In this document: positions 1-64,000 of the stretch, piece after piece
How the letters are laid out: each line of letters starts with the position of its first letter
How positions within the stretch are numbered: position 1 is the first letter of the stretch
Source of the DNA: Lineus longissimus
Lineage: Eukaryota > Nemertea > Pilidiophora > Heteronemertea > Lineidae
Reading direction: 5' to 3'
Assembly: GCF_910592395.1 (NCBI RefSeq)
Contig: NC_088323.1
Location: 5,270,001-5,334,000 of the forward strand
Length of the DNA stretch: 64,000 nucleotides
The notes under the pieces: generated by a model
The model's database searches: none
What the model saw: the letters and a program-made list of their open reading frames with translations, nothing else
What the model was told of the DNA's origin: nothing
Program-made: the position numbers and the translations under genes

Positions 1-3000
1 TATCAATGTGAAACATTGTGTATTTAAAGACACTTACCAATCACAGTCAACGCGTAAACGGATGCTGTATGACTTTATGAACAGCTACAAAATGGATTAC
101 AATACTTGAAACTTCTCGAGGGGGTACTTGAAAGGTCACGATACTCCGCGGACTCGGGAACTTTTCACCCCTTTCAAAATTACAATTCGCAGATATTGTC
201 AAGTTCCTTTATGATTATGTAAGTCGGGGTGACATAGGATCCCGAAACAAGCATATTGACCCTCTATGTTTTGACATCGTCCAGCTTCCAAACTACGCGC
301 GCGGAGGCTATGGGGGCAATACACCGCTGGAAGTTCAGTATGCGAAACAAGCCATCGACAAAAGCGTAAAATGGACTGATTTCATCATTAATGCCATTAT
401 TGCTGTGTTTTCATCACAATCTATTTTGCAAACAAGATGGCAGACGATATTGCTGTGTATTACGCCACAGTTTTTGTCGTGGCCTATACATTCTGAACTT
501 CCGGAGCACTCTCCAAAGCAGACATAATATTCAAGCATATTACAATTGGAACGCCTCACCACACTCTACATCACTGCGTCGGAGTATGCCTCCAGACGAC
601 CATTCCGTAGCTGAATCAGAGCTGAAATCTCTCAACACCTCCCCCCTCCAAAAAAAACCGGTCTGGTACATACCGGTCAAATGGGCCTGGGAGTCAGCCC
701 ACGTGCGACGTCTCGCGAGGCGTCAGCGGATCGTGTCGCCACCGTGCACATGTGCCGTGTTGGTCCAGGCGGTCAAGTGTTTGCCTTTATGATAGGAAGA
801 TCACGACAAGTAGAGGGGTAAACAACGGGCTCGCGAACTGATATCAGTAGCGACACAGGTGACTTATGTCATAGACTTCCCAGAACATAATGAATAAATT
901 GATTGAATTTCAATTTACTGAATGGCGTTGTCGCCAATATTTACGAGGAAGACGTATTGTTTTTTACCATCTTGAAGTCGAAGGATATTCTAGTATCACC
1001 CTCATGTCTCTTGGGCCCAAAAAAGATATGATTTGCTCAGTTACGTATATATAGTACAGCTTTAAAAAATCCAATGAAATTTACTGTGTTAAAAGCTGCA
1101 GCTTTACAAAAGATCGAAAAAGAATGCCCCGCTTTGTTTAAAAAGCACTTTTTGTCCTCTTTGGGTTCAATGACCCTCCAATATATACTGGTCTATATTG
1201 AAATTAAAACGAATTAATACTATGTATAAGCAAACACGCATATCGACTGCGGTTTGCGCACGTGCTTGTCGGGTTCCACGGACCTGTCACACAAGAGCCA
1301 GAGCCACCTGACTTGCGGACAAAACAAGACGAGAGAAACGCCCGTAAATGAGACTTAGAAAACAAATCATTAGAGTCATTATAAAGCATTATGAGTCTCA
1401 TTATCACAACCCTCGAAAATTGATCTCTACCTCAGCATTGTCTGCTTGTCCGATCAGGTGCGCCACAGTTCGCGTTTTTTATGGAAGCGAACAATGGCCG
1501 ACACCGGCGCGAGTGGTGTGCAGAGTCAAAATTAATTGTCGAATTAGCGGTGAAGTATCTCTTGTTTTATTCTTTGGATGAGAAAGTTGGAGAAATTGTT
1601 CTCAAATCTCGCCAGTTAAGGGCCCCAATTAAGAAGAGTTTTGCACTTACTTGGTTATTTGGCCAAAGACAGTAGATCCGAAGGACTTGATTAACAATGG
1701 AGGACCAGTATTTGATGATATCAATGACGTATACAAATTCATGAATATTCGATCACCTTCCATAAAGTACCCAAATATTGGGCTGATAAGTCGATCTTGA
1801 TCTGCATTAAAATAGCTTTGAGCAAAGTGGTATATTTCAAGTATCACTACGCGAGTGAAGGGAGATGCGCAATACAGCATAGTAACTCAAACTCCTCTTA
1901 AATCAGTCACGTGACGGGCTCATCTGAAGTCTCAACGGTTAACTGATTCCCAAAATGTCACCAGTACCGATGCCAGTTTCTCAAGACAGGTCGTTTGGAG
2001 CTGATCGGGAATGAAAATCTGATCTTCTGAATTTCCCAAGGCTTCTAAACATGAGTGGCAGGTTGTTTCTCGACCCGCGCGCCACTTGAGGCTGACCCGA
2101 GAGTTTACTCAACCTACTGTCATCCCACCTCTATCAATGGCCCGTCACTGGTCGAGACATCCAACCAGCTGATCAGGGAGACTGGAACAGCATTTTTCAA
2201 TTAGATATCCACGAATTATTGGGGCGAACTGGTGTCGAGTTCATAAAAAATGCCTTGAATTAAGAATTCAATTGAAGTTCAATTCTCTCAAAGAGGAAGA
2301 CACGAGATGGCACAATGGGAAGAGAAATCCCCACGGTGATACAAAGGACTGTTTTGAACGACACGTCCCTGCAGAATTCTTCAGATTTGATATAAAAATG
2401 CTCACCATATGTCCGCGGGTATTAAAACGTTGTGAAATACCATACCACATGGTCATTTTGGAAGATCTGCTATTGTGACTTTTAATCTCTCAGGGATGAA
2501 ACACTTGATCTTGCCAGGGACGAGTGGGTGTTCTTTTGAACGCCGAAGATCTCTTCAGATTTTAACTGGTTGAAAATCGAGGCTGATACCTCTGTCTGTA
2601 AGGATTATAAACATCACGGCTATCAAGATCCCGACAGAAACCATTGGGCCAATAACTTGTACCGGTAACCTAACTAATCCTGAAGGCGGGTAGTTAACAC
2701 CAGTGAGTGCCTTGTTGTTCGAAGCAAACTTTGTCAAATTAACTAGGCGTTATCTCCTTCACGAGTTAAATCCATAGATTTAACGCCAGGTTAAGTTAAC
2801 GCTAGCGTTAATAGTGGTAAAAACAACTCAGTCTCAGTCGTTAATAACAACAAGAGAGATGTCCAACAGACGCTGTTTTATTTTCCCTTATTTGGAGATA
2901 GTGTACAAAAAAGCAATGTGAAAATTATGTATTTTCAAGAATTACATGAGACCTTCATGTTTATTCCTTTATAATCATTCACAGTCGTTACAAGTCGAGA

Positions 3001-5650
3001 ACACAAAAAACATTAGACAGGAAGAGGCAACTTCAAACACAGGAAGTCTCATCGAATCTCGCGAGAAGCCCAAACGAAGTACTTCCGGGTCACGTGTGTC
3101 AACAGATGCACCTGCGAGGCTCGTGCGTCGCTTGAAGTATACCCTCCAAAGTCATCGTCAAGTCTGCGATCGAGAGAGAGTTGAAAGATCTTGAAGAGGA
3201 TGATTTTGTAGAGAATTGAATGACATGTTTAAATAATCATTCGATTGACTCTTGACATATTCAACGATACATTCTGATTCGGCTGAAATTTCCCCCACTT
3301 CGAAGGATGAATAAGTCATGTCATTGTTCGAGACTGCACTACAGGATGCTGAAGACTCGCAATCTTGACTTCACGTATAATTCAGATAATAGTTTGCGTA
3401 TCAGGGACTCACATGGGGTCAGCTGTAGATTTTTGGTCTTATAAATAACTAATGTCGCGTTTACAATGTTTTCATGTGTCAATATTTTTCATGTATGAAA
3501 ACGTTGTATATACATGTACTTAGGTTCACGCTCGTTAGTCGGTTTAGCGCGTCTCGTGAACCTCTTGTAACATCCAATGAGCAAAGGTTCCTCATATCGA
3601 AAAACCTCGGTCTTATTGACCCATATACGAAAACTAACTTGACAGGAAGCCTTCTCCGCCCTCTGGTTGGTTTCTCTGGTGAAGCGCTATTCAGTCAGCC
3701 CTTCCCACAATTGCACGAGACGACCGGGAGTCTCACCAAATTGCTTCCCGAAGTGCGCGTAATCCATACCAAAATACAAAGTTATAAAATAATCATTGTA
3801 GTTCGGAAAGGTACTAATTCACTCTTCACTTTCAGTCATCCAACTCTTCCCGTTACAGTGTACACCTGCACGCTTCTTCAATTGATGACAATTTTTAATA
3901 GTCTCGGATGTCATATAGGGGGCATCGACGCCATTGTTTTTCACATCATTGTCGGAGGTGAAGCACCCTTGATGAAATGGTACTCGACCCGAGTGTGGGT
4001 GCAGTGGCTATATGGAAACGAACACTATTCTTAAAGCTTCAACGAGAAGATGATATTGTGTAAATAGAAATTGACACTTATGTCAGTCGCGTATAGATGG
4101 GTTGGGTTGGCTTCTTATGAACCATTGGCTGTTCTAGAATAGGCAGGTTTCGCCATCCCTGCGAACGAAGAACTACTGTGTATACGTATTATACGATAAG
4201 GACTACTGTCGTGTCCTGTGTTAATTCATTCGCAATATGCAATATTCTTGTAAATTATCCTCTCTTAAACTAGTTTACGACGAGACAAAGACCCAGGAGG
4301 CTTCAACAAATCTTGTCGCAGCGACGACGACCTGTCGGCAAACGCGGGATTTTTGTTGCATGCGATTATCTCAAAAATCACTGTTTGCCCGCCGTGGCGG
4401 AAAAAGGTTTGCCAAGCAATACGGAATGATGAGAATTGAATAGAGCACCTGTAATTGTGCCAATACCACAAATCCCCAGCAAATTCTCCAGAAATCACGC
4501 ACAACCAAATATTATCTCGCCATCAACGGGAAGGAGGGTGCATGCGGGTATTGTGAGATCATTGACACATACTTAGAGAGGAAACTGAAGATCCGCACTG
4601 CAACGCGCTTTCAATTGCGGCCATTTTGACATCTTTGCGCATGCGGGGTCACGTCCCACTTTGATACCAATTTCGCCGAATACGATGAAGAATCATGATG
4701 GAGAATGAAGATTTTCATCATCTCATCTATTCCGCAGAATTTCAATTAACATTGTATTGACAAAATATTATGGATTCACTATTTCAAGATGTCTTTCCGA
4801 ATGATCATAATCCACAGGGTCTCTAATGAACATGGCAGACGACATGATGGCGGCCATATTACTAGAGAACGCACGCGCGCAGCTGCTCGTGCACGTGACC
4901 GCTTTGCTATTTCTGTCAACATGGCTGTATTTACTTTCTGAATTAAGCTTTCATTTTCAGCTATCACATTTCACTCGCATCCGTGATACGCCAGCAATTT
5001 AACGATCCGAATGTTTGATTAAAAAGGAAAACTTTAATCAAAATGGGGGTGCTTTTCATTGTAATGTTGATAATTTTCGTTCTTCAGCCCGATGCAATGT
5101 GTGCACGAACCTTTTTCTTTCCTTTTTTGTTCAATTGCTTTTAAATGCCAAAAACACTGCGCTGCTTTTTCCATGTCTCTATCATTAACATTGGTATTTA
5201 TTTTGCGTCAGTTACACGGCACGTGCGCGTCGCTTCTTTGGTCACTGTTATTTTCACAGGTCCCAAGGAGGTCAGTGAGTTCATTCAGCTTGTTAAAGCC
5301 TGTTGGGGGGTGGGGGTGGACGCTAACATTAACCCCTGATTACCTCAGGATACTCCATACAGTGTCGCGGGTTTTATAACCCCGTGTGCATGAGATTTAG
5401 TCTCCTGCGTGGTCACCATATTGTACACCGTACAAATCTCGACTCATGGTATGACTTCAAGAGAAGATAGACTTTGCCGGCCCAGGATCACACTCCTGAC
5501 GACCGACGAATGATAACGAAAGAGCAGTGACCTGCCAACGATCACACAGCAGATGACCAAACGATTCTTTCTTTCTAGATTTGACAACCCCGGAAAGCAC
5601 ATCTCTTTGACACTTGTACTCAACAAAAAATCTCAGGGAGCGAAACGACT
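1..5650. other. non-coding upstream flank
   Basis: No exon set or RNA gene can be supported here. Open frames are short or lack codon structure. The longest, 186 codons at 3474-4034 (+), has no recognisable domain and is probably fortuitous. The stretch is moderately A+T rich with a few CpG-rich patches, for example around 690-740. A consensus-like minus-strand 5' splice site is present near 36-38, but I could not attach an exon to it. Confidence 0.55.
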
Positions 5651-5807
5651 TCGATTTGGAGCGAAACGACTGGGGGCGAAAAGCTTTGGGAGCGAAACAA
5701 CCGGAATTCTTATTATCACGTGATACCGGCTTTGCTAAATAACGAGGCGTGAACCTCCCACAAATTCGCTGTTATCTCTCGAATAAATATATATTTCAAC
5801 CCACACA

Positions 5808-5816
5808 ATGTCTGAG
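5808..5816 (+). CDS. ACBP: ACBP coding exon 1 (Met-Ser-Glu)
   Basis: Only nine coding bases precede the donor GAG|GTATGC. Such a tiny first coding exon is common in ACBP genes. The leader just upstream is A+T rich (ATAAATATATATTTC), and I did not locate a transcription start. Confidence 0.85.
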
Positions 5817-7020
5817 GTATGCATTATGATATCGTTGTGTTATTATTTCAAAGTCTTGGTGTTATGCCTTGTTCCTGAAATGCTGAAATTGATGAAAGCG
5901 GTGGCGTTTTTTCCTTCAACAAAAAAGTAGATCAGCAGTGGGCTGACTCAGTGGCATGCATAGCCCATGTGTGGAATTTTTAATTTCTTGTAGGCCTAAT
6001 CAGCGCGTTTTGCCTCAAATCTCTGTGCTCATGGGTAGGCCAACATTGGCAACAAGAAGACTGTCATTGTGGTAGGTGATCAGTTGGCTATTTCCCTTGA
6101 TATAGCCTGGCAGGTCAATCTTGAGAACACTTTGACTTTTCCTTTTATTATTTCTCTTTCTAGGCCTTCCTAACTGCAGCCGAACAAGTGAAGAATCTTG
6201 CGTCCAGCCCAACAGATGATGAAAAGTTAGAAATTTATGCCTTTTATAAGCAAGTCACAGTTGGAGATTGCAACACAGGTGAACTGCCTTTCAAAATATT
6301 TGTTCCATTCAATAAAACCTCTCTATTTAGGACACCCTCGGGACTGACCTAAACAGGGAGGTGTCCTGATTGCGGGACCTAAACAAGTGTCCTTTATTAT
6401 AGAGAGGGTGTCCTTATAATAACAGAGAGGTGTCCGCCATGACTGGTCAACACCAAAACAAACTTCTTCGAAATCGTCCACCAATGTTCTATCTAATAAC
6501 CTGCATTAACTATGTCATTTCCCTTGCATTGCAGCCCGGCCTGGTATGTTAGATTTCACGGGGAAAGCAAAATGGGATAAATGGGACAGCAAAAAGGGTA
6601 GGTATCATATTTTAGGATCAGCTGTAATTATTTGTTTCAGGGGCTGCAGTATTGCTAGTAAGCCAGTATTTACCATATCCCCTTCGGCCTTGGCTAAGCC
6701 TCGCACAACCTGCATAAATGGCGGACCCAATTTTACCCACAATTCCTCCAAACATTCCAACGAATCGATAATTGACTTTTCTTGAATGAGTAATCAGTGG
6801 CAGCCAGGAGAAGGAAATGATCACTCCTGCTCCGATAAACTCCTGTAAATATTTTTAGTGGGTGCGATGAACTGAGGATAATATTTCAAGGCATGCTGCA
6901 TAGTCATACATGTTTCTGTAAATATCTATATTTGTTTCTTCAGGAACTTCCAAAGAGGATGCTGAAAAGGCATATATCGCCAAAGTAGAAGAATTAAAGA
7001 CAAAATATGGAATGAAATAA
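5808..7020 (+). CDS. ACBP: acyl-CoA-binding protein (ACBP/DBI), complete, four coding exons
   Basis: Small cytosolic four-helix protein that binds long-chain acyl-CoA esters and hands them to lipid-synthetic and beta-oxidation enzymes. Joining 5808-5816, 6164-6278, 6535-6597 and 6944-7020 gives 87 residues, the standard length for the family. Every junction has GT/AG ends and the phases match (0, 1, 1). Family hallmarks are visible: YKQ.TVGD at residues 31-38, RPGMLDF at 43-49, KAKWD at 52-56, and GTSKEDA at 63-69. The acyl-CoA contacts known from bovine ACBP (Tyr28, Lys32, Lys54, Tyr73) are all present, with numbering taken from the start Met here and from mature bovine ACBP there. The start was chosen because a nine-base first coding exon (Met-Ser-Glu) ends in a good donor (GAG|GTATGC). 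No signal peptide or extra domain is present, so this is the basic ACBP and not an ACBD fusion. Confidence 0.95.
6164..6278 (+). CDS. ACBP: ACBP coding exon 2
   Basis: The acceptor TTTCTAG| is followed by 115 bases coding helices 1-2 and the YKQ.TVGDCNT motif. The exon ends in phase 1 at ACAG|GTGAAC. It contains ligand residues Tyr28 and Lys32. Confidence 0.95.
6317..6440 (+). repeat. degenerate copy of the 'CCTCTCTATTAAGGACAC' repeat family
   Basis: This lies in ACBP intron 2. It has the family's alternating blocks: an ACCTCTCTATTTAGGACAC start, CCTCGGGACTGAC, GAGGTGTCCTGATT, and a final AGAGAGG.TGTCC..ATAACAGAGAGGTGTCC. Better-preserved copies are at 33590, 39805, 40114 and 46758. Confidence 0.7.
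6535..6597 (+). CDS. ACBP: ACBP coding exon 3
   Basis: The acceptor TTGCAG| leads into 63 bases in phase 1, coding [20 protein letters not shown]. The donor is AAGG|GTAGGT. It contains the most conserved ACBP block, including Lys54. Confidence 0.95.
6944..7020 (+). CDS. ACBP: ACBP coding exon 4, with stop
   Basis: The acceptor TTCTTCAG| precedes the last helix ([18 protein letters not shown] then KTKYGMK) and a TAA stop at 7018-7020. Tyr73 is present. A good donor (TTCAG|GTAACT) follows only five bases after the stop, suggesting a 3'-UTR intron. Confidence 0.95.
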
Positions 7021-7025
7021 TTCAG

Positions 7026-7232
7026 GTAACTTTTCAAACAAGATACTGAAACCAGAAAACCAAAAAGTATTGAAACCCGGAAAACCAGGAGATATGTTCC
7101 ATTTTATCAGCAGATTATTGCTTATCTACCCATTTTTTGTTGATTATTTGGATGACACACTAATTGTGCAATTAATTACCTGGAAACTAACAATTGAACA
7201 ATAGTTCTCATCACAACTCCTATTATTTTCAG
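7026..7232 (+). other. probable intron in the ACBP 3' UTR
   Basis: A donor CAG|GTAACT just after the stop and a pyrimidine-rich acceptor ATTATTTTCAG| at 7232 bound a 207-base A+T-rich segment. Because the junction would lie only five bases after the stop, it should not trigger nonsense-mediated decay. The rest of the 3' UTR would run from 7233 into A+T-rich sequence. I saw no clean AATAAA before about 7900. Confidence 0.45.
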
Positions 7233-8224
7233 AAACATTGCCACAGACTCGGTGATCGTATCTTCCTTGGACCAAATGACTCCATCAATCATGTTACCAG
7301 ACAAAATCAGAGAACAAATTTGGTGCTTGTGTTAATCAGTGATTATTTGTCCATCCTTTGACCGAGGTTCTTTTAATTGCAATCTTGTCAACTTACGAAA
7401 CAGTGAAGTAATTATGGTCACTGATATTTTTTAAAAAATGGGTTTGTGAGGTCTTCCCTGTACTTATACTTCGAGCCAGGAAATTGAGGAATCTGTTTTT
7501 AATCAGAAAATTATAGCTATGGAAGATTACCTGGTAGTTGTTATACTTTGGTGGTAGTGGAATTTTCATTTTGTACTGTCACATCAGACGACATAGTATA
7601 TTTTAACAGTATTCCTGTTTGGATCAATCAGTTGCCCTTCACTCTAGAGAACAAGACATGCAGTCATGCTGCACTCGAGGCACTAATTCTTCTAGGTCAG
7701 GGACTTTTGAGTGGGTACTAGCGGGTTAAGGACAAGCATTTTTCATTTTTAGAAAGAAAAAGCAAGCTACTAAACTTTAAGATTAATGATTACTTTTACT
7801 ATTTGTACATGTAGTTCTTGATTATTTAATAGATTTTCAAATATACAACTGCCTTAGTTTTCCTCTTTTGCATAGCATACCAAAGGCCAAGGTATAAAGA
7901 CCATTAATATTCCCCTCGCACAGGAATCACAAGTGTCTTGATTATAATTTTATACCAATCGTGCATGGCGAGGCACAACTACCGGTACATGAGATACAAA
8001 ACTGGTTCAGAATCATTCCGTCAGATGGCAGGGCTGACCCAATTTATCCCCAATCTCCCGGGCGCCGGGCCAAATGTCCAATTTACATGCAGCCGCTGAA
8101 ATTGTGCCAGAGACAGTAGGTCGAGTGAGGCCTGACATCAAATGATCACCGTTGACGACGCTTGGAGAGTGATCTATCCCAATCGGGAGACGGGCACCTG
8201 CCAAGAACGTTTGTATTAGGCGCC

Positions 8225-8300
8225 CTGATTGGATGAAGTTTACGTTACCTCTCTTCTAATTGGGTAATTTTAGTCACGTGGTACAATGTTGCCTTGGTTC
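8225..8300 (+). promoter_or_regulatory. probable TTLL4 core promoter
   Basis: Two inverted CCAAT boxes (ATTGG at about 8229 and 8259) and a palindromic E-box CACGTG at 8276-8281 sit just before the predicted first exon. No TATA box is evident. The placement is inferred from the downstream exon 1 donor. Confidence 0.45.
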
Positions 8301-8428
8301 AGCAGTGGAGTTTACAACATGGCTGCACTCTTCAAAAAACTTGGATTTCTTTGCTCCGATTTCTCGTATTTTCATAGCTGAGTGACAATATCTGATGATT
8401 AGAAAATTCTTACAGTTAAATTTAGTTG
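8290..8428 (+). other. TTLL4: TTLL4 non-coding exon 1 with an upstream ORF
   Basis: The exon ends in a strong donor (AGTTG|GTAAGT). It carries a 20-codon ORF at 8319-8381 whose ATG is in good context (ACAACATGG) and which stops (TGA) before the donor. This ORF cannot extend into the main protein, so it is a potential translation-controlling uORF. The transcription start is approximate. Confidence 0.5.
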
Positions 8429-8743
8429 GTAAGTTTCTGTCGGACTGTCCATCAAAGCCGTATTTTTCATACTGAAGAACTAGTTGTTCTCAAACGATGT
8501 CAAATCAGATCCATCGATCGGTCATCAGTACACAGTTTTCTATACTTCTAATTTCGCCAGTCCCCAAGGCGACCTCCTCCTGTTGACACTGACGGGAGTC
8601 ATCTTAAACAGTGTCCACTGGGTTGTAAGGCATTTTCAAAGTTGCAAGCCAACATGGACGATCCTCATTTATTGTCAAGACCTTGTCCGACATGTTGACT
8701 TGTTGTGGACGTGACACTGTCGTGAGTCACTGACACTGTGTGT

Positions 8744-8768
8744 GGGGGGCGGGGGGGGGGGGGGGGGG
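8744..8768 (+). repeat. G-run (G6-C-G18)
   Basis: A nearly uninterrupted guanine tract in TTLL4 intron 1. It can form a G-quadruplex in principle and is also prone to length error in assemblies. Shorter G13 runs recur at 35652, 52759 and 55518, and a C17 run at 28703. Confidence 0.8.
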
Positions 8769-9616
8769 TTACACGCCTATTATTTTGGTGCAATTATTAA
8801 TGTTATGTCCGCATTATTTGGGCTCTGGATGGCGAACTACTGGTCAGATTTCTTTTCTTTTAAGTTTGGTTTTTTATCCTTGCCTCAAAACCAAACAGGA
8901 TTTTAGGGGATCAAATTCAAAGCCATTTCTGTATGAAAACCAACATATCTCATGTTTCACTTAGTTTGGGTCTTTAGCCCTCAGGGCTTTGCTTCGAGGT
9001 CATCATCAAAATCGAAGAGAGACAGCGGTGATGAACCTTCTTTCACAGGCAGCTAAAGAACGTTATTTATATAGTAGCCGTCATTTTGTTGCAGAACAGA
9101 AATCTCTAAATGGCAGCAGCCAGCACTTGTGTGGGTTCATGAAAAAAGCAGCATGATTGTGCGGGAGGTGTTGTGTAACATGTTGCTATTTCAGTCCATA
9201 GATTAGCAAAAACCATGATGGTTTCTATGGCAGCAAGTGATGGACTGTGAAAGTTGAACACGCCAACTTCATTACGTTTTATCACAGTTTCGTGATTGAT
9301 TGAATTTTGGTTGACGCCGATCAATTTCCTAAGTGCTAGGTTTCAGGTGGTGTCGTAAACCATAATATAACATTGTTGCTAGAGGAACATGTGATATGCT
9401 TGGTTACAAAGTTGGCTATAATTTTCTTGATGACAAGTGGTCCGGATGAAAATGTCTGAGATCAATGCTGTGGTGTTAATTTGTGTGAAACGTTATCACT
9501 GAAACATGGAAAATTGTGTTGTGGTTTTTAAACCTGTTTGCGTTATCCCCATTCTTTCAGGAAGATTTGTTTGAAAATTATTAAAATTGTGTCTGATCTT
9601 TTTGTTATAATTTCAG

Positions 9617-9711
9617 ATGCCTAACCTCTTCCTACTGCAGCCAGCGATGATGGATAAAATAAAGCGTAGCATTAGATGATGCCATTTGAATTGAAGTGGT
9701 AAAAAACTAAC
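9617..9711 (+). other. TTLL4: TTLL4 exon 2 leader with two overlapping uORFs
   Basis: The acceptor TATAATTTCAG| opens the exon directly on an ATG. The first uORF (9617-9679) has 20 codons. A second (9676-9702, eight codons) begins at ATGATG overlapping the first one's TGA stop. Both end before the main start at 9712 and are in different frames from it. Together with the uORF in exon 1 the leader holds at least three short ORFs. Confidence 0.6.
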
Positions 9712-11426
9712 ATGTCCGGAATGGATGATTTTCGCAAGCAGCTGCCATTGCGGCAGCAAGCGGACAAACCTGTCCTCAAGTACAGCACGATAAGCTCACC
9801 GATAACGAATCCAATGCCTCTCTTCACCCAGGCAAACTTACAGTCTTTAAAATATGGTGGGATCTCAGCACCATTCCGCGAATTGCCAGCACGCAATGCT
9901 CAAATCAATATGGATTCCATCGCAAAGTTGGGATATTCGTCCCCAACGAAAATCAGTGGAAACCCATATGCTCGGCCGCTTAGTGCCAAGGACTTGGAAG
10001 GAAATGTTGCCAACCCACAGCCGGTACTATCTCCGCAGCGCCAGAATTCAAATTCGAATTTCTTTCAAAGTTCTATGTCGGTGTCACCAAGTCGTGTCCA
10101 ACCCACTCCGTTTACCTCTAGTGCCAGTAACCCCAGTATTGCCACCAGTGCCTCAATACAGACGAATAGTTTTATGCGACCGCAAAGTGCTTTACGAGAT
10201 ATTTCTGACAGTCCGCCAAAATCCGACGTTTCGGGACCTCGTCATTCTATTTTGCGACCACCCTCTGCCGCTGGTCGTCCGGCAAGCCAAAGTAGTTCAA
10301 ATTCCCGACATTCCGTTACTTTTGCTGACAACTCAGATTCAGACAATAACAATTCAAACAATTATCCCCTTGCCAATGGCATCATTCAAGAATCTGACTC
10401 CGAAAATGAAAACATACCTAATGGCGAAACTGCGCTCAATTCTGGAAATGGTAAGGACGATGGGTCAGCGGGAGTCGCATTGAAGGAAATGATCCTACAG
10501 GCCCCAACACAAGTAAAAGCTGAGGAAAAAGTTCGGCAGCAGACTGCAGCATCGAGTGAATTCATGCGGAAATTTGCAATGAATGATGCTGGCGCTAAGA
10601 ACTCCATCCATGCGACGAAAATGCAGAACGCGCAGGTGTACGTATTGAAGACGGAATTACTTGACAGTAAACAGCAGTCACATGCTAACGGCGCCACTAC
10701 TGTGAATTCCACGAATGTGACGAAGAGTTACAAAATAGAACAGCAACAGTATAACAGTTTAAATAACGGCGCTTACGTAAATAAAAACGTCACAGCAGGG
10801 AATAAAAATAACAACACGATAAATGCATCGCCGACGAAAATTTCACGTGACAGGGATATCATATTCAGACCTCCGAGCCCTATTAGTACTCGGGAAGCCA
10901 TGACTGGTTCGCCCCAGCCACTTGCGAATAAAGTCCGGAACCCACGGTACACTCCTACCAAACCGTACAGTGAGGTCAGCGATCTGACGACACAGGAGAA
11001 TATCAAGAAAATCGATCCAGATGAACATTCCAGTATTCGAAGCACAAAAACTGAAGCAACCGCTATACACATTCCAACTGATACTGTCTCTAATTCGAAG
11101 GACCATTTCACGTCACCGGGCCTTATCACTAAACCGCCAAAGTCTGGCTTTGCACGTGGCGGTACTCAGGCGCAGCCACAAGTCACGAACGCGTCGAAAC
11201 AGGATGGGACGGCCAAAAAGATGCCTGTAACAAACACGGTGACTGGTACGATATTCTATCGTAAAGGCTCGAAGGGTGAGGAGCTTTTGCACGAGCAGCG
11301 ACCGAAGGCAGATGGCGCACCATCGAAGGCTCAGAAACTTGAGAAGGCGGCGTCTGTGTCCAATGATGGGGAGGAGTGGGAAGATGACGAAGACTTTGAG
11401 GGAGAGTCGGACTCGTACCCTAACAG
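9712..11426 (+). CDS. TTLL4: TTLL4 coding exon 2 (N-terminal disordered region)
   Basis: A 1715-base exon coding residues 1-571. It is rich in Ser, Asn, Pro, Thr and Lys and has no folded domain that I recognise. It ends in an acidic stretch ([15 protein letters not shown]). The donor AACAG|GTGAGT is in phase 2. A giant second exon carrying the variable N-terminus is typical of TTLL4 genes. Confidence 0.93.
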
Positions 11427-14400
11427 GTGAGTTTGACATTGAAATTAGCAAAACATCGTAACTGTAATAGGTCCAGTTCTGTCTCTCTGTGAATATCAAG
11501 GGCCAGAAATTCAGTTCCTGCAAAATCCATTCAGAAATCAGTGCCTAGTTGTTCTTTTACCTTGGAATTATTGCATTCAGTTTGTTCTTGGTTGGGGTGA
11601 ACATGTCTAAAATGTGACTTCCTATCCTACATGCAGTAAGAAATTTGATGTGTCACCAAATGTAGTGATCTGCTTGCTAATTATGCCAAAATGACTGTCC
11701 TTCACCTGTAGTTCATGTAGTTCAATATTCCATATCTGTACAATTTTAATGATGCTGAGATCATCGCAAAACAGCTAAATAATGTAAACTTTTTTTAGTT
11801 ATCACTGTGGATTCTACCAAGCGTGGAGTTGGACTGAATCTACAACCAACTTGTTAAGTTGGTAGGTTTGAGCTTCTTTCTCTGCATGGCATTCACATCA
11901 GGAAAGTCCCAAATCCTTGTGCATGCCAACCGGTTTATTTCCTTTCTTAATCTAAATTATTTTAGAATGTTTCAAACAATTTTCATCACAAGATACATTC
12001 CAGATACCTTACCTTTATCATCATAACAATCAACTCTCCTAAAGGTCTATATTTGATTTCAGGGGTTTAAATTCTCTGCATGGCATTCACATCAGGAAAG
12101 TCCCAAATCCTTGTGCATGCCAACCAGTTTATTTCCTTTCTTAATCTAAATTATTTTAGAATGTTTCAAACAATTTTCATCACAAGATACATTCCAGATA
12201 CCTTACCTTTATCATCATAACAATCAACTCTCCTAAAGGTCTATATTTGATTTCAGAGGTTTAAGTTCCACTTTTTCCAAACGTCACAATCACTTGACTG
12301 AGCATGCGTAGCATTTTCACACTGTACCCAAATTCCTCTGAGTGATGGCAAACATGTTATCATCCCCCTTCCCCCTCCCCTCCCCGTGATCCTTGGTCCT
12401 GATTCCACAGACTAAACTGTAAATGTCTTTGACAGTCAAGATATGCTAATGAACACAGAACCTAATTCTCCTCATGACCCAGCAGGATAGCAGGATTGCT
12501 CAGAGGACTGTGGACCGCCACAGAGTTTGTGTGTGACGACAATGGATTATAATCATGGTAATATGGACCAATGTCAAAATTGTGGCACACTTCTATAGAA
12601 GAATCATATGGTGAATGAATTTCACGTATTAGCTTCTGTACTGTTCTATTCTATGGATTTTGTACACCGTTGAATTGGTTTCCAATTCGTGATTGTATGC
12701 TTGTGTCCTAAGGCTTGTTGGTGTCGATATTTTCAATGGATCGAAAACATCTTGTGGTCAATTCATGTCATTGGCGTTCAATCAAATATAGGTCAACAGT
12801 ACACGAGCTGAGCTCTAAGTGGGCTCATTAGGTACATTGAGGCAATTTGTATTGTAGGAGGAAACCTACGCTGTATGATAGAGTCTCCCCTTTCATCGCA
12901 ATACATGCAATAAAAGTTGTGAGGCACCCTAAAAAGTCGTTGACGAAAAGGGGGGCGCCAACCGCTGGATCTGCCATTGCTGTTCACATAATTGGACAGC
13001 TGCTCTCGATCATGTTACTTGTGACATACTGTATTCAAATTTTTTGAAATGAGGTCTAAAGCTTGCCTTAGGAGTGTACACTGAGCTCCCACTCTCAGCG
13101 TAACTTTTCTCATATTAGGAACATAAGACGTCAAGTAAGCCGTGCATATGTTTGAGGGCTATTTTAACTGTCCATCAGGTGGTATTGAAATTATAAGCAC
13201 AAACTTTCGTGTAGTGTTTGCGGGATGTAAAGTTATGATCATAATGCAAACACGAGATTGGAAGTTTGTTTAGCAAGGATTATAGGCCTACCCAGCAGTA
13301 GTTGGTCTAATGACCAGCAAGCCCTAGCCCCTGGTTATTTCAGTTTAGTAGAATGCTAGTTTTGTGATGGATACAACTTTGATTCTATATAAAACGTATG
13401 ACATTGTATGATGGCGTTTTTTCTTAAAACGTTTCGTGATTGATGCTGGGCTTTTTGCGGTGAGTTATCTTTTGTTGACCACGGCTGGGCGTCCACCCTG
13501 CCTGTGGTACAATATCTTCAGTTGTGGCCAAGATGAAGTTGCCTAATTGTACCTTTGAGGTCTTGCTGTGTTCCCTACAGTTTTTCCCCGACATCCACGT
13601 CGGTGTCTGCAGGCCAGAACTAATCGCAGACATGTTGTTCTTTGCTTCGTCAATATTTGGAATCTATGAATTTATGATGACTTTGAACTTTTGGCAGCTA
13701 AGTTCATGCATAGTCATTCCAATATATTGGCTAATTCCTTCATTTTTGGTCGTGAACGTGGGGAAACAAAAAAATGTAGTCTGGTCACAGAAAGGTGTCC
13801 TGATTACAAAAGTCAGATTCAATTTAAATTAACCATTTGAGACCATAACCACTGTCGCTAATAGAGATGTGGTCCTGCTAACAGAGGTGTCTGCTAAGGG
13901 AGGTTCCACTGTACTCCCAAGGAGCTTTTTGATGCACAGTTGACTACGCCACAGACGCTGTCTAGTGTCAATATTTCAATATTTTAGTTATAAGTGGAAC
14001 GTGCCCTTCTCAATGGGTTAACAGCGCCATCTCCCAGGGCGACCAATCGATCCTCGAGGGAGGATCACGCAGGCCTAGTCTTCTACATCAGTGATGTCTT
14101 AACCAGGATTATCCCTCAATTATCCAAGGCACTTTTTCTGCCGGCCTATTCGTTAACTGAGAATTAGGTTCTGATCTATGAGTAAGCTCGCATTTTTGTA
14201 AGCCTGACAGTATTGACAAAGTTGTACAAGACCTAGGTAGGATCTTTTTTCCAACCCACATCATAATTTTCATGTGGGATTTTCAGTTTTTGTGTTGTTA
14301 TGGCGAAGTGGGTTTGATTTTGTGTACGGGTCTATGACATTATCGACAAGATGTCTGAAAAGGATGTGTTTCGGATAAATATTTTAAATTTCTATTAGCC

Positions 14401-17400
14401 ACTGGAGCCAAATGGGAAACAGCTCTGGTCGATTCGGTCCTTGTTTACCAACTTTGACAAGGTGTTTTTTTGCGAAAACGCAAAGCAATTCAGAAGTCCA
14501 GGCTGAATATTCATATACGAGTTTGTCAAAGGTTTGCGTTGTGGTGCTTCTTTTTGTCAATGAAGTGTTTGTCTCTAAACAGGCCGTCGCCAGGAATAAG
14601 GTGGTCTTCTACGACGAGTTCAATATTTGAGATTGGTCTGTGAGAAGACAGAATACTAAGCAGGACTGTGGTCGGTGTCCCAACACTCATAAACATTATT
14701 CACCTCCCTATAGGCTTCTGGTGGGGCTAAGATTATGGTGATTTAGAAAGTGCTCTCTTGCTGTGACCATTACATAGCAAATGGAGATTTTTTCCAGAGT
14801 GCAACACGAAACTTTGAATTTTCAAAAGGCTCGGGAATAGCAAGCAGGCAATTAGTTTGTTTTCGTTTACAGAAATCAAATTGGGAACTGTTTAGATTGA
14901 ATTGAACGACACCCTACCTGGATATCGTTACAAATTTGCTTCTTCAACTTGTGTTGTTACACAGGGCATCAATAAAGAGAAGAGTTGTGATTCTGTTACC
15001 TTCTCTGAGCATAAAAATCGTACCAGCAATTTCTTTTCTTCATATGTCTACAAGTTCGGAATAACTTTGGAGATGAAAAATTGAGGACTAACTCATCATG
15101 TCTTTTGTGGATTCTAGTTGTTGACAAACAATTGACTCAATATTTTCTCTTGAATTGTTGATCAATGATGCTGATCGGGGCACATGTTCGTGGGAGTAAT
15201 TTGTTGTCTGAATGGCGCGCCAGTGAAATGTTCCCATGTTGATTAAAACTAAGAAGCGGCCTGCCTTACGGTTGCCACCGCTTTACGGGAAGATACGAAA
15301 TAAAGTCATCCCGAGGACATGTGTTGTGCCGCGGAAAACTGCGGCCAAAAGAAAGAAGGAATTTTCATCACTTCCTAGTATTAGTAGGTAGGTATTGCAA
15401 TGAATCCTTTGGATGATGTGAACTTGCATCATATTGCTGCTGTTTTGTTTGGCCTGAAAATTGCAACCTTCGAATAATCAATAAGAAATCTCAGTTCAAT
15501 CACGGCACATTATATGACCAATCAATGAGAAATCTCAGCCGTTGCCATTTTATCGATAAACCAATAATGCAAACAGTGGGCGATAAGAGTCGGGATAAAT
15601 TGATGTTGGCGTTGCTATTGTTAGGTGATTCAATAAAGAACTCTCAACCTGCTTATTGTAGTTGGATGGTTGCCTGTCGGCCCGTGCTCTGGAGCCTGGT
15701 AGATTTCTTGAGGTTAACACTGCTGGCTACCACCCAATAGGGCCTGGGTTCAATTCAATCTCGGGGAGAACCTGAGATTGTATTTCAAGTGTTAAAATGG
15801 CTGAAATGAAGGAATACATCAAATGTGTATGACATCCCTATCTAAATTATTGACATGCAGGGTGCTAATGCTAGGTAAGGTATGTCCGCTAATAGACGGT
15901 GAAATTGGAACTCTCAACCTGCTTATTGTAGTTGGATGGTGGCCTGTCGGCCCGTGCACTGGAGTCTGGTAGATTTCTTGAGGTTAACACTGCTGGCTAC
16001 CACCCAATAGGGCCTGGGTTCAATTCAATCTTGGGGAGAACCTGAAATTGTATTTCAAGTGTTAAAATGGCTGAAATGAAGAAATACATCAAATGTGTAT
16101 GACATCCCTATCTAAATTATTGACATGCAGGGAGCTAATGCTAGGTATGTCTGCTAATAGACGGTGACATTGGTTTGGTAGCTCGCGGGTGAAATGCGTT
16201 GCTGTCGGAATACAAACATCTTATGTTTGAATATAAAAGTTGACTTTTCATGCTAATGAAAGTAGGCACTATAACAATGTCAGGCCTACTTATGTTTGTT
16301 GATTTTAGCGGAGGGAAATATAAGCCTGCCATTTTTAGTGGTCAACACTACGGTACCAAAAGTGTACGTCTGTGGATATAGTTGTGGGTACTCCTTCTCA
16401 ATTTGTGGACTTTGAAATTCTGACATTTGCTGTTGGCAAATTTGTGTGATTTGCGAACAATGCAACCAATTTTCATGTAGGTATTATTGAACTTATCATA
16501 TCTCTGAGTTAAAGGTAAAGGTTTGTTGTTTGCTAGGCGATAATATGAAAGCCTAAAAATAATCTCTAGTAATCTCATTTCTGTCATGGCTCATTTCTTT
16601 AGCAGAGCAATGTGGTGTATCCATTGACAAATGTTCATTTTACCTGTGGTGTTAACCTACATCGTATTCTACGATATTCTTTTAATGCTCAATGAACCAT
16701 GAATAAGGTGATGATCCCATTCCCCTGTTGATCACAAATGAAGATTTTTAAGTGAAAAGAGGAACGTGACATTTTTTCGATCAGCTTTGTGACAGTACCG
16801 CGTCTTAATAGCCAAGAGTTCAAACCACTGGTCCAATGAACCGTGATTAACTCATCACTGCTGGGTTATTGATGTGCTTAATGGTAATGCAATTCAATGA
16901 CAATTCCGCTACAAATTTCGAATTTTTACGGACTAGTGTTGATGCAAGCCTTCAAACCTGACTCCGTCTCTGTAGTTCGTGCATACATGTACTATGCCCC
17001 ATAATCACTCACCCATTCCCCCCTCACAAATTTCTTATGAAAATTCAAACACATCCTAGGGGCAATTTTTCACCTCAATTAGTTTCAACAGAACATATAC
17101 CCAGAAGGAATTTTTTTCTTTCTTTTCTATTGAGTTTCTCGTTAGTTCATTGATGAGGATTTTTAGTAGACATAACAATAACACTGTAATGTTGTTGCAG
17201 CTAAATGTCCAATAAATATTCAAGCTATAAAATAAATTTTAAGTAGAGGCGCAGGGCACTTGATTGTCCAGTATTAGCATGTAAGGGTCGGCAATAATCC
17301 TGTAGGGAAAAATCTGATCTTTAAAAATTGCTGCGACATTAAATCGCTCATTTACAGTGGTCGTAGTCGATATCAACCCTACTAGTGGTTCCCTGTTTTG

Positions 17401-20400
17401 CCTGCAGACAAGAGATCCTTCTGTCGCACGCAGCAGCGATTATAATTGCAGGCAGCTGTGATTTAAAGCGATCTTTTTTTCTTGAGTACTGGTTACACCC
17501 ACGTCATCTGAGGGTGACTGTGTGACATGCAAACACACCTATTTCATCTAAGGTTAAAAACCACTGTGGCGAATATCTCCAAACTCCTCCAGCAATATCA
17601 ATCTGAATAAACATAATTTTCGAGAATTTCTTGTTTTGTCAAAGCAAGCTTGGTATTGATTTGCTCTGAGGCGATCTGAACAGGACATAGTTTGAATCGC
17701 CCACATGCGATGGAACACCAAATCAACATTTCAATGTCACGATTATTTCTAGGTAATAATCAGTAGCACAGACTGGGCAGTTTGAGATGGACAGCATTGA
17801 ACACAGGAGAAGAAATCTTATGTGATTACTTATGTTGTGATGATAATCAAAATTCACCTTTCAGACCTGCTCCCTTATGAAGAAGAGAAGAGAGGAATAC
17901 TGGCCAAAAGACACCACCCTGACCACAAAGCTCTTGGGCTCAGTCGTGGAACTCTCTAGGACGGCCGACTTTTTTATCGAAAACGGGCAAGGGTCTCAAA
18001 AATTCAGAAAACAGAAGAAGAAGAAGAAAATTTGCCTGTATTTTCAGTGGGGAGATGTACAGAATAAGATGAAGTAGGCCTATGATTTGCTCCTTTTGTG
18101 TCTAATCATTTGACTTGTTCCATTCGCAGTGAACGCCTTCCTGGCGATGGTGAAGCATTTGAGGAAGAGTTTGACGACGATGACGATGGCATCGACAATC
18201 TTGACGATGACTTCGTTGATGGCTCAGACGGTGAGTAAAAATGATATCACAGCATTGGCCCAGCACATCTGTAACAAGGATGAGCCATTCAGTGCTCTTC
18301 CTGTACCTTAGTCGGTTTTAAAGTGATTGATGCATCATCAAGTGATCATCGAGTCTCTGAATGAAACCCTAGTGGGGCCATATTGGCCACATGTTCATCA
18401 GGCCATCAGGAAATCTTCTTAACTTTGCCACTGGAGTAAACCTTCCCCTCACCGATTTGGCAAACTGTGTTTTAATTGTTTCACTTCCGGTTTCAGATGA
18501 GTCCGCCTACTCCATCACAAGTGGAACTAGTCTTTCCCGCCAGTCCTCTGCGCGTGCGCGTGTTCACTCCGCCACAAAACGCCTCATGCACATGTCGATC
18601 AAAGATGGCGACCGACCGAGCACTGCCACCAGACGTCCCACATCGGCAAAGTCATTTGACGGAGAGTTACAACCAGCTCTCTCAACTAGTTTATTCACCA
18701 ATGTGCCTCCAACAGTGAACTTTGTGCCAGAAGGGGATAAAGGTTTGTATGACTATGAAATTTGATTTTGATTGATGATATAAGAAGAAAAATGCTTGAG
18801 TGGCTGATCAGACTCTCCAGATCGCACGAGATGATTTTCTCCGCTCTGAGAGCTCGAGACCGCACATCAAGTGCTTTAAGGCCGGAGAACATCATTGAGT
18901 TATACTCATCATCAAAGATACTCAGAACCAACTGAGATGTCGTGTTGATATTTTTCATATTCTATTTTCAGTTGAACAACTGCCATGGGACATCCGCAAG
19001 TTGTTAAAATGGCGACTGAGTCCCATTACGCCAAACATTGTCAAATCTACAATTGGTCGGTCAGGTTTTCGAATCTCGAAGAAGAACTATGACTGGTTGG
19101 GGTGCTGGGGGAAACACATGAAAGCTCAGGGTTTCAAGGGAATCAGGGAATATCAGAAAGTAAGTCCACCTCTTCTTCTTCTTCTTCCCCTTATTCTTCT
19201 CCCCTCCTCCTCCTCCTCCTCCTCCTTCTTATGCCACAGAGCCGCAGAGCTTTGTGGTGAGGGTGGTGTCCTTTTGCTAGTGATGCTATTTATTCTTCAT
19301 CAGGTCTGAAGCGCATGCACTGGACCCTATCTCCGTCTCAAACTGCTCGGTGTCTCGTCCGGTGGGGTTTTAAGTTTTTCCATTATAGACTATACAGGCA
19401 CCAGATATGGGCAGTCTTGCAGAGTCAACTACAATACTATTACACTTTCAGATGAATCACTTTCCGGGATCATTCCAAATTGGCCGCAAAGATCGTCTGT
19501 GGCGTAACCTGTCCAAGATGCAGTGCCATTTCGGGAAGCGAGACTTTGGCTTCTTTCCTCAGACGTACGTGTTACCGTTTGATATGAAGCACCTGAAGAG
19601 GGCGTGGGAGGACGGTGGAACGAAACAGAAATGGATCATCAAACCGGTAAGTTTACCACCGTCTCCATGCCCTATAAGGGCACTTTTGAACCCCTTCAAT
19701 TGACTGCCTCTCCAATGACAACAGATGTGTCGTAACTTGTCACAATTACTTGAACCCAGCGTTTTTAGACAGTGGCAGCTCTGGTTCAGATACCCGTTTA
19801 TATTCCTGGGTGGAGAGAGGCAAGTCAGACAAAGAGACCTGGCTACAGTCTTACTCAGACTATGGGATCGAATCAGGATCAGGGATCGAATCAGGATCAG
19901 GGATCGAATCAGGATCAGGGATCTCTTGACCGCTTGTTGAGAATCTGAGCTACCATACCACAGCAGCTTCGAAATGTATGGTTGAGGTCACTGATGGGAA
20001 GGTAGCAATTGCTGGTGGGGTATCCTAAAGCTCTAAAACTTCCAAGAAGGACAGAAACTTTCTCTGTGATTTCATATAGTAAATTATGGTGCAATGATGA
20101 TGATTCTGTTTCAATCTTTCCTACAGCCTGCATCCGCGAGAGGAATTGGTATCAAAGTCATCCACAAGTGGCAGCAAATTCCGAAGAGAAGGCCTGTGAT
20201 TGTTCAGAGGTAGGAAGATATTCCAAATGTTATATTCAAACAGTTCGCTTCCCGTCATTGCCGATTAATCCAACTGGCCATCCCATGTTGCAGATTTCGG
20301 TTTCTCCTACCGAGTGTCAACCCTAACTTCCCTTTGCAGGTATCTGTCTAAGCCGTACTTGATCAATGAGAGCAAGTTTGATCTGCGAATTTACGTGTAC

Positions 20401-23400
20401 GTGACGAGTTACGACCCGCTCAGAATCTATGTGTTCGAGGATGGACTCGTCAGATTTGCTTCTCAGAAGTAGGTGATAAAGTAACTGTCAGTGTTGTGTT
20501 GCATTTGACAGCGTTGCTTCCCTTCGGGTGCTCCGGTTTCCTCCTACTTTATATTACAATATTGTTATAGAGCTTATTATGTCCCAGTTCACGCTCAGCT
20601 CTCAACCAAGTTCCGCTCTACTTAGTTGTCATTCATTCATTTCAAACTACAATACATTTGAATTAACGCCCTAAAAGTCGGTCTCTGTAAATATTTCCAA
20701 AGGGGGCACTAGACATTTATGATAGTCCCTCGACCACATCATCAGTTGCAGTAGGCTGTTCATGCAGTTTTAGAGACCAAGAAGTGCGCATGTAAATATC
20801 TATGGTGTCACAAATGGTCACGAACCAAGATATGCATATCCCCAAACGCTGCATCCAAATCAGTGTCTATAACCACCGTTTTATCTTTCAGGTATTCTAG
20901 CTCAATGAAGAACCTTAGCAACAAGTACATGCATCTGACCAACTACAGCATCAACAAGAAAAACAATGAGTACCAGGCCAACACGGATGAGACCGTCTGC
21001 CAGGGTCACAAATGGTAGGTTTGCAACTGTTCTTAACAACTTTGCTGCAGCAGCCATTCTTCTCACACTTATAAAGGCACAAAATACCTTTCAATGGTTA
21101 AGTCTCGACCTTTGCTGCAGGAATGCCAATTTCAAAATACCGTCTTATTTCCAGGGGTCTCAAGGCGTTGTGGGTGTACATGAAGAAACAGGGAATCAAC
21201 ACTGGAGTCATATGGGAGAACATCAAGGATGTCGTCATCAAAACCATCATGTGGTAAGAAGCAGTTTTCCAAAAAGTTCTTCAGCCTAATAATGCATTAC
21301 TCCGGTCAGGAGACACCCGTTAACATCGCACATTTTTCAACATCCAAGTTTTTGAAAATACTCATTTCATCTTCTTCATTTCGTCTTTCAGTGCGGAGTC
21401 GGCCATCAATAGTATGATCAAGGCCAACGTAAGGCGGCGCTACTGTATACACGAGTTGTTTGGTTTCGATATCTTCCTGGACGAGAATCTAAAGCCGTGG
21501 ATCATCGAGGTGAACATTTCACCGAGTCTTCATTCCAACTCGCAACTCGACATCAACATCAAGGGCAACATGATCAAGGATCTGTTCAACATCGCTGGGT
21601 TCCTTGTTCCGGATAAAAACGACGTGGTGCCGGTTGGTGTCTCGGATAACTGGTAAGTCTGTTTTGGTTGGTTACGGTTGTGGTTGAGGGGTTATACCAA
21701 ACTGGAGGTATTGGTTGTGTCACCAAACTCCGCAAGGATGCCGTTAAATAAAATCTCCACTCAAGCGATGTTTGGTGAGACGACCAATACCAACAAGGCC
21801 TTTTGGCCTGTGCGAAGAGAAATGTGAACCCACTACAGGCTTCTTTCTACTCGTACAGGGTCTGTTAGTTGCCAGGACATCTACCCCAGAGACAATGTAA
21901 TGGATCATGCTTAACTGTCCCATCCAAAGGATGTAAAGAGCTGGATTTTCAGGCCAAAAGGCCTGGGACTCGACCCAGTTTCTGCCACTTGTTAAACTCT
22001 CAGCAGGACCTTGGGTCTCAGGTTATGATATCAAATTTTACCCTGACTATCTATCTTCCTTTGATTTTCCAATAGCCGTGCGGAACCTTCAAACGATATC
22101 TGTATGGACAAGAGGTTATCCAATCAGCCATATTCAAATGATGAACGTGCCAAACATACATATTACTGTCAGAAACACACAGACGAGGTAAGTAGATAAG
22201 GAATTGAACAAAGTCGAAGCTGGGTTCAGAAGTCTTTGCCAGAGGCGATTCAAAATTTCAACAAAGCAGTGGTAAAGTGTGGGGAATTCAACACCTGGCA
22301 CAGTTGGTTGGGTCATGGACACAGATTGATGTCGAAAATGGGTGTCGTCTTGACGTCACTGCACATCCTTCCACCCATGGAACAAATGCACAACTTTAAA
22401 CTCCCATACTCCATGCTGTAACCTGGAAAGCCGGCCCTTTAAAAATATTGGGTTGAGTTTGTAAAATCTGATTGTGTCCTGATTTATTTCCCAGGCTGTG
22501 CGAGCAACAATCCTGGACATCTTGACCCCAGACGACATCCGTATGCTCATCGAAACGCTCGACGAGGACAACCACCGTGGGCAGTTCCAGCGTGTTTTCC
22601 CGTCAACCTCATCCCACCGCTACCTCAAACATCTCGAGCAGCCACGTTACTACAACCTCCTCCTCGACGCCTGGTGCCACAAGTACCACAAATACGAATC
22701 GCGAGGTAAACAACGAGATTCTATGTCAAAACCACGTCGGCCATCATTTGAGAAGCTCGGTACATCATTGTTTTGTCTATGTTTAGTGTAGTTGGGGGTG
22801 CAGTTCCACTGTCCTATGTTTAGTGTGGTTAGGGGCAATTTCAATGTCGTGTCTGCAGTCTCACCTCACCTGCTGTATGTGTCTTGTACCCTGTTTGATC
22901 AGAGGTCAGTTTCTTTCATTTATAAACCGGCCCACAAGCTGGTGACATGTTTTAGTCATCAAGGAACATGAGATTTTCTCATACTCCTCATTTGACTCTG
23001 TCATGAAACCTGAAAGCCGTGAAGACCTAGGAGCATGAGTGGATCATAAGTTTGATCCAAATACTAGACACTTTTGATGGTGACGTTTTTGAATATTATT
23101 TTATCACCCAGATAGATATCCCCACTGCCAAGCACTGAGTTCCACAAGCAAAGAGCGGTGACACTTCAAATTTAGTAGTTTTCAAGGATTTTGTAATTTT
23201 CTTTCAGGTATCAGCCTCTTAGATCAGTACTGCAGGAAAGGCCTTCATCTCGAGAACCCAACATCAGACCCTCATCACCAGTGGTCACCGCCAACTTCCA
23301 CCCCGAGGACCCAGAGTGCTCCGATGGGGAAGAGTCGCGCTGATGCTGACCTCAGAAGCAAGTAAGTAGTGACTCCTGGTGGTCAATTTTTGACATTTGC

Positions 23401-25525
23401 TACGTGCTGGCTTGTTGTCGGAGCTTTGAAATCTTTGCCACCAAAGCGCACATGAGCATTTTAGATCTCTGTTACCTGTGATTTCAAATCGCTTGTTTGC
23501 AGGTACGTGTGACAGGAATCTAATTTGGGTCAATTTTGTTATTTCTGACATTTTCAGAAAACAGCATGCCTATGCAGGGTTAACCAAGCATTTCTTCTTT
23601 GCCAGGTTCATTCATCTGCCCAGCTTACCCGAGCTTATGTCGTTGGTTCTCCAACCGCAGTCTGCCATTAAGTTTCCGAGCTCTTCTTTCGAGTAGGAAC
23701 CCTATTTTGACCTTCTGTCGTATGGGTGCTTCTGTTTTCAACCCACTTTAACCCTTTAGTCCAGTCAGTCCAGTACACAGTGTGTGACTATTGATCGAAA
23801 ATGAATCTCAAAAAGCTAAGTTTTTCGGCCCTAAGCAAACCAAACCACCTAATTTCAGAATATTCGGCCCCATCTATTTAGTGGGGTTTACCCTTGCCAA
23901 GGGTTTGAACTTCACCTATCCACAACATTAGATCTAAGACTTTCTAGTCAATATGAGTACCTCTACGGGTGTAGAAGGGAAAAACTGAGGACAGAAACAT
24001 TCTAGACTCTGAAGGGTTGAAGTGAATCGAACTTCTCCCAAACCACTGAAGCTCCCTCCCCACATGCAATGCTGATTGGAGCCACTAGAAAGATCTTCAG
24101 CCCCCCTGCACGCAGCAGCAATTAGTGCACAGAAGACAACTCTTAGATTATCGATTCTTTTTCCTTCATTTCTTCGTTTAGGTGCCGCTTGTCGCCTGAA
24201 ATGCAGCAGCTACATGCCCTGACCAAAAGCTGCCGCGCGAAAATAGACAAGCACCGTCGAAAAGTTATTGTGCACTGAAGATGCCCCAGATCCTCCAAAT
24301 GCCTGTATGCCTATCTCTTTCTTCCCTAGGTGCTTGTCGTCTCCTGACCTGACTATGCCAGTCTCCTTCTTACCCTAAACTTACTAACCAATTCCTGACC
24401 TCTTGGAATAAGGCGACACAACTTGACTAGGCTAACTAATTCTGTAGGATGCCCAAATCAAGATTTGATTTGTGCGGTAGTAAGTTCCGAGCTTAAGCTT
24501 GGCTATGTGGCGTAGATTCACTTAGGCATGTGACAATGCGCGGTGCACTGAAATTCAAGGGGGTTATTTGTATCACTCACTGTACAAGTGTGAGTAAGTG
24601 GTTTTAAAGACAGCTTCAAATTTTGCAATGAATTTGTCTTGGAAATGCAAATCTGGAAAGCACCTAGAATATCCTGGCACAGAAACCAACTACAGATGAA
24701 CCCTTGGTTTGAAGTCACTTGCGCTCAATAGATTTGCATGATAACTGTCTAGTTTCAGTTCACCAAATAGTCCACTCAGATGCACCTAGAATGGACTCGT
24801 ACATAAAGTATAGATATGTGTAGAGTGGAGCCTCTCTTTTATTGACACCCTCTCTACTAAGGACATTAGTTTTTGTTCCAAATTGGTTCTTTCCATTCAA
24901 TTTGACCTCCCTAATCAGGACACCATTGTTGGATGGTGAGTGGCTGTATTCCCAGTTTCTTGGGGAAAGGGGACCCATTTGAAAATAAAGCAATGCTAAG
25001 AGGCTTCAGTGCCTAATATTTGATACGAAAATTGTATATATTTACTAATTACTTCATACTAATCCTAAAACTTTACCCAAAATGCACTGCGAAAATCAGA
25101 AATACACGCAAATCGCCAAAAAAGAGGTGCAAAGATTTGGTGATTAAAAGTGCATTGATAACTTCATCCTGTTTTCAGAAGATGGTGAAATTTCATCAGA
25201 ATTGTACATCCATGTGTCAGTATTGGAGGGTTTCACGACGATCATTTTCATTCACTTCACGATTATGGTTGTATTATCAACGGACAGCCACAGTGAGTTG
25301 TAGAAACAAAAAAAAATTTGTCTACGAATTCTTTTCTTACATGTAGCTAAATATTCTCGCCGTTTATTTTTCAGTTCAAGCAGCTCCATAGCAAAACGAA
25401 AAAAGGTCGTCAGGAAAAATATCGGCCAATCCAGCAGCCTCTCATCATTAAACAATAATAACTCCAAAAGCGCCCTCCCACCTCGTCCACCTGTCAATGG
25501 CCAGAGCTCTCCGACGAAAAGTTGA
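9712..25525 (+). CDS. TTLL4: tubulin polyglutamylase TTLL4, complete gene
   Basis: ATP-dependent ligase that adds glutamate side chains to tubulin and to other acidic proteins such as nucleosome assembly proteins. The spliced product of fourteen coding exons (listed separately) is 1255 residues; human TTLL4 is about 1200. Residues 1-571 are a Ser/Asn/Pro-rich disordered arm, followed by an acidic linker (572-610) and the TTL domain from about 690 to 1070. Core motifs: the [14 protein letters not shown] nucleotide loop (811-824), [13 protein letters not shown] (847-859), [11 protein letters not shown] (900-910), [16 protein letters not shown] (981-996) and [10 protein letters not shown] (999-1008), with Glu999 and Asn1001 as expected metal/ATP ligands. 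The flanking [16 protein letters not shown] and LTPDDIR blocks are specific to TTLL4 rather than TTLL5/6/7. All introns are GT/AG and phase-consistent. The start was chosen because the frame is open across exon 2 from this ATG, and upstream ATGs are in other frames. Candidate alternative ends are listed separately. Confidence 0.93.
11878..12265. repeat. tandem duplication, 194-bp unit, two copies
   Basis: The segment starting TTCTCTGCATGGCATTCAC at 11878 is repeated at 12072 with only a handful of differences (for example CCGGTTT to CCAGTTT and CAGGGG to CAGAGG). Near-identity indicates a recent duplication. Both copies end in an acceptor-like GATTTCAG. Confidence 0.9.
13790..13913 (+). repeat. 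degenerate copy of the 'CCTCTCTATTAAGGACAC' repeat family
   Basis: Contains AGGTGTCCTGATTACA, GCTAATAGAGATGTGGTCC, CTAACAGAGGTGTC and a terminal GGTTCCACTGTA, matching the right end of better copies at 33590-33770. Confidence 0.6.
15639..16177 (+). repeat. tandem duplication, 270-bp unit, SINE-like
   Basis: AACTCTCAACCTGCTTATTG occurs at 15639 and again at 15909, and the 270-bp units are almost identical throughout. Each carries GGGTTCAATTC, close to the pol III B-box consensus, downstream of a GC-rich tRNA-like region, so the unit may be a tRNA-derived SINE or its remnant. An A box is not convincing, so the SINE call is tentative. Confidence 0.75.
18130..18230 (+). CDS. TTLL4: TTLL4 coding exon 3 (acidic linker)
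   Basis: The acceptor ATTCGCAG| in phase 2 precedes a strongly acidic stretch ([19 protein letters not shown]). It ends in phase 1 at GACG|GTGAGT. The acidic segment just N-terminal of the catalytic core could compete with or mimic the acidic tubulin tail; that is inference. Confidence 0.9.
18497..18742 (+). CDS. TTLL4: TTLL4 coding exon 4
   Basis: The acceptor GGTTTCAG| and donor AAAG|GTTTGT are phase 1 on both sides, so skipping keeps the frame. It codes a Ser/Thr/Arg-rich linker (residues about 606-687) that leads into the catalytic domain at [16 protein letters not shown]. Confidence 0.9.
18972..19159 (+). CDS. TTLL4: TTLL4 coding exon 5 (start of TTL domain)
   Basis: Codes [19 protein letters not shown] and the TTLL4-typical [20 protein letters not shown] segment. 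The donor CAGAAA|GTAAGT is phase 0. A CTT/CTC microsatellite follows in the intron (about 19170-19230). Confidence 0.95.
19174..19230 (+). repeat. CTT/CTC microsatellite
   Basis: (CTT)n changing to (CTC)n begins about 15 bases inside TTLL4 intron 5. It is polypyrimidine on the + strand, so length variation could affect recognition of the adjacent donor. Confidence 0.85.
19452..19646 (+). CDS. TTLL4: TTLL4 coding exon 6
   Basis: 65 codons, phase 0 on both sides. Codes [17 protein letters not shown] and [11 protein letters not shown], ending at WIIKP, the first half of the nucleotide-binding loop. Confidence 0.95.
19864..19922 (+). repeat. 18-bp tandem repeat, about three copies
   Basis: GGATCGAATCAGGATCAG is repeated three times head to tail in TTLL4 intron 6. 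It is a short minisatellite with no coding role. Confidence 0.85.
20127..20209 (+). CDS. TTLL4: TTLL4 coding exon 7
   Basis: The acceptor CTTTCCTACAG| precedes [19 protein letters not shown], the Gly-rich second half of the nucleotide-binding loop. The donor CAGAG|GTAGGA is phase 2. Confidence 0.95.
20340..20468 (+). CDS. TTLL4: TTLL4 coding exon 8
   Basis: Codes [20 protein letters not shown], the invariant TTL-family block with Lys855 and Arg859, then [17 protein letters not shown]. It is phase 2 on both sides. Confidence 0.95.
20892..21014 (+). CDS. TTLL4: TTLL4 coding exon 9
   Basis: Codes [19 protein letters not shown], the HLTN motif that lines the active site, and ends in GHKW at a phase-2 donor (ATG|GTAGGT). 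Confidence 0.95.
21155..21253 (+). CDS. TTLL4: TTLL4 coding exon 10
   Basis: A short phase-2 exon coding [20 protein letters not shown] and [12 protein letters not shown], a helical part of the TTL fold. Confidence 0.93.
21392..21652 (+). CDS. TTLL4: TTLL4 coding exon 11 (catalytic Glu/Asn)
   Basis: Codes [19 protein letters not shown] and [14 protein letters not shown], which contain the conserved acidic and Asn ligands (Glu999, Asn1001). It continues to [14 protein letters not shown]. Donor AACTG|GTAAGT, phase 2. Confidence 0.96.
22076..22187 (+). CDS. TTLL4: TTLL4 coding exon 12
   Basis: The acceptor TTTTCCAATAG| opens a phase-2 exon coding a polar linker ending YYCQKHTDE. The donor GACGAG|GTAAGT is phase 0. 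It corresponds to the variable loop after the TTL core. Confidence 0.88.
22495..22705 (+). CDS. TTLL4: TTLL4 coding exon 13
   Basis: Codes [20 protein letters not shown] and GQFQRVFPS, then [14 protein letters not shown]. This TTLL4-specific C-terminal block (LTPDD...RGQF.R.FP) separates it from other TTLLs. The donor CGAG|GTAAAC is phase 1. Confidence 0.94.
23208..23361 (+). CDS. TTLL4: TTLL4 coding exon 14
   Basis: Codes [18 protein letters not shown] then a Pro/Ser-rich tail, ending in phase 2 (AGC AA|GTAAGT). Candidate terminal exons at 24182 and 25375 both open in a frame that continues it. Confidence 0.92.
24182..24278 (+). CDS. TTLL4: TTLL4 alternative terminal exon (short isoform)
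   Basis: After a pyrimidine-rich acceptor (CTTCGTTTAG|) the phase-2 frame reads [18 protein letters not shown] and [14 protein letters not shown] to a TGA at 24276-24278. That gives a 1237-residue protein with a basic end. An AATAAA at 24984-24989 could polyadenylate this form. No good donor precedes the stop, so it should be a terminal exon and an alternative to 25375. Confidence 0.55.
24820..24925 (+). repeat. degenerate copy of the 'CCTCTCTATTAAGGACAC' repeat family
   Basis: Reads GTGGAGCCTCTC, CCTCTCTACTAAGGACAT, TTCCATTCAATTTGACCTC and CCTAATCAGGACACC, in the same block order as the copy at 46758. It lies in the 3' UTR of the short TTLL4 isoform, if that exists. Confidence 0.65.
25375..25525 (+). 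CDS. TTLL4: TTLL4 terminal exon (long isoform), TGA stop at 25523
   Basis: The acceptor CGTTTATTTTTCAG| continues exon 14 in phase 2 as [16 protein letters not shown], then a Ser/Asn-rich stretch ending [18 protein letters not shown] and TGA (25523-25525). This gives 1255 residues. The stop is followed by CTAG and a further 63 in-frame sense codons (see the next entry). Confidence 0.7.
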
Positions 25526-25717
25526 CTAGCTGTCCGCCTACCCCCTCTACAGGAATCCACAGAAAGTACCACCAAACGCTTGTCGTCTGCATTTCGCAGT
25601 AGTTTCTATGCGCAGACGCGTTCTCAGCCTTCAAGCGGCCGACGGCCGAGGATTAAAAAGACTGTCCAGAGTTTGGATTTGGGACGTTTGGAAGTCGAAG
25701 GAGAGACAGAGGATTGA
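25526..25717 (+). CDS. TTLL4: putative TTLL4 C-terminal extension after UGA-CUAG
   Basis: Directly after the TGA at 25523 the same frame is open for 63 codons, ending at TGA 25715-25717. It begins LAVRLPPLQESTESTTKR, has a basic middle (SSGRRPRIKKTVQSL) and an acidic end (EVEGETED), and looks coding in composition. UGA followed by CUA(G) is the best-established animal stop-readthrough context, so an extended 1319-residue isoform is plausible. The alternative is a short intron: bases 25526-25552 are pyrimidine-rich and end in CTACAG|GAA, a good acceptor. Phase-0 donors exist at 25406 and 25409 (AAG|GTCGTC, GTC|GTCAGG), but both are weak. Either way the segment is probably translated. Confidence 0.5.
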   Translation, partial: LAVRLPPLQESTESTTKRLSSAFRSSFYAQTRSQPSSGRRPRIKKTVQSLDLGRLEVEGETED

Positions 25718-26050
25718 TTGAATCTATTTATCTTGAGGACGGGGGGTTACAGCAAATATTTGTAAACTTCTGTCTATATCCAAGAGAATCCTCTCACGGC
25801 AAATGTAACTGGGAACCCCTCAGCAAACTCTCTCAAACAAGCTCGCACCATCGGTGGGATTTGCACTGGTCTCAAGAGGAGATGAAATGTAGTGACCAAG
25901 AAGTCTCAAGTTAAGCCTTTTGGTCGCTATATCAGTTCTCAATGTGATACTGAATTTGCTCCAATATGTTTTATTCTACTTAAATTATTCCAGATCGACT
26001 TGATATATCTTAGTAAGATATGGGAGGTTTAATAGCATTCTGCGAAGTTA

Positions 26051-26060
26051 CTATTTATAG
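26051..26060. promoter_or_regulatory. perfect MEF2 site (CTATTTATAG)
   Basis: Exact match to the palindromic MEF2 consensus CTA(A/T)4TAG, and the leftmost of nineteen such sites found between here and 60.7 kb. Confidence 0.6.
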
Positions 26061-26654
26061 CTCACAAGGTCATTTGCATAAGATATTGATGACGTTTTAG
26101 TCACGTGACAGTCGGACATCGACACTTATTTCTACGCATTTGAGCTTATTTCAAAGTCAATTATCTTTGACCCTGCATTGTTTTTAGCATGAATGATACC
26201 ATAGAGTCAGAGAGAGAAATATTCAGAACAATTATGTAGTATTTCCAACACTCGGACATGTGCCAGATTGAATCTAACTGCCCTAGTTAGAAAGCCTGAA
26301 TCCATTACGAAACCGCATGTTTGTCCGACATTGCCTGTAATTCAGCGATGGGGAAATAGAGGGCAGCAGCTGCAGTGACGTCATCTTCGCGGAATGCTAT
26401 TCAATCAATGTGACCTTGGCTGATTGCACTCAGGATTACTATTTTGTTCTCCGATTGCACTCGGGTTGACAACAGTTTTCTTGAGTCTCACCAGGTGATG
26501 TTGTTGCAGCTTACTGCCAAGGTAAACTTACTGTGATACTGTTACGTCGGGGCTTGAGAACTTCATTGCGATATTCTGCTGGTCAGAAGAGTAGTACACA
26601 TGTTGTGTGGAGTGTGACATTGCCATCTTTGGAAGATTTTGATTTCAGTCTCCT

Positions 26655-26997
26655 TTAAAGGGAACTGAAACCGCCCAGCCAGTTCGTATGACCTCGTTTT
26701 CATTTCCCGCGTATCGGGTGATCAGAACGAGGCATGAATGAAACATGGCGCCTAGCTGTCAATCATTGAGTGACGTCACTACTATGGAATTTACTACGAA
26801 AATTCATGAATGAAAGATCGCATGACTCACGTGATTCTCACATGATTCTCAATAATAACAAATTGAACTGCGCATGCTCGGGCACTGGGGGCGATGCTAC
26901 AAATCTGAACTCGAACAGGAAGTTGGAAGTTTGACTTTCTCGGGCGGTGAAAGTCGAAAAGTTGAATAAATCACTCGGCGGTTCCAGTTCCCTTTAA
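26655..26997. mobile_element. TTAA-flanked MITE
   Basis: Terminal inverted repeats of about 21 bp, TTAAAGGGAACTGAAACCGC at the left and its near-perfect reverse complement ending CAGTTCCCTTTAA at the right, enclose about 345 bp with no ORF. TTAA at both ends is the target duplication of piggyBac-type transposons, so this is probably a non-autonomous piggyBac-like element. Confidence 0.75.
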
Positions 26998-27827
26998 GTG
27001 GTCAATTTGATAACCGTAAGGAACCTCAGCACTCTGTAGAATTTTTAATTTTCAAAATGTTATAAGGTACTGTAAACAGTGAAATTCTCTCTGGTGATTG
27101 TTAGCAAAGATGGATTGTAATGGTAATAAAGTACTCAATATTTCAATGAAGTTTTTCGAACCCTGTCAGACTTCTAGCATTTAGGTCTATGTACAATATG
27201 ACACCATAACTTTTCAACTATGTATGTATGTATGTAGGTTGTAATGTTATAAATATCATTCAGTTTTTCCAGTCAAAATGTTTGTTTTGCGATTATTTTT
27301 TTTTCATCTTACAGGTCGCAATTTCTTGCGAAATCTTAAAAACTAATGTACCTGTGACAATTTGGTAGTATAAATTTACGTATAGATTCAGTTTCGTTCA
27401 AAACTTCCTCCTTATTTGGAAGAAAATCATTTCTGTGGTGGAGGTTGGCAGCATAGCTGAGGTAGGCGGATATTACTTCTTAGGAACCATTTAGAATTAC
27501 TCATCTGTCATTCAATTGTCATTGTACGATTCATAGTCAGCATAATTTATTAGACATCTTAATTTTTAGCGCGTCCAAAGTATTCTTAGCATCAGTTTGC
27601 ACTTAACGTTCAAGATTTTTAGCAAATATTCAAGAAGACACAAGAAATTGATGTTCATTTTATGAATGTGATCATTTTATCCTGATGTGAGAAAGAAACA
27701 CTGTGCACTTCATGAGTCTGTGTGCACATTTGTTAAAGTTAAATGTATGTGTGAAGAACGATAAACAATGAAATTTCAAACATTTCAGCTGTATTGCATA
27801 AACTATCTACTATTTTAGCAGCAAATG

Positions 27828-27837
27828 CTATATTTAG
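27828..27837. promoter_or_regulatory. perfect MEF2 site (CTATATTTAG)
   Basis: Matches CTA(A/T)4TAG, isolated from its neighbours by about 1.8 and 3.2 kb. Confidence 0.5.
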
Positions 27838-27961
27838 GCTACCACCATGAAAAATAGCAAATTTGTCAACTTTTAGCACTGCGGAAACTTCACCGTCTAC
27901 TGTACATTTGGATGATTCACTTGTATTAAGTTAATGAAAAAATGGTGCTTACCACTTGAAT

Positions 27962-28065
27962 TTAAAGGGACAACATGGGTGTTGAATTTAGGTGGCCAGG
28001 AGGGCACTGGTTTTGCTTGAGAAACAACCAAACCAACATACCTCATGCCTAAGTTGTCCCTTTAA
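27962..28065. mobile_element. very small TTAA-flanked MITE (104 bp)
   Basis: Perfect 13-bp inverted ends TTAAAGGGACAAC and GTTGTCCCTTTAA flank about 78 bp. The outermost TTAA on each side suggests piggyBac-type mobilisation. Confidence 0.75.
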
Positions 28066-29530
28066 TCCCTGTTTTCTGTGTTTGTTTTATGTGTCATATG
28101 AAGGTGAATTTTGTGTTTGTCATCTACTGTACTGTAAAGGTTTTTCCAACACCCTGTATACCATTGAAAGCTGATGACTCCATCATAAAAATTCTACTAA
28201 CTTAGTTATTGGTCGTTCTGTGTGTATGTCAGTGGTGTTCGAATCTGAGAAGAACTATTTTGTATTCACTGTAACCTCGACCATTTTTGAGGTCAACGTC
28301 TATTTTTGAACACTTACATTTTGTATCGTATGCATGAAAATAATCATTTAGCGACCATGGGCTTTTACTGAAAGCGTCCTCTTCCGAGAAGAAAATACAT
28401 AGATTCGGCGAATAACCAGTCCCTATTTTCGAAGATTTGTTGATAAATCGTGCAGAAGATCCCGTGGTCTAAGAATCATGTGATGATTTTCCCTGTAGAT
28501 TTCAAGGCAAATTTCCATATGATTTTTAAAGGGGGCTGCAGGCAGGAGCCAAGTTGGTCAGATTTAGTGACACGAAGTAGCTGGTAGGGGTCTCTTATCT
28601 CACAGTACATTGAAACCATTCCTGCTTATGAGGAACGTATCACTGAATCAAACACAACCTGGCCCCTGTCTCCAGCTCATCACCTGGGGACTGCCACTTA
28701 GACCCCCCCCCCCCCCCCCGCTCCTGCCTACTTCTGTGTTATTCGCTTCACTGAAGAGGGGGTGGGATAAAAGATTACAACAGCCCAAGAAAAGTATGAC
28801 AAATTCCTTTTATTCAAGAAACTGCTGAAGTTTTGAAATAAATAAATGATGATTTAGTGAGAAATATGAAAAGCGTCTTAAGTGTTTTTGCTAAGGATCT
28901 GAACTCAACTTCTCCCAGTTGCGCTATATATCGATATCAGTGGTAGGCCAACAGGACGGACAATATTTCTTCATGGGTGAGATGTACCACAGTCTTCATT
29001 GATCGGGACAGGGATGATATCCTCATGGGGAGGAATAGACCAGAAGGCTTTCTTAAGTCCCGGTGTAACACCTGTGGTTGTTCTTCATATCATGATGTTT
29101 CCATGTAACAGACAGCTCGAGAAATCTTGTAGCCCTTTTCATTAGCGGGAAACACAGTTAAACTGTCAATCTATCTTCAGAGCATTCTCAAACTTAGAGG
29201 GGAAACACTCAGGAATGAAAACTCTCAAAAACGTTACAGAGGGACTAATTGTCCGGGCAAGGAGGTTCGATTTTCCCCCTTGGACTGATTCAGTCAACGA
29301 AAAGAGACAATTCCCCCGTTTCGTTCAGTTCGACCATATTCTGTTAGGTGTCAGCACTGGTCCTTTACATGTTGGAGTAAAAGAAATGTTGTCCCTTGGG
29401 AGAAAATGTCATTGAATAGGATTTTCAGACTTGAACTCCCACTTGCACTGCAGGACGATGATATAATTAAGTGGTCTTGCCCACGCCTCGCGGCCTACTG
29501 GTTGTGACCCCGATTGTGACTTTGTCCTAT

Positions 29531-29710
29531 GAAGACCGGTGTGACAGCGGATATAGTCCCCCTGGAGTCATAGTCCGGTAGCATTGTATTTGACCAATTA
29601 AGCAGCATGATCTATTGTACCTAACCCTAACCAAAACATTTAGCAATGCGGGCTATTGTTACACGGACTATCAGCCCTAGGACTACTATCCCCGCCACAC
29701 CGGTTTCAAG
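29531..29710. mobile_element. MITE-like element with about 30-bp imperfect inverted ends
   Basis: GAAGACCGGTGTGACAGCGG at the left mirrors CCCCGCCACACCGGTTTCAAG at the right, and the match continues inward through ATAGTCC / GGACTA.TAT. It is about 180 bp with no ORF. Confidence 0.6.
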
Positions 29711-31061
29711 TCTATGTTTCTACAGTAATTAAGTGGTCATTGTCCTCAGCTATACACAGGCCTGTCTTTGCAGCACAAGGAAGTTGGTGGTGCATACTTG
29801 AAGTCGCTGGCCTAAATTTAAACGGGAAGCAAAATGCCGACTGCCACATGATCTCTTTTTTGTTGCAGACGACCGACAGGCAATTATCTGAAACGCGACA
29901 TCGTCATCACCAGTTTATTGATTTCGGTTCCATTGTCAGATTCAATTCCAAGCGCCCTAAAAAAACTAAACATTGCGGCGACTGAGATGAGAGAGATGTG
30001 ATAATTGGTTGGTAATTATGATACAAACCCGTTTCGGAATAAAAAGATATATTTCCAATAATGTTTTTTGTTGCGGTGTTGAGAATATGTACTATGATTG
30101 TTGATGTCCGATAAGAAAAGAAACAGTAAGCGAACTTCTGTGTGAAGTCCATGCCTACCATTATAGAGACACTAGACTCGGACTATGCAGTCCATTTTGT
30201 CATCTTGATCGGGGACAAGACGGTCCACTGCGTCTGGAGTGTTGACACTTCGAGTTTGGGCGTTTTTTAGCGCTTTTTGTCTCTTCCAACACAAACACGT
30301 TTTACTATCTAAGGCGGGAAAAGTATGACCACGCTCTCCAACCGACCTCTCTTCAATTCACCAATGAACGAAAATAAGCTTTGATATTTTTTTATCAGCA
30401 CCCGGATCAGATAACCATTGGGAGGTCCATCTTGACCAGCAAAAATAAGGCATTTCGTCAATTCCTCTATTCATTTTCATTAATTCTTATGTATGGGCAT
30501 GCGCGTCTTCCGAACAGCTTGCTCTAAGTAGGTCACGGGTTACTGAAGGCTTTGTTCACACCAAGATCAGGACAAAGGCACAACCATGGCGAACAAACAG
30601 AAACAAAGACAAAAACGCTCATATTCTGCGGACAATAGGCCTACTGTCAAAATGAAACTTTTATTTACTAGCAAAAAACACAAAGAATGAGTACTTTTAA
30701 TTCATCTTCCATGTCTTCTTCAAAAAGGGAAAAGGGCTAGATATATATCTCATACTATGCCTCCAACGTGTCCCTATGGCAAGTTCTTGACCTGGGCCCT
30801 CCGATGTAACCCAAAGCAGTTGCTGTTTTAGCACTGCCATTGCAGATTCTGATTAGACTCTTGGGGCAGTCACCGGGGCAGTCATGGCCGGTCCACCGCG
30901 TCCGGAGTGTAGGCCTAATTTTGATACGCATTTCATGCATTCATTCGCTTCTGGCGAGAGCGTCATAACTGCTTCTGTCGTCTGCACTGCGAAAGGGACG
31001 CGGGAGGACACACAACACTGATACTGATGGATATTTTCGGCCCTACCCCAGGGGCCGAAGT

Positions 31062-31145
31062 CTATTTATAGCACGGCCAAGGTCGCTTTTAGCTTAGCAG
31101 TGTTTATTATCCATTGAGTGCGTTGTGGTCGTCGGCTATTTTTAG
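31062..31145. promoter_or_regulatory. pair of perfect MEF2 sites
   Basis: CTATTTATAG (31062-31071) and CTATTTTTAG (31136-31145), 74 bp apart. A candidate splice donor (TTACGG|GTAAGA) follows at about 31266, so a non-coding first exon of the HDAC gene could start here. That is inference. Confidence 0.5.
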
Positions 31146-32510
31146 AATGAGAATATCACGGCGTGATTGGATAATTTGGATCACATGACCAATATGTGTG
31201 TTGTCCTCAATTAGCTGGCTTAAGAAGGATTCTATGTTGAAAATTGTGATATTTCTCGCTTAACTTACGGGTAAGATTAAATCAATGTGTATGGAACGTT
31301 AGAATATTTCATTTGATACAAAGTAAATTCGACGGTAGCGAGAAGAGTGCTCCGATTTTGTGGTATTTAATCAAAGTGTTCGACGATTTTCACCGATCGC
31401 CAGCCATTTTAGCACTAGCAGGTGCCCATTAAGTATGATACACATTGTATAAACGTGTAAGTTTTGCATGCATGGAGTGACTAGCTGTTGGTGTTGACTT
31501 TTTAGGCCATGAAGTTGTCAATTTTAGGGCCTGTATATTGTAGATTTAGTTCCTTATATGTTCAAAGGGCTTGTGCTACTGCCGGGTTTAGAGTGGTGTT
31601 GGCCCTAAAATAGGTCAAGACTCCATATCATGTCGTCAGTGGTTTCTCGTTGCTTTGCTGCTGTGCAACGTTCAGGCCAGCTGATCTCTCCCGATATGTC
31701 CACAGCTAGCTAGAGGGGGCTTGTCGATTGAGACAGTGGGGCCTACTTAAAGAGGTACGCCGTTCGTTCACATGTCGTATAGGCCTAGTAAGTGTTTTAG
31801 TTCCTATTTCTAACGCCAGGCAACGCCAAGAGTCAGTCATAATACATTGGCCTATGCTAGCCTACATGCTACATTTGGTTCCTACAGAACTGTCATTTGA
31901 CAGGTCGTTAGAAGAGGATTTATCTCTCCGTATCCATTACAATTGACTATGGAAATCTCTCGACACATTGGGGTTGTGCATTCATTGCTGAGACATACAT
32001 AACTAGCTGCCCACTTTAAATGTGTAGAGTTTGTGTATCTGCAGTTTGGTTGTGCCAGCCTAAGCCATCAGTTTGGTAACAGCTAAAGCAGTTTTCACAT
32101 GTTACAAGGTTGGTCAGAAGACAGTCTTTACCTTTTGGCGTCGGCGCTCTTCAACAGGTAACCAGGTTCTTCAGACCCAAAGCAGTCCTTACATTTTAGC
32201 ATAACTGCTTATCCACTGATGACAATGTTGGTCAGAATCTCTTTGTACATTGTGCCGGTGACCTGTCTGGCATTTGCACTAGAAGCAGAGGGGCTTTCCA
32301 GATCCCATTCACTGGAGTCAGCCTAACATATTACTGGCTCATAAGATAAACAAGTAGGCCAAATGTATACATTTCTTATGGACCTTGTGAGATTCACTAT
32401 GTAGGTTAGTAGACCAGACGCTTCATTGGTCTCTGTGACAGAAATAATCTGGACTGGATTAATGGTATGAGTTCATTGACCCCTTGAAAATTACTGAAAG
32501 TAGTTATAAG

Positions 32511-32877
32511 TTTCATCGCTATGGTTGTACTGAATTTATGATTGATTTATACTGTAAAATACAATGCAAATACTGTCTTTCGTTTCATTGCTATGGTTGT
32601 ACTGAATTTATGATTGATTTATACTACTGTAAAATACAATGCAAATGAGCCTTTCGTTTCATCGCTATGGTTGTACCGAATTTATGATTGATTTATACTG
32701 TAAAATACAATGCAAATACTGTCTTTCATTTCATTGCTATGGTTGTACTGAATTTATGATTGATTTGTACTGTAAAATACAATGCAAATACTGTCTTTCG
32801 TTTCATCGCTATGGTTGTACTGAATTTATGATTGATTTATTATACTGTAAAATAGAATGTAAATACTGTCTTTCGCT
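32511..32877 (+). repeat. tandem array, 71-76-bp unit, five copies
   Basis: Units start TTTCAT(T/C)GCTATGGTTGTAC and end AATACTGTCTTTCG. Starts are near 32511, 32582, 32658, 32729 and 32801. Copies are over 90% alike by eye. Because several units are 72 bp, they create a repetitive open frame (from 32639) that is not a gene. Confidence 0.9.
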
Positions 32878-33124
32878 TCCACACCAACATTACTCACTTG
32901 ATTCGTATGCTGGGTACAACTGGCCCACAGTGATCCGTACCAGTGTTACCCCCAATCATCAAAGCCCTGTGTCAGAATTCCTAGTCTCGGAAATGGCTAT
33001 ATATTGTTTAGCTAAATGCTTGATTTTCCTTCAATGCTACTGCTATTGGAAAAAGTTGTTTGGCCTGATGTACGGTAATTACAGGTTGGTAGTTTGATTA
33101 TGCCATAGCAACGGAGAAGATAGG

Positions 33125-34919
33125 CTATAAATAGCAACGGATAGCTAAGGCTATTGATCTAGTAGTGATGAACCTATACTGTCCGATGGGTATGAGATTG
33201 CTTCCAGCATGTTGACAGTGGTGAGATGGCCACTGGGACTGTATGAAGTTGGTTTGGTTTTATTATATGAAGATGAAGAAATCAACATGCCTCGCAGTCC
33301 TTGCTGCTAACATGAGTCTTTTTTTTGCAGCACAAGTGAAATGTACAGTGTTGAGATGTGACAGGTTTTATGTCGAAGTTTATTTTTCAAAATCTCTGTA
33401 TGATTGTGTCGTTTCAGATATTACATTAGATCAACTGTAACAACTTGGTAGTTGTTAGGATATGAACATTGTTGGATTATAGACGCCGGCTTACTGACCA
33501 AAGATAAGGATTACTACTAACTAGTGCTAGCGCCACCTGGTGCCAGGCATGAAAAAGGGTATAATTGAAGGTACATATAAAATCCATAATACAGAACCTC
33601 TCTTTTAAAAGGACACCCTCGGGACTGACAAATGCTGTCCTTTATAGAGAGGTGTCCTGATTAGAGAGGTGGAATTGAGTGGAAACAACCAATTTGTGAC
33701 CAAAACAGGTGTCCTTAATAGAGAGGTTGTCCTTGATAGAGAGGAATCCGCCAAGTGACGTTCCACTGTAGTGAGCTTCTACAAGCACCCGGTTTGGTCA
33801 GCGACTAACATACTATTATTCGGACACACACACAGACAGACAAAATCACTCACTACTAAATATAGTCGCTTGCCTAACCGGGCGTTTGCGAAAACTCACT
33901 AAAAATGGATAAACAAATACTCTGACATGTAGTACATGTATATATTCGCATCAGAAGATACACGTATTTATTAAAATATCTTTAACAAAATATAGAGCTC
34001 AGCGTTGGATTGGATACAGACTTTGTATTCATCCACCCGGGATAAAGATGATGTATTACATGTACCGCTCTATTACCATTCCTCTTCTGATTGTTGTTCC
34101 ATAAACAAGATAACGTCTATATATAGCGATAAGTTAAATGCCATCCAATTGGGTGAGGCAAAAATAGACGAGGATCTGTTGTGATAGGGCAGAGGTTAGC
34201 TGTGGAGTGAGTGTCCTGATCAAGTCCCAGGCAAGACTATTTAGCCGCTCTTGATTAGATTTCAGGGGACGTGCCTTCTTTACGGATATCCTCCATTCTC
34301 TCGGCGCCAGTGACCCAGTGTGTTTTGGGAGACATCTATAAAGCGACTTCATTTCCTGGAATTCGTAATATATGCCCCAGAAATGTCAGTTCGTGGTGGT
34401 GGTTTTCGGTTTTCGTGAATATAACCTCAAAAATATTTTGAAGCAAATAAATAGTGGTGAATTTTTTTGCAGGTTTCCATTTTTGGGAGTAAGAATGATG
34501 CTCCGTAGCACCCTCACTGGTGACCGGGCATAGCGTAGAACTTCCTGATAAAGTGCAGCACCCTGTCCTTGCAGCCTCCTCCTCCCAGGGACAACTTGGT
34601 CTATTCTTAGACATCCGCCATAATGAGAAGCTTCTCAGTGGCTGCGGCAGCGTCCAGGGTATGATCGTTCGCCGATTTCATGAGCTGGTGACCGTCCTAA
34701 TATAACCTTCGCTCAGCTCCGCTATCTTCTAATCACTTGCTGTGAATCAAGCTGCACAATTTCCACAGCTCCGCATTGCGCTCCGTACAACGACGGTCTC
34801 GGGGCTACAGAGGAAAATCAATGAACTAAAAATAGCTCTGCGCCCTGTTTTATTGAAATTTCGTTAGGTTACTCTTCGTTGGATATATAGGAATTGGTTT
34901 GTCGGAGTTCTATAAATAG
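33125..34919. promoter_or_regulatory. cluster of five perfect MEF2 sites
   Basis: Sites at 33125-33134 (CTATAAATAG), 33856-33865 (CTAAATATAG), 34117-34126 (CTATATATAG), 34826-34835 (CTAAAAATAG) and 34910-34919 (CTATAAATAG). Their A/T cores differ and their flanks are unrelated, so they did not spread on a repeat. The last pair is 84 bp apart and sits just upstream of two candidate first-exon donors (35078 and 35245). CTATAAATAG can also serve as a TATA box. Confidence 0.6.
33590..33770 (+). mobile_element. 'CCTCTCTATTAAGGACAC' family element, well preserved
   Basis: About 180 bp bounded by ATACAGAACCTCTCTTTT at the left and GACGTTCCACTGTA at the right, which are inverted relatives of TACAGTGGAACCTCTCT. 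Inside are GGACACCCTCGGGACTGACA, TAGAGAGGTGTCCTGATTAG and GGTGTCCTTAATAGAGAGG. No ORF; probably a non-autonomous DNA transposon. Confidence 0.75.
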
Positions 34920-34939
34920 ATCTGTGCGCTGTGCGAACG

Positions 34940-35078
34940 GTAGCTTTGGTCGTGATCAATAACGGTATGGACTAGCGTAACATTGTCTTATTAGAGTGCA
35001 CGTAGCAGACGTATTTCCCTCTGTGCTGGTGATTCTCTGTGTCCTTACGTTAGTTCTTCCGCACTATTTTATAACAAG
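34940..35078 (+). other. candidate non-coding first exon of the HDAC gene
   Basis: It lies about 25-30 bp downstream of CTATAAATAG (34910), which could act as TATA box, MEF2 site or both, and ends in a good donor (ATAACAAG|GTATGT). A second donor (GAGGAAG|GTATGT) at 35245 offers an alternative. Either would join the acceptor at 36461, whose exon carries the start codon. The transcription start is inferred. Confidence 0.35.
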
Positions 35079-36461
35079 GTATGTATCGTGTGTAGGAGGA
35101 AGATTGATTTTTCATGGCGTCAACATTGATTGATTTATATACTTTAAAGCGTGACACGCGATATTGTTGTTTGTGTTCTTGTCTGAGCTGTCATTGATGA
35201 GGTGTCCTTACAATGTGGCTTCATTCTGGACTATTCTCGAGGAAGGTATGTTTTGTTTTTATTGATTTTCAATGTAATATCATTATGTGATTTTTAGCAT
35301 CAATACCAGTACTAGCGTACAAAATTCGCTCATTTGCAGGGCGTCAGGTTTGTGAAGATACCTGTGGGGGAGGTGATCAGAATTCCATTGCTTTTTGCAT
35401 CATGGGTTGCATACATAACAATGATGCATAAATGCCAGCACTACAAGCTACCATCGATTGCCTCGCCCTTCTCAATCTTATTTGTACACAAGGGATTATA
35501 ACGTCTGTCATCCGAGTTTTCAATATCTGGTATGCTAGGGCTGTTTCTGTGTCACATGCCGTGGTACTAGGGCTTCCACTCTATCTTCAGGGATCTTTGT
35601 CATTGTATTTGCAATCGAGGCTATCTATACTGTTGTGAGTGACCGTCATTCGGGGGGGGGGGGGCTTGTGTGAGGGTGACATATCTAGAATGTGATTTGT
35701 GTTTGTCGGTCGCACAAACAAGTCAAAGGAGGGTCTCATTATGGGATGGGGCATCAGCTCACACCATTTCACATCGCCATTTTAAAAAAGTACATTTTGC
35801 AGAAAGGGAGTGGTCAATGAAAGTGATACACGCAATCAAATATAGATTAGAGAACATGCATTCGATGCAACTAGCCAAACTACAGAACAAAACAAAGCCA
35901 CAATGTAAAGATAGCAAGAAAAACTTCAAAAGCCAATTGGCATCACTCAGAACTAGCTTTATTAGCATTTACACATGACAAATGAACAATATTTTACATT
36001 TATTTATACCCAGATCAATGTAGCCTAGGGCAGATTCGCGATTGAAATGATCAATGCATCACTGAGAATTGATACGCGGAACTTTCATCGATGTTCGATT
36101 TGTATGTTTGATGCGATGTAAATGAGTAGGTGCTTTGCGATCACATGACCGGCTTTTTGACAGTTGTAACAAATTTTAAAATTAGATGCTCTATAATGCG
36201 TCTTCTTGATATTTCAATCAATAGATGATGGTCAGCAGAGCTTTCTATCTGAAGTAAATTGGTTTGTCATTGACTTTCATGCTCCTCTCTTTTGTGATGG
36301 TGTGAAATCATGGGGGTGTACATGTAGTTGGCGACTTTTTGGTTTGCGTCAGTTGGCCTATGGTGGATGGCGAAACCATGGAAATTGGCAGTTGCACATT
36401 AGCCTGCATCAATTGATGTTGATTTGGTTCTAAAATCAGTGTTCCCTTTCTCTCATTACAG

Positions 36462-36533
36462 AACTGATTTGATGGGCCTGGTTGTCACATATCACAATGG
36501 ACTATTCCAACAGTCACACCAAAAAACAACAAG
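36462..36533 (+). CDS. HDAC4: class IIa HDAC alternative first coding exon (starts 36497)
   Basis: The acceptor TTCTCTCATTACAG| and donor CAACAAG|GTAAGT bound a 72-base exon. An ATG at 36497 in strong context (CACAATGG) codes MDYSNSHTKKQQ and leaves phase 1, exactly what the shared exon at 63155 needs. The joined product starts MDYSNSHTKKQQ-DPLGPRES. An out-of-frame ATG at 36472 opens an overlapping uORF of twenty codons and two bases within the exon. It would end early in exon 63155. The call rests on splice sites and phase, since the peptide itself has no recognisable motif. The intron to 63155 would be about 26.6 kb. Confidence 0.55.
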
Positions 36534-36840
36534 GTAAGTCATCATGTACTTGTCATTCTTGCTGCTACAAAATGGTCCTATCCCAATTGAGACGCTCTCA
36601 AGACGAAAATTGTCTTGCTTTTACTGCTACGACCCTCGATAGCCTCGGCATTCCAGGTCACTTGCTTTAGGCATAACCAAACACAACGCCACTCTTCAAA
36701 TTTGTCGCCAAATCTCTAAAAATACCCAAAGATGTCCTGCAATGGATGGATAGAAGCCCAAAATGTGCGCCCAAGTTCTAAAAATAACTGCCGTTCTTGT
36801 CATCACTTGTCAAGGGTGCGTTCAAGTGGATAGGACTTGT

Positions 36841-36850
36841 CTAAAAATAG
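36841..36850. promoter_or_regulatory. perfect MEF2 site (CTAAAAATAG)
   Basis: Exact consensus about 310 bp inside the intron following the candidate first coding exon at 36462-36533. A relaxed version (CTAAAAATAA) lies about 65 bp upstream. Confidence 0.5.
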
Positions 36851-38285
36851 CATCAATTCTCCACGCTATCCATAAAGAGATTATTTGTTGATCTAACGCA
36901 GCCAATGGCGGCGTAGAAATGGTGATTTATCAAATCGTAGAGTGAAGGTCGGGTTATTTTTACTGCGGTAGATTGGTCCCTTGATGGCTGGAGAGGGGAG
37001 GAATGGGTACGGATGTAACCAGTTGCAGGCGCAGATTTAAGGGGGGGCCCACCAGAGGCACGCCCCCCTTTCATGAAAAATCTTTGAAAAAAACACCCCT
37101 GCAACCCTGCAAACACCCCTTCCAAACCCACTGAAAATACCCCTGTAATTTTTGAGCAAGCACTCCTACTCTGCAATTAGAGATCACTAGTTGACAAAGT
37201 ACTCAGTATTTCTCCTCTAGAGCAGATGTTGTCCACATCTCAGTTGATATCAGGTCGGAATGGAAAAAAACTAAATCTAGCCTAAATAATCAGCATATTT
37301 TTATGAAATTTCAAATTCGGATCCCCGCACAATATTATAATTGTGAAATTGCCATTGCAGTTCTGAGTCCTCTTGACATATGATGCCTAATTTGGCCAAT
37401 CATCAGGAGACATAAGACCCCAGGAGACGTAGGAACCTACCCCTGGAAATATCACAATCTCCGCCAAGACTATAAGAGATAAACATGCCAATCTAAGCTG
37501 AAGGCAACACGCTAAGCGCATTAGAGCTATTCTGGTTATGATGTGCTATTTTCGTCATTGCAAATTGGCAATTTTGCGACTCGGCTGACTATCTTTAGCA
37601 TGGGTGTTTTTTGTCCTCATGACACCCATATTGTAGACAATGTGCAAAATAGACTTAATGGTTGAACTGAAGACGATTATCTAAAAATATATATCATTTC
37701 CCTCGTCATAGAGCAGGGGACTGCAAACACCCTTTCCAACCCATAGGCTCGTAAAAATTGATGAAATTGGTTGGAGATGAACTTTTCTATCACTTTGGCT
37801 CTATATGTTACATGTAGGTAAGCTTTGGGATCACATGACCTGAAGGGGTTAAGTAAGATACTACAGTAACAGTATTACCAGTCCATTGGTATGTTTACTC
37901 TATTATACGATATTCTCATCCTGGTATGCAGGATGACCTTGACCTACATAGGCAGCCCAGAACCCGTGGCTGCGAAGTGATTTTAAATAGAGTGCCTTTC
38001 AGTGATTGTAAACCAGGGCAAAAGTGATATTACGAAGCATTTTAAATGTTCCAGAATTCTCATTGCTGTTAGCTTGTATCAAGATAAGAAATGAATCAAC
38101 CCTTTATGGGCCACATCATAACTATCCTCGTCCCCTATTCAGGACAGATTGTTTGGCTCAGTGACCCAATTCTATAATCAGAAGTACATGTAAGATGACT
38201 GCCATTTGCTGTACGTCATCAGTTTATAAGGTTGCATTTAGAACCCAGCAAGATGATATGTTGACACAGGCAACTTAATAGTTGC

Positions 38286-38714
38286 GGTTCCACTACAGGA
38301 AAGTGCGGACTACATCCGAATTAGTTGTGATTCCATTACAGCTAGTCCGGACTAAACAAGTCCGGCTCTCACTAAGAGCGGTCTTATTAAGTGCGGATAG
38401 GACAAGCCGAACTTAGAATAGACCCGGATCTAAAGCAGAAATTACCTGTAATGGAACCGCATTAGTCTGGATTAAGATCAAGTTACTAAGTACGGCTACA
38501 GGTGGCGTGTCAATGTGAACGTATTGCGCATGAGCGGAAGTGTTGGTTCTGTCAAAACAACACCTAACGCGCATAGAGTGGCGCCGCCTGTAGCCGTATC
38601 TGTTAACTTACCAATCCTGTAGTCGAACTGCACCACATTCGTTAGTCCGGACTAAGCTAAGTTCGGACCTGATGCGGATGCGATAGAAAGGGATCTAAAC
38701 CCTGTAGTGGAACC
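38286..38714. mobile_element. MITE with perfect 14-bp inverted ends (429 bp)
   Basis: GGTTCCACTACAGG at 38286-38299 is matched by CCTGTAGTGGAACC at 38701-38714. The interior is rich in short palindromes (AGTCCGGACT twice, CTGTAGCC/GGCTACAG) and has no ORF. No clear target-site duplication was seen. Confidence 0.75.
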
Positions 38715-39728
38715 AAGACTATATAGTTGGGGACTTGGTTGCCCGGTTGATGACTTGAGCCTTGAACCTTTTGAACACTGCATCTCAAACCTAAAATAAT
38801 GCCATAACAGTCCACCCTAACTTGAACAAACTTACAATGCATACTGACCTGTTATCCTCGATATATGTACACAATATATCACTTGCTAATAGTGCCACAA
38901 CATCAGCTCAAACTTGTTACATACTAGCTGCTAAGCAGTGGTGATGATGGTTTCCGTTTTTCTGAGAAAGACTAAAAATATCTTCGGTTTTTCACAGGTA
39001 AAAAGTACTATGATGAGGAGTAAACTGGGCCGGCTTTTGGATTGGTTCCTTTAAAAATATGCTGCTTGTTTAACGGGTTACAAATGTAAAAGCCTTTTTA
39101 AGATGCCTCAAAGCTCTACGAGATAGCATCTCACCAACGTATTGCGTACCAGGACTTGTTATTTTTGACGAATGCTGCTTTGCTCAAGAATGTCTGAATG
39201 AAAGCCTTGTGCCAGTCTGTCACATTTGAAAGGCGAAGAGCTGTTTTTCACTCCTTTTTGGAGAAGTAAATCACTCCCCATTCTACAATCTACTGAACAA
39301 ACCTAAGAATGTGAAAGCGCTCTACTAGAGGACATTTCACGGGTGTGATGCAGTGGGTATATAAAACCTTGCCCCGACTTTCTGGTTTTGAAACATTTAG
39401 TTTCAACGCCGCATCGACTGAGAGAACCACAGGTATTCAAAAGCAAGATTAAATTTATATACCAAGTCAACAACCCAACTAGCGCCACCCAAAGAAATAT
39501 GTTCGGCCTGCGTTGAGACTAAGTGTGTTTACAAGTTCTCTTGAAGTAAAACCCATACACCTGTCCCGTGAAGGGTTATTTATGGAGAGGAATTTCTAAA
39601 TATACGCAGGGTGAAAATACCAAGGGAACTAGTCAAGTCAGTGACCGAATGCACCTTTGAAGCAAAACACTTCTTGGAACGATCTTGAATATTTGGAATA
39701 TTCATGATAAATTCAAATTGCTTGCAAC

Positions 39729-40289
39729 TTGGCTATTTGTGATAACTTGCTATTTGGCCTGCAACACCACCTCTGATTTTACAACAGTTGGGGTAAATGA
39801 AAGATACAGTCGACTCCCTTAACTGACACCTCTATCTCCATTAAGGACACTTGTTTTGGTCCCAAGTTGGTTGTTTCCATACACTTTCTCCTCTCTAATC
39901 AGGACATCTCACTATTAAGGACAACACTTGTTAGTCCCGAGGGTGTCCTTAATAGAAAGGTTCTACTGTACATTCAAAATTGTACTTGTAATTGTACAAT
40001 TTTGAATGTACAGTAGAACCTTTCTATTAAGGACAATTTGGCTATTTGTGATAACTTGCTATTTGGCCTGCAACACCACCTCTGATTTTACAACAGTTGG
40101 GGTAAATGAAAGATACAGTCCCTTAACTGACACCTTTATCTCCATTAAGGACACTTGTTTTGGTCCCAAGTTGGTTGTTTCCATACAATTTCTCCTCTCT
40201 AATCAGGACATCTCACTATTAAGGACAACACTTGTTAGTCCCGAGGGTGTCCTTAATAGAAAGGTTCTACTGTACATTCAAAATTGTAA
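39729..40289 (+). repeat. 309-bp-offset direct duplication joined by a palindrome
   Basis: About 255 bp from TTGGCTATTTGTGATAACTT (39729) recur at 40038 with one 5-base deletion and few changes. Each copy contains one 'CCTCTCTATTAAGGACAC' family element (39805-39970 and 40114-40274). Between them lies a perfect 42-bp inverted repeat (39944-39985 with 39994-40035) around an 8-base loop. Confidence 0.9.
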
Positions 40290-40480
40290 TCTCTTAAAAC
40301 ATTAGAACTAAGTATTTAAAGTACAAATTTTATTTGCTTGAGACAATACGAAACAGCTTTTTCGTCGAGAGTGAACCATTATGTTTTTCAGAACATGTGT
40401 ATATTTTTCAGTTGCATCTCTTTTTATGAATGGGCGCCGCGAAAACCGAGCTGGTTAATTGAGGTACCGCGTTCTTTGTT

Positions 40481-40490
40481 CTAAAAATAG
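40481..40490. promoter_or_regulatory. perfect MEF2 site (CTAAAAATAG)
   Basis: Exact consensus, isolated, about 200 bp after the duplicated repeat block. Confidence 0.5.
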
Positions 40491-40829
40491 ATTATCGGAT
40501 TCACAACAAATGGTGAAATGAGAAACAGCGTCTAATTTTTTATCGATATTTAATCTATCGTTTGATTGAGTTGCACAGCCGATTGACACACGTTGAAAGC
40601 CTGCCTCGGGCGTTGAATGATTAACTTGATATTTTTCGCGAGAAGTCTCATGTTAAAGGTGTTATTTGGTTTTGAATGGCTGTACTCAGTTTTAAAAATT
40701 GACTTACAGTTAGGAAATTCTGCTAAACCCTGTTTGGCTGTTGTGTTTTATCTGATTTCTGACATTTCACTTTAGGATGTATACATGTAGTATCCTTTGA
40801 CATACTCCCACTTCCACTGGGACTTTGAC

Positions 40830-41110
40830 TCCAAACTTAGTATGCATACCTCTTGGGAAGAGGGTCAGGTGGCCTCTGGCTGACATCAAATTTCGGTTTG
40901 ACCTGATTTTTAAATTAGCCACCAGGGGGCCAAAACAGAAAACACAGAGAGTACTGTGAGACCTTATACTAATTGTATCATCTCCAAATGTTTATTACAT
41001 TTACATGTATGTTCTTCAACTTTGGATTCATGACATAATACCCAGGCTCTTACTTGACCTACTTTTCAAGGTCACAAAGGTCAAGCCACTTAAAAATTTC
41101 TGTGTAATTA
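40830..41110 (+). repeat. fragment of the CTCF/DR3-bearing repeat family
   Basis: Shares CCACCAGGGGGCCAAAA (40919 onward) and TTGACCTACTTTTCAAGGTCA then CAAAGGTCA (41069-41083) with the tandem units at 57.4-58.3 kb, in the same order and at about the same spacing. Confidence 0.7.
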
Positions 41111-44100
41111 CAGCACATTTCTCACCCAAAAATCACTCTGGTGAGCACTACACAGTGGCCGCTACAGTTGCAGTTTTGAGACACCCTGTATACCATATGG
41201 CATGAGAGGTGGCGCCTCTTCTGTCTGGTTGGGTTGCATTCTGACATTCATTCAGAAAATCACCTGAATTATTTATTTTGATTGCTGATAGTGATATTAT
41301 TAATATCATTGTGTGTGTTCTTATTGTCATGCCTGTGTCCAATACTAGCCTGGATCAATATGAAATACAGGTTTTGACTCATATATAGATTCCTGATCTG
41401 CAGTTTGGATTGGTTTCGAGGACAAAATCACCAAAAAGATGCTGATATTTTTCGTATTACATTTAGCAGTGCACCTGTGTCATCCACATGCACATTGTGT
41501 ATAGTAGTTTCAAGTGAAGGTGAAATCCCCCCACGTGGATTTGTGTATTTTGCAGAGGTGCAAAAATTATCACTCGGAGCCTGGCTTATTGATTCAGTAG
41601 TATTGTGCTGGGGGGCAGCACATGTTGCTTCTTCCAATCTTTTCTGTCTTATACCTTGTATTTTGATTTTCTTTTTCGGGAAGGTCTGAGACATTTTTGG
41701 CTTATTCTTTTGGTTCAGTGAGTTGTTTTGACAACTGCGTTGAGGTGTGTTGGATTTTTTTTGTCTCTGTGATGAAATGGCGTGTTAATCTTGGCTACAG
41801 CTGAAAGGTCCACCCATTGATTCCAAAATGAATTGGTGTAAATAAAGCTTCGACAACTCTGTTAGGGATGGTGGATGGTTTTTGTCACTGTTGCTTTCTA
41901 AGAAAGTTAAATGGTGTGTTTATCGTGGCTAGCTTGAAGGGTTGTCTGTTGTTTAGCGAATTGGTATAAGTATGTCTCCAGACTGGTATTTTAACATCAG
42001 ACACCCAGGTCTTCCCAATATCATCTCAAACTCGCATCTCGAGCGTGGGTTGCCGTCATTGTCATAGTTTTGCACATCCACAGATAATCAGAAGACACTC
42101 TACAAGCGTAGGCCCAAGTCCCCTGTCACCAACTTCTGCAGTAAAGCGTGGGCTGCAGCAGTCGGCCGCTGTATCATCCAAAATTGGACCGATGTAGCTA
42201 TTAATATCATTAGCAGCCCTTAGTGGGTGCCTGAAATAGAAAATTGAGTAATCTCCGTAAATTAGTTGTTAAATATAGCTCGGTACTTTGAATGGACCTG
42301 GAGGCTGTGTGGACCAATATCTGGTTCAGCATCCGAACAGCTTGACTGATTATAAATTGTCCTTATCAACTAATTCAAATATTCCATAGAATAGAAGTGC
42401 ATATTCATGGGCGGTGAAAATGTACCAAACTACTTCCAGTTCCTTTGGCCTGCAAGCTGCAGGGCGCGAGGACCATATTTTGTTTCCATGGAATGACACA
42501 AGAAATCATCCTCATCTTGCTGTGAGAGATTTTGTGAAAGTCATAATTTCCATTCATGACAAGTTCCAATCCCTGCTCTGGCCTCGTCTGCAGTTGATAC
42601 TCTAAACAAGATTTCTGCTGATCCATCAGCTGCCCAGAAACTAAGAAATCATTGTGCTTGGCTTCACCGCAATTGAAACGTGACCTACTGTGATGTAACC
42701 TGATGAGAGCTGACTTGTGTCAACTTGTGATACTCGTTATGAAGTTCTTATGCAGTTCACTGCCACGCATTACACTGTCGGTTTCGATATTTTCGTAAGC
42801 CGATTTGGAATATTTTGGGCTGACCTGTGTTTGACCAAAGATCAACTTGTTTTTGTTCAAAAAAACTTGTTTGTTTTATGGAAAGTATGAGGTAATCTTT
42901 TTTCTATTTTTGGTTTCGAGTTGTTGGGATGTGGATATATATGGTGTTCTGTTTTGACTAGTTTTCATATTTGATCAGGCATCATTGATGTGAAGCTGCT
43001 TCTCGGCTAAATCAGCATCAATCGTCAATCGTTTTATAAAATATCTGGATGATGTCGTCTGAACGCGACTCATCGCTTGCCTTCACATTTTATCACTACA
43101 GCTTATCTATGGTATCGTGCAACAAGAATTTGCCAAAATATTTCTCAGTTTATTGTCTAGTTGGTCACAAAAAACATTCCGATACCTTTCCGAACTTGAG
43201 ATTTCAATATAACGCTGATTAAAGTGTGTAGGTTGTATTGGGCAATCACAATGACCTTGCATGTTAAACATGCTAACGACTCGTGACTGTATTAAAGTGG
43301 ATCATGTCGCTAGCAAGGTTAAAAGTTTACTTTGGGAATGAACCGTTCAAGGCTTTAACCGTCTGGGGCAACTCAGTAGGGTTTCCTGCTAAGTCTTCCT
43401 AACATCAGATTTAGAACTATTCTAGGGAATTATTATTAAGACCCAATATTTCATTTCAATGCATGATTTAAGACTTTAAAAAGGTAGATTAGTTTGACAG
43501 TCACTAAAGATTTCGACCTTGTAGGTGACATCTTAACCCAGATCTTTCATAACATTGATTTATGTATTGAATGGTTTTTAAGAGTTTTCAAAAAACGACC
43601 CTTTGAAATAAGCGGTTTAGGTTAACATCTCATCCAAAACTATTTTGGCCAAGGTTTAATACCTGGCGCTATAGTTTGACAAGGTCAAGAGGATTATCCT
43701 ACAGGCTTCACCTCTGGTGACACATGACCGTTTCAAACTTACTCTACTGTGAGTGTCAATTCAGAAATCTTGCATCTGATTTATATCCCCTTAGCTATAC
43801 TGGAGACCACTAGCAGTGGCTTCTCGCATAATTTTGAACTCGTCAGGTTGACTTGTTTGAAACAGCGTCACCTTGGCAAAAAAAATTAATTTTGAATTTT
43901 TTTTCTTTAGATATCAGTGACCTGTTCCCAGGGTCGTTTAAACCATCATGCAATGCATCCAGGGGACTATAAATGTCCTTAACGATGCATTTAAAGTCCA
44001 TGAAACTGTAAAAATATTACTTTAAAAAAGTATATTACTGTAGAAGAAGAATCAAATAACAAAATCGGTTTCTGTCCAAGGAGGTTAAGGGGCGACGCGT
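41111..44100. other. non-coding, nothing specific seen
   Basis: A+T-rich sequence with only short open frames. No repeat family, perfect MEF2 site or convincing exon was found. It is taken as part of the HDAC 5' intronic territory. Confidence 0.5.
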
Positions 44101-44124
44101 TTAAACCAAAAGCAAAGGAAAGTA

Positions 44125-44215
44125 CTGTAGGGAGTAGGGAGTCGAACCCACAACCACTTTACTCAAGAGTGCGGCACTCCTATACCACTAGACCACCATA
44201 GCTCGCCACCAGAGG
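44125..44215 (-). repeat. tRNA-derived sequence (SINE head or tRNA pseudogene)
   Basis: On the minus strand it has an A-box-like TGGTCTAGTGG (44195-44185) and a perfect B box GGGTTCGACTCCC (44149-44137) at tRNA-like spacing. The acceptor stem does not close properly and no CCA-adjacent structure is evident, so a functional tRNA is unlikely. No A-rich or repeat tail was clear. Confidence 0.6.
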
Positions 44216-44633
44216 TTGCAACTGTTACGTAATGTCGGCAGGAAGTCAGAGAACCAGGAATAACGAACGATTCTCAGAACGATATAAAAAACTCGCCAGA
44301 AATACAACAACAATCACACATTTTACCTCGTTTCGCGCCAAAGTTCTCAGAATGTGAAAGCCACGCCCATGAGGCTAATTCAGTCCTTATCGCCCACACT
44401 GTTTGTGGACGAAGTCGCCTAGAAAAATTATCTTGAATGGATGACAATTTGATGGATAAATGCCTTGTCTCGTGACAAGTTGGCTTGCGTAATCGTTATC
44501 TAAGAGTAGTGGCACAAAACAATACCATGAGCATTGGGGTCAGATAATGTAATCAGAAAAGTGGCTGATTAACCCATTTAATTATGATTTCATCGGTGTT
44601 GATGGGTCTGTTTGATGATGTTGGACATAAGGC

Positions 44634-45052
44634 CTTTCTACACGAGGACAGTTGGAACCGGCTTCGAGCCAGCTCGAGGCGGGTCAGGATAATTTGTACC
44701 GTGTAGAACGAAATCAGAACCGTCTCCAAGTGACCTGACCCGAGGCGCGTTAGCACTGCAGTCTCGAGTCACTTGAGGCGGGTTGGAGCCACTTCAAGAC
44801 GCTTAATCTCTCGTGTAGAACCGATCTGGCCCTGAGTCACTTTGCGCACGGTACTAAAATCGAGTAGTGCGGTATATAGCAGTTCATGAAAACACGCGCC
44901 ACCATGAGACTGGTTAGTGGTTTAAGTGGCCTGAACTGACCTGGGGCCGGCGATTTGATCCGTCTCCGTGTAGACAGCGCAAAGCCAGTTACAGGTGATC
45001 TGGCTTCAAGTGGCTCGAGGTGAGGAGGGCTAGAACCGTCCACGTGTAAAAG
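44634..45052. mobile_element. MITE-like element with about 25-bp imperfect inverted ends
   Basis: The left end CTTTCTACACGAGGACAGTT mirrors the right end GACGG..-type sequence (AACCGTCCACGTGTAAAAG). Inside are many GAGTCACTTGAGGCGGGT-like repeats on both strands and repeated GTGTAGA. About 420 bp, no ORF. Confidence 0.65.
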
Positions 45053-45059
45053 CAACAAT

Positions 45060-46750
45060 TGGCCTCAAAGTTGGTATCTTCCAGAAATTAGGCCACTTTA
45101 GATATAGCTTTTGGATTCGATATTCATCCCAACAACCTATGGATGGGAATGGGTTGATTGGGGGAGAAAATAAAAACGCCTACTCTTTCACTGTCATGAC
45201 CAAGGTGACTCTCTTCAAAGCAAATTTGTGAAAAATAACAAACTAATTTAGCTTTGTCTCAATTTATGCACTTATTAGTGGATTACATGTAAGAACGAAT
45301 TCACGCAATATTTCACTACTACGACTTGATATAATCTGTCTGTGACAATCTAAAAAATCATCATGATCGAACTAATGGGTATCACAGGGTTTTTTTATCG
45401 ATCATGATCTGCATGTTTATGGTTGAATACTTTGAGGTGGAAGATATCGAATATATATAGTAGGCGGGGAATAATAAAAAAGAAAGCAACTAAGTAACTG
45501 GATGAGGCCTTAGAATAGTAACTTCGATTGAGTCTCATACCTTGTTTGACATTATGATATTCCCAGTTAATATACTTGCCTGTACATAAACTTGTGACAT
45601 TTGTGATTATCACGTTGCCATGGTTTCCGCTTAGGTTCTTCGGTTGAAAATGCCAATTGCTGGCATTTAGCCGCTAATGACTGTAATGAGTGACAAGACG
45701 GCAAAGGTCGAAGTTCACCATGATTTCCTGCAGTGTATCATGGGATAGTTGTGGTATTTTTAGAACAGGATATTGGACGATTGGTCTATTAATAACATCT
45801 GACTACTTAGCTTTATAAGGTCAGCGAGCGGATCCAACTCAATCTCGATTCCGGGTGAGAATTTTTAGTCATTTTATTCATCTCCAGCATGTATTGTAAA
45901 TCGCCAAGTATTTGCACCTCGTTATTTTTGTGATTCCCGCAAATTAGAATCATATAATGCTACCTGCATTTGCTGAAAAAAGGAGGGGAAAAAATGTGAC
46001 AAAAATTTTCTGTGTAATTTAAACAACGGAATTCCTCACCAAATTCCACCTTTTGAAATTTTCCTAAATATTTCCTTCCTTCCCGCCATTCTGTTCAAAA
46101 TAAATATTCCCGGTTAGTCAGCTCTAAAAACACCCGGTGCAGTTTAACCTGCCACCACGGACACAGGCTGTTGTCACCACCGCACACCCAAATTTATCCG
46201 AACAAAACATTTTTTAAATTGCTCGTCTAAATTTACCCTAAAGTGACGTAAACTCCCAAAGTCAAACGCCTGTTACTCAATTTCAGATCCCTCATGTTAG
46301 TCCTCATCCCAGACAGGTCCGTCTATTCTAGCGTAATAATTTAAGGGCATTGCCGACATCTTAGAATATCATTTCTTAAACGAATGTTTGGGGATTGCGC
46401 GACGGTTGCGTCAGGGGTTATGTCATGATCGACGTTCGAGTAGGGCGGTCTGTTTGTTTGCGAAATTGTGAAAGTAGACGGGAAATTCTTTTGTGATGAG
46501 GTGCTGGGTTCAATGCGGTGCAAGATGGTCTGATTTAAACGAGATTTCAGGGGGTAGTGCCCTTGTTCTGCAATCGACACCAATTGATATGCCAAGCGTT
46601 GTTGAAGAGGAAAGATTTCATGGGATGTTGGATTCAACTGGGGCTTGAGAGTGGTATGACACAGTCTGTATTCATTTACTTATCATCTCCTCTCCTAGAC
46701 GTAAGTTGAATAAACTCGTCAATAGGGTATATAGGGACAGAAAGGTTCTC
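45060..46750. other. non-coding, nothing specific seen
   Basis: No exon or repeat was recognised. A relaxed MEF2-like motif (CTATTAATAA) occurs near 45785. Confidence 0.45.
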
Positions 46751-46757
46751 AGTAAGA

Positions 46758-46939
46758 TACAGTGTTACCTCCCCTAGTGGACACCTCTCTATCAATTACA
46801 CCCTCTCTATTAAGGACATCACTTTTGGTATCAAACTGGTCATTTCCCTTCAATTTGACCTCTCTAATCAGGACACCTCTCTATTAAGGACAGCACTTGT
46901 CAGTCCTGAGGTTGTCCGTGATAGAGAGGTTCTGCTGTA
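46758..46939 (+). mobile_element. 'CCTCTCTATTAAGGACAC' family element
   Basis: About 180 bp from TACAGTGTTACCTCCCC to GAGAGGTTCTGCTGTA, with internal CCTCTCTATTAAGGACAT, TTCAATTTGACCTCTCTAA and CTATTAAGGACAGCACTTG. The ends are inverted copies of each other. Confidence 0.75.
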
Positions 46940-48787
46940 ATTATGTAATAAAACCAAGTCGGATAAGTCACAACGAAAAGATGAACAGAATTCTGACAAT
47001 AGTTGGGTGGCCTTGAAGAAACAATGATTATTCGCAAATGGGCATCTTTATATCGGAAAACAATTCAAATTCTCCCAGAAGTCTGTAAAGGTGTCCATGC
47101 ACAGGAGGCTATTAATATTTTCTTTGCTCAAACTGCGGCAAACGAGTGATCATAGACCATATAATTGCATGTAGGGGGCTGGTAATTTGAAAAACACACC
47201 GGGTTGCATTTGTGAAAGCTTGAGTAAAGAGCGGGGGTAAAACCATTAGAAAAAATATTTAGGCGTTGTTTGAATTGAGTGACCCGTATTGGTCTTCTCC
47301 AAACTTTTACTTTTCGTTAGCCGCCTCAGAAACCAACAGGAATTTGCCTTAAAATCTCTTCTGAAATGAAACTGTACAATCGGGGCAATGTTTGAGAGAC
47401 ACCTCCTTTTAATTTTGTTTATCTAAAGGGGGAATTACAAAGGTTCGGCAGTTTTGATGATTCAAAATGTTTTTGATCTTGCGGCAATAAAACTGTCAAC
47501 ATTGCAAATTATTTCCATTTTAGGTTATTTTCAACTTTCATCTTGGGAGAATTACGTGATTTTTTTTCTGCTCATTAGTTTATTTTTGGCCACGTATTAC
47601 ATGATTTTCCCCCCTCAACTTAGAGTTCTTTCGCACCAATGAGGGTATAGACCACACATAACTCTTCCCGCCAAAATTCCCTTTTTGGTCCAGAGCATCA
47701 CAAAAATGTCCAAACAGCTAGTTCACACAAAGAAAAATCATCGGCTAAATTTAACTTTTTTGTAAAGAAAACAAGATAGTCGAACACAAAAGGACTTTGT
47801 AACTTTGGCTGTTTTTAGAGTCGACAATTCCTTTCCAAGGGTTGCTTAGCTTTTGTTCTCCTGGTGGTTGTTGCTCTAAGTGGAGGGTTCTTCCCTAACA
47901 TTGCATAACTGTGTCACCAAAAATTTAAGGAACTTTTCGGACTGTCGTCTTCTGAGAATTCCTCTTGATGCGATCTTCTCCCAACTTCTGATATTTCTTG
48001 GTGTGAGACAGTTTGTGACTTCAGATCCTTCCTATTTGGTAAGAATTAGTTGATTATCCGGAAAATCTGTTTATAAATTTGTGCTGAATTTCAGGAATCC
48101 ATCATTCAACCTGTGTCTTCTTCTGATTCATCTTTTTATATGAATTCCATTCTGAAACCTGTTTTGATGGCCTGTCTCAAGAAATGAATCATGTGCCAGA
48201 TTGAAATCTGTTCTTCTTTTTATCACAACTAATAAGTGCTCCTTAACCAAGTGATCCTTGCACAATGATCTACAATTATGATCGCATGCAACAAAAATTG
48301 CCCATTCGCAGTCGCATCATCACCGGTGTCTTAGCTGTGAATAAAACCTTGTACCTCCGAGGTGACAGGCCATTGCGCCACTCTACGAGTCTCCAATGGG
48401 AAAATCTCAAAGTCAGTTACAAATTGTAAATGAAAGAATGTGAATCATAAATAGTTCCTCCTTCTTAAACCATCGTCGCCATGAGCAGGCAACAGATGCT
48501 TTGGGCGTCAAGTTGTTGCATAATTTTCAAATTCATCCAATTTTGCACAAATTTAGTTTTATTGAGCTGATAATGTGCGGGTTTCACCGAATATAAACAC
48601 TCCGTATGCAAGGCTGCTTGAGGCATTGTCGGCAGATTTAGAATCTGTGATGCCGTTTCATCATCAGGAGATGATGGGGATCAGTGGCATAGTGCTCGGC
48701 TATGTGACTCCTTTTGTCGTGCTTCATATTGTACAACTGTCTCAATAACCATAGGCAGCAAACACGATATTTACGCTTTAGTCCACA

Positions 48788-48934
48788 TCACAATTGACAT
48801 CCTTTAATTTGCATCGTTGCGTACGTCGCGCGAGACACACGCAAGACATAGAGAGAGATAAGCGCATCATTGGTGCGCAACTCGCGCGTACGTTGTGCGT
48901 AACTGATGCAAGGCAGGATGGATGTCAATTGTGA
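48788..48934. mobile_element. foldback element, 147 bp
   Basis: TCACAATTGACATCC (48788-48802) is perfectly complementary to GGATGTCAATTGTGA (48920-48934). Pairing continues with mismatches through TGCATC/GATGCA, GCGTACG/CGTACGT and CGCGCGAG/CTCGCGCG. The whole segment could form one long hairpin. Confidence 0.75.
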
Positions 48935-50523
48935 CTTGGACTGTATAGCGCCAAGAATTAATACTCGTCAGATATTGCCAATTTTAAAAATCAGCAAATT
49001 CACCAACTTTAGGTGTTGCCAAAATTTCGTTGTTTGCAGTAAACATTCTCAAAGTCGTTGTTGTTTCATGTTTTTATGTAAATTTCGACACCACACAGAC
49101 TGCCATCAGGTCAGAGGTAACCAAAAGAGTGACATGTTCATTTGCCCCTGCTGTGTCCCTCTGGTGACAACCCAGGCTGCAACAGGCGCTTTTCAACCAA
49201 AATAACCATGTTTTCTCCCTATTTCTTCACTTATTTTGGGGGAGAATTGGCTGTACCCTGGATACGTTCATCCAGATGCTTTTTGCTCCCTCTGACAATA
49301 GCCTGGTAATTGCGTTGCTGAGATTGCCAGTTTATTTTGAGACGTGATGTTGTGAGTGAGGCTGTTAATTCTTAGGTAATAAGTCTCGTTAGTGTTAGGG
49401 TTAGAGGCTGTTCTGAAGTCAGAATCACAGAATATTTCTCCAACATTGTCCACGTAAAGTTGATTCCCAAACGTTAGATGTATTCAAAATTGGCCAGGCA
49501 ACGCAGTTTGCGGATGTCCAGTTGTAAAATGTGCACAGATTTTTAGCTGAGCTGATCAACTTCAATCGTTTAGGCATCTGAATATGCTAAAAATGTTAAT
49601 ATTGAAAGCAAGCTGCCATGTACTTTCCAAACTGTAGGAGGAGGTCAACTAAGATCTCTCCCTGCCTGTTTCTTTAAATGGGCAGAGCCTACCGGTCAAC
49701 TTGTAACCTGTTCGTCGCCATGTAGGCGGCTAATGTACATAGCCAGGAGGCTAATGTAACCAGGAAACTTAGTCTTGTTTAGCATAGAACCAGTGTGTAT
49801 CAGTATTGTGGGCCCGAGAATTTATTAGCGGAATCTGCGGAAATATAACACCAGTGAAATTTGGTGGTTGACAGTGTACCAAAAGGGTTAAAGAGAGCGA
49901 AGACCCTTGCCGATAACGGGAGCCATTAAGAAGGGTTGACTTTATTTAGAGATGTCACCACATTTTCGGTAAAATAGGATTTAAGCACCTGTCATTGTGC
50001 TCTGACACAAAAAGTGTCCCGTCGAAACACCAGACCTGACGGCACCGTGAAGTTAGCCACCGTGAGTCGCCAGCGGTAATCAGATAGTCGGACAAGGTGG
50101 CGAACAATTAAGGGGTGTGCCGAACCGTCACTGCAGAGATTTAGTGCACAATGAAAAAGGGGCCGAAATAAAGGGATGAGGTTCTCAAAATAAAGGGATA
50201 GCGTTTTGTAAAAAGGGATTCGGATGCGGTGTGTGCAGATGGTGGTCTGGCGAGGATGCGTCGGTGATGATCTAAGGGGGCGTGTGGACACAGACGTCAG
50301 TGTGAGGCGGTGGAAATAATGGGGTTAGGGAGAGGAGGTAATAATAGACGATTCTTGCCTTAGAGGTGGTCGAAAATGAAAGATGTATGAGCAGAAAGTG
50401 GCTTGTGGAAACAATGTACAGGGCCCCGTTGTTCAAGACAAGTTTGGTTACTAAGGCTGGTGTTAACTTAAACTTAACTTAGCGTCTCGTCTAAGGGCTC
50501 AACTGGAGGAGATAATGCCAAGT

Positions 50524-51215
50524 AAGGTGGGAGGTGGGAGACCCTCGGAGAGGTTGTTGCCTCAACACAGAGAGGTGGCAGACCTCCAACAGGTTGTTGG
50601 CCTTGATTCAGTGAGGTTGCTGACCCTCAGAGAGGTTGTTGCCTCAACTCAGAGAGGTGGCAGACCTCCAACAGGTTGTTGGCCTTGATTCAGTGAGGTT
50701 GCTGACCCTCAGAGAGGTTGTTGCCTCAACTCAGAGAGGTGGCAGACCTCCAACAGGTTGTTGGCCTTGATTCAGTGAGGTTGCTGAACCTCAGAGAGGT
50801 TGTTGCCTCAACTCAGAGAGGTGGCGGACCTCCAACAGGTTGTTGGCCTTGATTCAGTGAGGTTGCTGACCCTCAGAGAGGTTGTTGCCTCAACTCAGAG
50901 AGGTGGCAGACCTCCAACAGGTTGTTGGCCTTGATTCAGTGAGGTTGCTGACCCTCAGAGAGGTTGTTGCCTCAACTCAGAGAGGTAGCGGACCTCCAAC
51001 AGGTTGTTGGCCTTGAATCAGAGAGGTGGCCGACCCTCGGACAGGTTGTTGGCCTTGAATCAGAGAGGTGGCTGACCCTCGGACAGGTTGTTGGCCTCGA
51101 CTCGGAGAGGTGGGAGACCCTCATAGAGGTTGTTGCCTCAACACAGAGAGGTAGCTGACCCTCAGACAGGTTGTTGGCCTCGACTCGGAGAGGTGGGAGA
51201 CCCTCAGAGAGGTCA
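50524..51215 (+). repeat. minisatellite, 41-bp monomer with 82-bp higher-order unit
   Basis: GACCTCCAAC recurs at 50581, 50663, 50745, 50827, 50909 and 50991, exactly 82 bp apart. Each 82-bp unit is two related 41-bp halves built on GAGAGGTTGTTGCCT and CAGGTTGTTGGCCTTGA. The right end falls back to single 41-bp monomers that differ more. An open frame across part of the array is fortuitous. Confidence 0.95.
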
Positions 51216-52995
51216 TTGCTTATTCAACAGGGTGTTCTAGATTGAGAGTGAGATGAGAGTTTTGTTTCGCTAACCCATTGATAAATCTAAAAAAACATCA
51301 ATAAGATATTGAATTCATAATGATATTTATCATTCTTTCCAATAGTGCAACAAGTACAAACGGAGCGATCAAAAGACCCAGGGACCTCAGAGCTTTTTGT
51401 GGCATTTGAATGAAGCGATTCTCGATCTAGGCCTAGGGAATATTCCCAATAAAACGTATCTTGACATTTCGAGACAATGACATCAGCAAGTTTTTGTACA
51501 ATGGGTGACCTGACGATATTTTACATGAGGGAAGCAGTGTTTTTCAGATGACATTCTACATGTATTTGCAAAAAGTACAAGAAAATGGGTTCATTAATTT
51601 CGCCACTAATAATGGATAAATATCAAGAGGCCTGGGGACTCTGAAGGACTGATAATGTCACATGAATATGGCTGCCAGGCGGCCATCTTGGATTTCACAT
51701 TTTGGACTGAAACTGCTGAATCATTCATCCTATAGTCTTCAATTTTCTGTGGCGTGTTGGGGCGAGTTGTTTCTCTCTTATGTTAGTCTCTGCATCCAAT
51801 AGGCAATCCTGTTTTCTCTCCTCTTCGAAGTAAAACGTTCCTTAAAAGTTAGATAATCAGGGTTGTTTTTCATCTAAAATAGTTGTTCTCGGACAAAAGG
51901 CCTGTGTTGCCCATGGTTTCTTGCCATCATTGCCAGTCTGGTAAGGGTGGAATCTTGATAAAAATACAGTAATTGAAAAGAGGAACTAAATGTGGATACG
52001 GTGACTGAGGGTTCCAGTTGGGACCCTTATGGTGAAGTTCCTTTTCGACTTCAGGTTTATTTGTGATGACTTGGGGACCCTGGAGACCTAATACTACCTT
52101 TGCCTTTCTCAGGTTTCAATGTGTCCCGTATAATTGGACGTCACTACGTTAGTGCCTGGAGTTGTTTTAAAATAGGGCCGGTTTCGACTTTTTCCAGCTT
52201 CTAGTCCTCTTGGATTAGATAACCTTTGCCAGCTGGGGCAAGAGCGGCCGACCCTGGATGTGCAAATGATCAAGCAGGGCTTCAGGCCGAGATACCGCAA
52301 AGTTTTAAAATGTAAATGTTGGTGATATATGCAGTAACGCAGAATTGAAACAATTTCAGTTATCTTGATTTTGAGATTATTTGAATTTTTCCTTACCTTG
52401 AGATGAGAAGGAATTACGAGTTGTAAATATAACTTAGGGATCATGTTTAGTTTTGTTGTGTGAATTTTAAGGGAGGTTCATCGAACGGTAATATTTAGAA
52501 ATCAGAATGCATTCACAATGTTTAGTTTAATGATTAAGATGGGATTCTTCTAGAGCACTTGAATTCTCAGGTGGCTTTTAGAAGCTGCAGGCAATGTCAA
52601 CAGATGACAATGAGGTTGTAATTCTGAATGGATAATTTCAACGCCAATGATATGAATGAGAAATCAGACAGTACTGTTCTGTCCAGAAGTAACATTGCAT
52701 GCTGTGCCCAATTCAACTCTAAAAACTGTTAACTGTTTTAATCTCCCTATCAAAATTTGGGGGGGGGGGGGCGTAATCCTGGGGTGGCGTTGACTCCAGA
52801 GCTTCTAGTACTGTATCGGCATCGATTCCTCAGATCCATGCAGGTAGAGGAATGTGACTTTGACATTCAACAGCTAAAAGTTTACAGTCATTAGAGGTTG
52901 ATAGCAAATTACATATCATCATTGTTTAACCAATCATAATCATCTCATCTCCTGGTGGAGGTAATTTGTTACGTTATTCTCATCCCATGATAGGT

Positions 52996-53911
52996 CTATT
53001 TTTAGAAGAAAGGCTATTTTTATCTGTGATAACCCAGTTTTGCCATGGCGTGTGCTGGCATGCCCAGTCCATCTTCAGATCCTAATCCAGCTATTCCGCC
53101 CCCCTCCCACCACCCCAAACCATTCTATTAATAGAAATTACAAGCCTTAAACATTTTCATCGTTATTGTAAAAGGGCCTATATAATAAAGTACATATGTT
53201 TTGTTCTGATTCTATTCATAGTGTCTGCTACGTCTATTTATATCCGGAATATCCGATACCTCCCGGGCCTGTTTGTTAAGAAATAATGAACTCTATTTAC
53301 AATCTAACTTCGTTCTACTATAAAAGAAAGACGCTTATTCCACGATATGTTTGCAAAGCGAATGTTCATTGATAAATACAGTTGAACCTCGTTATTAAGG
53401 CCACTCTTGGGACTGGCATATGCTGTCCTCTTCAGAGAGGTGTCCTGATTACAGAGGTCAATTTGAATAAAAAGGGCAGATTTTCTCTTGGAGGAGAACA
53501 AATTAAGTGTCTTGCTCGACAAGAGAGAAGACGTAGACCAACAGTGCTGGTTCATCCTGCTAACTGCAGTGAAACCTCCCTTTGTGATTGTTAACCTCTG
53601 TTAGAAGGACACCTTGTCGACGGCCAGGGATAATTATTTTGGTCCTAAATAGGTCCTCACTCCAAGAATTGTCTGGGTAGTTTTGAAAGCTCACGGTCAG
53701 GCGAGTGTTTAGGTGAGTGAAGGATTATGCTAGGGTAGCCTGAAGACTAGCTTTCCCTTGACTTCATTGACAAATAGAATCTGGGAAAGCGTTGCCGTTT
53801 TGCCAAGTATCCATGGTAACGCAGCATCTCTCCTGTCAGCTACGGATGTGTTTCTCCCGTAATAACAACTCCCACGTCTCACTATATTTAGCGGCTAGTG
53901 GCTATAAATAG
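52996..53911. promoter_or_regulatory. cluster of four perfect MEF2 sites
   Basis: CTATTTTTAG (52996-53005), CTATTAATAG (53125-53134), CTATATTTAG (53882-53891) and CTATAAATAG (53902-53911). The last two start 20 bp apart and could double as an upstream element plus TATA box for a transcript leading to the exon at 56436. The separation from that exon (2.5 kb) leaves this open. Confidence 0.55.
53377..53615 (+). repeat. degenerate 'CCTCTCTATTAAGGACAC' family sequence
   Basis: Reads TACAGTTGAACCTCGTTATTAA, CTTGGGACTGGCATATGCTG and GAGAGGTGTCCTGATTACAG, followed by a second partial start (CAGTGAAACCTCCCTTT at about 53566). Probably one element broken by insertion or deletion. Confidence 0.6.
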
Positions 53912-55297
53912 CCTCGATAAAATCGGTGGGATACTATCACAAGAACTAGCATTGTACTATATTTGGCATATTTAGCGTCAGTGTGACTTGTGGCATCTTG
54001 GTTGTTCTAGTGCGGACAAATTTATCCCTCCGTTTTCTCGTATTTGATTTTGTGATGTTGTCTCATCAGTCAAGTAATTCCGGGTGAAACTTTTGAATAA
54101 TTGTTGCTCAGAAATGAAGGGCCATATCTACAAGGGGCCGGAGGCACCATATGTCACAGGAAAACATATTAAAGGGAGATCCGAATGGTCTCCTCTACGC
54201 ACCCTTTTATGCAGATTTGGTAGGAAAATTACATAAAGTAAGTGTCAGGGGCTGTCATCAAAAATTTGTCTAAAGCCAGCAACACGACATGCAGCAAGTT
54301 TTCATCATCAGTCAACGGCTGTTCAAAAACGAAAGGTTATTTTCGAATCTCCAAAAAGTTAAATTAACCAAAATAATGTGACGACAAAATTCAGAGAATG
54401 GGATTTGTCTGTGGGCGAATGGACTTGTTGGTTGTGACGGGTTATGCAAGATATTGAAAGATTAGTCTGCAGCTAAAACGAGCATTTCTAACTTTATCGC
54501 AAGTATTTTTAGCTGTGTTTGGAGGAAAATTAGCAGGTTGTCTCAGGTTGGGGTTAGTTGAGAATAAGCTGGGAGAGAGGACGGTCGTGAAATCTCAGAT
54601 TCGTTGGAATTTCTGCTTGTTGGGTGCTTATTTGTCTTAGCAATGATGTTCTGAACGATTTGACGTTTTCGTGAGGTATATTTCAAATGAAGGGATAGTC
54701 TGCTATTTCTGGTGGTGAGGTTTCTTGAATTCGTGAACGTGGAATGGGCCGATTGAAAACTGTGTAGAAGGTTCTGAGAGATGACTCGATGTTGACTTCT
54801 CTCATTTCTGTTCTGTGATGCTGCTTTGCCTATAACTCAACTGCATGGTAACGTAATTGTATGAAAGTGGTTTGATGGGTCTGTTGTTCTACAAATTACG
54901 AAACTCGGAAAAAGCTTTGATTAAAACTAGGCGGACTTTGATCACATTTTTTATTCGATTCCTAAAATTTCAACTTTGTTTGTTCAACTTTGGTTAATGA
55001 AGTTCTCAGACAGTTTTAATCTCAGACGGCATAATTTTGCCCGACATTGATAATGTTATTTCATTCATGAATTACGTAGTGGCTTTATTTCACTGCATGG
55101 AATTGTCACCTGATATAAATTTATCGCGACTGGAAGTTCACCCATGTCGTATGCCTGAGAGAATATGTGGTCATCATTTAGACCTCCATTACTCTTCTTC
55201 TTGATTAATCAAAGTTCTAAAACATTGGCATCATCTGGATTTCAGGCAGTCGTGTGTACGATCTTAAAAAAGTAGAAACTGCTTGGACTTTTTTTCC

Positions 55298-55479
55298 TTA
55301 GGGGACCGTAGGCAGGAGCTGGGTTCGATTAGTCATATGATTCATGCACAGTCTGGCCTGGTGATACAGATAGTTTATGTTCTATTGTAAAAAGTTCTGC
55401 CGTACTGATAGTGGCGACACCTGTCAGCGACATTGTGTACTTAATCTGGCCTACCTGACTCCTGCTAGTCTCCCTTTAA
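55298..55479. mobile_element. decayed TTAA-type MITE
   Basis: The left end TTAGGGGACCGTAGGCAGGAG mirrors the right end CTCCTGCTAGTCTCCCTTTAA. A left-end relative (TTAAAGGGGGCTGCAGGCAG) occurs at 28526. About 180 bp, no ORF. Confidence 0.6.
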
Positions 55480-56435
55480 GTTGTGACCAACCGGAATGAT
55501 AGATTTATGGTGGGGGTGGGGGGGGGGGGGTAGGCTCACAATGACTTGCAAAAGACTGCCGAGTTGTTTTCAAACGTTGAAACGTTCAGATGTTCCAAAA
55601 ACAACCTACCATTTAAAAATAAAATATAAAAATAGAGATAATTTTAAAAAGTAAAGCTTTGCACTTTGTACTGGCACTTCCTGTGGCCAGAACATTTATC
55701 ATTTACCTCCGACTTTTAATACTATTTTCAGTCTAACTTGGTCTAAGGATTCAGTACAAATGTATTAGATGATGCATGGACGCTTCTATCTAAACAGTAT
55801 CAACTAGGATGTCATTGACTTTGTTTACCTGGAGACGCTAGAGACACCCTGTGGTGATATGGTGTACTAACTTTTGTCACTGTTGGCAGTATGGTATTGA
55901 ATGGCAAGACGTGCTGAGGGCAGGGACGGTGTACGACAACGGGCATGTCTATCGTGAAGAACTTTGCAAAGAATCCGTAACAGTTTATACTTCACTTAAT
56001 TGGATATTGCTAAACATTTGGAATCACATGGACTAGATTTATTTGGATTACAAACTTGTTTTTCTGCTGCTAGTAAAATGGAATATACTGCAATAGTTTA
56101 CCTCTTTCATGCTTGGAAGGAACATCTATTTTTGTAACTGAAAACTTCCTTGATGTTAGCATTGGAGTAGGCTGATTTGATGAAACTGTCTTTTTTGGGG
56201 ATGGACGATATTCGGAAGTATCATTGGAGATGTGTAATTTATCATTCTTGTATGAGAATTCATGCATGCTAAAATAGTTTAGAAGGATTTTTATCAGGTT
56301 GTTAAGTCAAGAAATCTTTCGACTTGGGCCGTCACTTGGAATTGAAGATGAACTGACAAATTTGCTCGAACATCAGATGTTGGTAAAAACATTGCGAATA
56401 AGACTTATAAATTTTGTGTTATTGACGATCGAGAT

Positions 56436-56637
56436 ATGAAGGTGATGATGACGCAGTACGCCCAACAGGTCCAGCCCATCTTGGTGCATCCTTACCCTTT
56501 GACGCTAGGTCGGGGGGAGACCCCCACGCCTCTTCTCACCCCGACCACACCGACGACCCCAACCTCGGCTACGCGGGGGGGAGTATTCAGTTTTCACCAG
56601 GGACATATACTTAGCACGGTACAAGAATGCTCACAAG
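56436..56637 (+). CDS. HDAC4: class IIa HDAC alternative first coding exon (67 codons)
   Basis: An ATG at 56436 opens a frame of 67 codons plus one base, ending at a good donor (CACAAG|GTAGGA) in phase 1, which fits the exon at 63155. The peptide begins MKVMMTQYAQQVQPILVHPY, has a Thr/Pro-rich middle (TPTPLLTPTTPTTPTSA) and ends HILSTVQECSQ. Codon-like composition and phase support it. No domain is recognisable, as expected for isoform-specific HDAC N-termini. I saw no strong acceptor before the ATG, so this is probably a true first exon with its own promoter. Confidence 0.6.
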
Positions 56638-57244
56638 GTAGGAACGTAGTAATAGTTAGTCCCAATTTCATGACAGGTTTGCTTCAAAACTGAACTTTTT
56701 GAGAAAACGTCTTGTCGAAATCTGTATTACTCTGCCCACAATTTTCAGTTAAACCCCACAGACAATGACCAAATTCCAACCCAATTCTCTCGTCAAAATA
56801 TCAAGTGTTTATTTGTTGACAGCCTTATAAACAGGTCAAAGATCAGATAAACAACTATCGAAATCAGGTTGGAGAAGATTGAGGTTACAATACCACACTG
56901 CATATCACTGACGTCATTGTTTAAGGTAACTGCACTTAATATGACTGACGTCATTGTTGTTGGTGTTCTTTCCTGGAACAGGCCTATCCATTGATTATAC
57001 ATATTTTTGCTGTTTGGTTTATCAGCTGTTTAGGTTATATGGTCTGGTTTGGTCCAGATTCATAGAACAGATTGAATCATATAGTGGATAGTTAATTGCG
57101 GGACAGGTCCACCATACTATGACAGATCCATCTAGCAGCACTGGGTAACTATCCGAAAACATTTCTGACTTTCTGCTCCGTGTGTGGTGATTTTAATGGT
57201 TTTGACTTTTTTCCTCTGGCGAAAAACGTCCAGATTTCACGTTT

Positions 57245-57297
57245 TTAGCTCACCTCTTAGCAGAGGTGAGCTTATCCCATACCGTGGCGTCCGTCGT

Positions 57298-57341
<44 letters not shown>

Positions 57342-58383
57342 CGTCGTCGTCCGTCGTCCGTTAGCAGGGCACGTTTCGTAACTGTTAGAGCTATTGAGTT
57401 GAAACTTGGGACACATGTACCCTTATGTAATGACACCTTGGAGACCATGTTTCGGTCCGATTCGTTTCATGGTTTGGCCACCAGGGGGCCAAACGTTAAA
57501 AGTGAAAATATGCAATATCTCCCTTAATAGTAGTCGGGAAATTTTGAAAAAAATATGGTAGGTACTTCTAGCAAAGGTGCATCATATATCCTCCGGGTTT
57601 TTGATTTGACCTCCTTTTCAAGGTCACAGAGGTCAAATGGTGTAAATTGGCCGTTGGGATGTAACGATGGCACGTTTCTAAACTGCAATGACTATTGATA
57701 CCAAATTTGGTACACATTTACCCCTTAGTCAGGTGATCTCGGGGACCGAAGTTTGGTCCAATATGATTCACCACTTGACCACCAGGGGGCAAAATCCAAA
57801 AACCTTAAAAATGTGATTATTCCTTAACTTCTTGCCCGATTGCCACCAATTTGATAACATGGGTACATCTAACCACCATACAGTATATGTCACACAGGTT
57901 TTTAATTTGACCTTCTTGTCAAGGTCACAGAGGTCAAATGGCGTAAATTCGCCGTCAGGCGGTAACTATGGCACGTTTCTTAACTACAATGACTATTGAT
58001 CACAAATTAATTACACATGTACCCCTTGGTCAGGTGATCTCAGGTACCGAAGTTTGGTGCAATCTGATTTGCCGTTTGGCCTCCAGGGAGGGGGCCAAAT
58101 CCTAAATTCTTGAAAATGCCATTATTCCTAGTAATGACTTGCCTGATTGGCACCAATTTTATATCATAGGTACATCTAATTCTAACAACCATTCAATGTG
58201 TCACCCGGGTCTTCTTTGATTTGACCTACTTTTCAAGGTCACAGAGGTCGAATGTACTGTAAATTGGCCATTTTGGGGAAATTGTAATTGCTCGGACCTA
58301 CATCAAACCTAACACTACATGACACAATACCATGCTCTTTATCCATCTTTCCTCCACATGAGGTGAGCACAATGGCCCTGGCC
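57245..58383 (+). repeat. 1.1-kb repeat element with about 301-bp internal tandem units
   Basis: It starts with a perfect hairpin (AGCTCACCTC, 57247, with GAGGTGAGCT, 57263) and a CGT-rich tract, then three units of about 300 bp, and ends near CATGAGGTGAGCACAATGGC. Each unit carries GGCACGTTTC.TAACT, a CCACCAGGGGGC-type block (57478, 57779; degenerate at about 58080) and TCAAGGTCACAGAGGTCA (57621, 57922, 58236). No ORF is conserved, so it is probably a non-autonomous interspersed element. Confidence 0.85.
57295..57361 (+). repeat. CGT trinucleotide microsatellite
   Basis: (CGT)n interrupted by CCGTCGTC steps, about 65 bp, inside the larger repeat element. It gives a meaningless poly-Ser open frame. 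Confidence 0.9.
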
Positions 58384-58937
58384 ATTTCATTTGAGCAATC
58401 AACTTTGAATGATTGCCATTTCTTTTATAGATTCTGTATTGCCGCTCTTAATGACAGATTGAGATTAATGATCTTGTTAATTACAAGTTGTCTTCCTAAT
58501 TACGGCAGTGTGGAGATACCGAGAAATCTGTCATTTGATTCATCGCCTTTAGAAATATTTTGTGAAAAGTCATCCTGAATAAGTCTTTTCCACCTTTTAG
58601 TTGACAAATTAAAACAATAATACCATAGTTAACCTTTTTGCTGGAGTCATCAGGATTGAAACGATTTGCTATTAATGAAATCAGTAGTAGTTTTTACAAC
58701 CAGGACTGAATCACCATTAGATCTGTGAAATTACCCTTTGGGAGATTCCATGAGTGCTCATATCTGGGAGTTCCAGATAAAAATATGATATTTCCTATTT
58801 AAATCGTTGACTAAGTGTCAGCTATACTACGATTGTGAAAAATACCATCAGTCGCAAATGACTTCTGCTTAAAAAGCCATTTTCTGCGATTCTTTGAACG
58901 AATCAGCTTCCATTATCCGTTTTAAGATAAGTCGTCG

Positions 58938-60685
58938 CTAAATATAGAATGCTGTCACCGGTTATGGCAATTTTTGATCTATTTTCGAGATGCGTAGAGC
59001 TATATTTGTCGCCGATGAATAGGTCGTTAATTGATTTGAGGATGCTTGCTAGGGAGTCATCGAGGGTCGCGAAGGGATGCTGGGGACGAAGGGATGCCTT
59101 TGAGGGTCTTGAAGGGGCTGCTTGCATGGAAGTCGTAGCGCTGAGGCCATTGAAAAAGAGGTCTATGTGATCGAAGAATGGGTCCACTATACTATATCTT
59201 GGTCTAAATACCGCATACCCGGTAATCTCCCGTGCTGTACATTGCATTACACTTCTACCTGAATTCGAGCTTGTCGGGATATGTTGATAATTATGATGCG
59301 TATTTCAGTATACACACAGCAGTGACGTGCAGTCAATCGGTATTCTGTCGCAGATCTAACCCAGTGACAATCCCGATTCAGGTCACAGCGGTTCATTGGC
59401 CTATAATTCTATGAAATTCATTTTAAAATTGAACACAGCTGGTTAATTTCAGACTTGCTTATTCATCTATCTTTTTGATATATTGAAAATTTTCTTCATT
59501 GACTACGGCCTCATATCTCGAAATCCCAGGCTTTTTGATGCCATCTGGTTCATCCTTGATATGATTTATGCAGGGTCATTGTCCTTGATACCAACCTCAT
59601 CCCTAGCTGGCATTACTTCGAATATGCGTGAATGTGGCCTTGAAACTTGCTACAGTAGGGGATTTGAAAGTTGCGGTGCAGCCATCATGACCAGGTTATG
59701 ATCTTCATATCATTTTGCCTGCGGTCTAGTCCTGTCATAGATATGTTCAAAGGGCACAAGAGTATGAATAGGTCTGCTAATTCAGCCCTCTGGGAATGTC
59801 AGCGTGCAAGAGAAGTGGAGCAAGCAGCGTGGTATATCCTCTGTACCATTTCCTTCCCAGGAGTTTTTAGTGTCAAGCCATACACGCTTGACTTCTGTTT
59901 CAAATCAAGGACATCTGGAGGTCCTGCCAGGTCACCTGACGTGGCTATTTTTAGCATCAGCGAGTGGAAATAATTACGTCCTATGAATGCCCAACTGCTT
60001 GGAAACAGTCCAGTAATTAAGTTCCTGGTTGTTAGGTTATTGTTGTGATTAGTGGCGACATATCCTAGTTAGGGGCCCCGTGGGTCATGTGAGGTTGTTC
60101 TATAAATAGAACGGCTGATGACGTGGCGGCTGTCACCGTGATAAAATCCATTGTGAAATACATGGACATGAAGTGCTGAATTAGGAGGCCTTGGCTTACC
60201 CTTTAATCACCAATAAGTCCCCAATAACTCTAAGAGGGAGGATGGTCTTTCTGAAAATGCCTGCATGGGTTAAAGTCAGTCAAAGATCATAAAATTTTAT
60301 CAGGATTCCATTTTGACAACAAAGGTATTTACAGGGTACGAATTGTATCAGCTGTTGTATGGGTGTGAATCTGGGTGATAACCCAACACATGGATAACGG
60401 CATCGACGATTTTGCAACATCAGTTAGACTGATGATGATCGAGGTTGATGATGATGACGATGACGATGCTGGTGATGGCGATGATGATGATGGTGACGAT
60501 CAGGAGAAGTACATCGCCCCCTTGGAGTTCACCTCAAAGTGTGGATGCCCCTACCTCACTAATAAGAATAGTCTTATCTCCGGGACAATTGGCCATTCTC
60601 ACTCTGAGGTGAACTCTTACGGTTTATTGTAGGGCACTGTCCTAAGGGTCGTGCCACGGCCACTGCTGGTCAGTTCTAAATTTAG
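58938..60685. promoter_or_regulatory. cluster of four perfect MEF2 sites
   Basis: CTAAATATAG (58938-58947), CTATTTTTAG (59945-59954), CTATAAATAG (60110-60119) and CTAAATTTAG (60676-60685). The site at 60110 is followed by a CRE-like TGATGACGTGG about 10 bp downstream and could act as TATA box. The cluster lies 2.5-4.2 kb upstream of the shared HDAC exon. Confidence 0.55.
60431..60500 (+). repeat. GAT-rich trinucleotide tract
   Basis: Imperfect (GATGAC/GATGAT)n of about 70 bp. It produces a poly-Asp open frame that I do not consider a gene. Confidence 0.8.
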
Positions 60686-60999
60686 AATGTTATGGTGTGA
60701 GCATTTTTCCTATCGGTAGCTCATAGGGGGGTCAAGCCAAATGCCCACAGGCATCAACATGCTTTTATGTTTCGGTGTATAATCTCTAGTCCCTATGTTC
60801 TTGATACATTCCAAGTCTAAGCCAAGGTGCCCCGTAGGTATAAAATCATATAAACTTCAGGAATAGGCCTCAAGGGGTTAACTGGTCATTTCTAAATCTA
60901 GCTCATCTTAGTTATTTATAATGTAGAACTATTTCAGTTTGTGCCAAGAATATACTCTCTGGGAGAGGGGCTGGTGGTTGAGACTACCTGTATTGTGGA

Positions 61000-61366
61000 T
61001 TAAAGGTGCACTGACCTCGAAGCAGTCGCTAAATCAGGTTTGCATGCTACTGTAAAGTATCCGCCAAAAAGCAATTTTAATCGATTTGACCAGCTGATGA
61101 GAGACCCTTTTGTCACACAGCAATTATTATCACAGGGACAAAAATCGCTAGTTTGTGCGCGATTGACTGCAAAGTGCAAAGAAATTTGATTTGAAAAACA
61201 GAAAGGAATTTTGTAATTGTTGGCGAAAAGCATCCCCAAGATGAAATGGACACTGCAATCCACAGATGGAATCCCAAAAAAATGTTAGTTGGATGAAGCG
61301 CAACTTATTTCAGTCAGGAGATAATAAAATACACCAGCTTAATTAGTGGGGGCAGTGCGCCTTTAA
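61000..61366. mobile_element. TTAA-flanked MITE (367 bp)
   Basis: TTAAAGGTGCACTG at the left and CAGTGCGCCTTTAA at the right are inverted copies with one mismatch, and both end in TTAA. No ORF. It lies immediately upstream of the candidate first exon at 61386. Confidence 0.7.
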
Positions 61367-61385
61367 TATTTGACCCATACCTTGA

Positions 61386-61422
61386 ATGTTGTGGAATTCC
61401 ACCACAGACATCATTGATCAGG
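61386..61422 (+). CDS. HDAC4: possible further HDAC alternative first coding exon
   Basis: ATG at 61386 codes MLWNSTTDIIDQ and reaches a strong donor (ATCAGG|GTAAGT) in phase 1 after 37 coding bases, the same length and phase as the exon at 36497. The start context is weak (TTGAATGT) and no acceptor or promoter is evident. A phase match alone has a one-in-three chance, so this is a candidate only. Confidence 0.3.
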
Positions 61423-63154
61423 GTAAGTATATTTGGATGGAGCTCTTCCCAGCAGAACAAGGATTTATTTTCGGGACCCCGTGGAATTTAATAATTTCGG
61501 CGTGTTTGAATTATAAATTGCAAACGAATAATTTTTCATTGGAGGAAAGGATCGGTTATGATTTTGAAGATTTTGAATGGCTGCTTCAAAATCATGGAAT
61601 AGTTCATCGAAATTGTATACTGTTCAATAAAGATCTTATAGTTGTATTTCCAGTGAGATATACACGTACTTGAAATGTTCTCCAATTTGTTATAATAAGT
61701 TACTGAATTCGTTTTGCCAATTTCTCTGTGGAATGTTTGATGGTTGTTTATTTGAGGTAAGCTGTGAGAAAATTGCCGGGTTTTAATACAGTTTGTGTCA
61801 GTTTGGTGTGTCTTTCGGAGGGGATTTTTCCCAGCTTCCTGGTTAAAAAAGTACTGTCTCTATTCCTGATAAGCAACTTCCGCACCAAGTCCGGGGAAAA
61901 TCCCATAGTTCTATTAAAATTATAGGTGGACTTCTTGAATCTCAGCAGCATTTTTCTGCACATGCATTCCAAAAGCGACCGTTTCTCCCCAGCTTGACCA
62001 CCAAGGTTTTTGCATCCCAGCCTGGCTAAGTTTAAAGGGAAAATATTGAGACCATGATGTTCAGGATGTTTCTCCCCTTATACTTGCTGTGACCCGACTG
62101 GATAAAAAAACCATCATAGTGTTTTTATAGGTATTTGTTTACAGCTACATCCCTCTCATTCCTTCTGTATCCCCATGTTGTCCAACTTCCCCGTAGTCCA
62201 ATGTAATCCCAAAATAATCAGTCACAGCGCTATTCCTGGCAGCGGATTGCGCTATTTCGGTCTCAGATCAATGAATTCTCACACTCCTAGCCCATCGATG
62301 ACTTTGTTGTTAGCGCATAGCGTCGTGCTATGCTACGGTTATTGAAAACCGAAAGGTCAGTCGTTAATTATAACTCTGTTGACGTCATTTGGACTTCCTC
62401 GGGAATCACAACAACGACTGTGTGGGGTATTATTACTTGGCATATTGTATGTGCGTTTGTGCAATGCGATGATTCTGTGCCGCTGCTGTGGTTTTCCGAC
62501 TCTGTTACATGATCTGTCAGTTTGTGAGAGAACAGCAAGGTCAGAGGGGAGTGTCTCAGTCAGGCTCGATTACAGATTGAAATGAGGAATTCATGAGATC
62601 ATCGATGTTGACATTTATCGTGTAGAATCTCGTTATCATTCTTACAAGGACAATTCGATGACGCTGTTCTCATTTCTTAACTTTTTTCGACAACAACGTG
62701 AAGTGGTTACAGTGTAGAATGTATGGCCTACTTCTTGGAAAAATAACTTCAAGTTCTGGAGGAACGTTCAAGTCTAAATAAAACAATTTCTGTTACACAT
62801 ATTTCACCATCGTTCAAAAAGTGTTTGAGTTTGTGGATTAGTGTGTACTCTGTCTCCATTAGTATCATTCGCCTGTGATTGAAAACAAATCTGTTCTTTT
62901 TCGGATTTTTACAAATCGTACATTCTATTGATTGTCCTATGATGCCCCATCTGGTACATGTAGGTAGGTCAGCCTCCACCCTTCATAGTTTATAAATGCT
63001 TGGCACTTGTATTCTAGCTTTCAGTATTCTAAAACCATGTATTGTGTTCGACTGCTGCATCAGCCAGTGTTGAATTTTGTTTTTGGCAGCGTTTAGTTTT
63101 CGCGAAATTTGTTGACAAAAATTCTAACAGCGCATTTGCTTCTTCTCATTTCAG

Positions 63155-63220
63155 ATCCCCTTGGCCCGCGGGAGTCCGCCATGGAGATAAATAATCACTT
63201 TGGCCATTTACAACGAAAAG
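63155..63220 (+). CDS. HDAC4: HDAC shared exon with internal start at 63181
   Basis: Acceptor TTCTCATTTCAG| and donor GAAAAG|GTAAGC, phase 1 on both sides. Codes DPLGPRESAMEINNHFGHLQ and RK. The internal ATG at 63181 has a near-ideal context (GTCCGCCATGG), so a shorter isoform starting MEINNHFGHLQRK is possible, by leaky scanning or from a non-coding first exon. Confidence 0.75.
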
Positions 63221-63733
63221 GTAAGCAAACTTTGAAATGATGCGTTATAACAAAAGCATGACGGTCACCGAGATTACCAGTGGTTGCTTGCAAGCGATTT
63301 GTAACGTCCAATTGCAACGTCAGAATCGCGGATGTTGAAAACTGGGTTTCACATGGTCACCCGCAAAAGGTAACAGCCTATCATTTCAAACCAACACTAG
63401 CAAGAGGCCTTTTCTCACTTCTCACCTTTTCAAATTTTCCGACATTGTAACTTTTCACCACGATCGCTTTCCCCGTAGACCTTCATGAATGTCGTCCATG
63501 TCCTTGCAGAGATTCCCCATTCTCCTCCGCTCGGCTCTCCCGTCATGCGAGGTCGCGATCTTACCGCGGTAACAGGTGAGGGACAGCAGCTCCATCATCA
63601 GCTCTCCGTACTCAAACAGCAACAGCAGTTACAACAGCAGATGTTACTTCAACAGTTCCAACATCAACAGCAACAACTGCAGTTACAACACGACAAGCAG
63701 ATACAGGATCACATTAAAGTCAGCTATATACAA
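63155..63733 (+). CDS. HDAC4: class IIa histone deacetylase (HDAC4/5/7/9 type), N-terminal exons, truncated by window end
   Basis: Class IIa HDACs are signal-dependent nuclear co-repressors that bind MEF2 through their N-terminus and shuttle under 14-3-3 control. Two shared exons are visible here, 63155-63220 and 63510-63733. The second codes QLHHQLSVLKQQQQLQQQ and continues to HDKQIQDHIK, aligning in position and pattern with the glutamine-rich tetramerising helix of vertebrate HDAC4/5/9 (QLQQELL.LKQ...H..HIK). With the 36497 exon the visible protein is 109 residues; with the 56436 exon, 164. The MEF2-binding helix and deacetylase domain should lie to the right. I see no PxDL-type CtBP motif in the visible part. 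Protostomes usually have one class IIa gene, hence HDAC4, but the paralogue cannot be fixed from this fragment. Confidence 0.82.
63510..63733 (+). CDS. HDAC4: HDAC glutamine-rich helix exon
   Basis: The acceptor GTCCTTGCAG| continues phase 1. Codes EIPHSPPLGSPVMRGRDLTA, then a Gln-rich coiled segment made of CAG/CAA codons. The donor ATACAA|GTAAGT at 63733 is strong and phase 0. A weaker donor (AAA|GTCAGC) 15 bases earlier would remove VSYIQ. The Gln tract is coded by mixed CAG and CAA, which limits repeat instability. Confidence 0.82.
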
Positions 63734-64000
63734 GTAAGTCGAGCATCCCGCAAACAGGTGATTTTTGTCGCTGCAACATGAGAACATCATCAGCATCTCT
63801 GTCGTCATCAAACCAAGGGATAACTGGTTTTACCTGCAGAGGACCAATCTTTTTATCGCTGATCTTGGCGATAATCACCACATAAATTGCCTGTGTGCTG
63901 GGTAAAGCAAGGTTGGTTATATTGAAGAAAAAAGGTCATTTTGCAAAATCTGCAAAACTGAAACTCTGACGAAAATTCGTTGGTCTTAAGTATCAATTGG

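Follow-up and report, generated by a model that had tools for sequence, protein, structure and literature searches.

Class IIa HDACs are known co-repressors of MEF2, and in vertebrates a MEF2-HDAC9 (MITR) negative-feedback loop was reportedly described by Haberland et al. in 2007. Passages of PMC8287581 and PMC8853665 present Hdac9 transcription as promoted by Mef2 factors, in feedback. The locus described here resembles this loop, as far as the cited passages describe it, in having a class IIa HDAC gene under what would be MEF2 control and a product that represses MEF2; it differs in that MEF2D has been described at the vertebrate HDAC9 promoter, whereas here there are 19 perfect predicted sites spread over 35 kb beside an HDAC4-like gene. 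Drosophila HDAC4, likewise an invertebrate HDAC4 partnered with MEF2, is said in PMC10763444 to have a conserved MEF2 binding region and, in the mushroom body, to act through MEF2. None of "feedback", "regulates HDAC4 expression" and "HDAC4 transcription" occurs in its main text, which therefore offers no earlier case of the HDAC4 gene being controlled by MEF2. The HDAC9 review PMC7912504 contains none of "negative feedback", "MEF2 binding" and "transcription of HDAC9", and among the matches listed in the literature (titles and the starts of abstracts, with subscription literature thinly covered) none described an invertebrate HDAC4 gene controlled through MEF2 sites.

An exact scan of the window (the whole stretch of 64,000 bases that was analysed) found 19 copies of CTAWWWWTAG, the number given in a preliminary description of this DNA; 18 of its 19 coordinates were exact and the remaining one, 60110, was wrong, the true site lying at 60100-60109. 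Its expectation of about 1.5 sites was fair: 100 dinucleotide-preserving shuffles gave a mean of 1.22 sites (sd 0.97, largest 5), and Markov models of order 1, 2, 3 and 4 expect 1.07, 1.19, 1.45 and 1.62 sites per window. When 26,001-61,000, a stretch that, with its boundary, was picked after the sites had been seen, was simulated locally with an order-1 model in blocks of 1 kb, the mean was 0.76 sites and the maximum 4 among 200 simulations.

The scan and subsequent grouping, made without reference to strand, place 11 sites in a distal part of the array at 26051-40490 (starts at 26051, 27828, 31062, 31136, 33125, 33856, 34117, 34826, 34910, 36841 and 40481), of which the densest portion is 33125-34919 with five sites. 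A middle cluster at 52996-53911 has four (52996, 53125, 53882 and 53902, the last two starting 20 bp apart), and an HDAC-proximal cluster at 58938-60685 has another four (58938, 59945, 60100 and 60676). The first site is about 0.5 kb beyond the inferred stop codon of a tubulin-tyrosine-ligase-like gene, and the last (60676) begins some 2.8 kb before the HDAC exon. No CTAWWWWTAG occurs in 1-26,050 by exact scan, which upholds the absence previously claimed for 1-26,000. The zero in 1-25,525 is not depletion, as composition predicts only 0.35 sites there; the density beyond the neighbour's stop codon predicts 13.7 for the preceding 25.5 kb, against none observed. This uneven placement is real, as judged by the leading gap (P 5e-5) and by the largest inter-site gap anywhere (P 0.001), and spacing is also uneven within the site-bearing stretch (P 0.007). 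Homotypic clusters of transcription-factor binding sites are a feature of developmental enhancers, and the array is like them in having many sites for one factor, uneven spacing and several clusters. It differs from them in that its perfect-consensus sites are by far the most strongly enriched and in being spread over 35 kb with no single compact module; this dispersal, in place of one packed enhancer, counts against the explanation we favour.

The array sits between the tubulin-tyrosine-ligase-like gene and a class IIa HDAC exon at 63510-63733 on the + strand, whose boundaries were set by eye (acceptor ttgcag, donor caa/gtaagt). The exon matches HDAC4_Gln (PF12203; E 5.5e-8, 33.3 bits with a cutoff of 25) and the HDAC4 structures 2h8n and 2o94 (E 8.9e-6) and likewise 7xuz, and so has the N-terminal glutamine-rich HDAC4 domain looked for in a class IIa HDAC gene. 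From this one exon's match to HDAC4_Gln we assign the gene as a putative class IIa HDAC (HDAC4-like), whose MEF2-binding motif and deacetylase domain would lie farther downstream, past the right end of the window. The 3' part of the tubulin-tyrosine-ligase-like gene (21324-25525, + strand) was recognized from PF03133 and its translation, with a TTL domain at 21324-21656 (PF03133, E 5.8e-21) and a probable last exon and stop codon (25523-25525) placed by eye. A 575-residue ORF at 9703-11430 has no Pfam match. The HDAC exon was the sole match in a Pfam scan of 99 of the 165 listed ORFs (at least 55 residues, 25,500-64,000), a choice that leaned to longer ORFs with no strict cut-off, and no Rfam family reached its gathering threshold anywhere in the window; a hidden protein gene (as far as those 99 ORFs cover it) and a hidden RNA were accordingly rejected as accounts of the stretch.

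MEF2 prefers K-CTAWAAATAG-M in core and flanks. Among 4096 arm pairs around WWWW, CTA/TAG ranks first in enrichment (P 7e-17, with an order-2 model as reference), followed by TCT/ATA (P 1e-8). Counts of CTA-Wk-TAG in 26,001-61,000 for k from 0 to 10 are 2, 1, 3, 5, 19, 0, 0, 0, 0, 0 and 0, so that spacers of 5 to 10 are missing there altogether, k=3 is slightly elevated (5 vs 1.4 to 2.4 expected), and k=4 stands at 19 vs 0.9 to 1.4, in agreement with the arms and spacer of MEF2; the arm-pair ranking and spacer counts exclude arm or spacer variants as an artefact of A/T-richness. The core is CTAWAAATAG in 12 of the 19 sites (6.07 expected, P 0.005), and the classes CTAAAATTAG, CTAATAATAG, CTAATATTAG and CTAATTATAG, grouped after the cores had been inspected, are represented by none (7.5 expected, P 7e-5). 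The outward flanking base is G or T in 32 of 38 cases (background 0.537; P 8e-5 in a test made after the flank table had been inspected), and the sites thus show the core and flank preferences of MEF2. PMC3250504 gives CTAWWWWTAG as the consensus for MEF2 and reports gel shifts in which an invertebrate MEF2 binds it; the form favoured by schistosome MEF2 is CTATATATAG, and just one of our 19 sites is CTATATATAG, which counts against the favoured explanation. So do the two weak variants named there, CTTWWWWTAG being unenriched (1 vs 1.8) and CTAWWWWTAA only mildly enriched (6 vs 2.4), while the comparator palindrome GATWWWWATC reaches 5 vs 1.0. Specificity of arms, spacer, core and flanks gives good support to reading these as MEF2 sites, as the preliminary description had done; its interpretation as a whole is supported in part. 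Their number, specificity and placement, and the identity of the exon, were observed directly.

On our best reading, the array would be genuine MEF2-responsive DNA, a distributed control region for the class IIa HDAC gene, probably with a feedback loop resembling that of vertebrate HDAC9. We give this whole explanation, control region of the HDAC4-like gene plus negative feedback, a probability of roughly 0.62. The region from about 26 to 61 kb would be upstream and/or first-intron regulatory territory, in which high-affinity MEF2 sites form a homotypic array grouped into several clusters; MEF2 would bind these palindromes as a dimer and so activate the HDAC gene, and the HDAC protein, as a co-repressor binding MEF2, would damp MEF2 output. 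The excess of sites points to MEF2 as the controller of its own brake, and a loop of the HDAC9 type acting through a MEF2-responsive control region can reasonably be inferred; it is also by inference that we speak of MEF2 occupancy, of the HDAC gene as target, of net activation and of closure of the loop.

Because class IIa HDACs are MEF2 co-repressors, MEF2-driven expression of one would feed back unless the protein were kept out of the nucleus, and we think it unlikely that this is real MEF2 regulatory DNA for which the HDAC gene, or its neighbour, is merely one of many muscle or nerve targets with no meaningful loop. Such an account does draw on the silence of the binding-site signature as to target gene and sign of regulation (the sites themselves do not give the sign), on the stretch being flanked by one gene on either side, and on regulatory T cells, where loss of Mef2c turns Hdac9 on and Mef2c is reported, in passages of PMC8287581, to keep it off.

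We judge it quite improbable that CTAWWWWTAG is overabundant genome-wide in the lineage's non-coding DNA and that the first 25.5 kb are atypical. The window does hold TACATGTA and TAGGCCTA in excess (14 vs 1.06 and 7 vs 0.47), but these occur in both parts (TACATGTA four times in 1-26,000 and nine in 26,001-61,000, TAGGCCTA three and four times), whereas none of the 19 sites falls in the first 26 kb, with the leading-gap P of 5e-5, and the core and flank bias fits MEF2. Spread by a transposable element, or an origin as excision footprints, is very hard to credit. Dispersed and tandem repeats do occur in the stretch, but no site is inside any that was detected by comparison within the window, in which a repeat needs a second copy to be visible; to this extent the earlier statement that the flanks are unrelated, not one repeat, stands. 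Between the 19 sites, flanks of 250 bp have nothing in common except where adjacent windows overlap and in two short matches of 23 and 21 bp, both between one pair of sites and excluding the sites themselves, so that no shared flank covers a site in the window as a dispersed repeat would have it. Footprints, suggested by the TA-NNNN-TA form of TACATGTA and TAGGCCTA, are rejected because the cores vary, where footprint cores would be fixed, and only three are self-complementary (CTATATATAG, CTATTAATAG and CTAAATTTAG). Chance, helped by singling out one motif from many, can be dismissed: motif and boundaries were chosen by the earlier reader after reading, but the P of 7e-17 still holds once 4096 arm pairs and 11 spacer lengths are corrected for, shuffle counts, arm-pair ranking and spacer counts already contradict it, and the biases in core and flanks add to the evidence against it.

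Returning to the proposed MEF2-responsive control region, we raise tentatively, as a possibility that we would not call likely, that the loop from MEF2 to class IIa HDAC predates the vertebrate HDAC4/5/7/9 split and takes here the form of an exceptionally dense, long-range array serving as a distributed MEF2 sensor. If MEF2 occupies the array, the loop known from vertebrate HDAC9 would turn out to be an animal circuit of greater age, and this locus would be a testable case of a factor gauging its own activity via many dispersed strong sites; a comparative test is offered by the number of perfect MEF2 sites next to the class IIa HDAC genes of different animals.

For partner motifs, the surroundings of the sites (out to 100, 200 and 300 bp) were compared with the rest of the stretch in their content of 14 named motifs and of every 6-mer; none was clearly enriched, which also counts against the explanation we favour. 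Within 100 bp there were 23 E-boxes (vs 15.6), 14 GATA (vs 7.9), 4 CRE half-sites (vs 1.4), 1 CAGCTG (vs 0.8) and no CArG (vs 0.8). TATCCA (9 vs 1.43 at 100 bp), ACGGAT (6 vs 0.5 at 200 bp), and CCTATC and CCCNNGGG (7 vs 0.78 and 5 vs 0.6 at 300 bp) are unconvincing given the number of tests. The SRF/CArG motif CCW6GG, found near the MEF2 sites zero times within 100 or 200 bp and once within 300 bp, has eight copies in 26,001-61,000 and one in 1-26,000.

Exact pattern matching across the 64-kb window found 19 perfect CTAWWWWTAG palindromes (W = A/T), the number claimed in a preliminary description of this DNA, in which 18 of the 19 positions were exact but the site placed at 60110 was truly at 60100. 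Far fewer were expected: dinucleotide-preserving shuffles of the window gave a mean of 1.22 (largest 5 in 100), Markov models of order 1 to 4 gave 1.07, 1.19, 1.45, and 1.62, and a simulation of 26,001-61,000 with composition kept in each 1-kb block gave 0.76 (largest 4 of 200). Since all three approaches fell far below the observed count, the excess is about 12-fold or more and A+T content is not its cause. The original observation is confirmed and is stronger than had been proposed. The sites had also been described as not spread on one repeat, and none was inside the tandem or dispersed repeats that we detected in the window.

Supporting the identity first given to them, four tests new to this analysis, of arms, spacer, core, and flanks, all agreed with MEF2, and the designation of these palindromes as predicted MEF2 sites is well supported. 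Among the 4096 pairs of 3-base arms around WWWW, CTA/TAG was the most enriched (19 vs 1.19, P 7e-17), followed by TCT/ATA (14 vs 1.85, P 1e-8). Counts of CTA-W(k)-TAG in 26,001-61,000 for k = 0 to 10 were 2, 1, 3, 5, 19, 0, 0, 0, 0, 0, and 0, with k = 4 far over the simulated 0.9 to 1.4; a slight excess was also seen at k = 3 (5 vs 1.4 to 2.4 simulated). The core CTAWAAATAG was seen in 12 of the 19 sites (6.07 expected, P 0.005), while the core classes CTAAAATTAG, CTAATAATAG, CTAATATTAG, and CTAATTATAG, a post hoc grouping, were seen in none (7.5 expected, P 7e-5). Of the 38 outward bases next to the arms, 32 were G/T, against a background of 0.537, the G/T rate before other CTAW words (P 8e-5; this test followed inspection of the tabulated flanks); the MEF2 matrix has the flanks K...M.

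The MEF2 consensus in excerpts of a schistosome study (PMC3250504) is likewise CTAWWWWTAG, and gel shifts there showed this invertebrate MEF2 binding CTAAAAATAG and CTATATATAG, with binding of CTATTTTTAG reported as "data not shown". However, CTATATATAG is preferred by the schistosome protein and accounts for 1 of the 19 sites in this window. Within 25,526-61,000, CTTWWWWTAG, a weak MEF2 site in the same excerpts, was not enriched (1 vs 1.8), sites with one terminal base off, CTAWWWWTA(A/C/T), were mildly so (20 vs 6.5), and GATWWWWATC was the highest of the other palindromes compared (5 vs 1.0). We saw no convincing enrichment of partner motifs close to the MEF2 sites.

The sites begin about 0.5 kb past the inferred stop codon (25,523-25,525, in the inferred last exon) of a tubulin-tyrosine-ligase-like gene with a Pfam match to PF03133 at 21,324-21,656, and the last starts 2.8 kb upstream of a plus-strand exon (~63,510-63,733) ascribed to a class IIa HDAC gene, which matches the HDAC4 glutamine-rich domain (PF12203, E 5.5e-8) and HDAC4 structures 2h8n and 2o94 (E 8.9e-6). 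Pfam searches of 99 of the 165 listed ORFs of 25,500-64,000 gave no match except this exon, and Rfam at gathering thresholds gave none in the window. The sites are unevenly spaced inside 26,051-60,685 (P 0.007) and cluster at 31-35 kb, 53.0-53.9 kb, and 58.9-60.7 kb. As had been noted for the first 26,000 positions, the 25.5 kb before the stop codon held no site, vs 13.7 expected at the density beyond it; these boundaries were chosen post hoc, and a largest-gap test, the conservative version of this comparison, gave P 0.001. A rival reading, that CTAWWWWTAG may be generally abundant throughout this lineage, is made less likely by this empty stretch and by the MEF2-like core and flank bias; moreover, the overabundant palindromes TACATGTA (4 and 9) and TAGGCCTA (3 and 4), unlike CTAWWWWTAG, are present both before and after position 26,000.

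Taking site number, placement, and spacer, arm, core, and flank specificity as what was observed directly, a regulatory and feedback role for the predicted MEF2 array is plausible, if unproven: MEF2 would bind these sites and drive the class IIa HDAC gene, whose product, as a co-repressor, would in turn restrain MEF2. The vertebrate precedent is documented; excerpts of PMC8287581 describe Mef2 factors promoting transcription of their own repressor Hdac9 in feedback loops, and those of PMC8853665 place MEF2D on the Hdac9 promoter. In regulatory T cells, however, Mef2c loss switches Hdac9 on (excerpts of PMC8287581), so the sign of regulation cannot be read from the presence of MEF2 sites at such a gene alone. 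The phrases "negative feedback", "MEF2 binding", and "transcription of HDAC9" do not appear in an HDAC9 review (PMC7912504). In the Drosophila mushroom body, HDAC4, whose MEF2 binding region is conserved, works through MEF2, according to excerpts of PMC10763444; the main text of that paper, however, contains neither "feedback" nor "regulates HDAC4 expression" nor "HDAC4 transcription".

Other features were seen in the window. A dispersed family marked by TGTCCT..AATAGAGAGGT motifs, which occur in either orientation (24831-24924, 33600-33770, 39725-40288, 46758-46953, and 53372-53473), including perfect 42-bp inverted arms at 39944-40035, is probably a non-autonomous DNA transposon family. A tandem array at 50540-51213 has 8.2 copies of an 82-bp unit (93% matches), and a tandem repeat of 301-bp period at 57561-58254 contains TTGACCTNCTTNTCAAGGTCACANAGGTC and several AGGTCA half-sites resembling nuclear-receptor elements, with one 40-bp piece also at 41048-41087. 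CArG-type CCW6GG occurred 8 times in 26001-61000 vs once in 1-26,000, not near MEF2 sites. Overabundant window-wide were C runs and the palindromes TACATGTA (14 vs 1.06 expected) and TAGGCCTA (7 vs 0.47 expected), which share the form TA-NNNN-TA.
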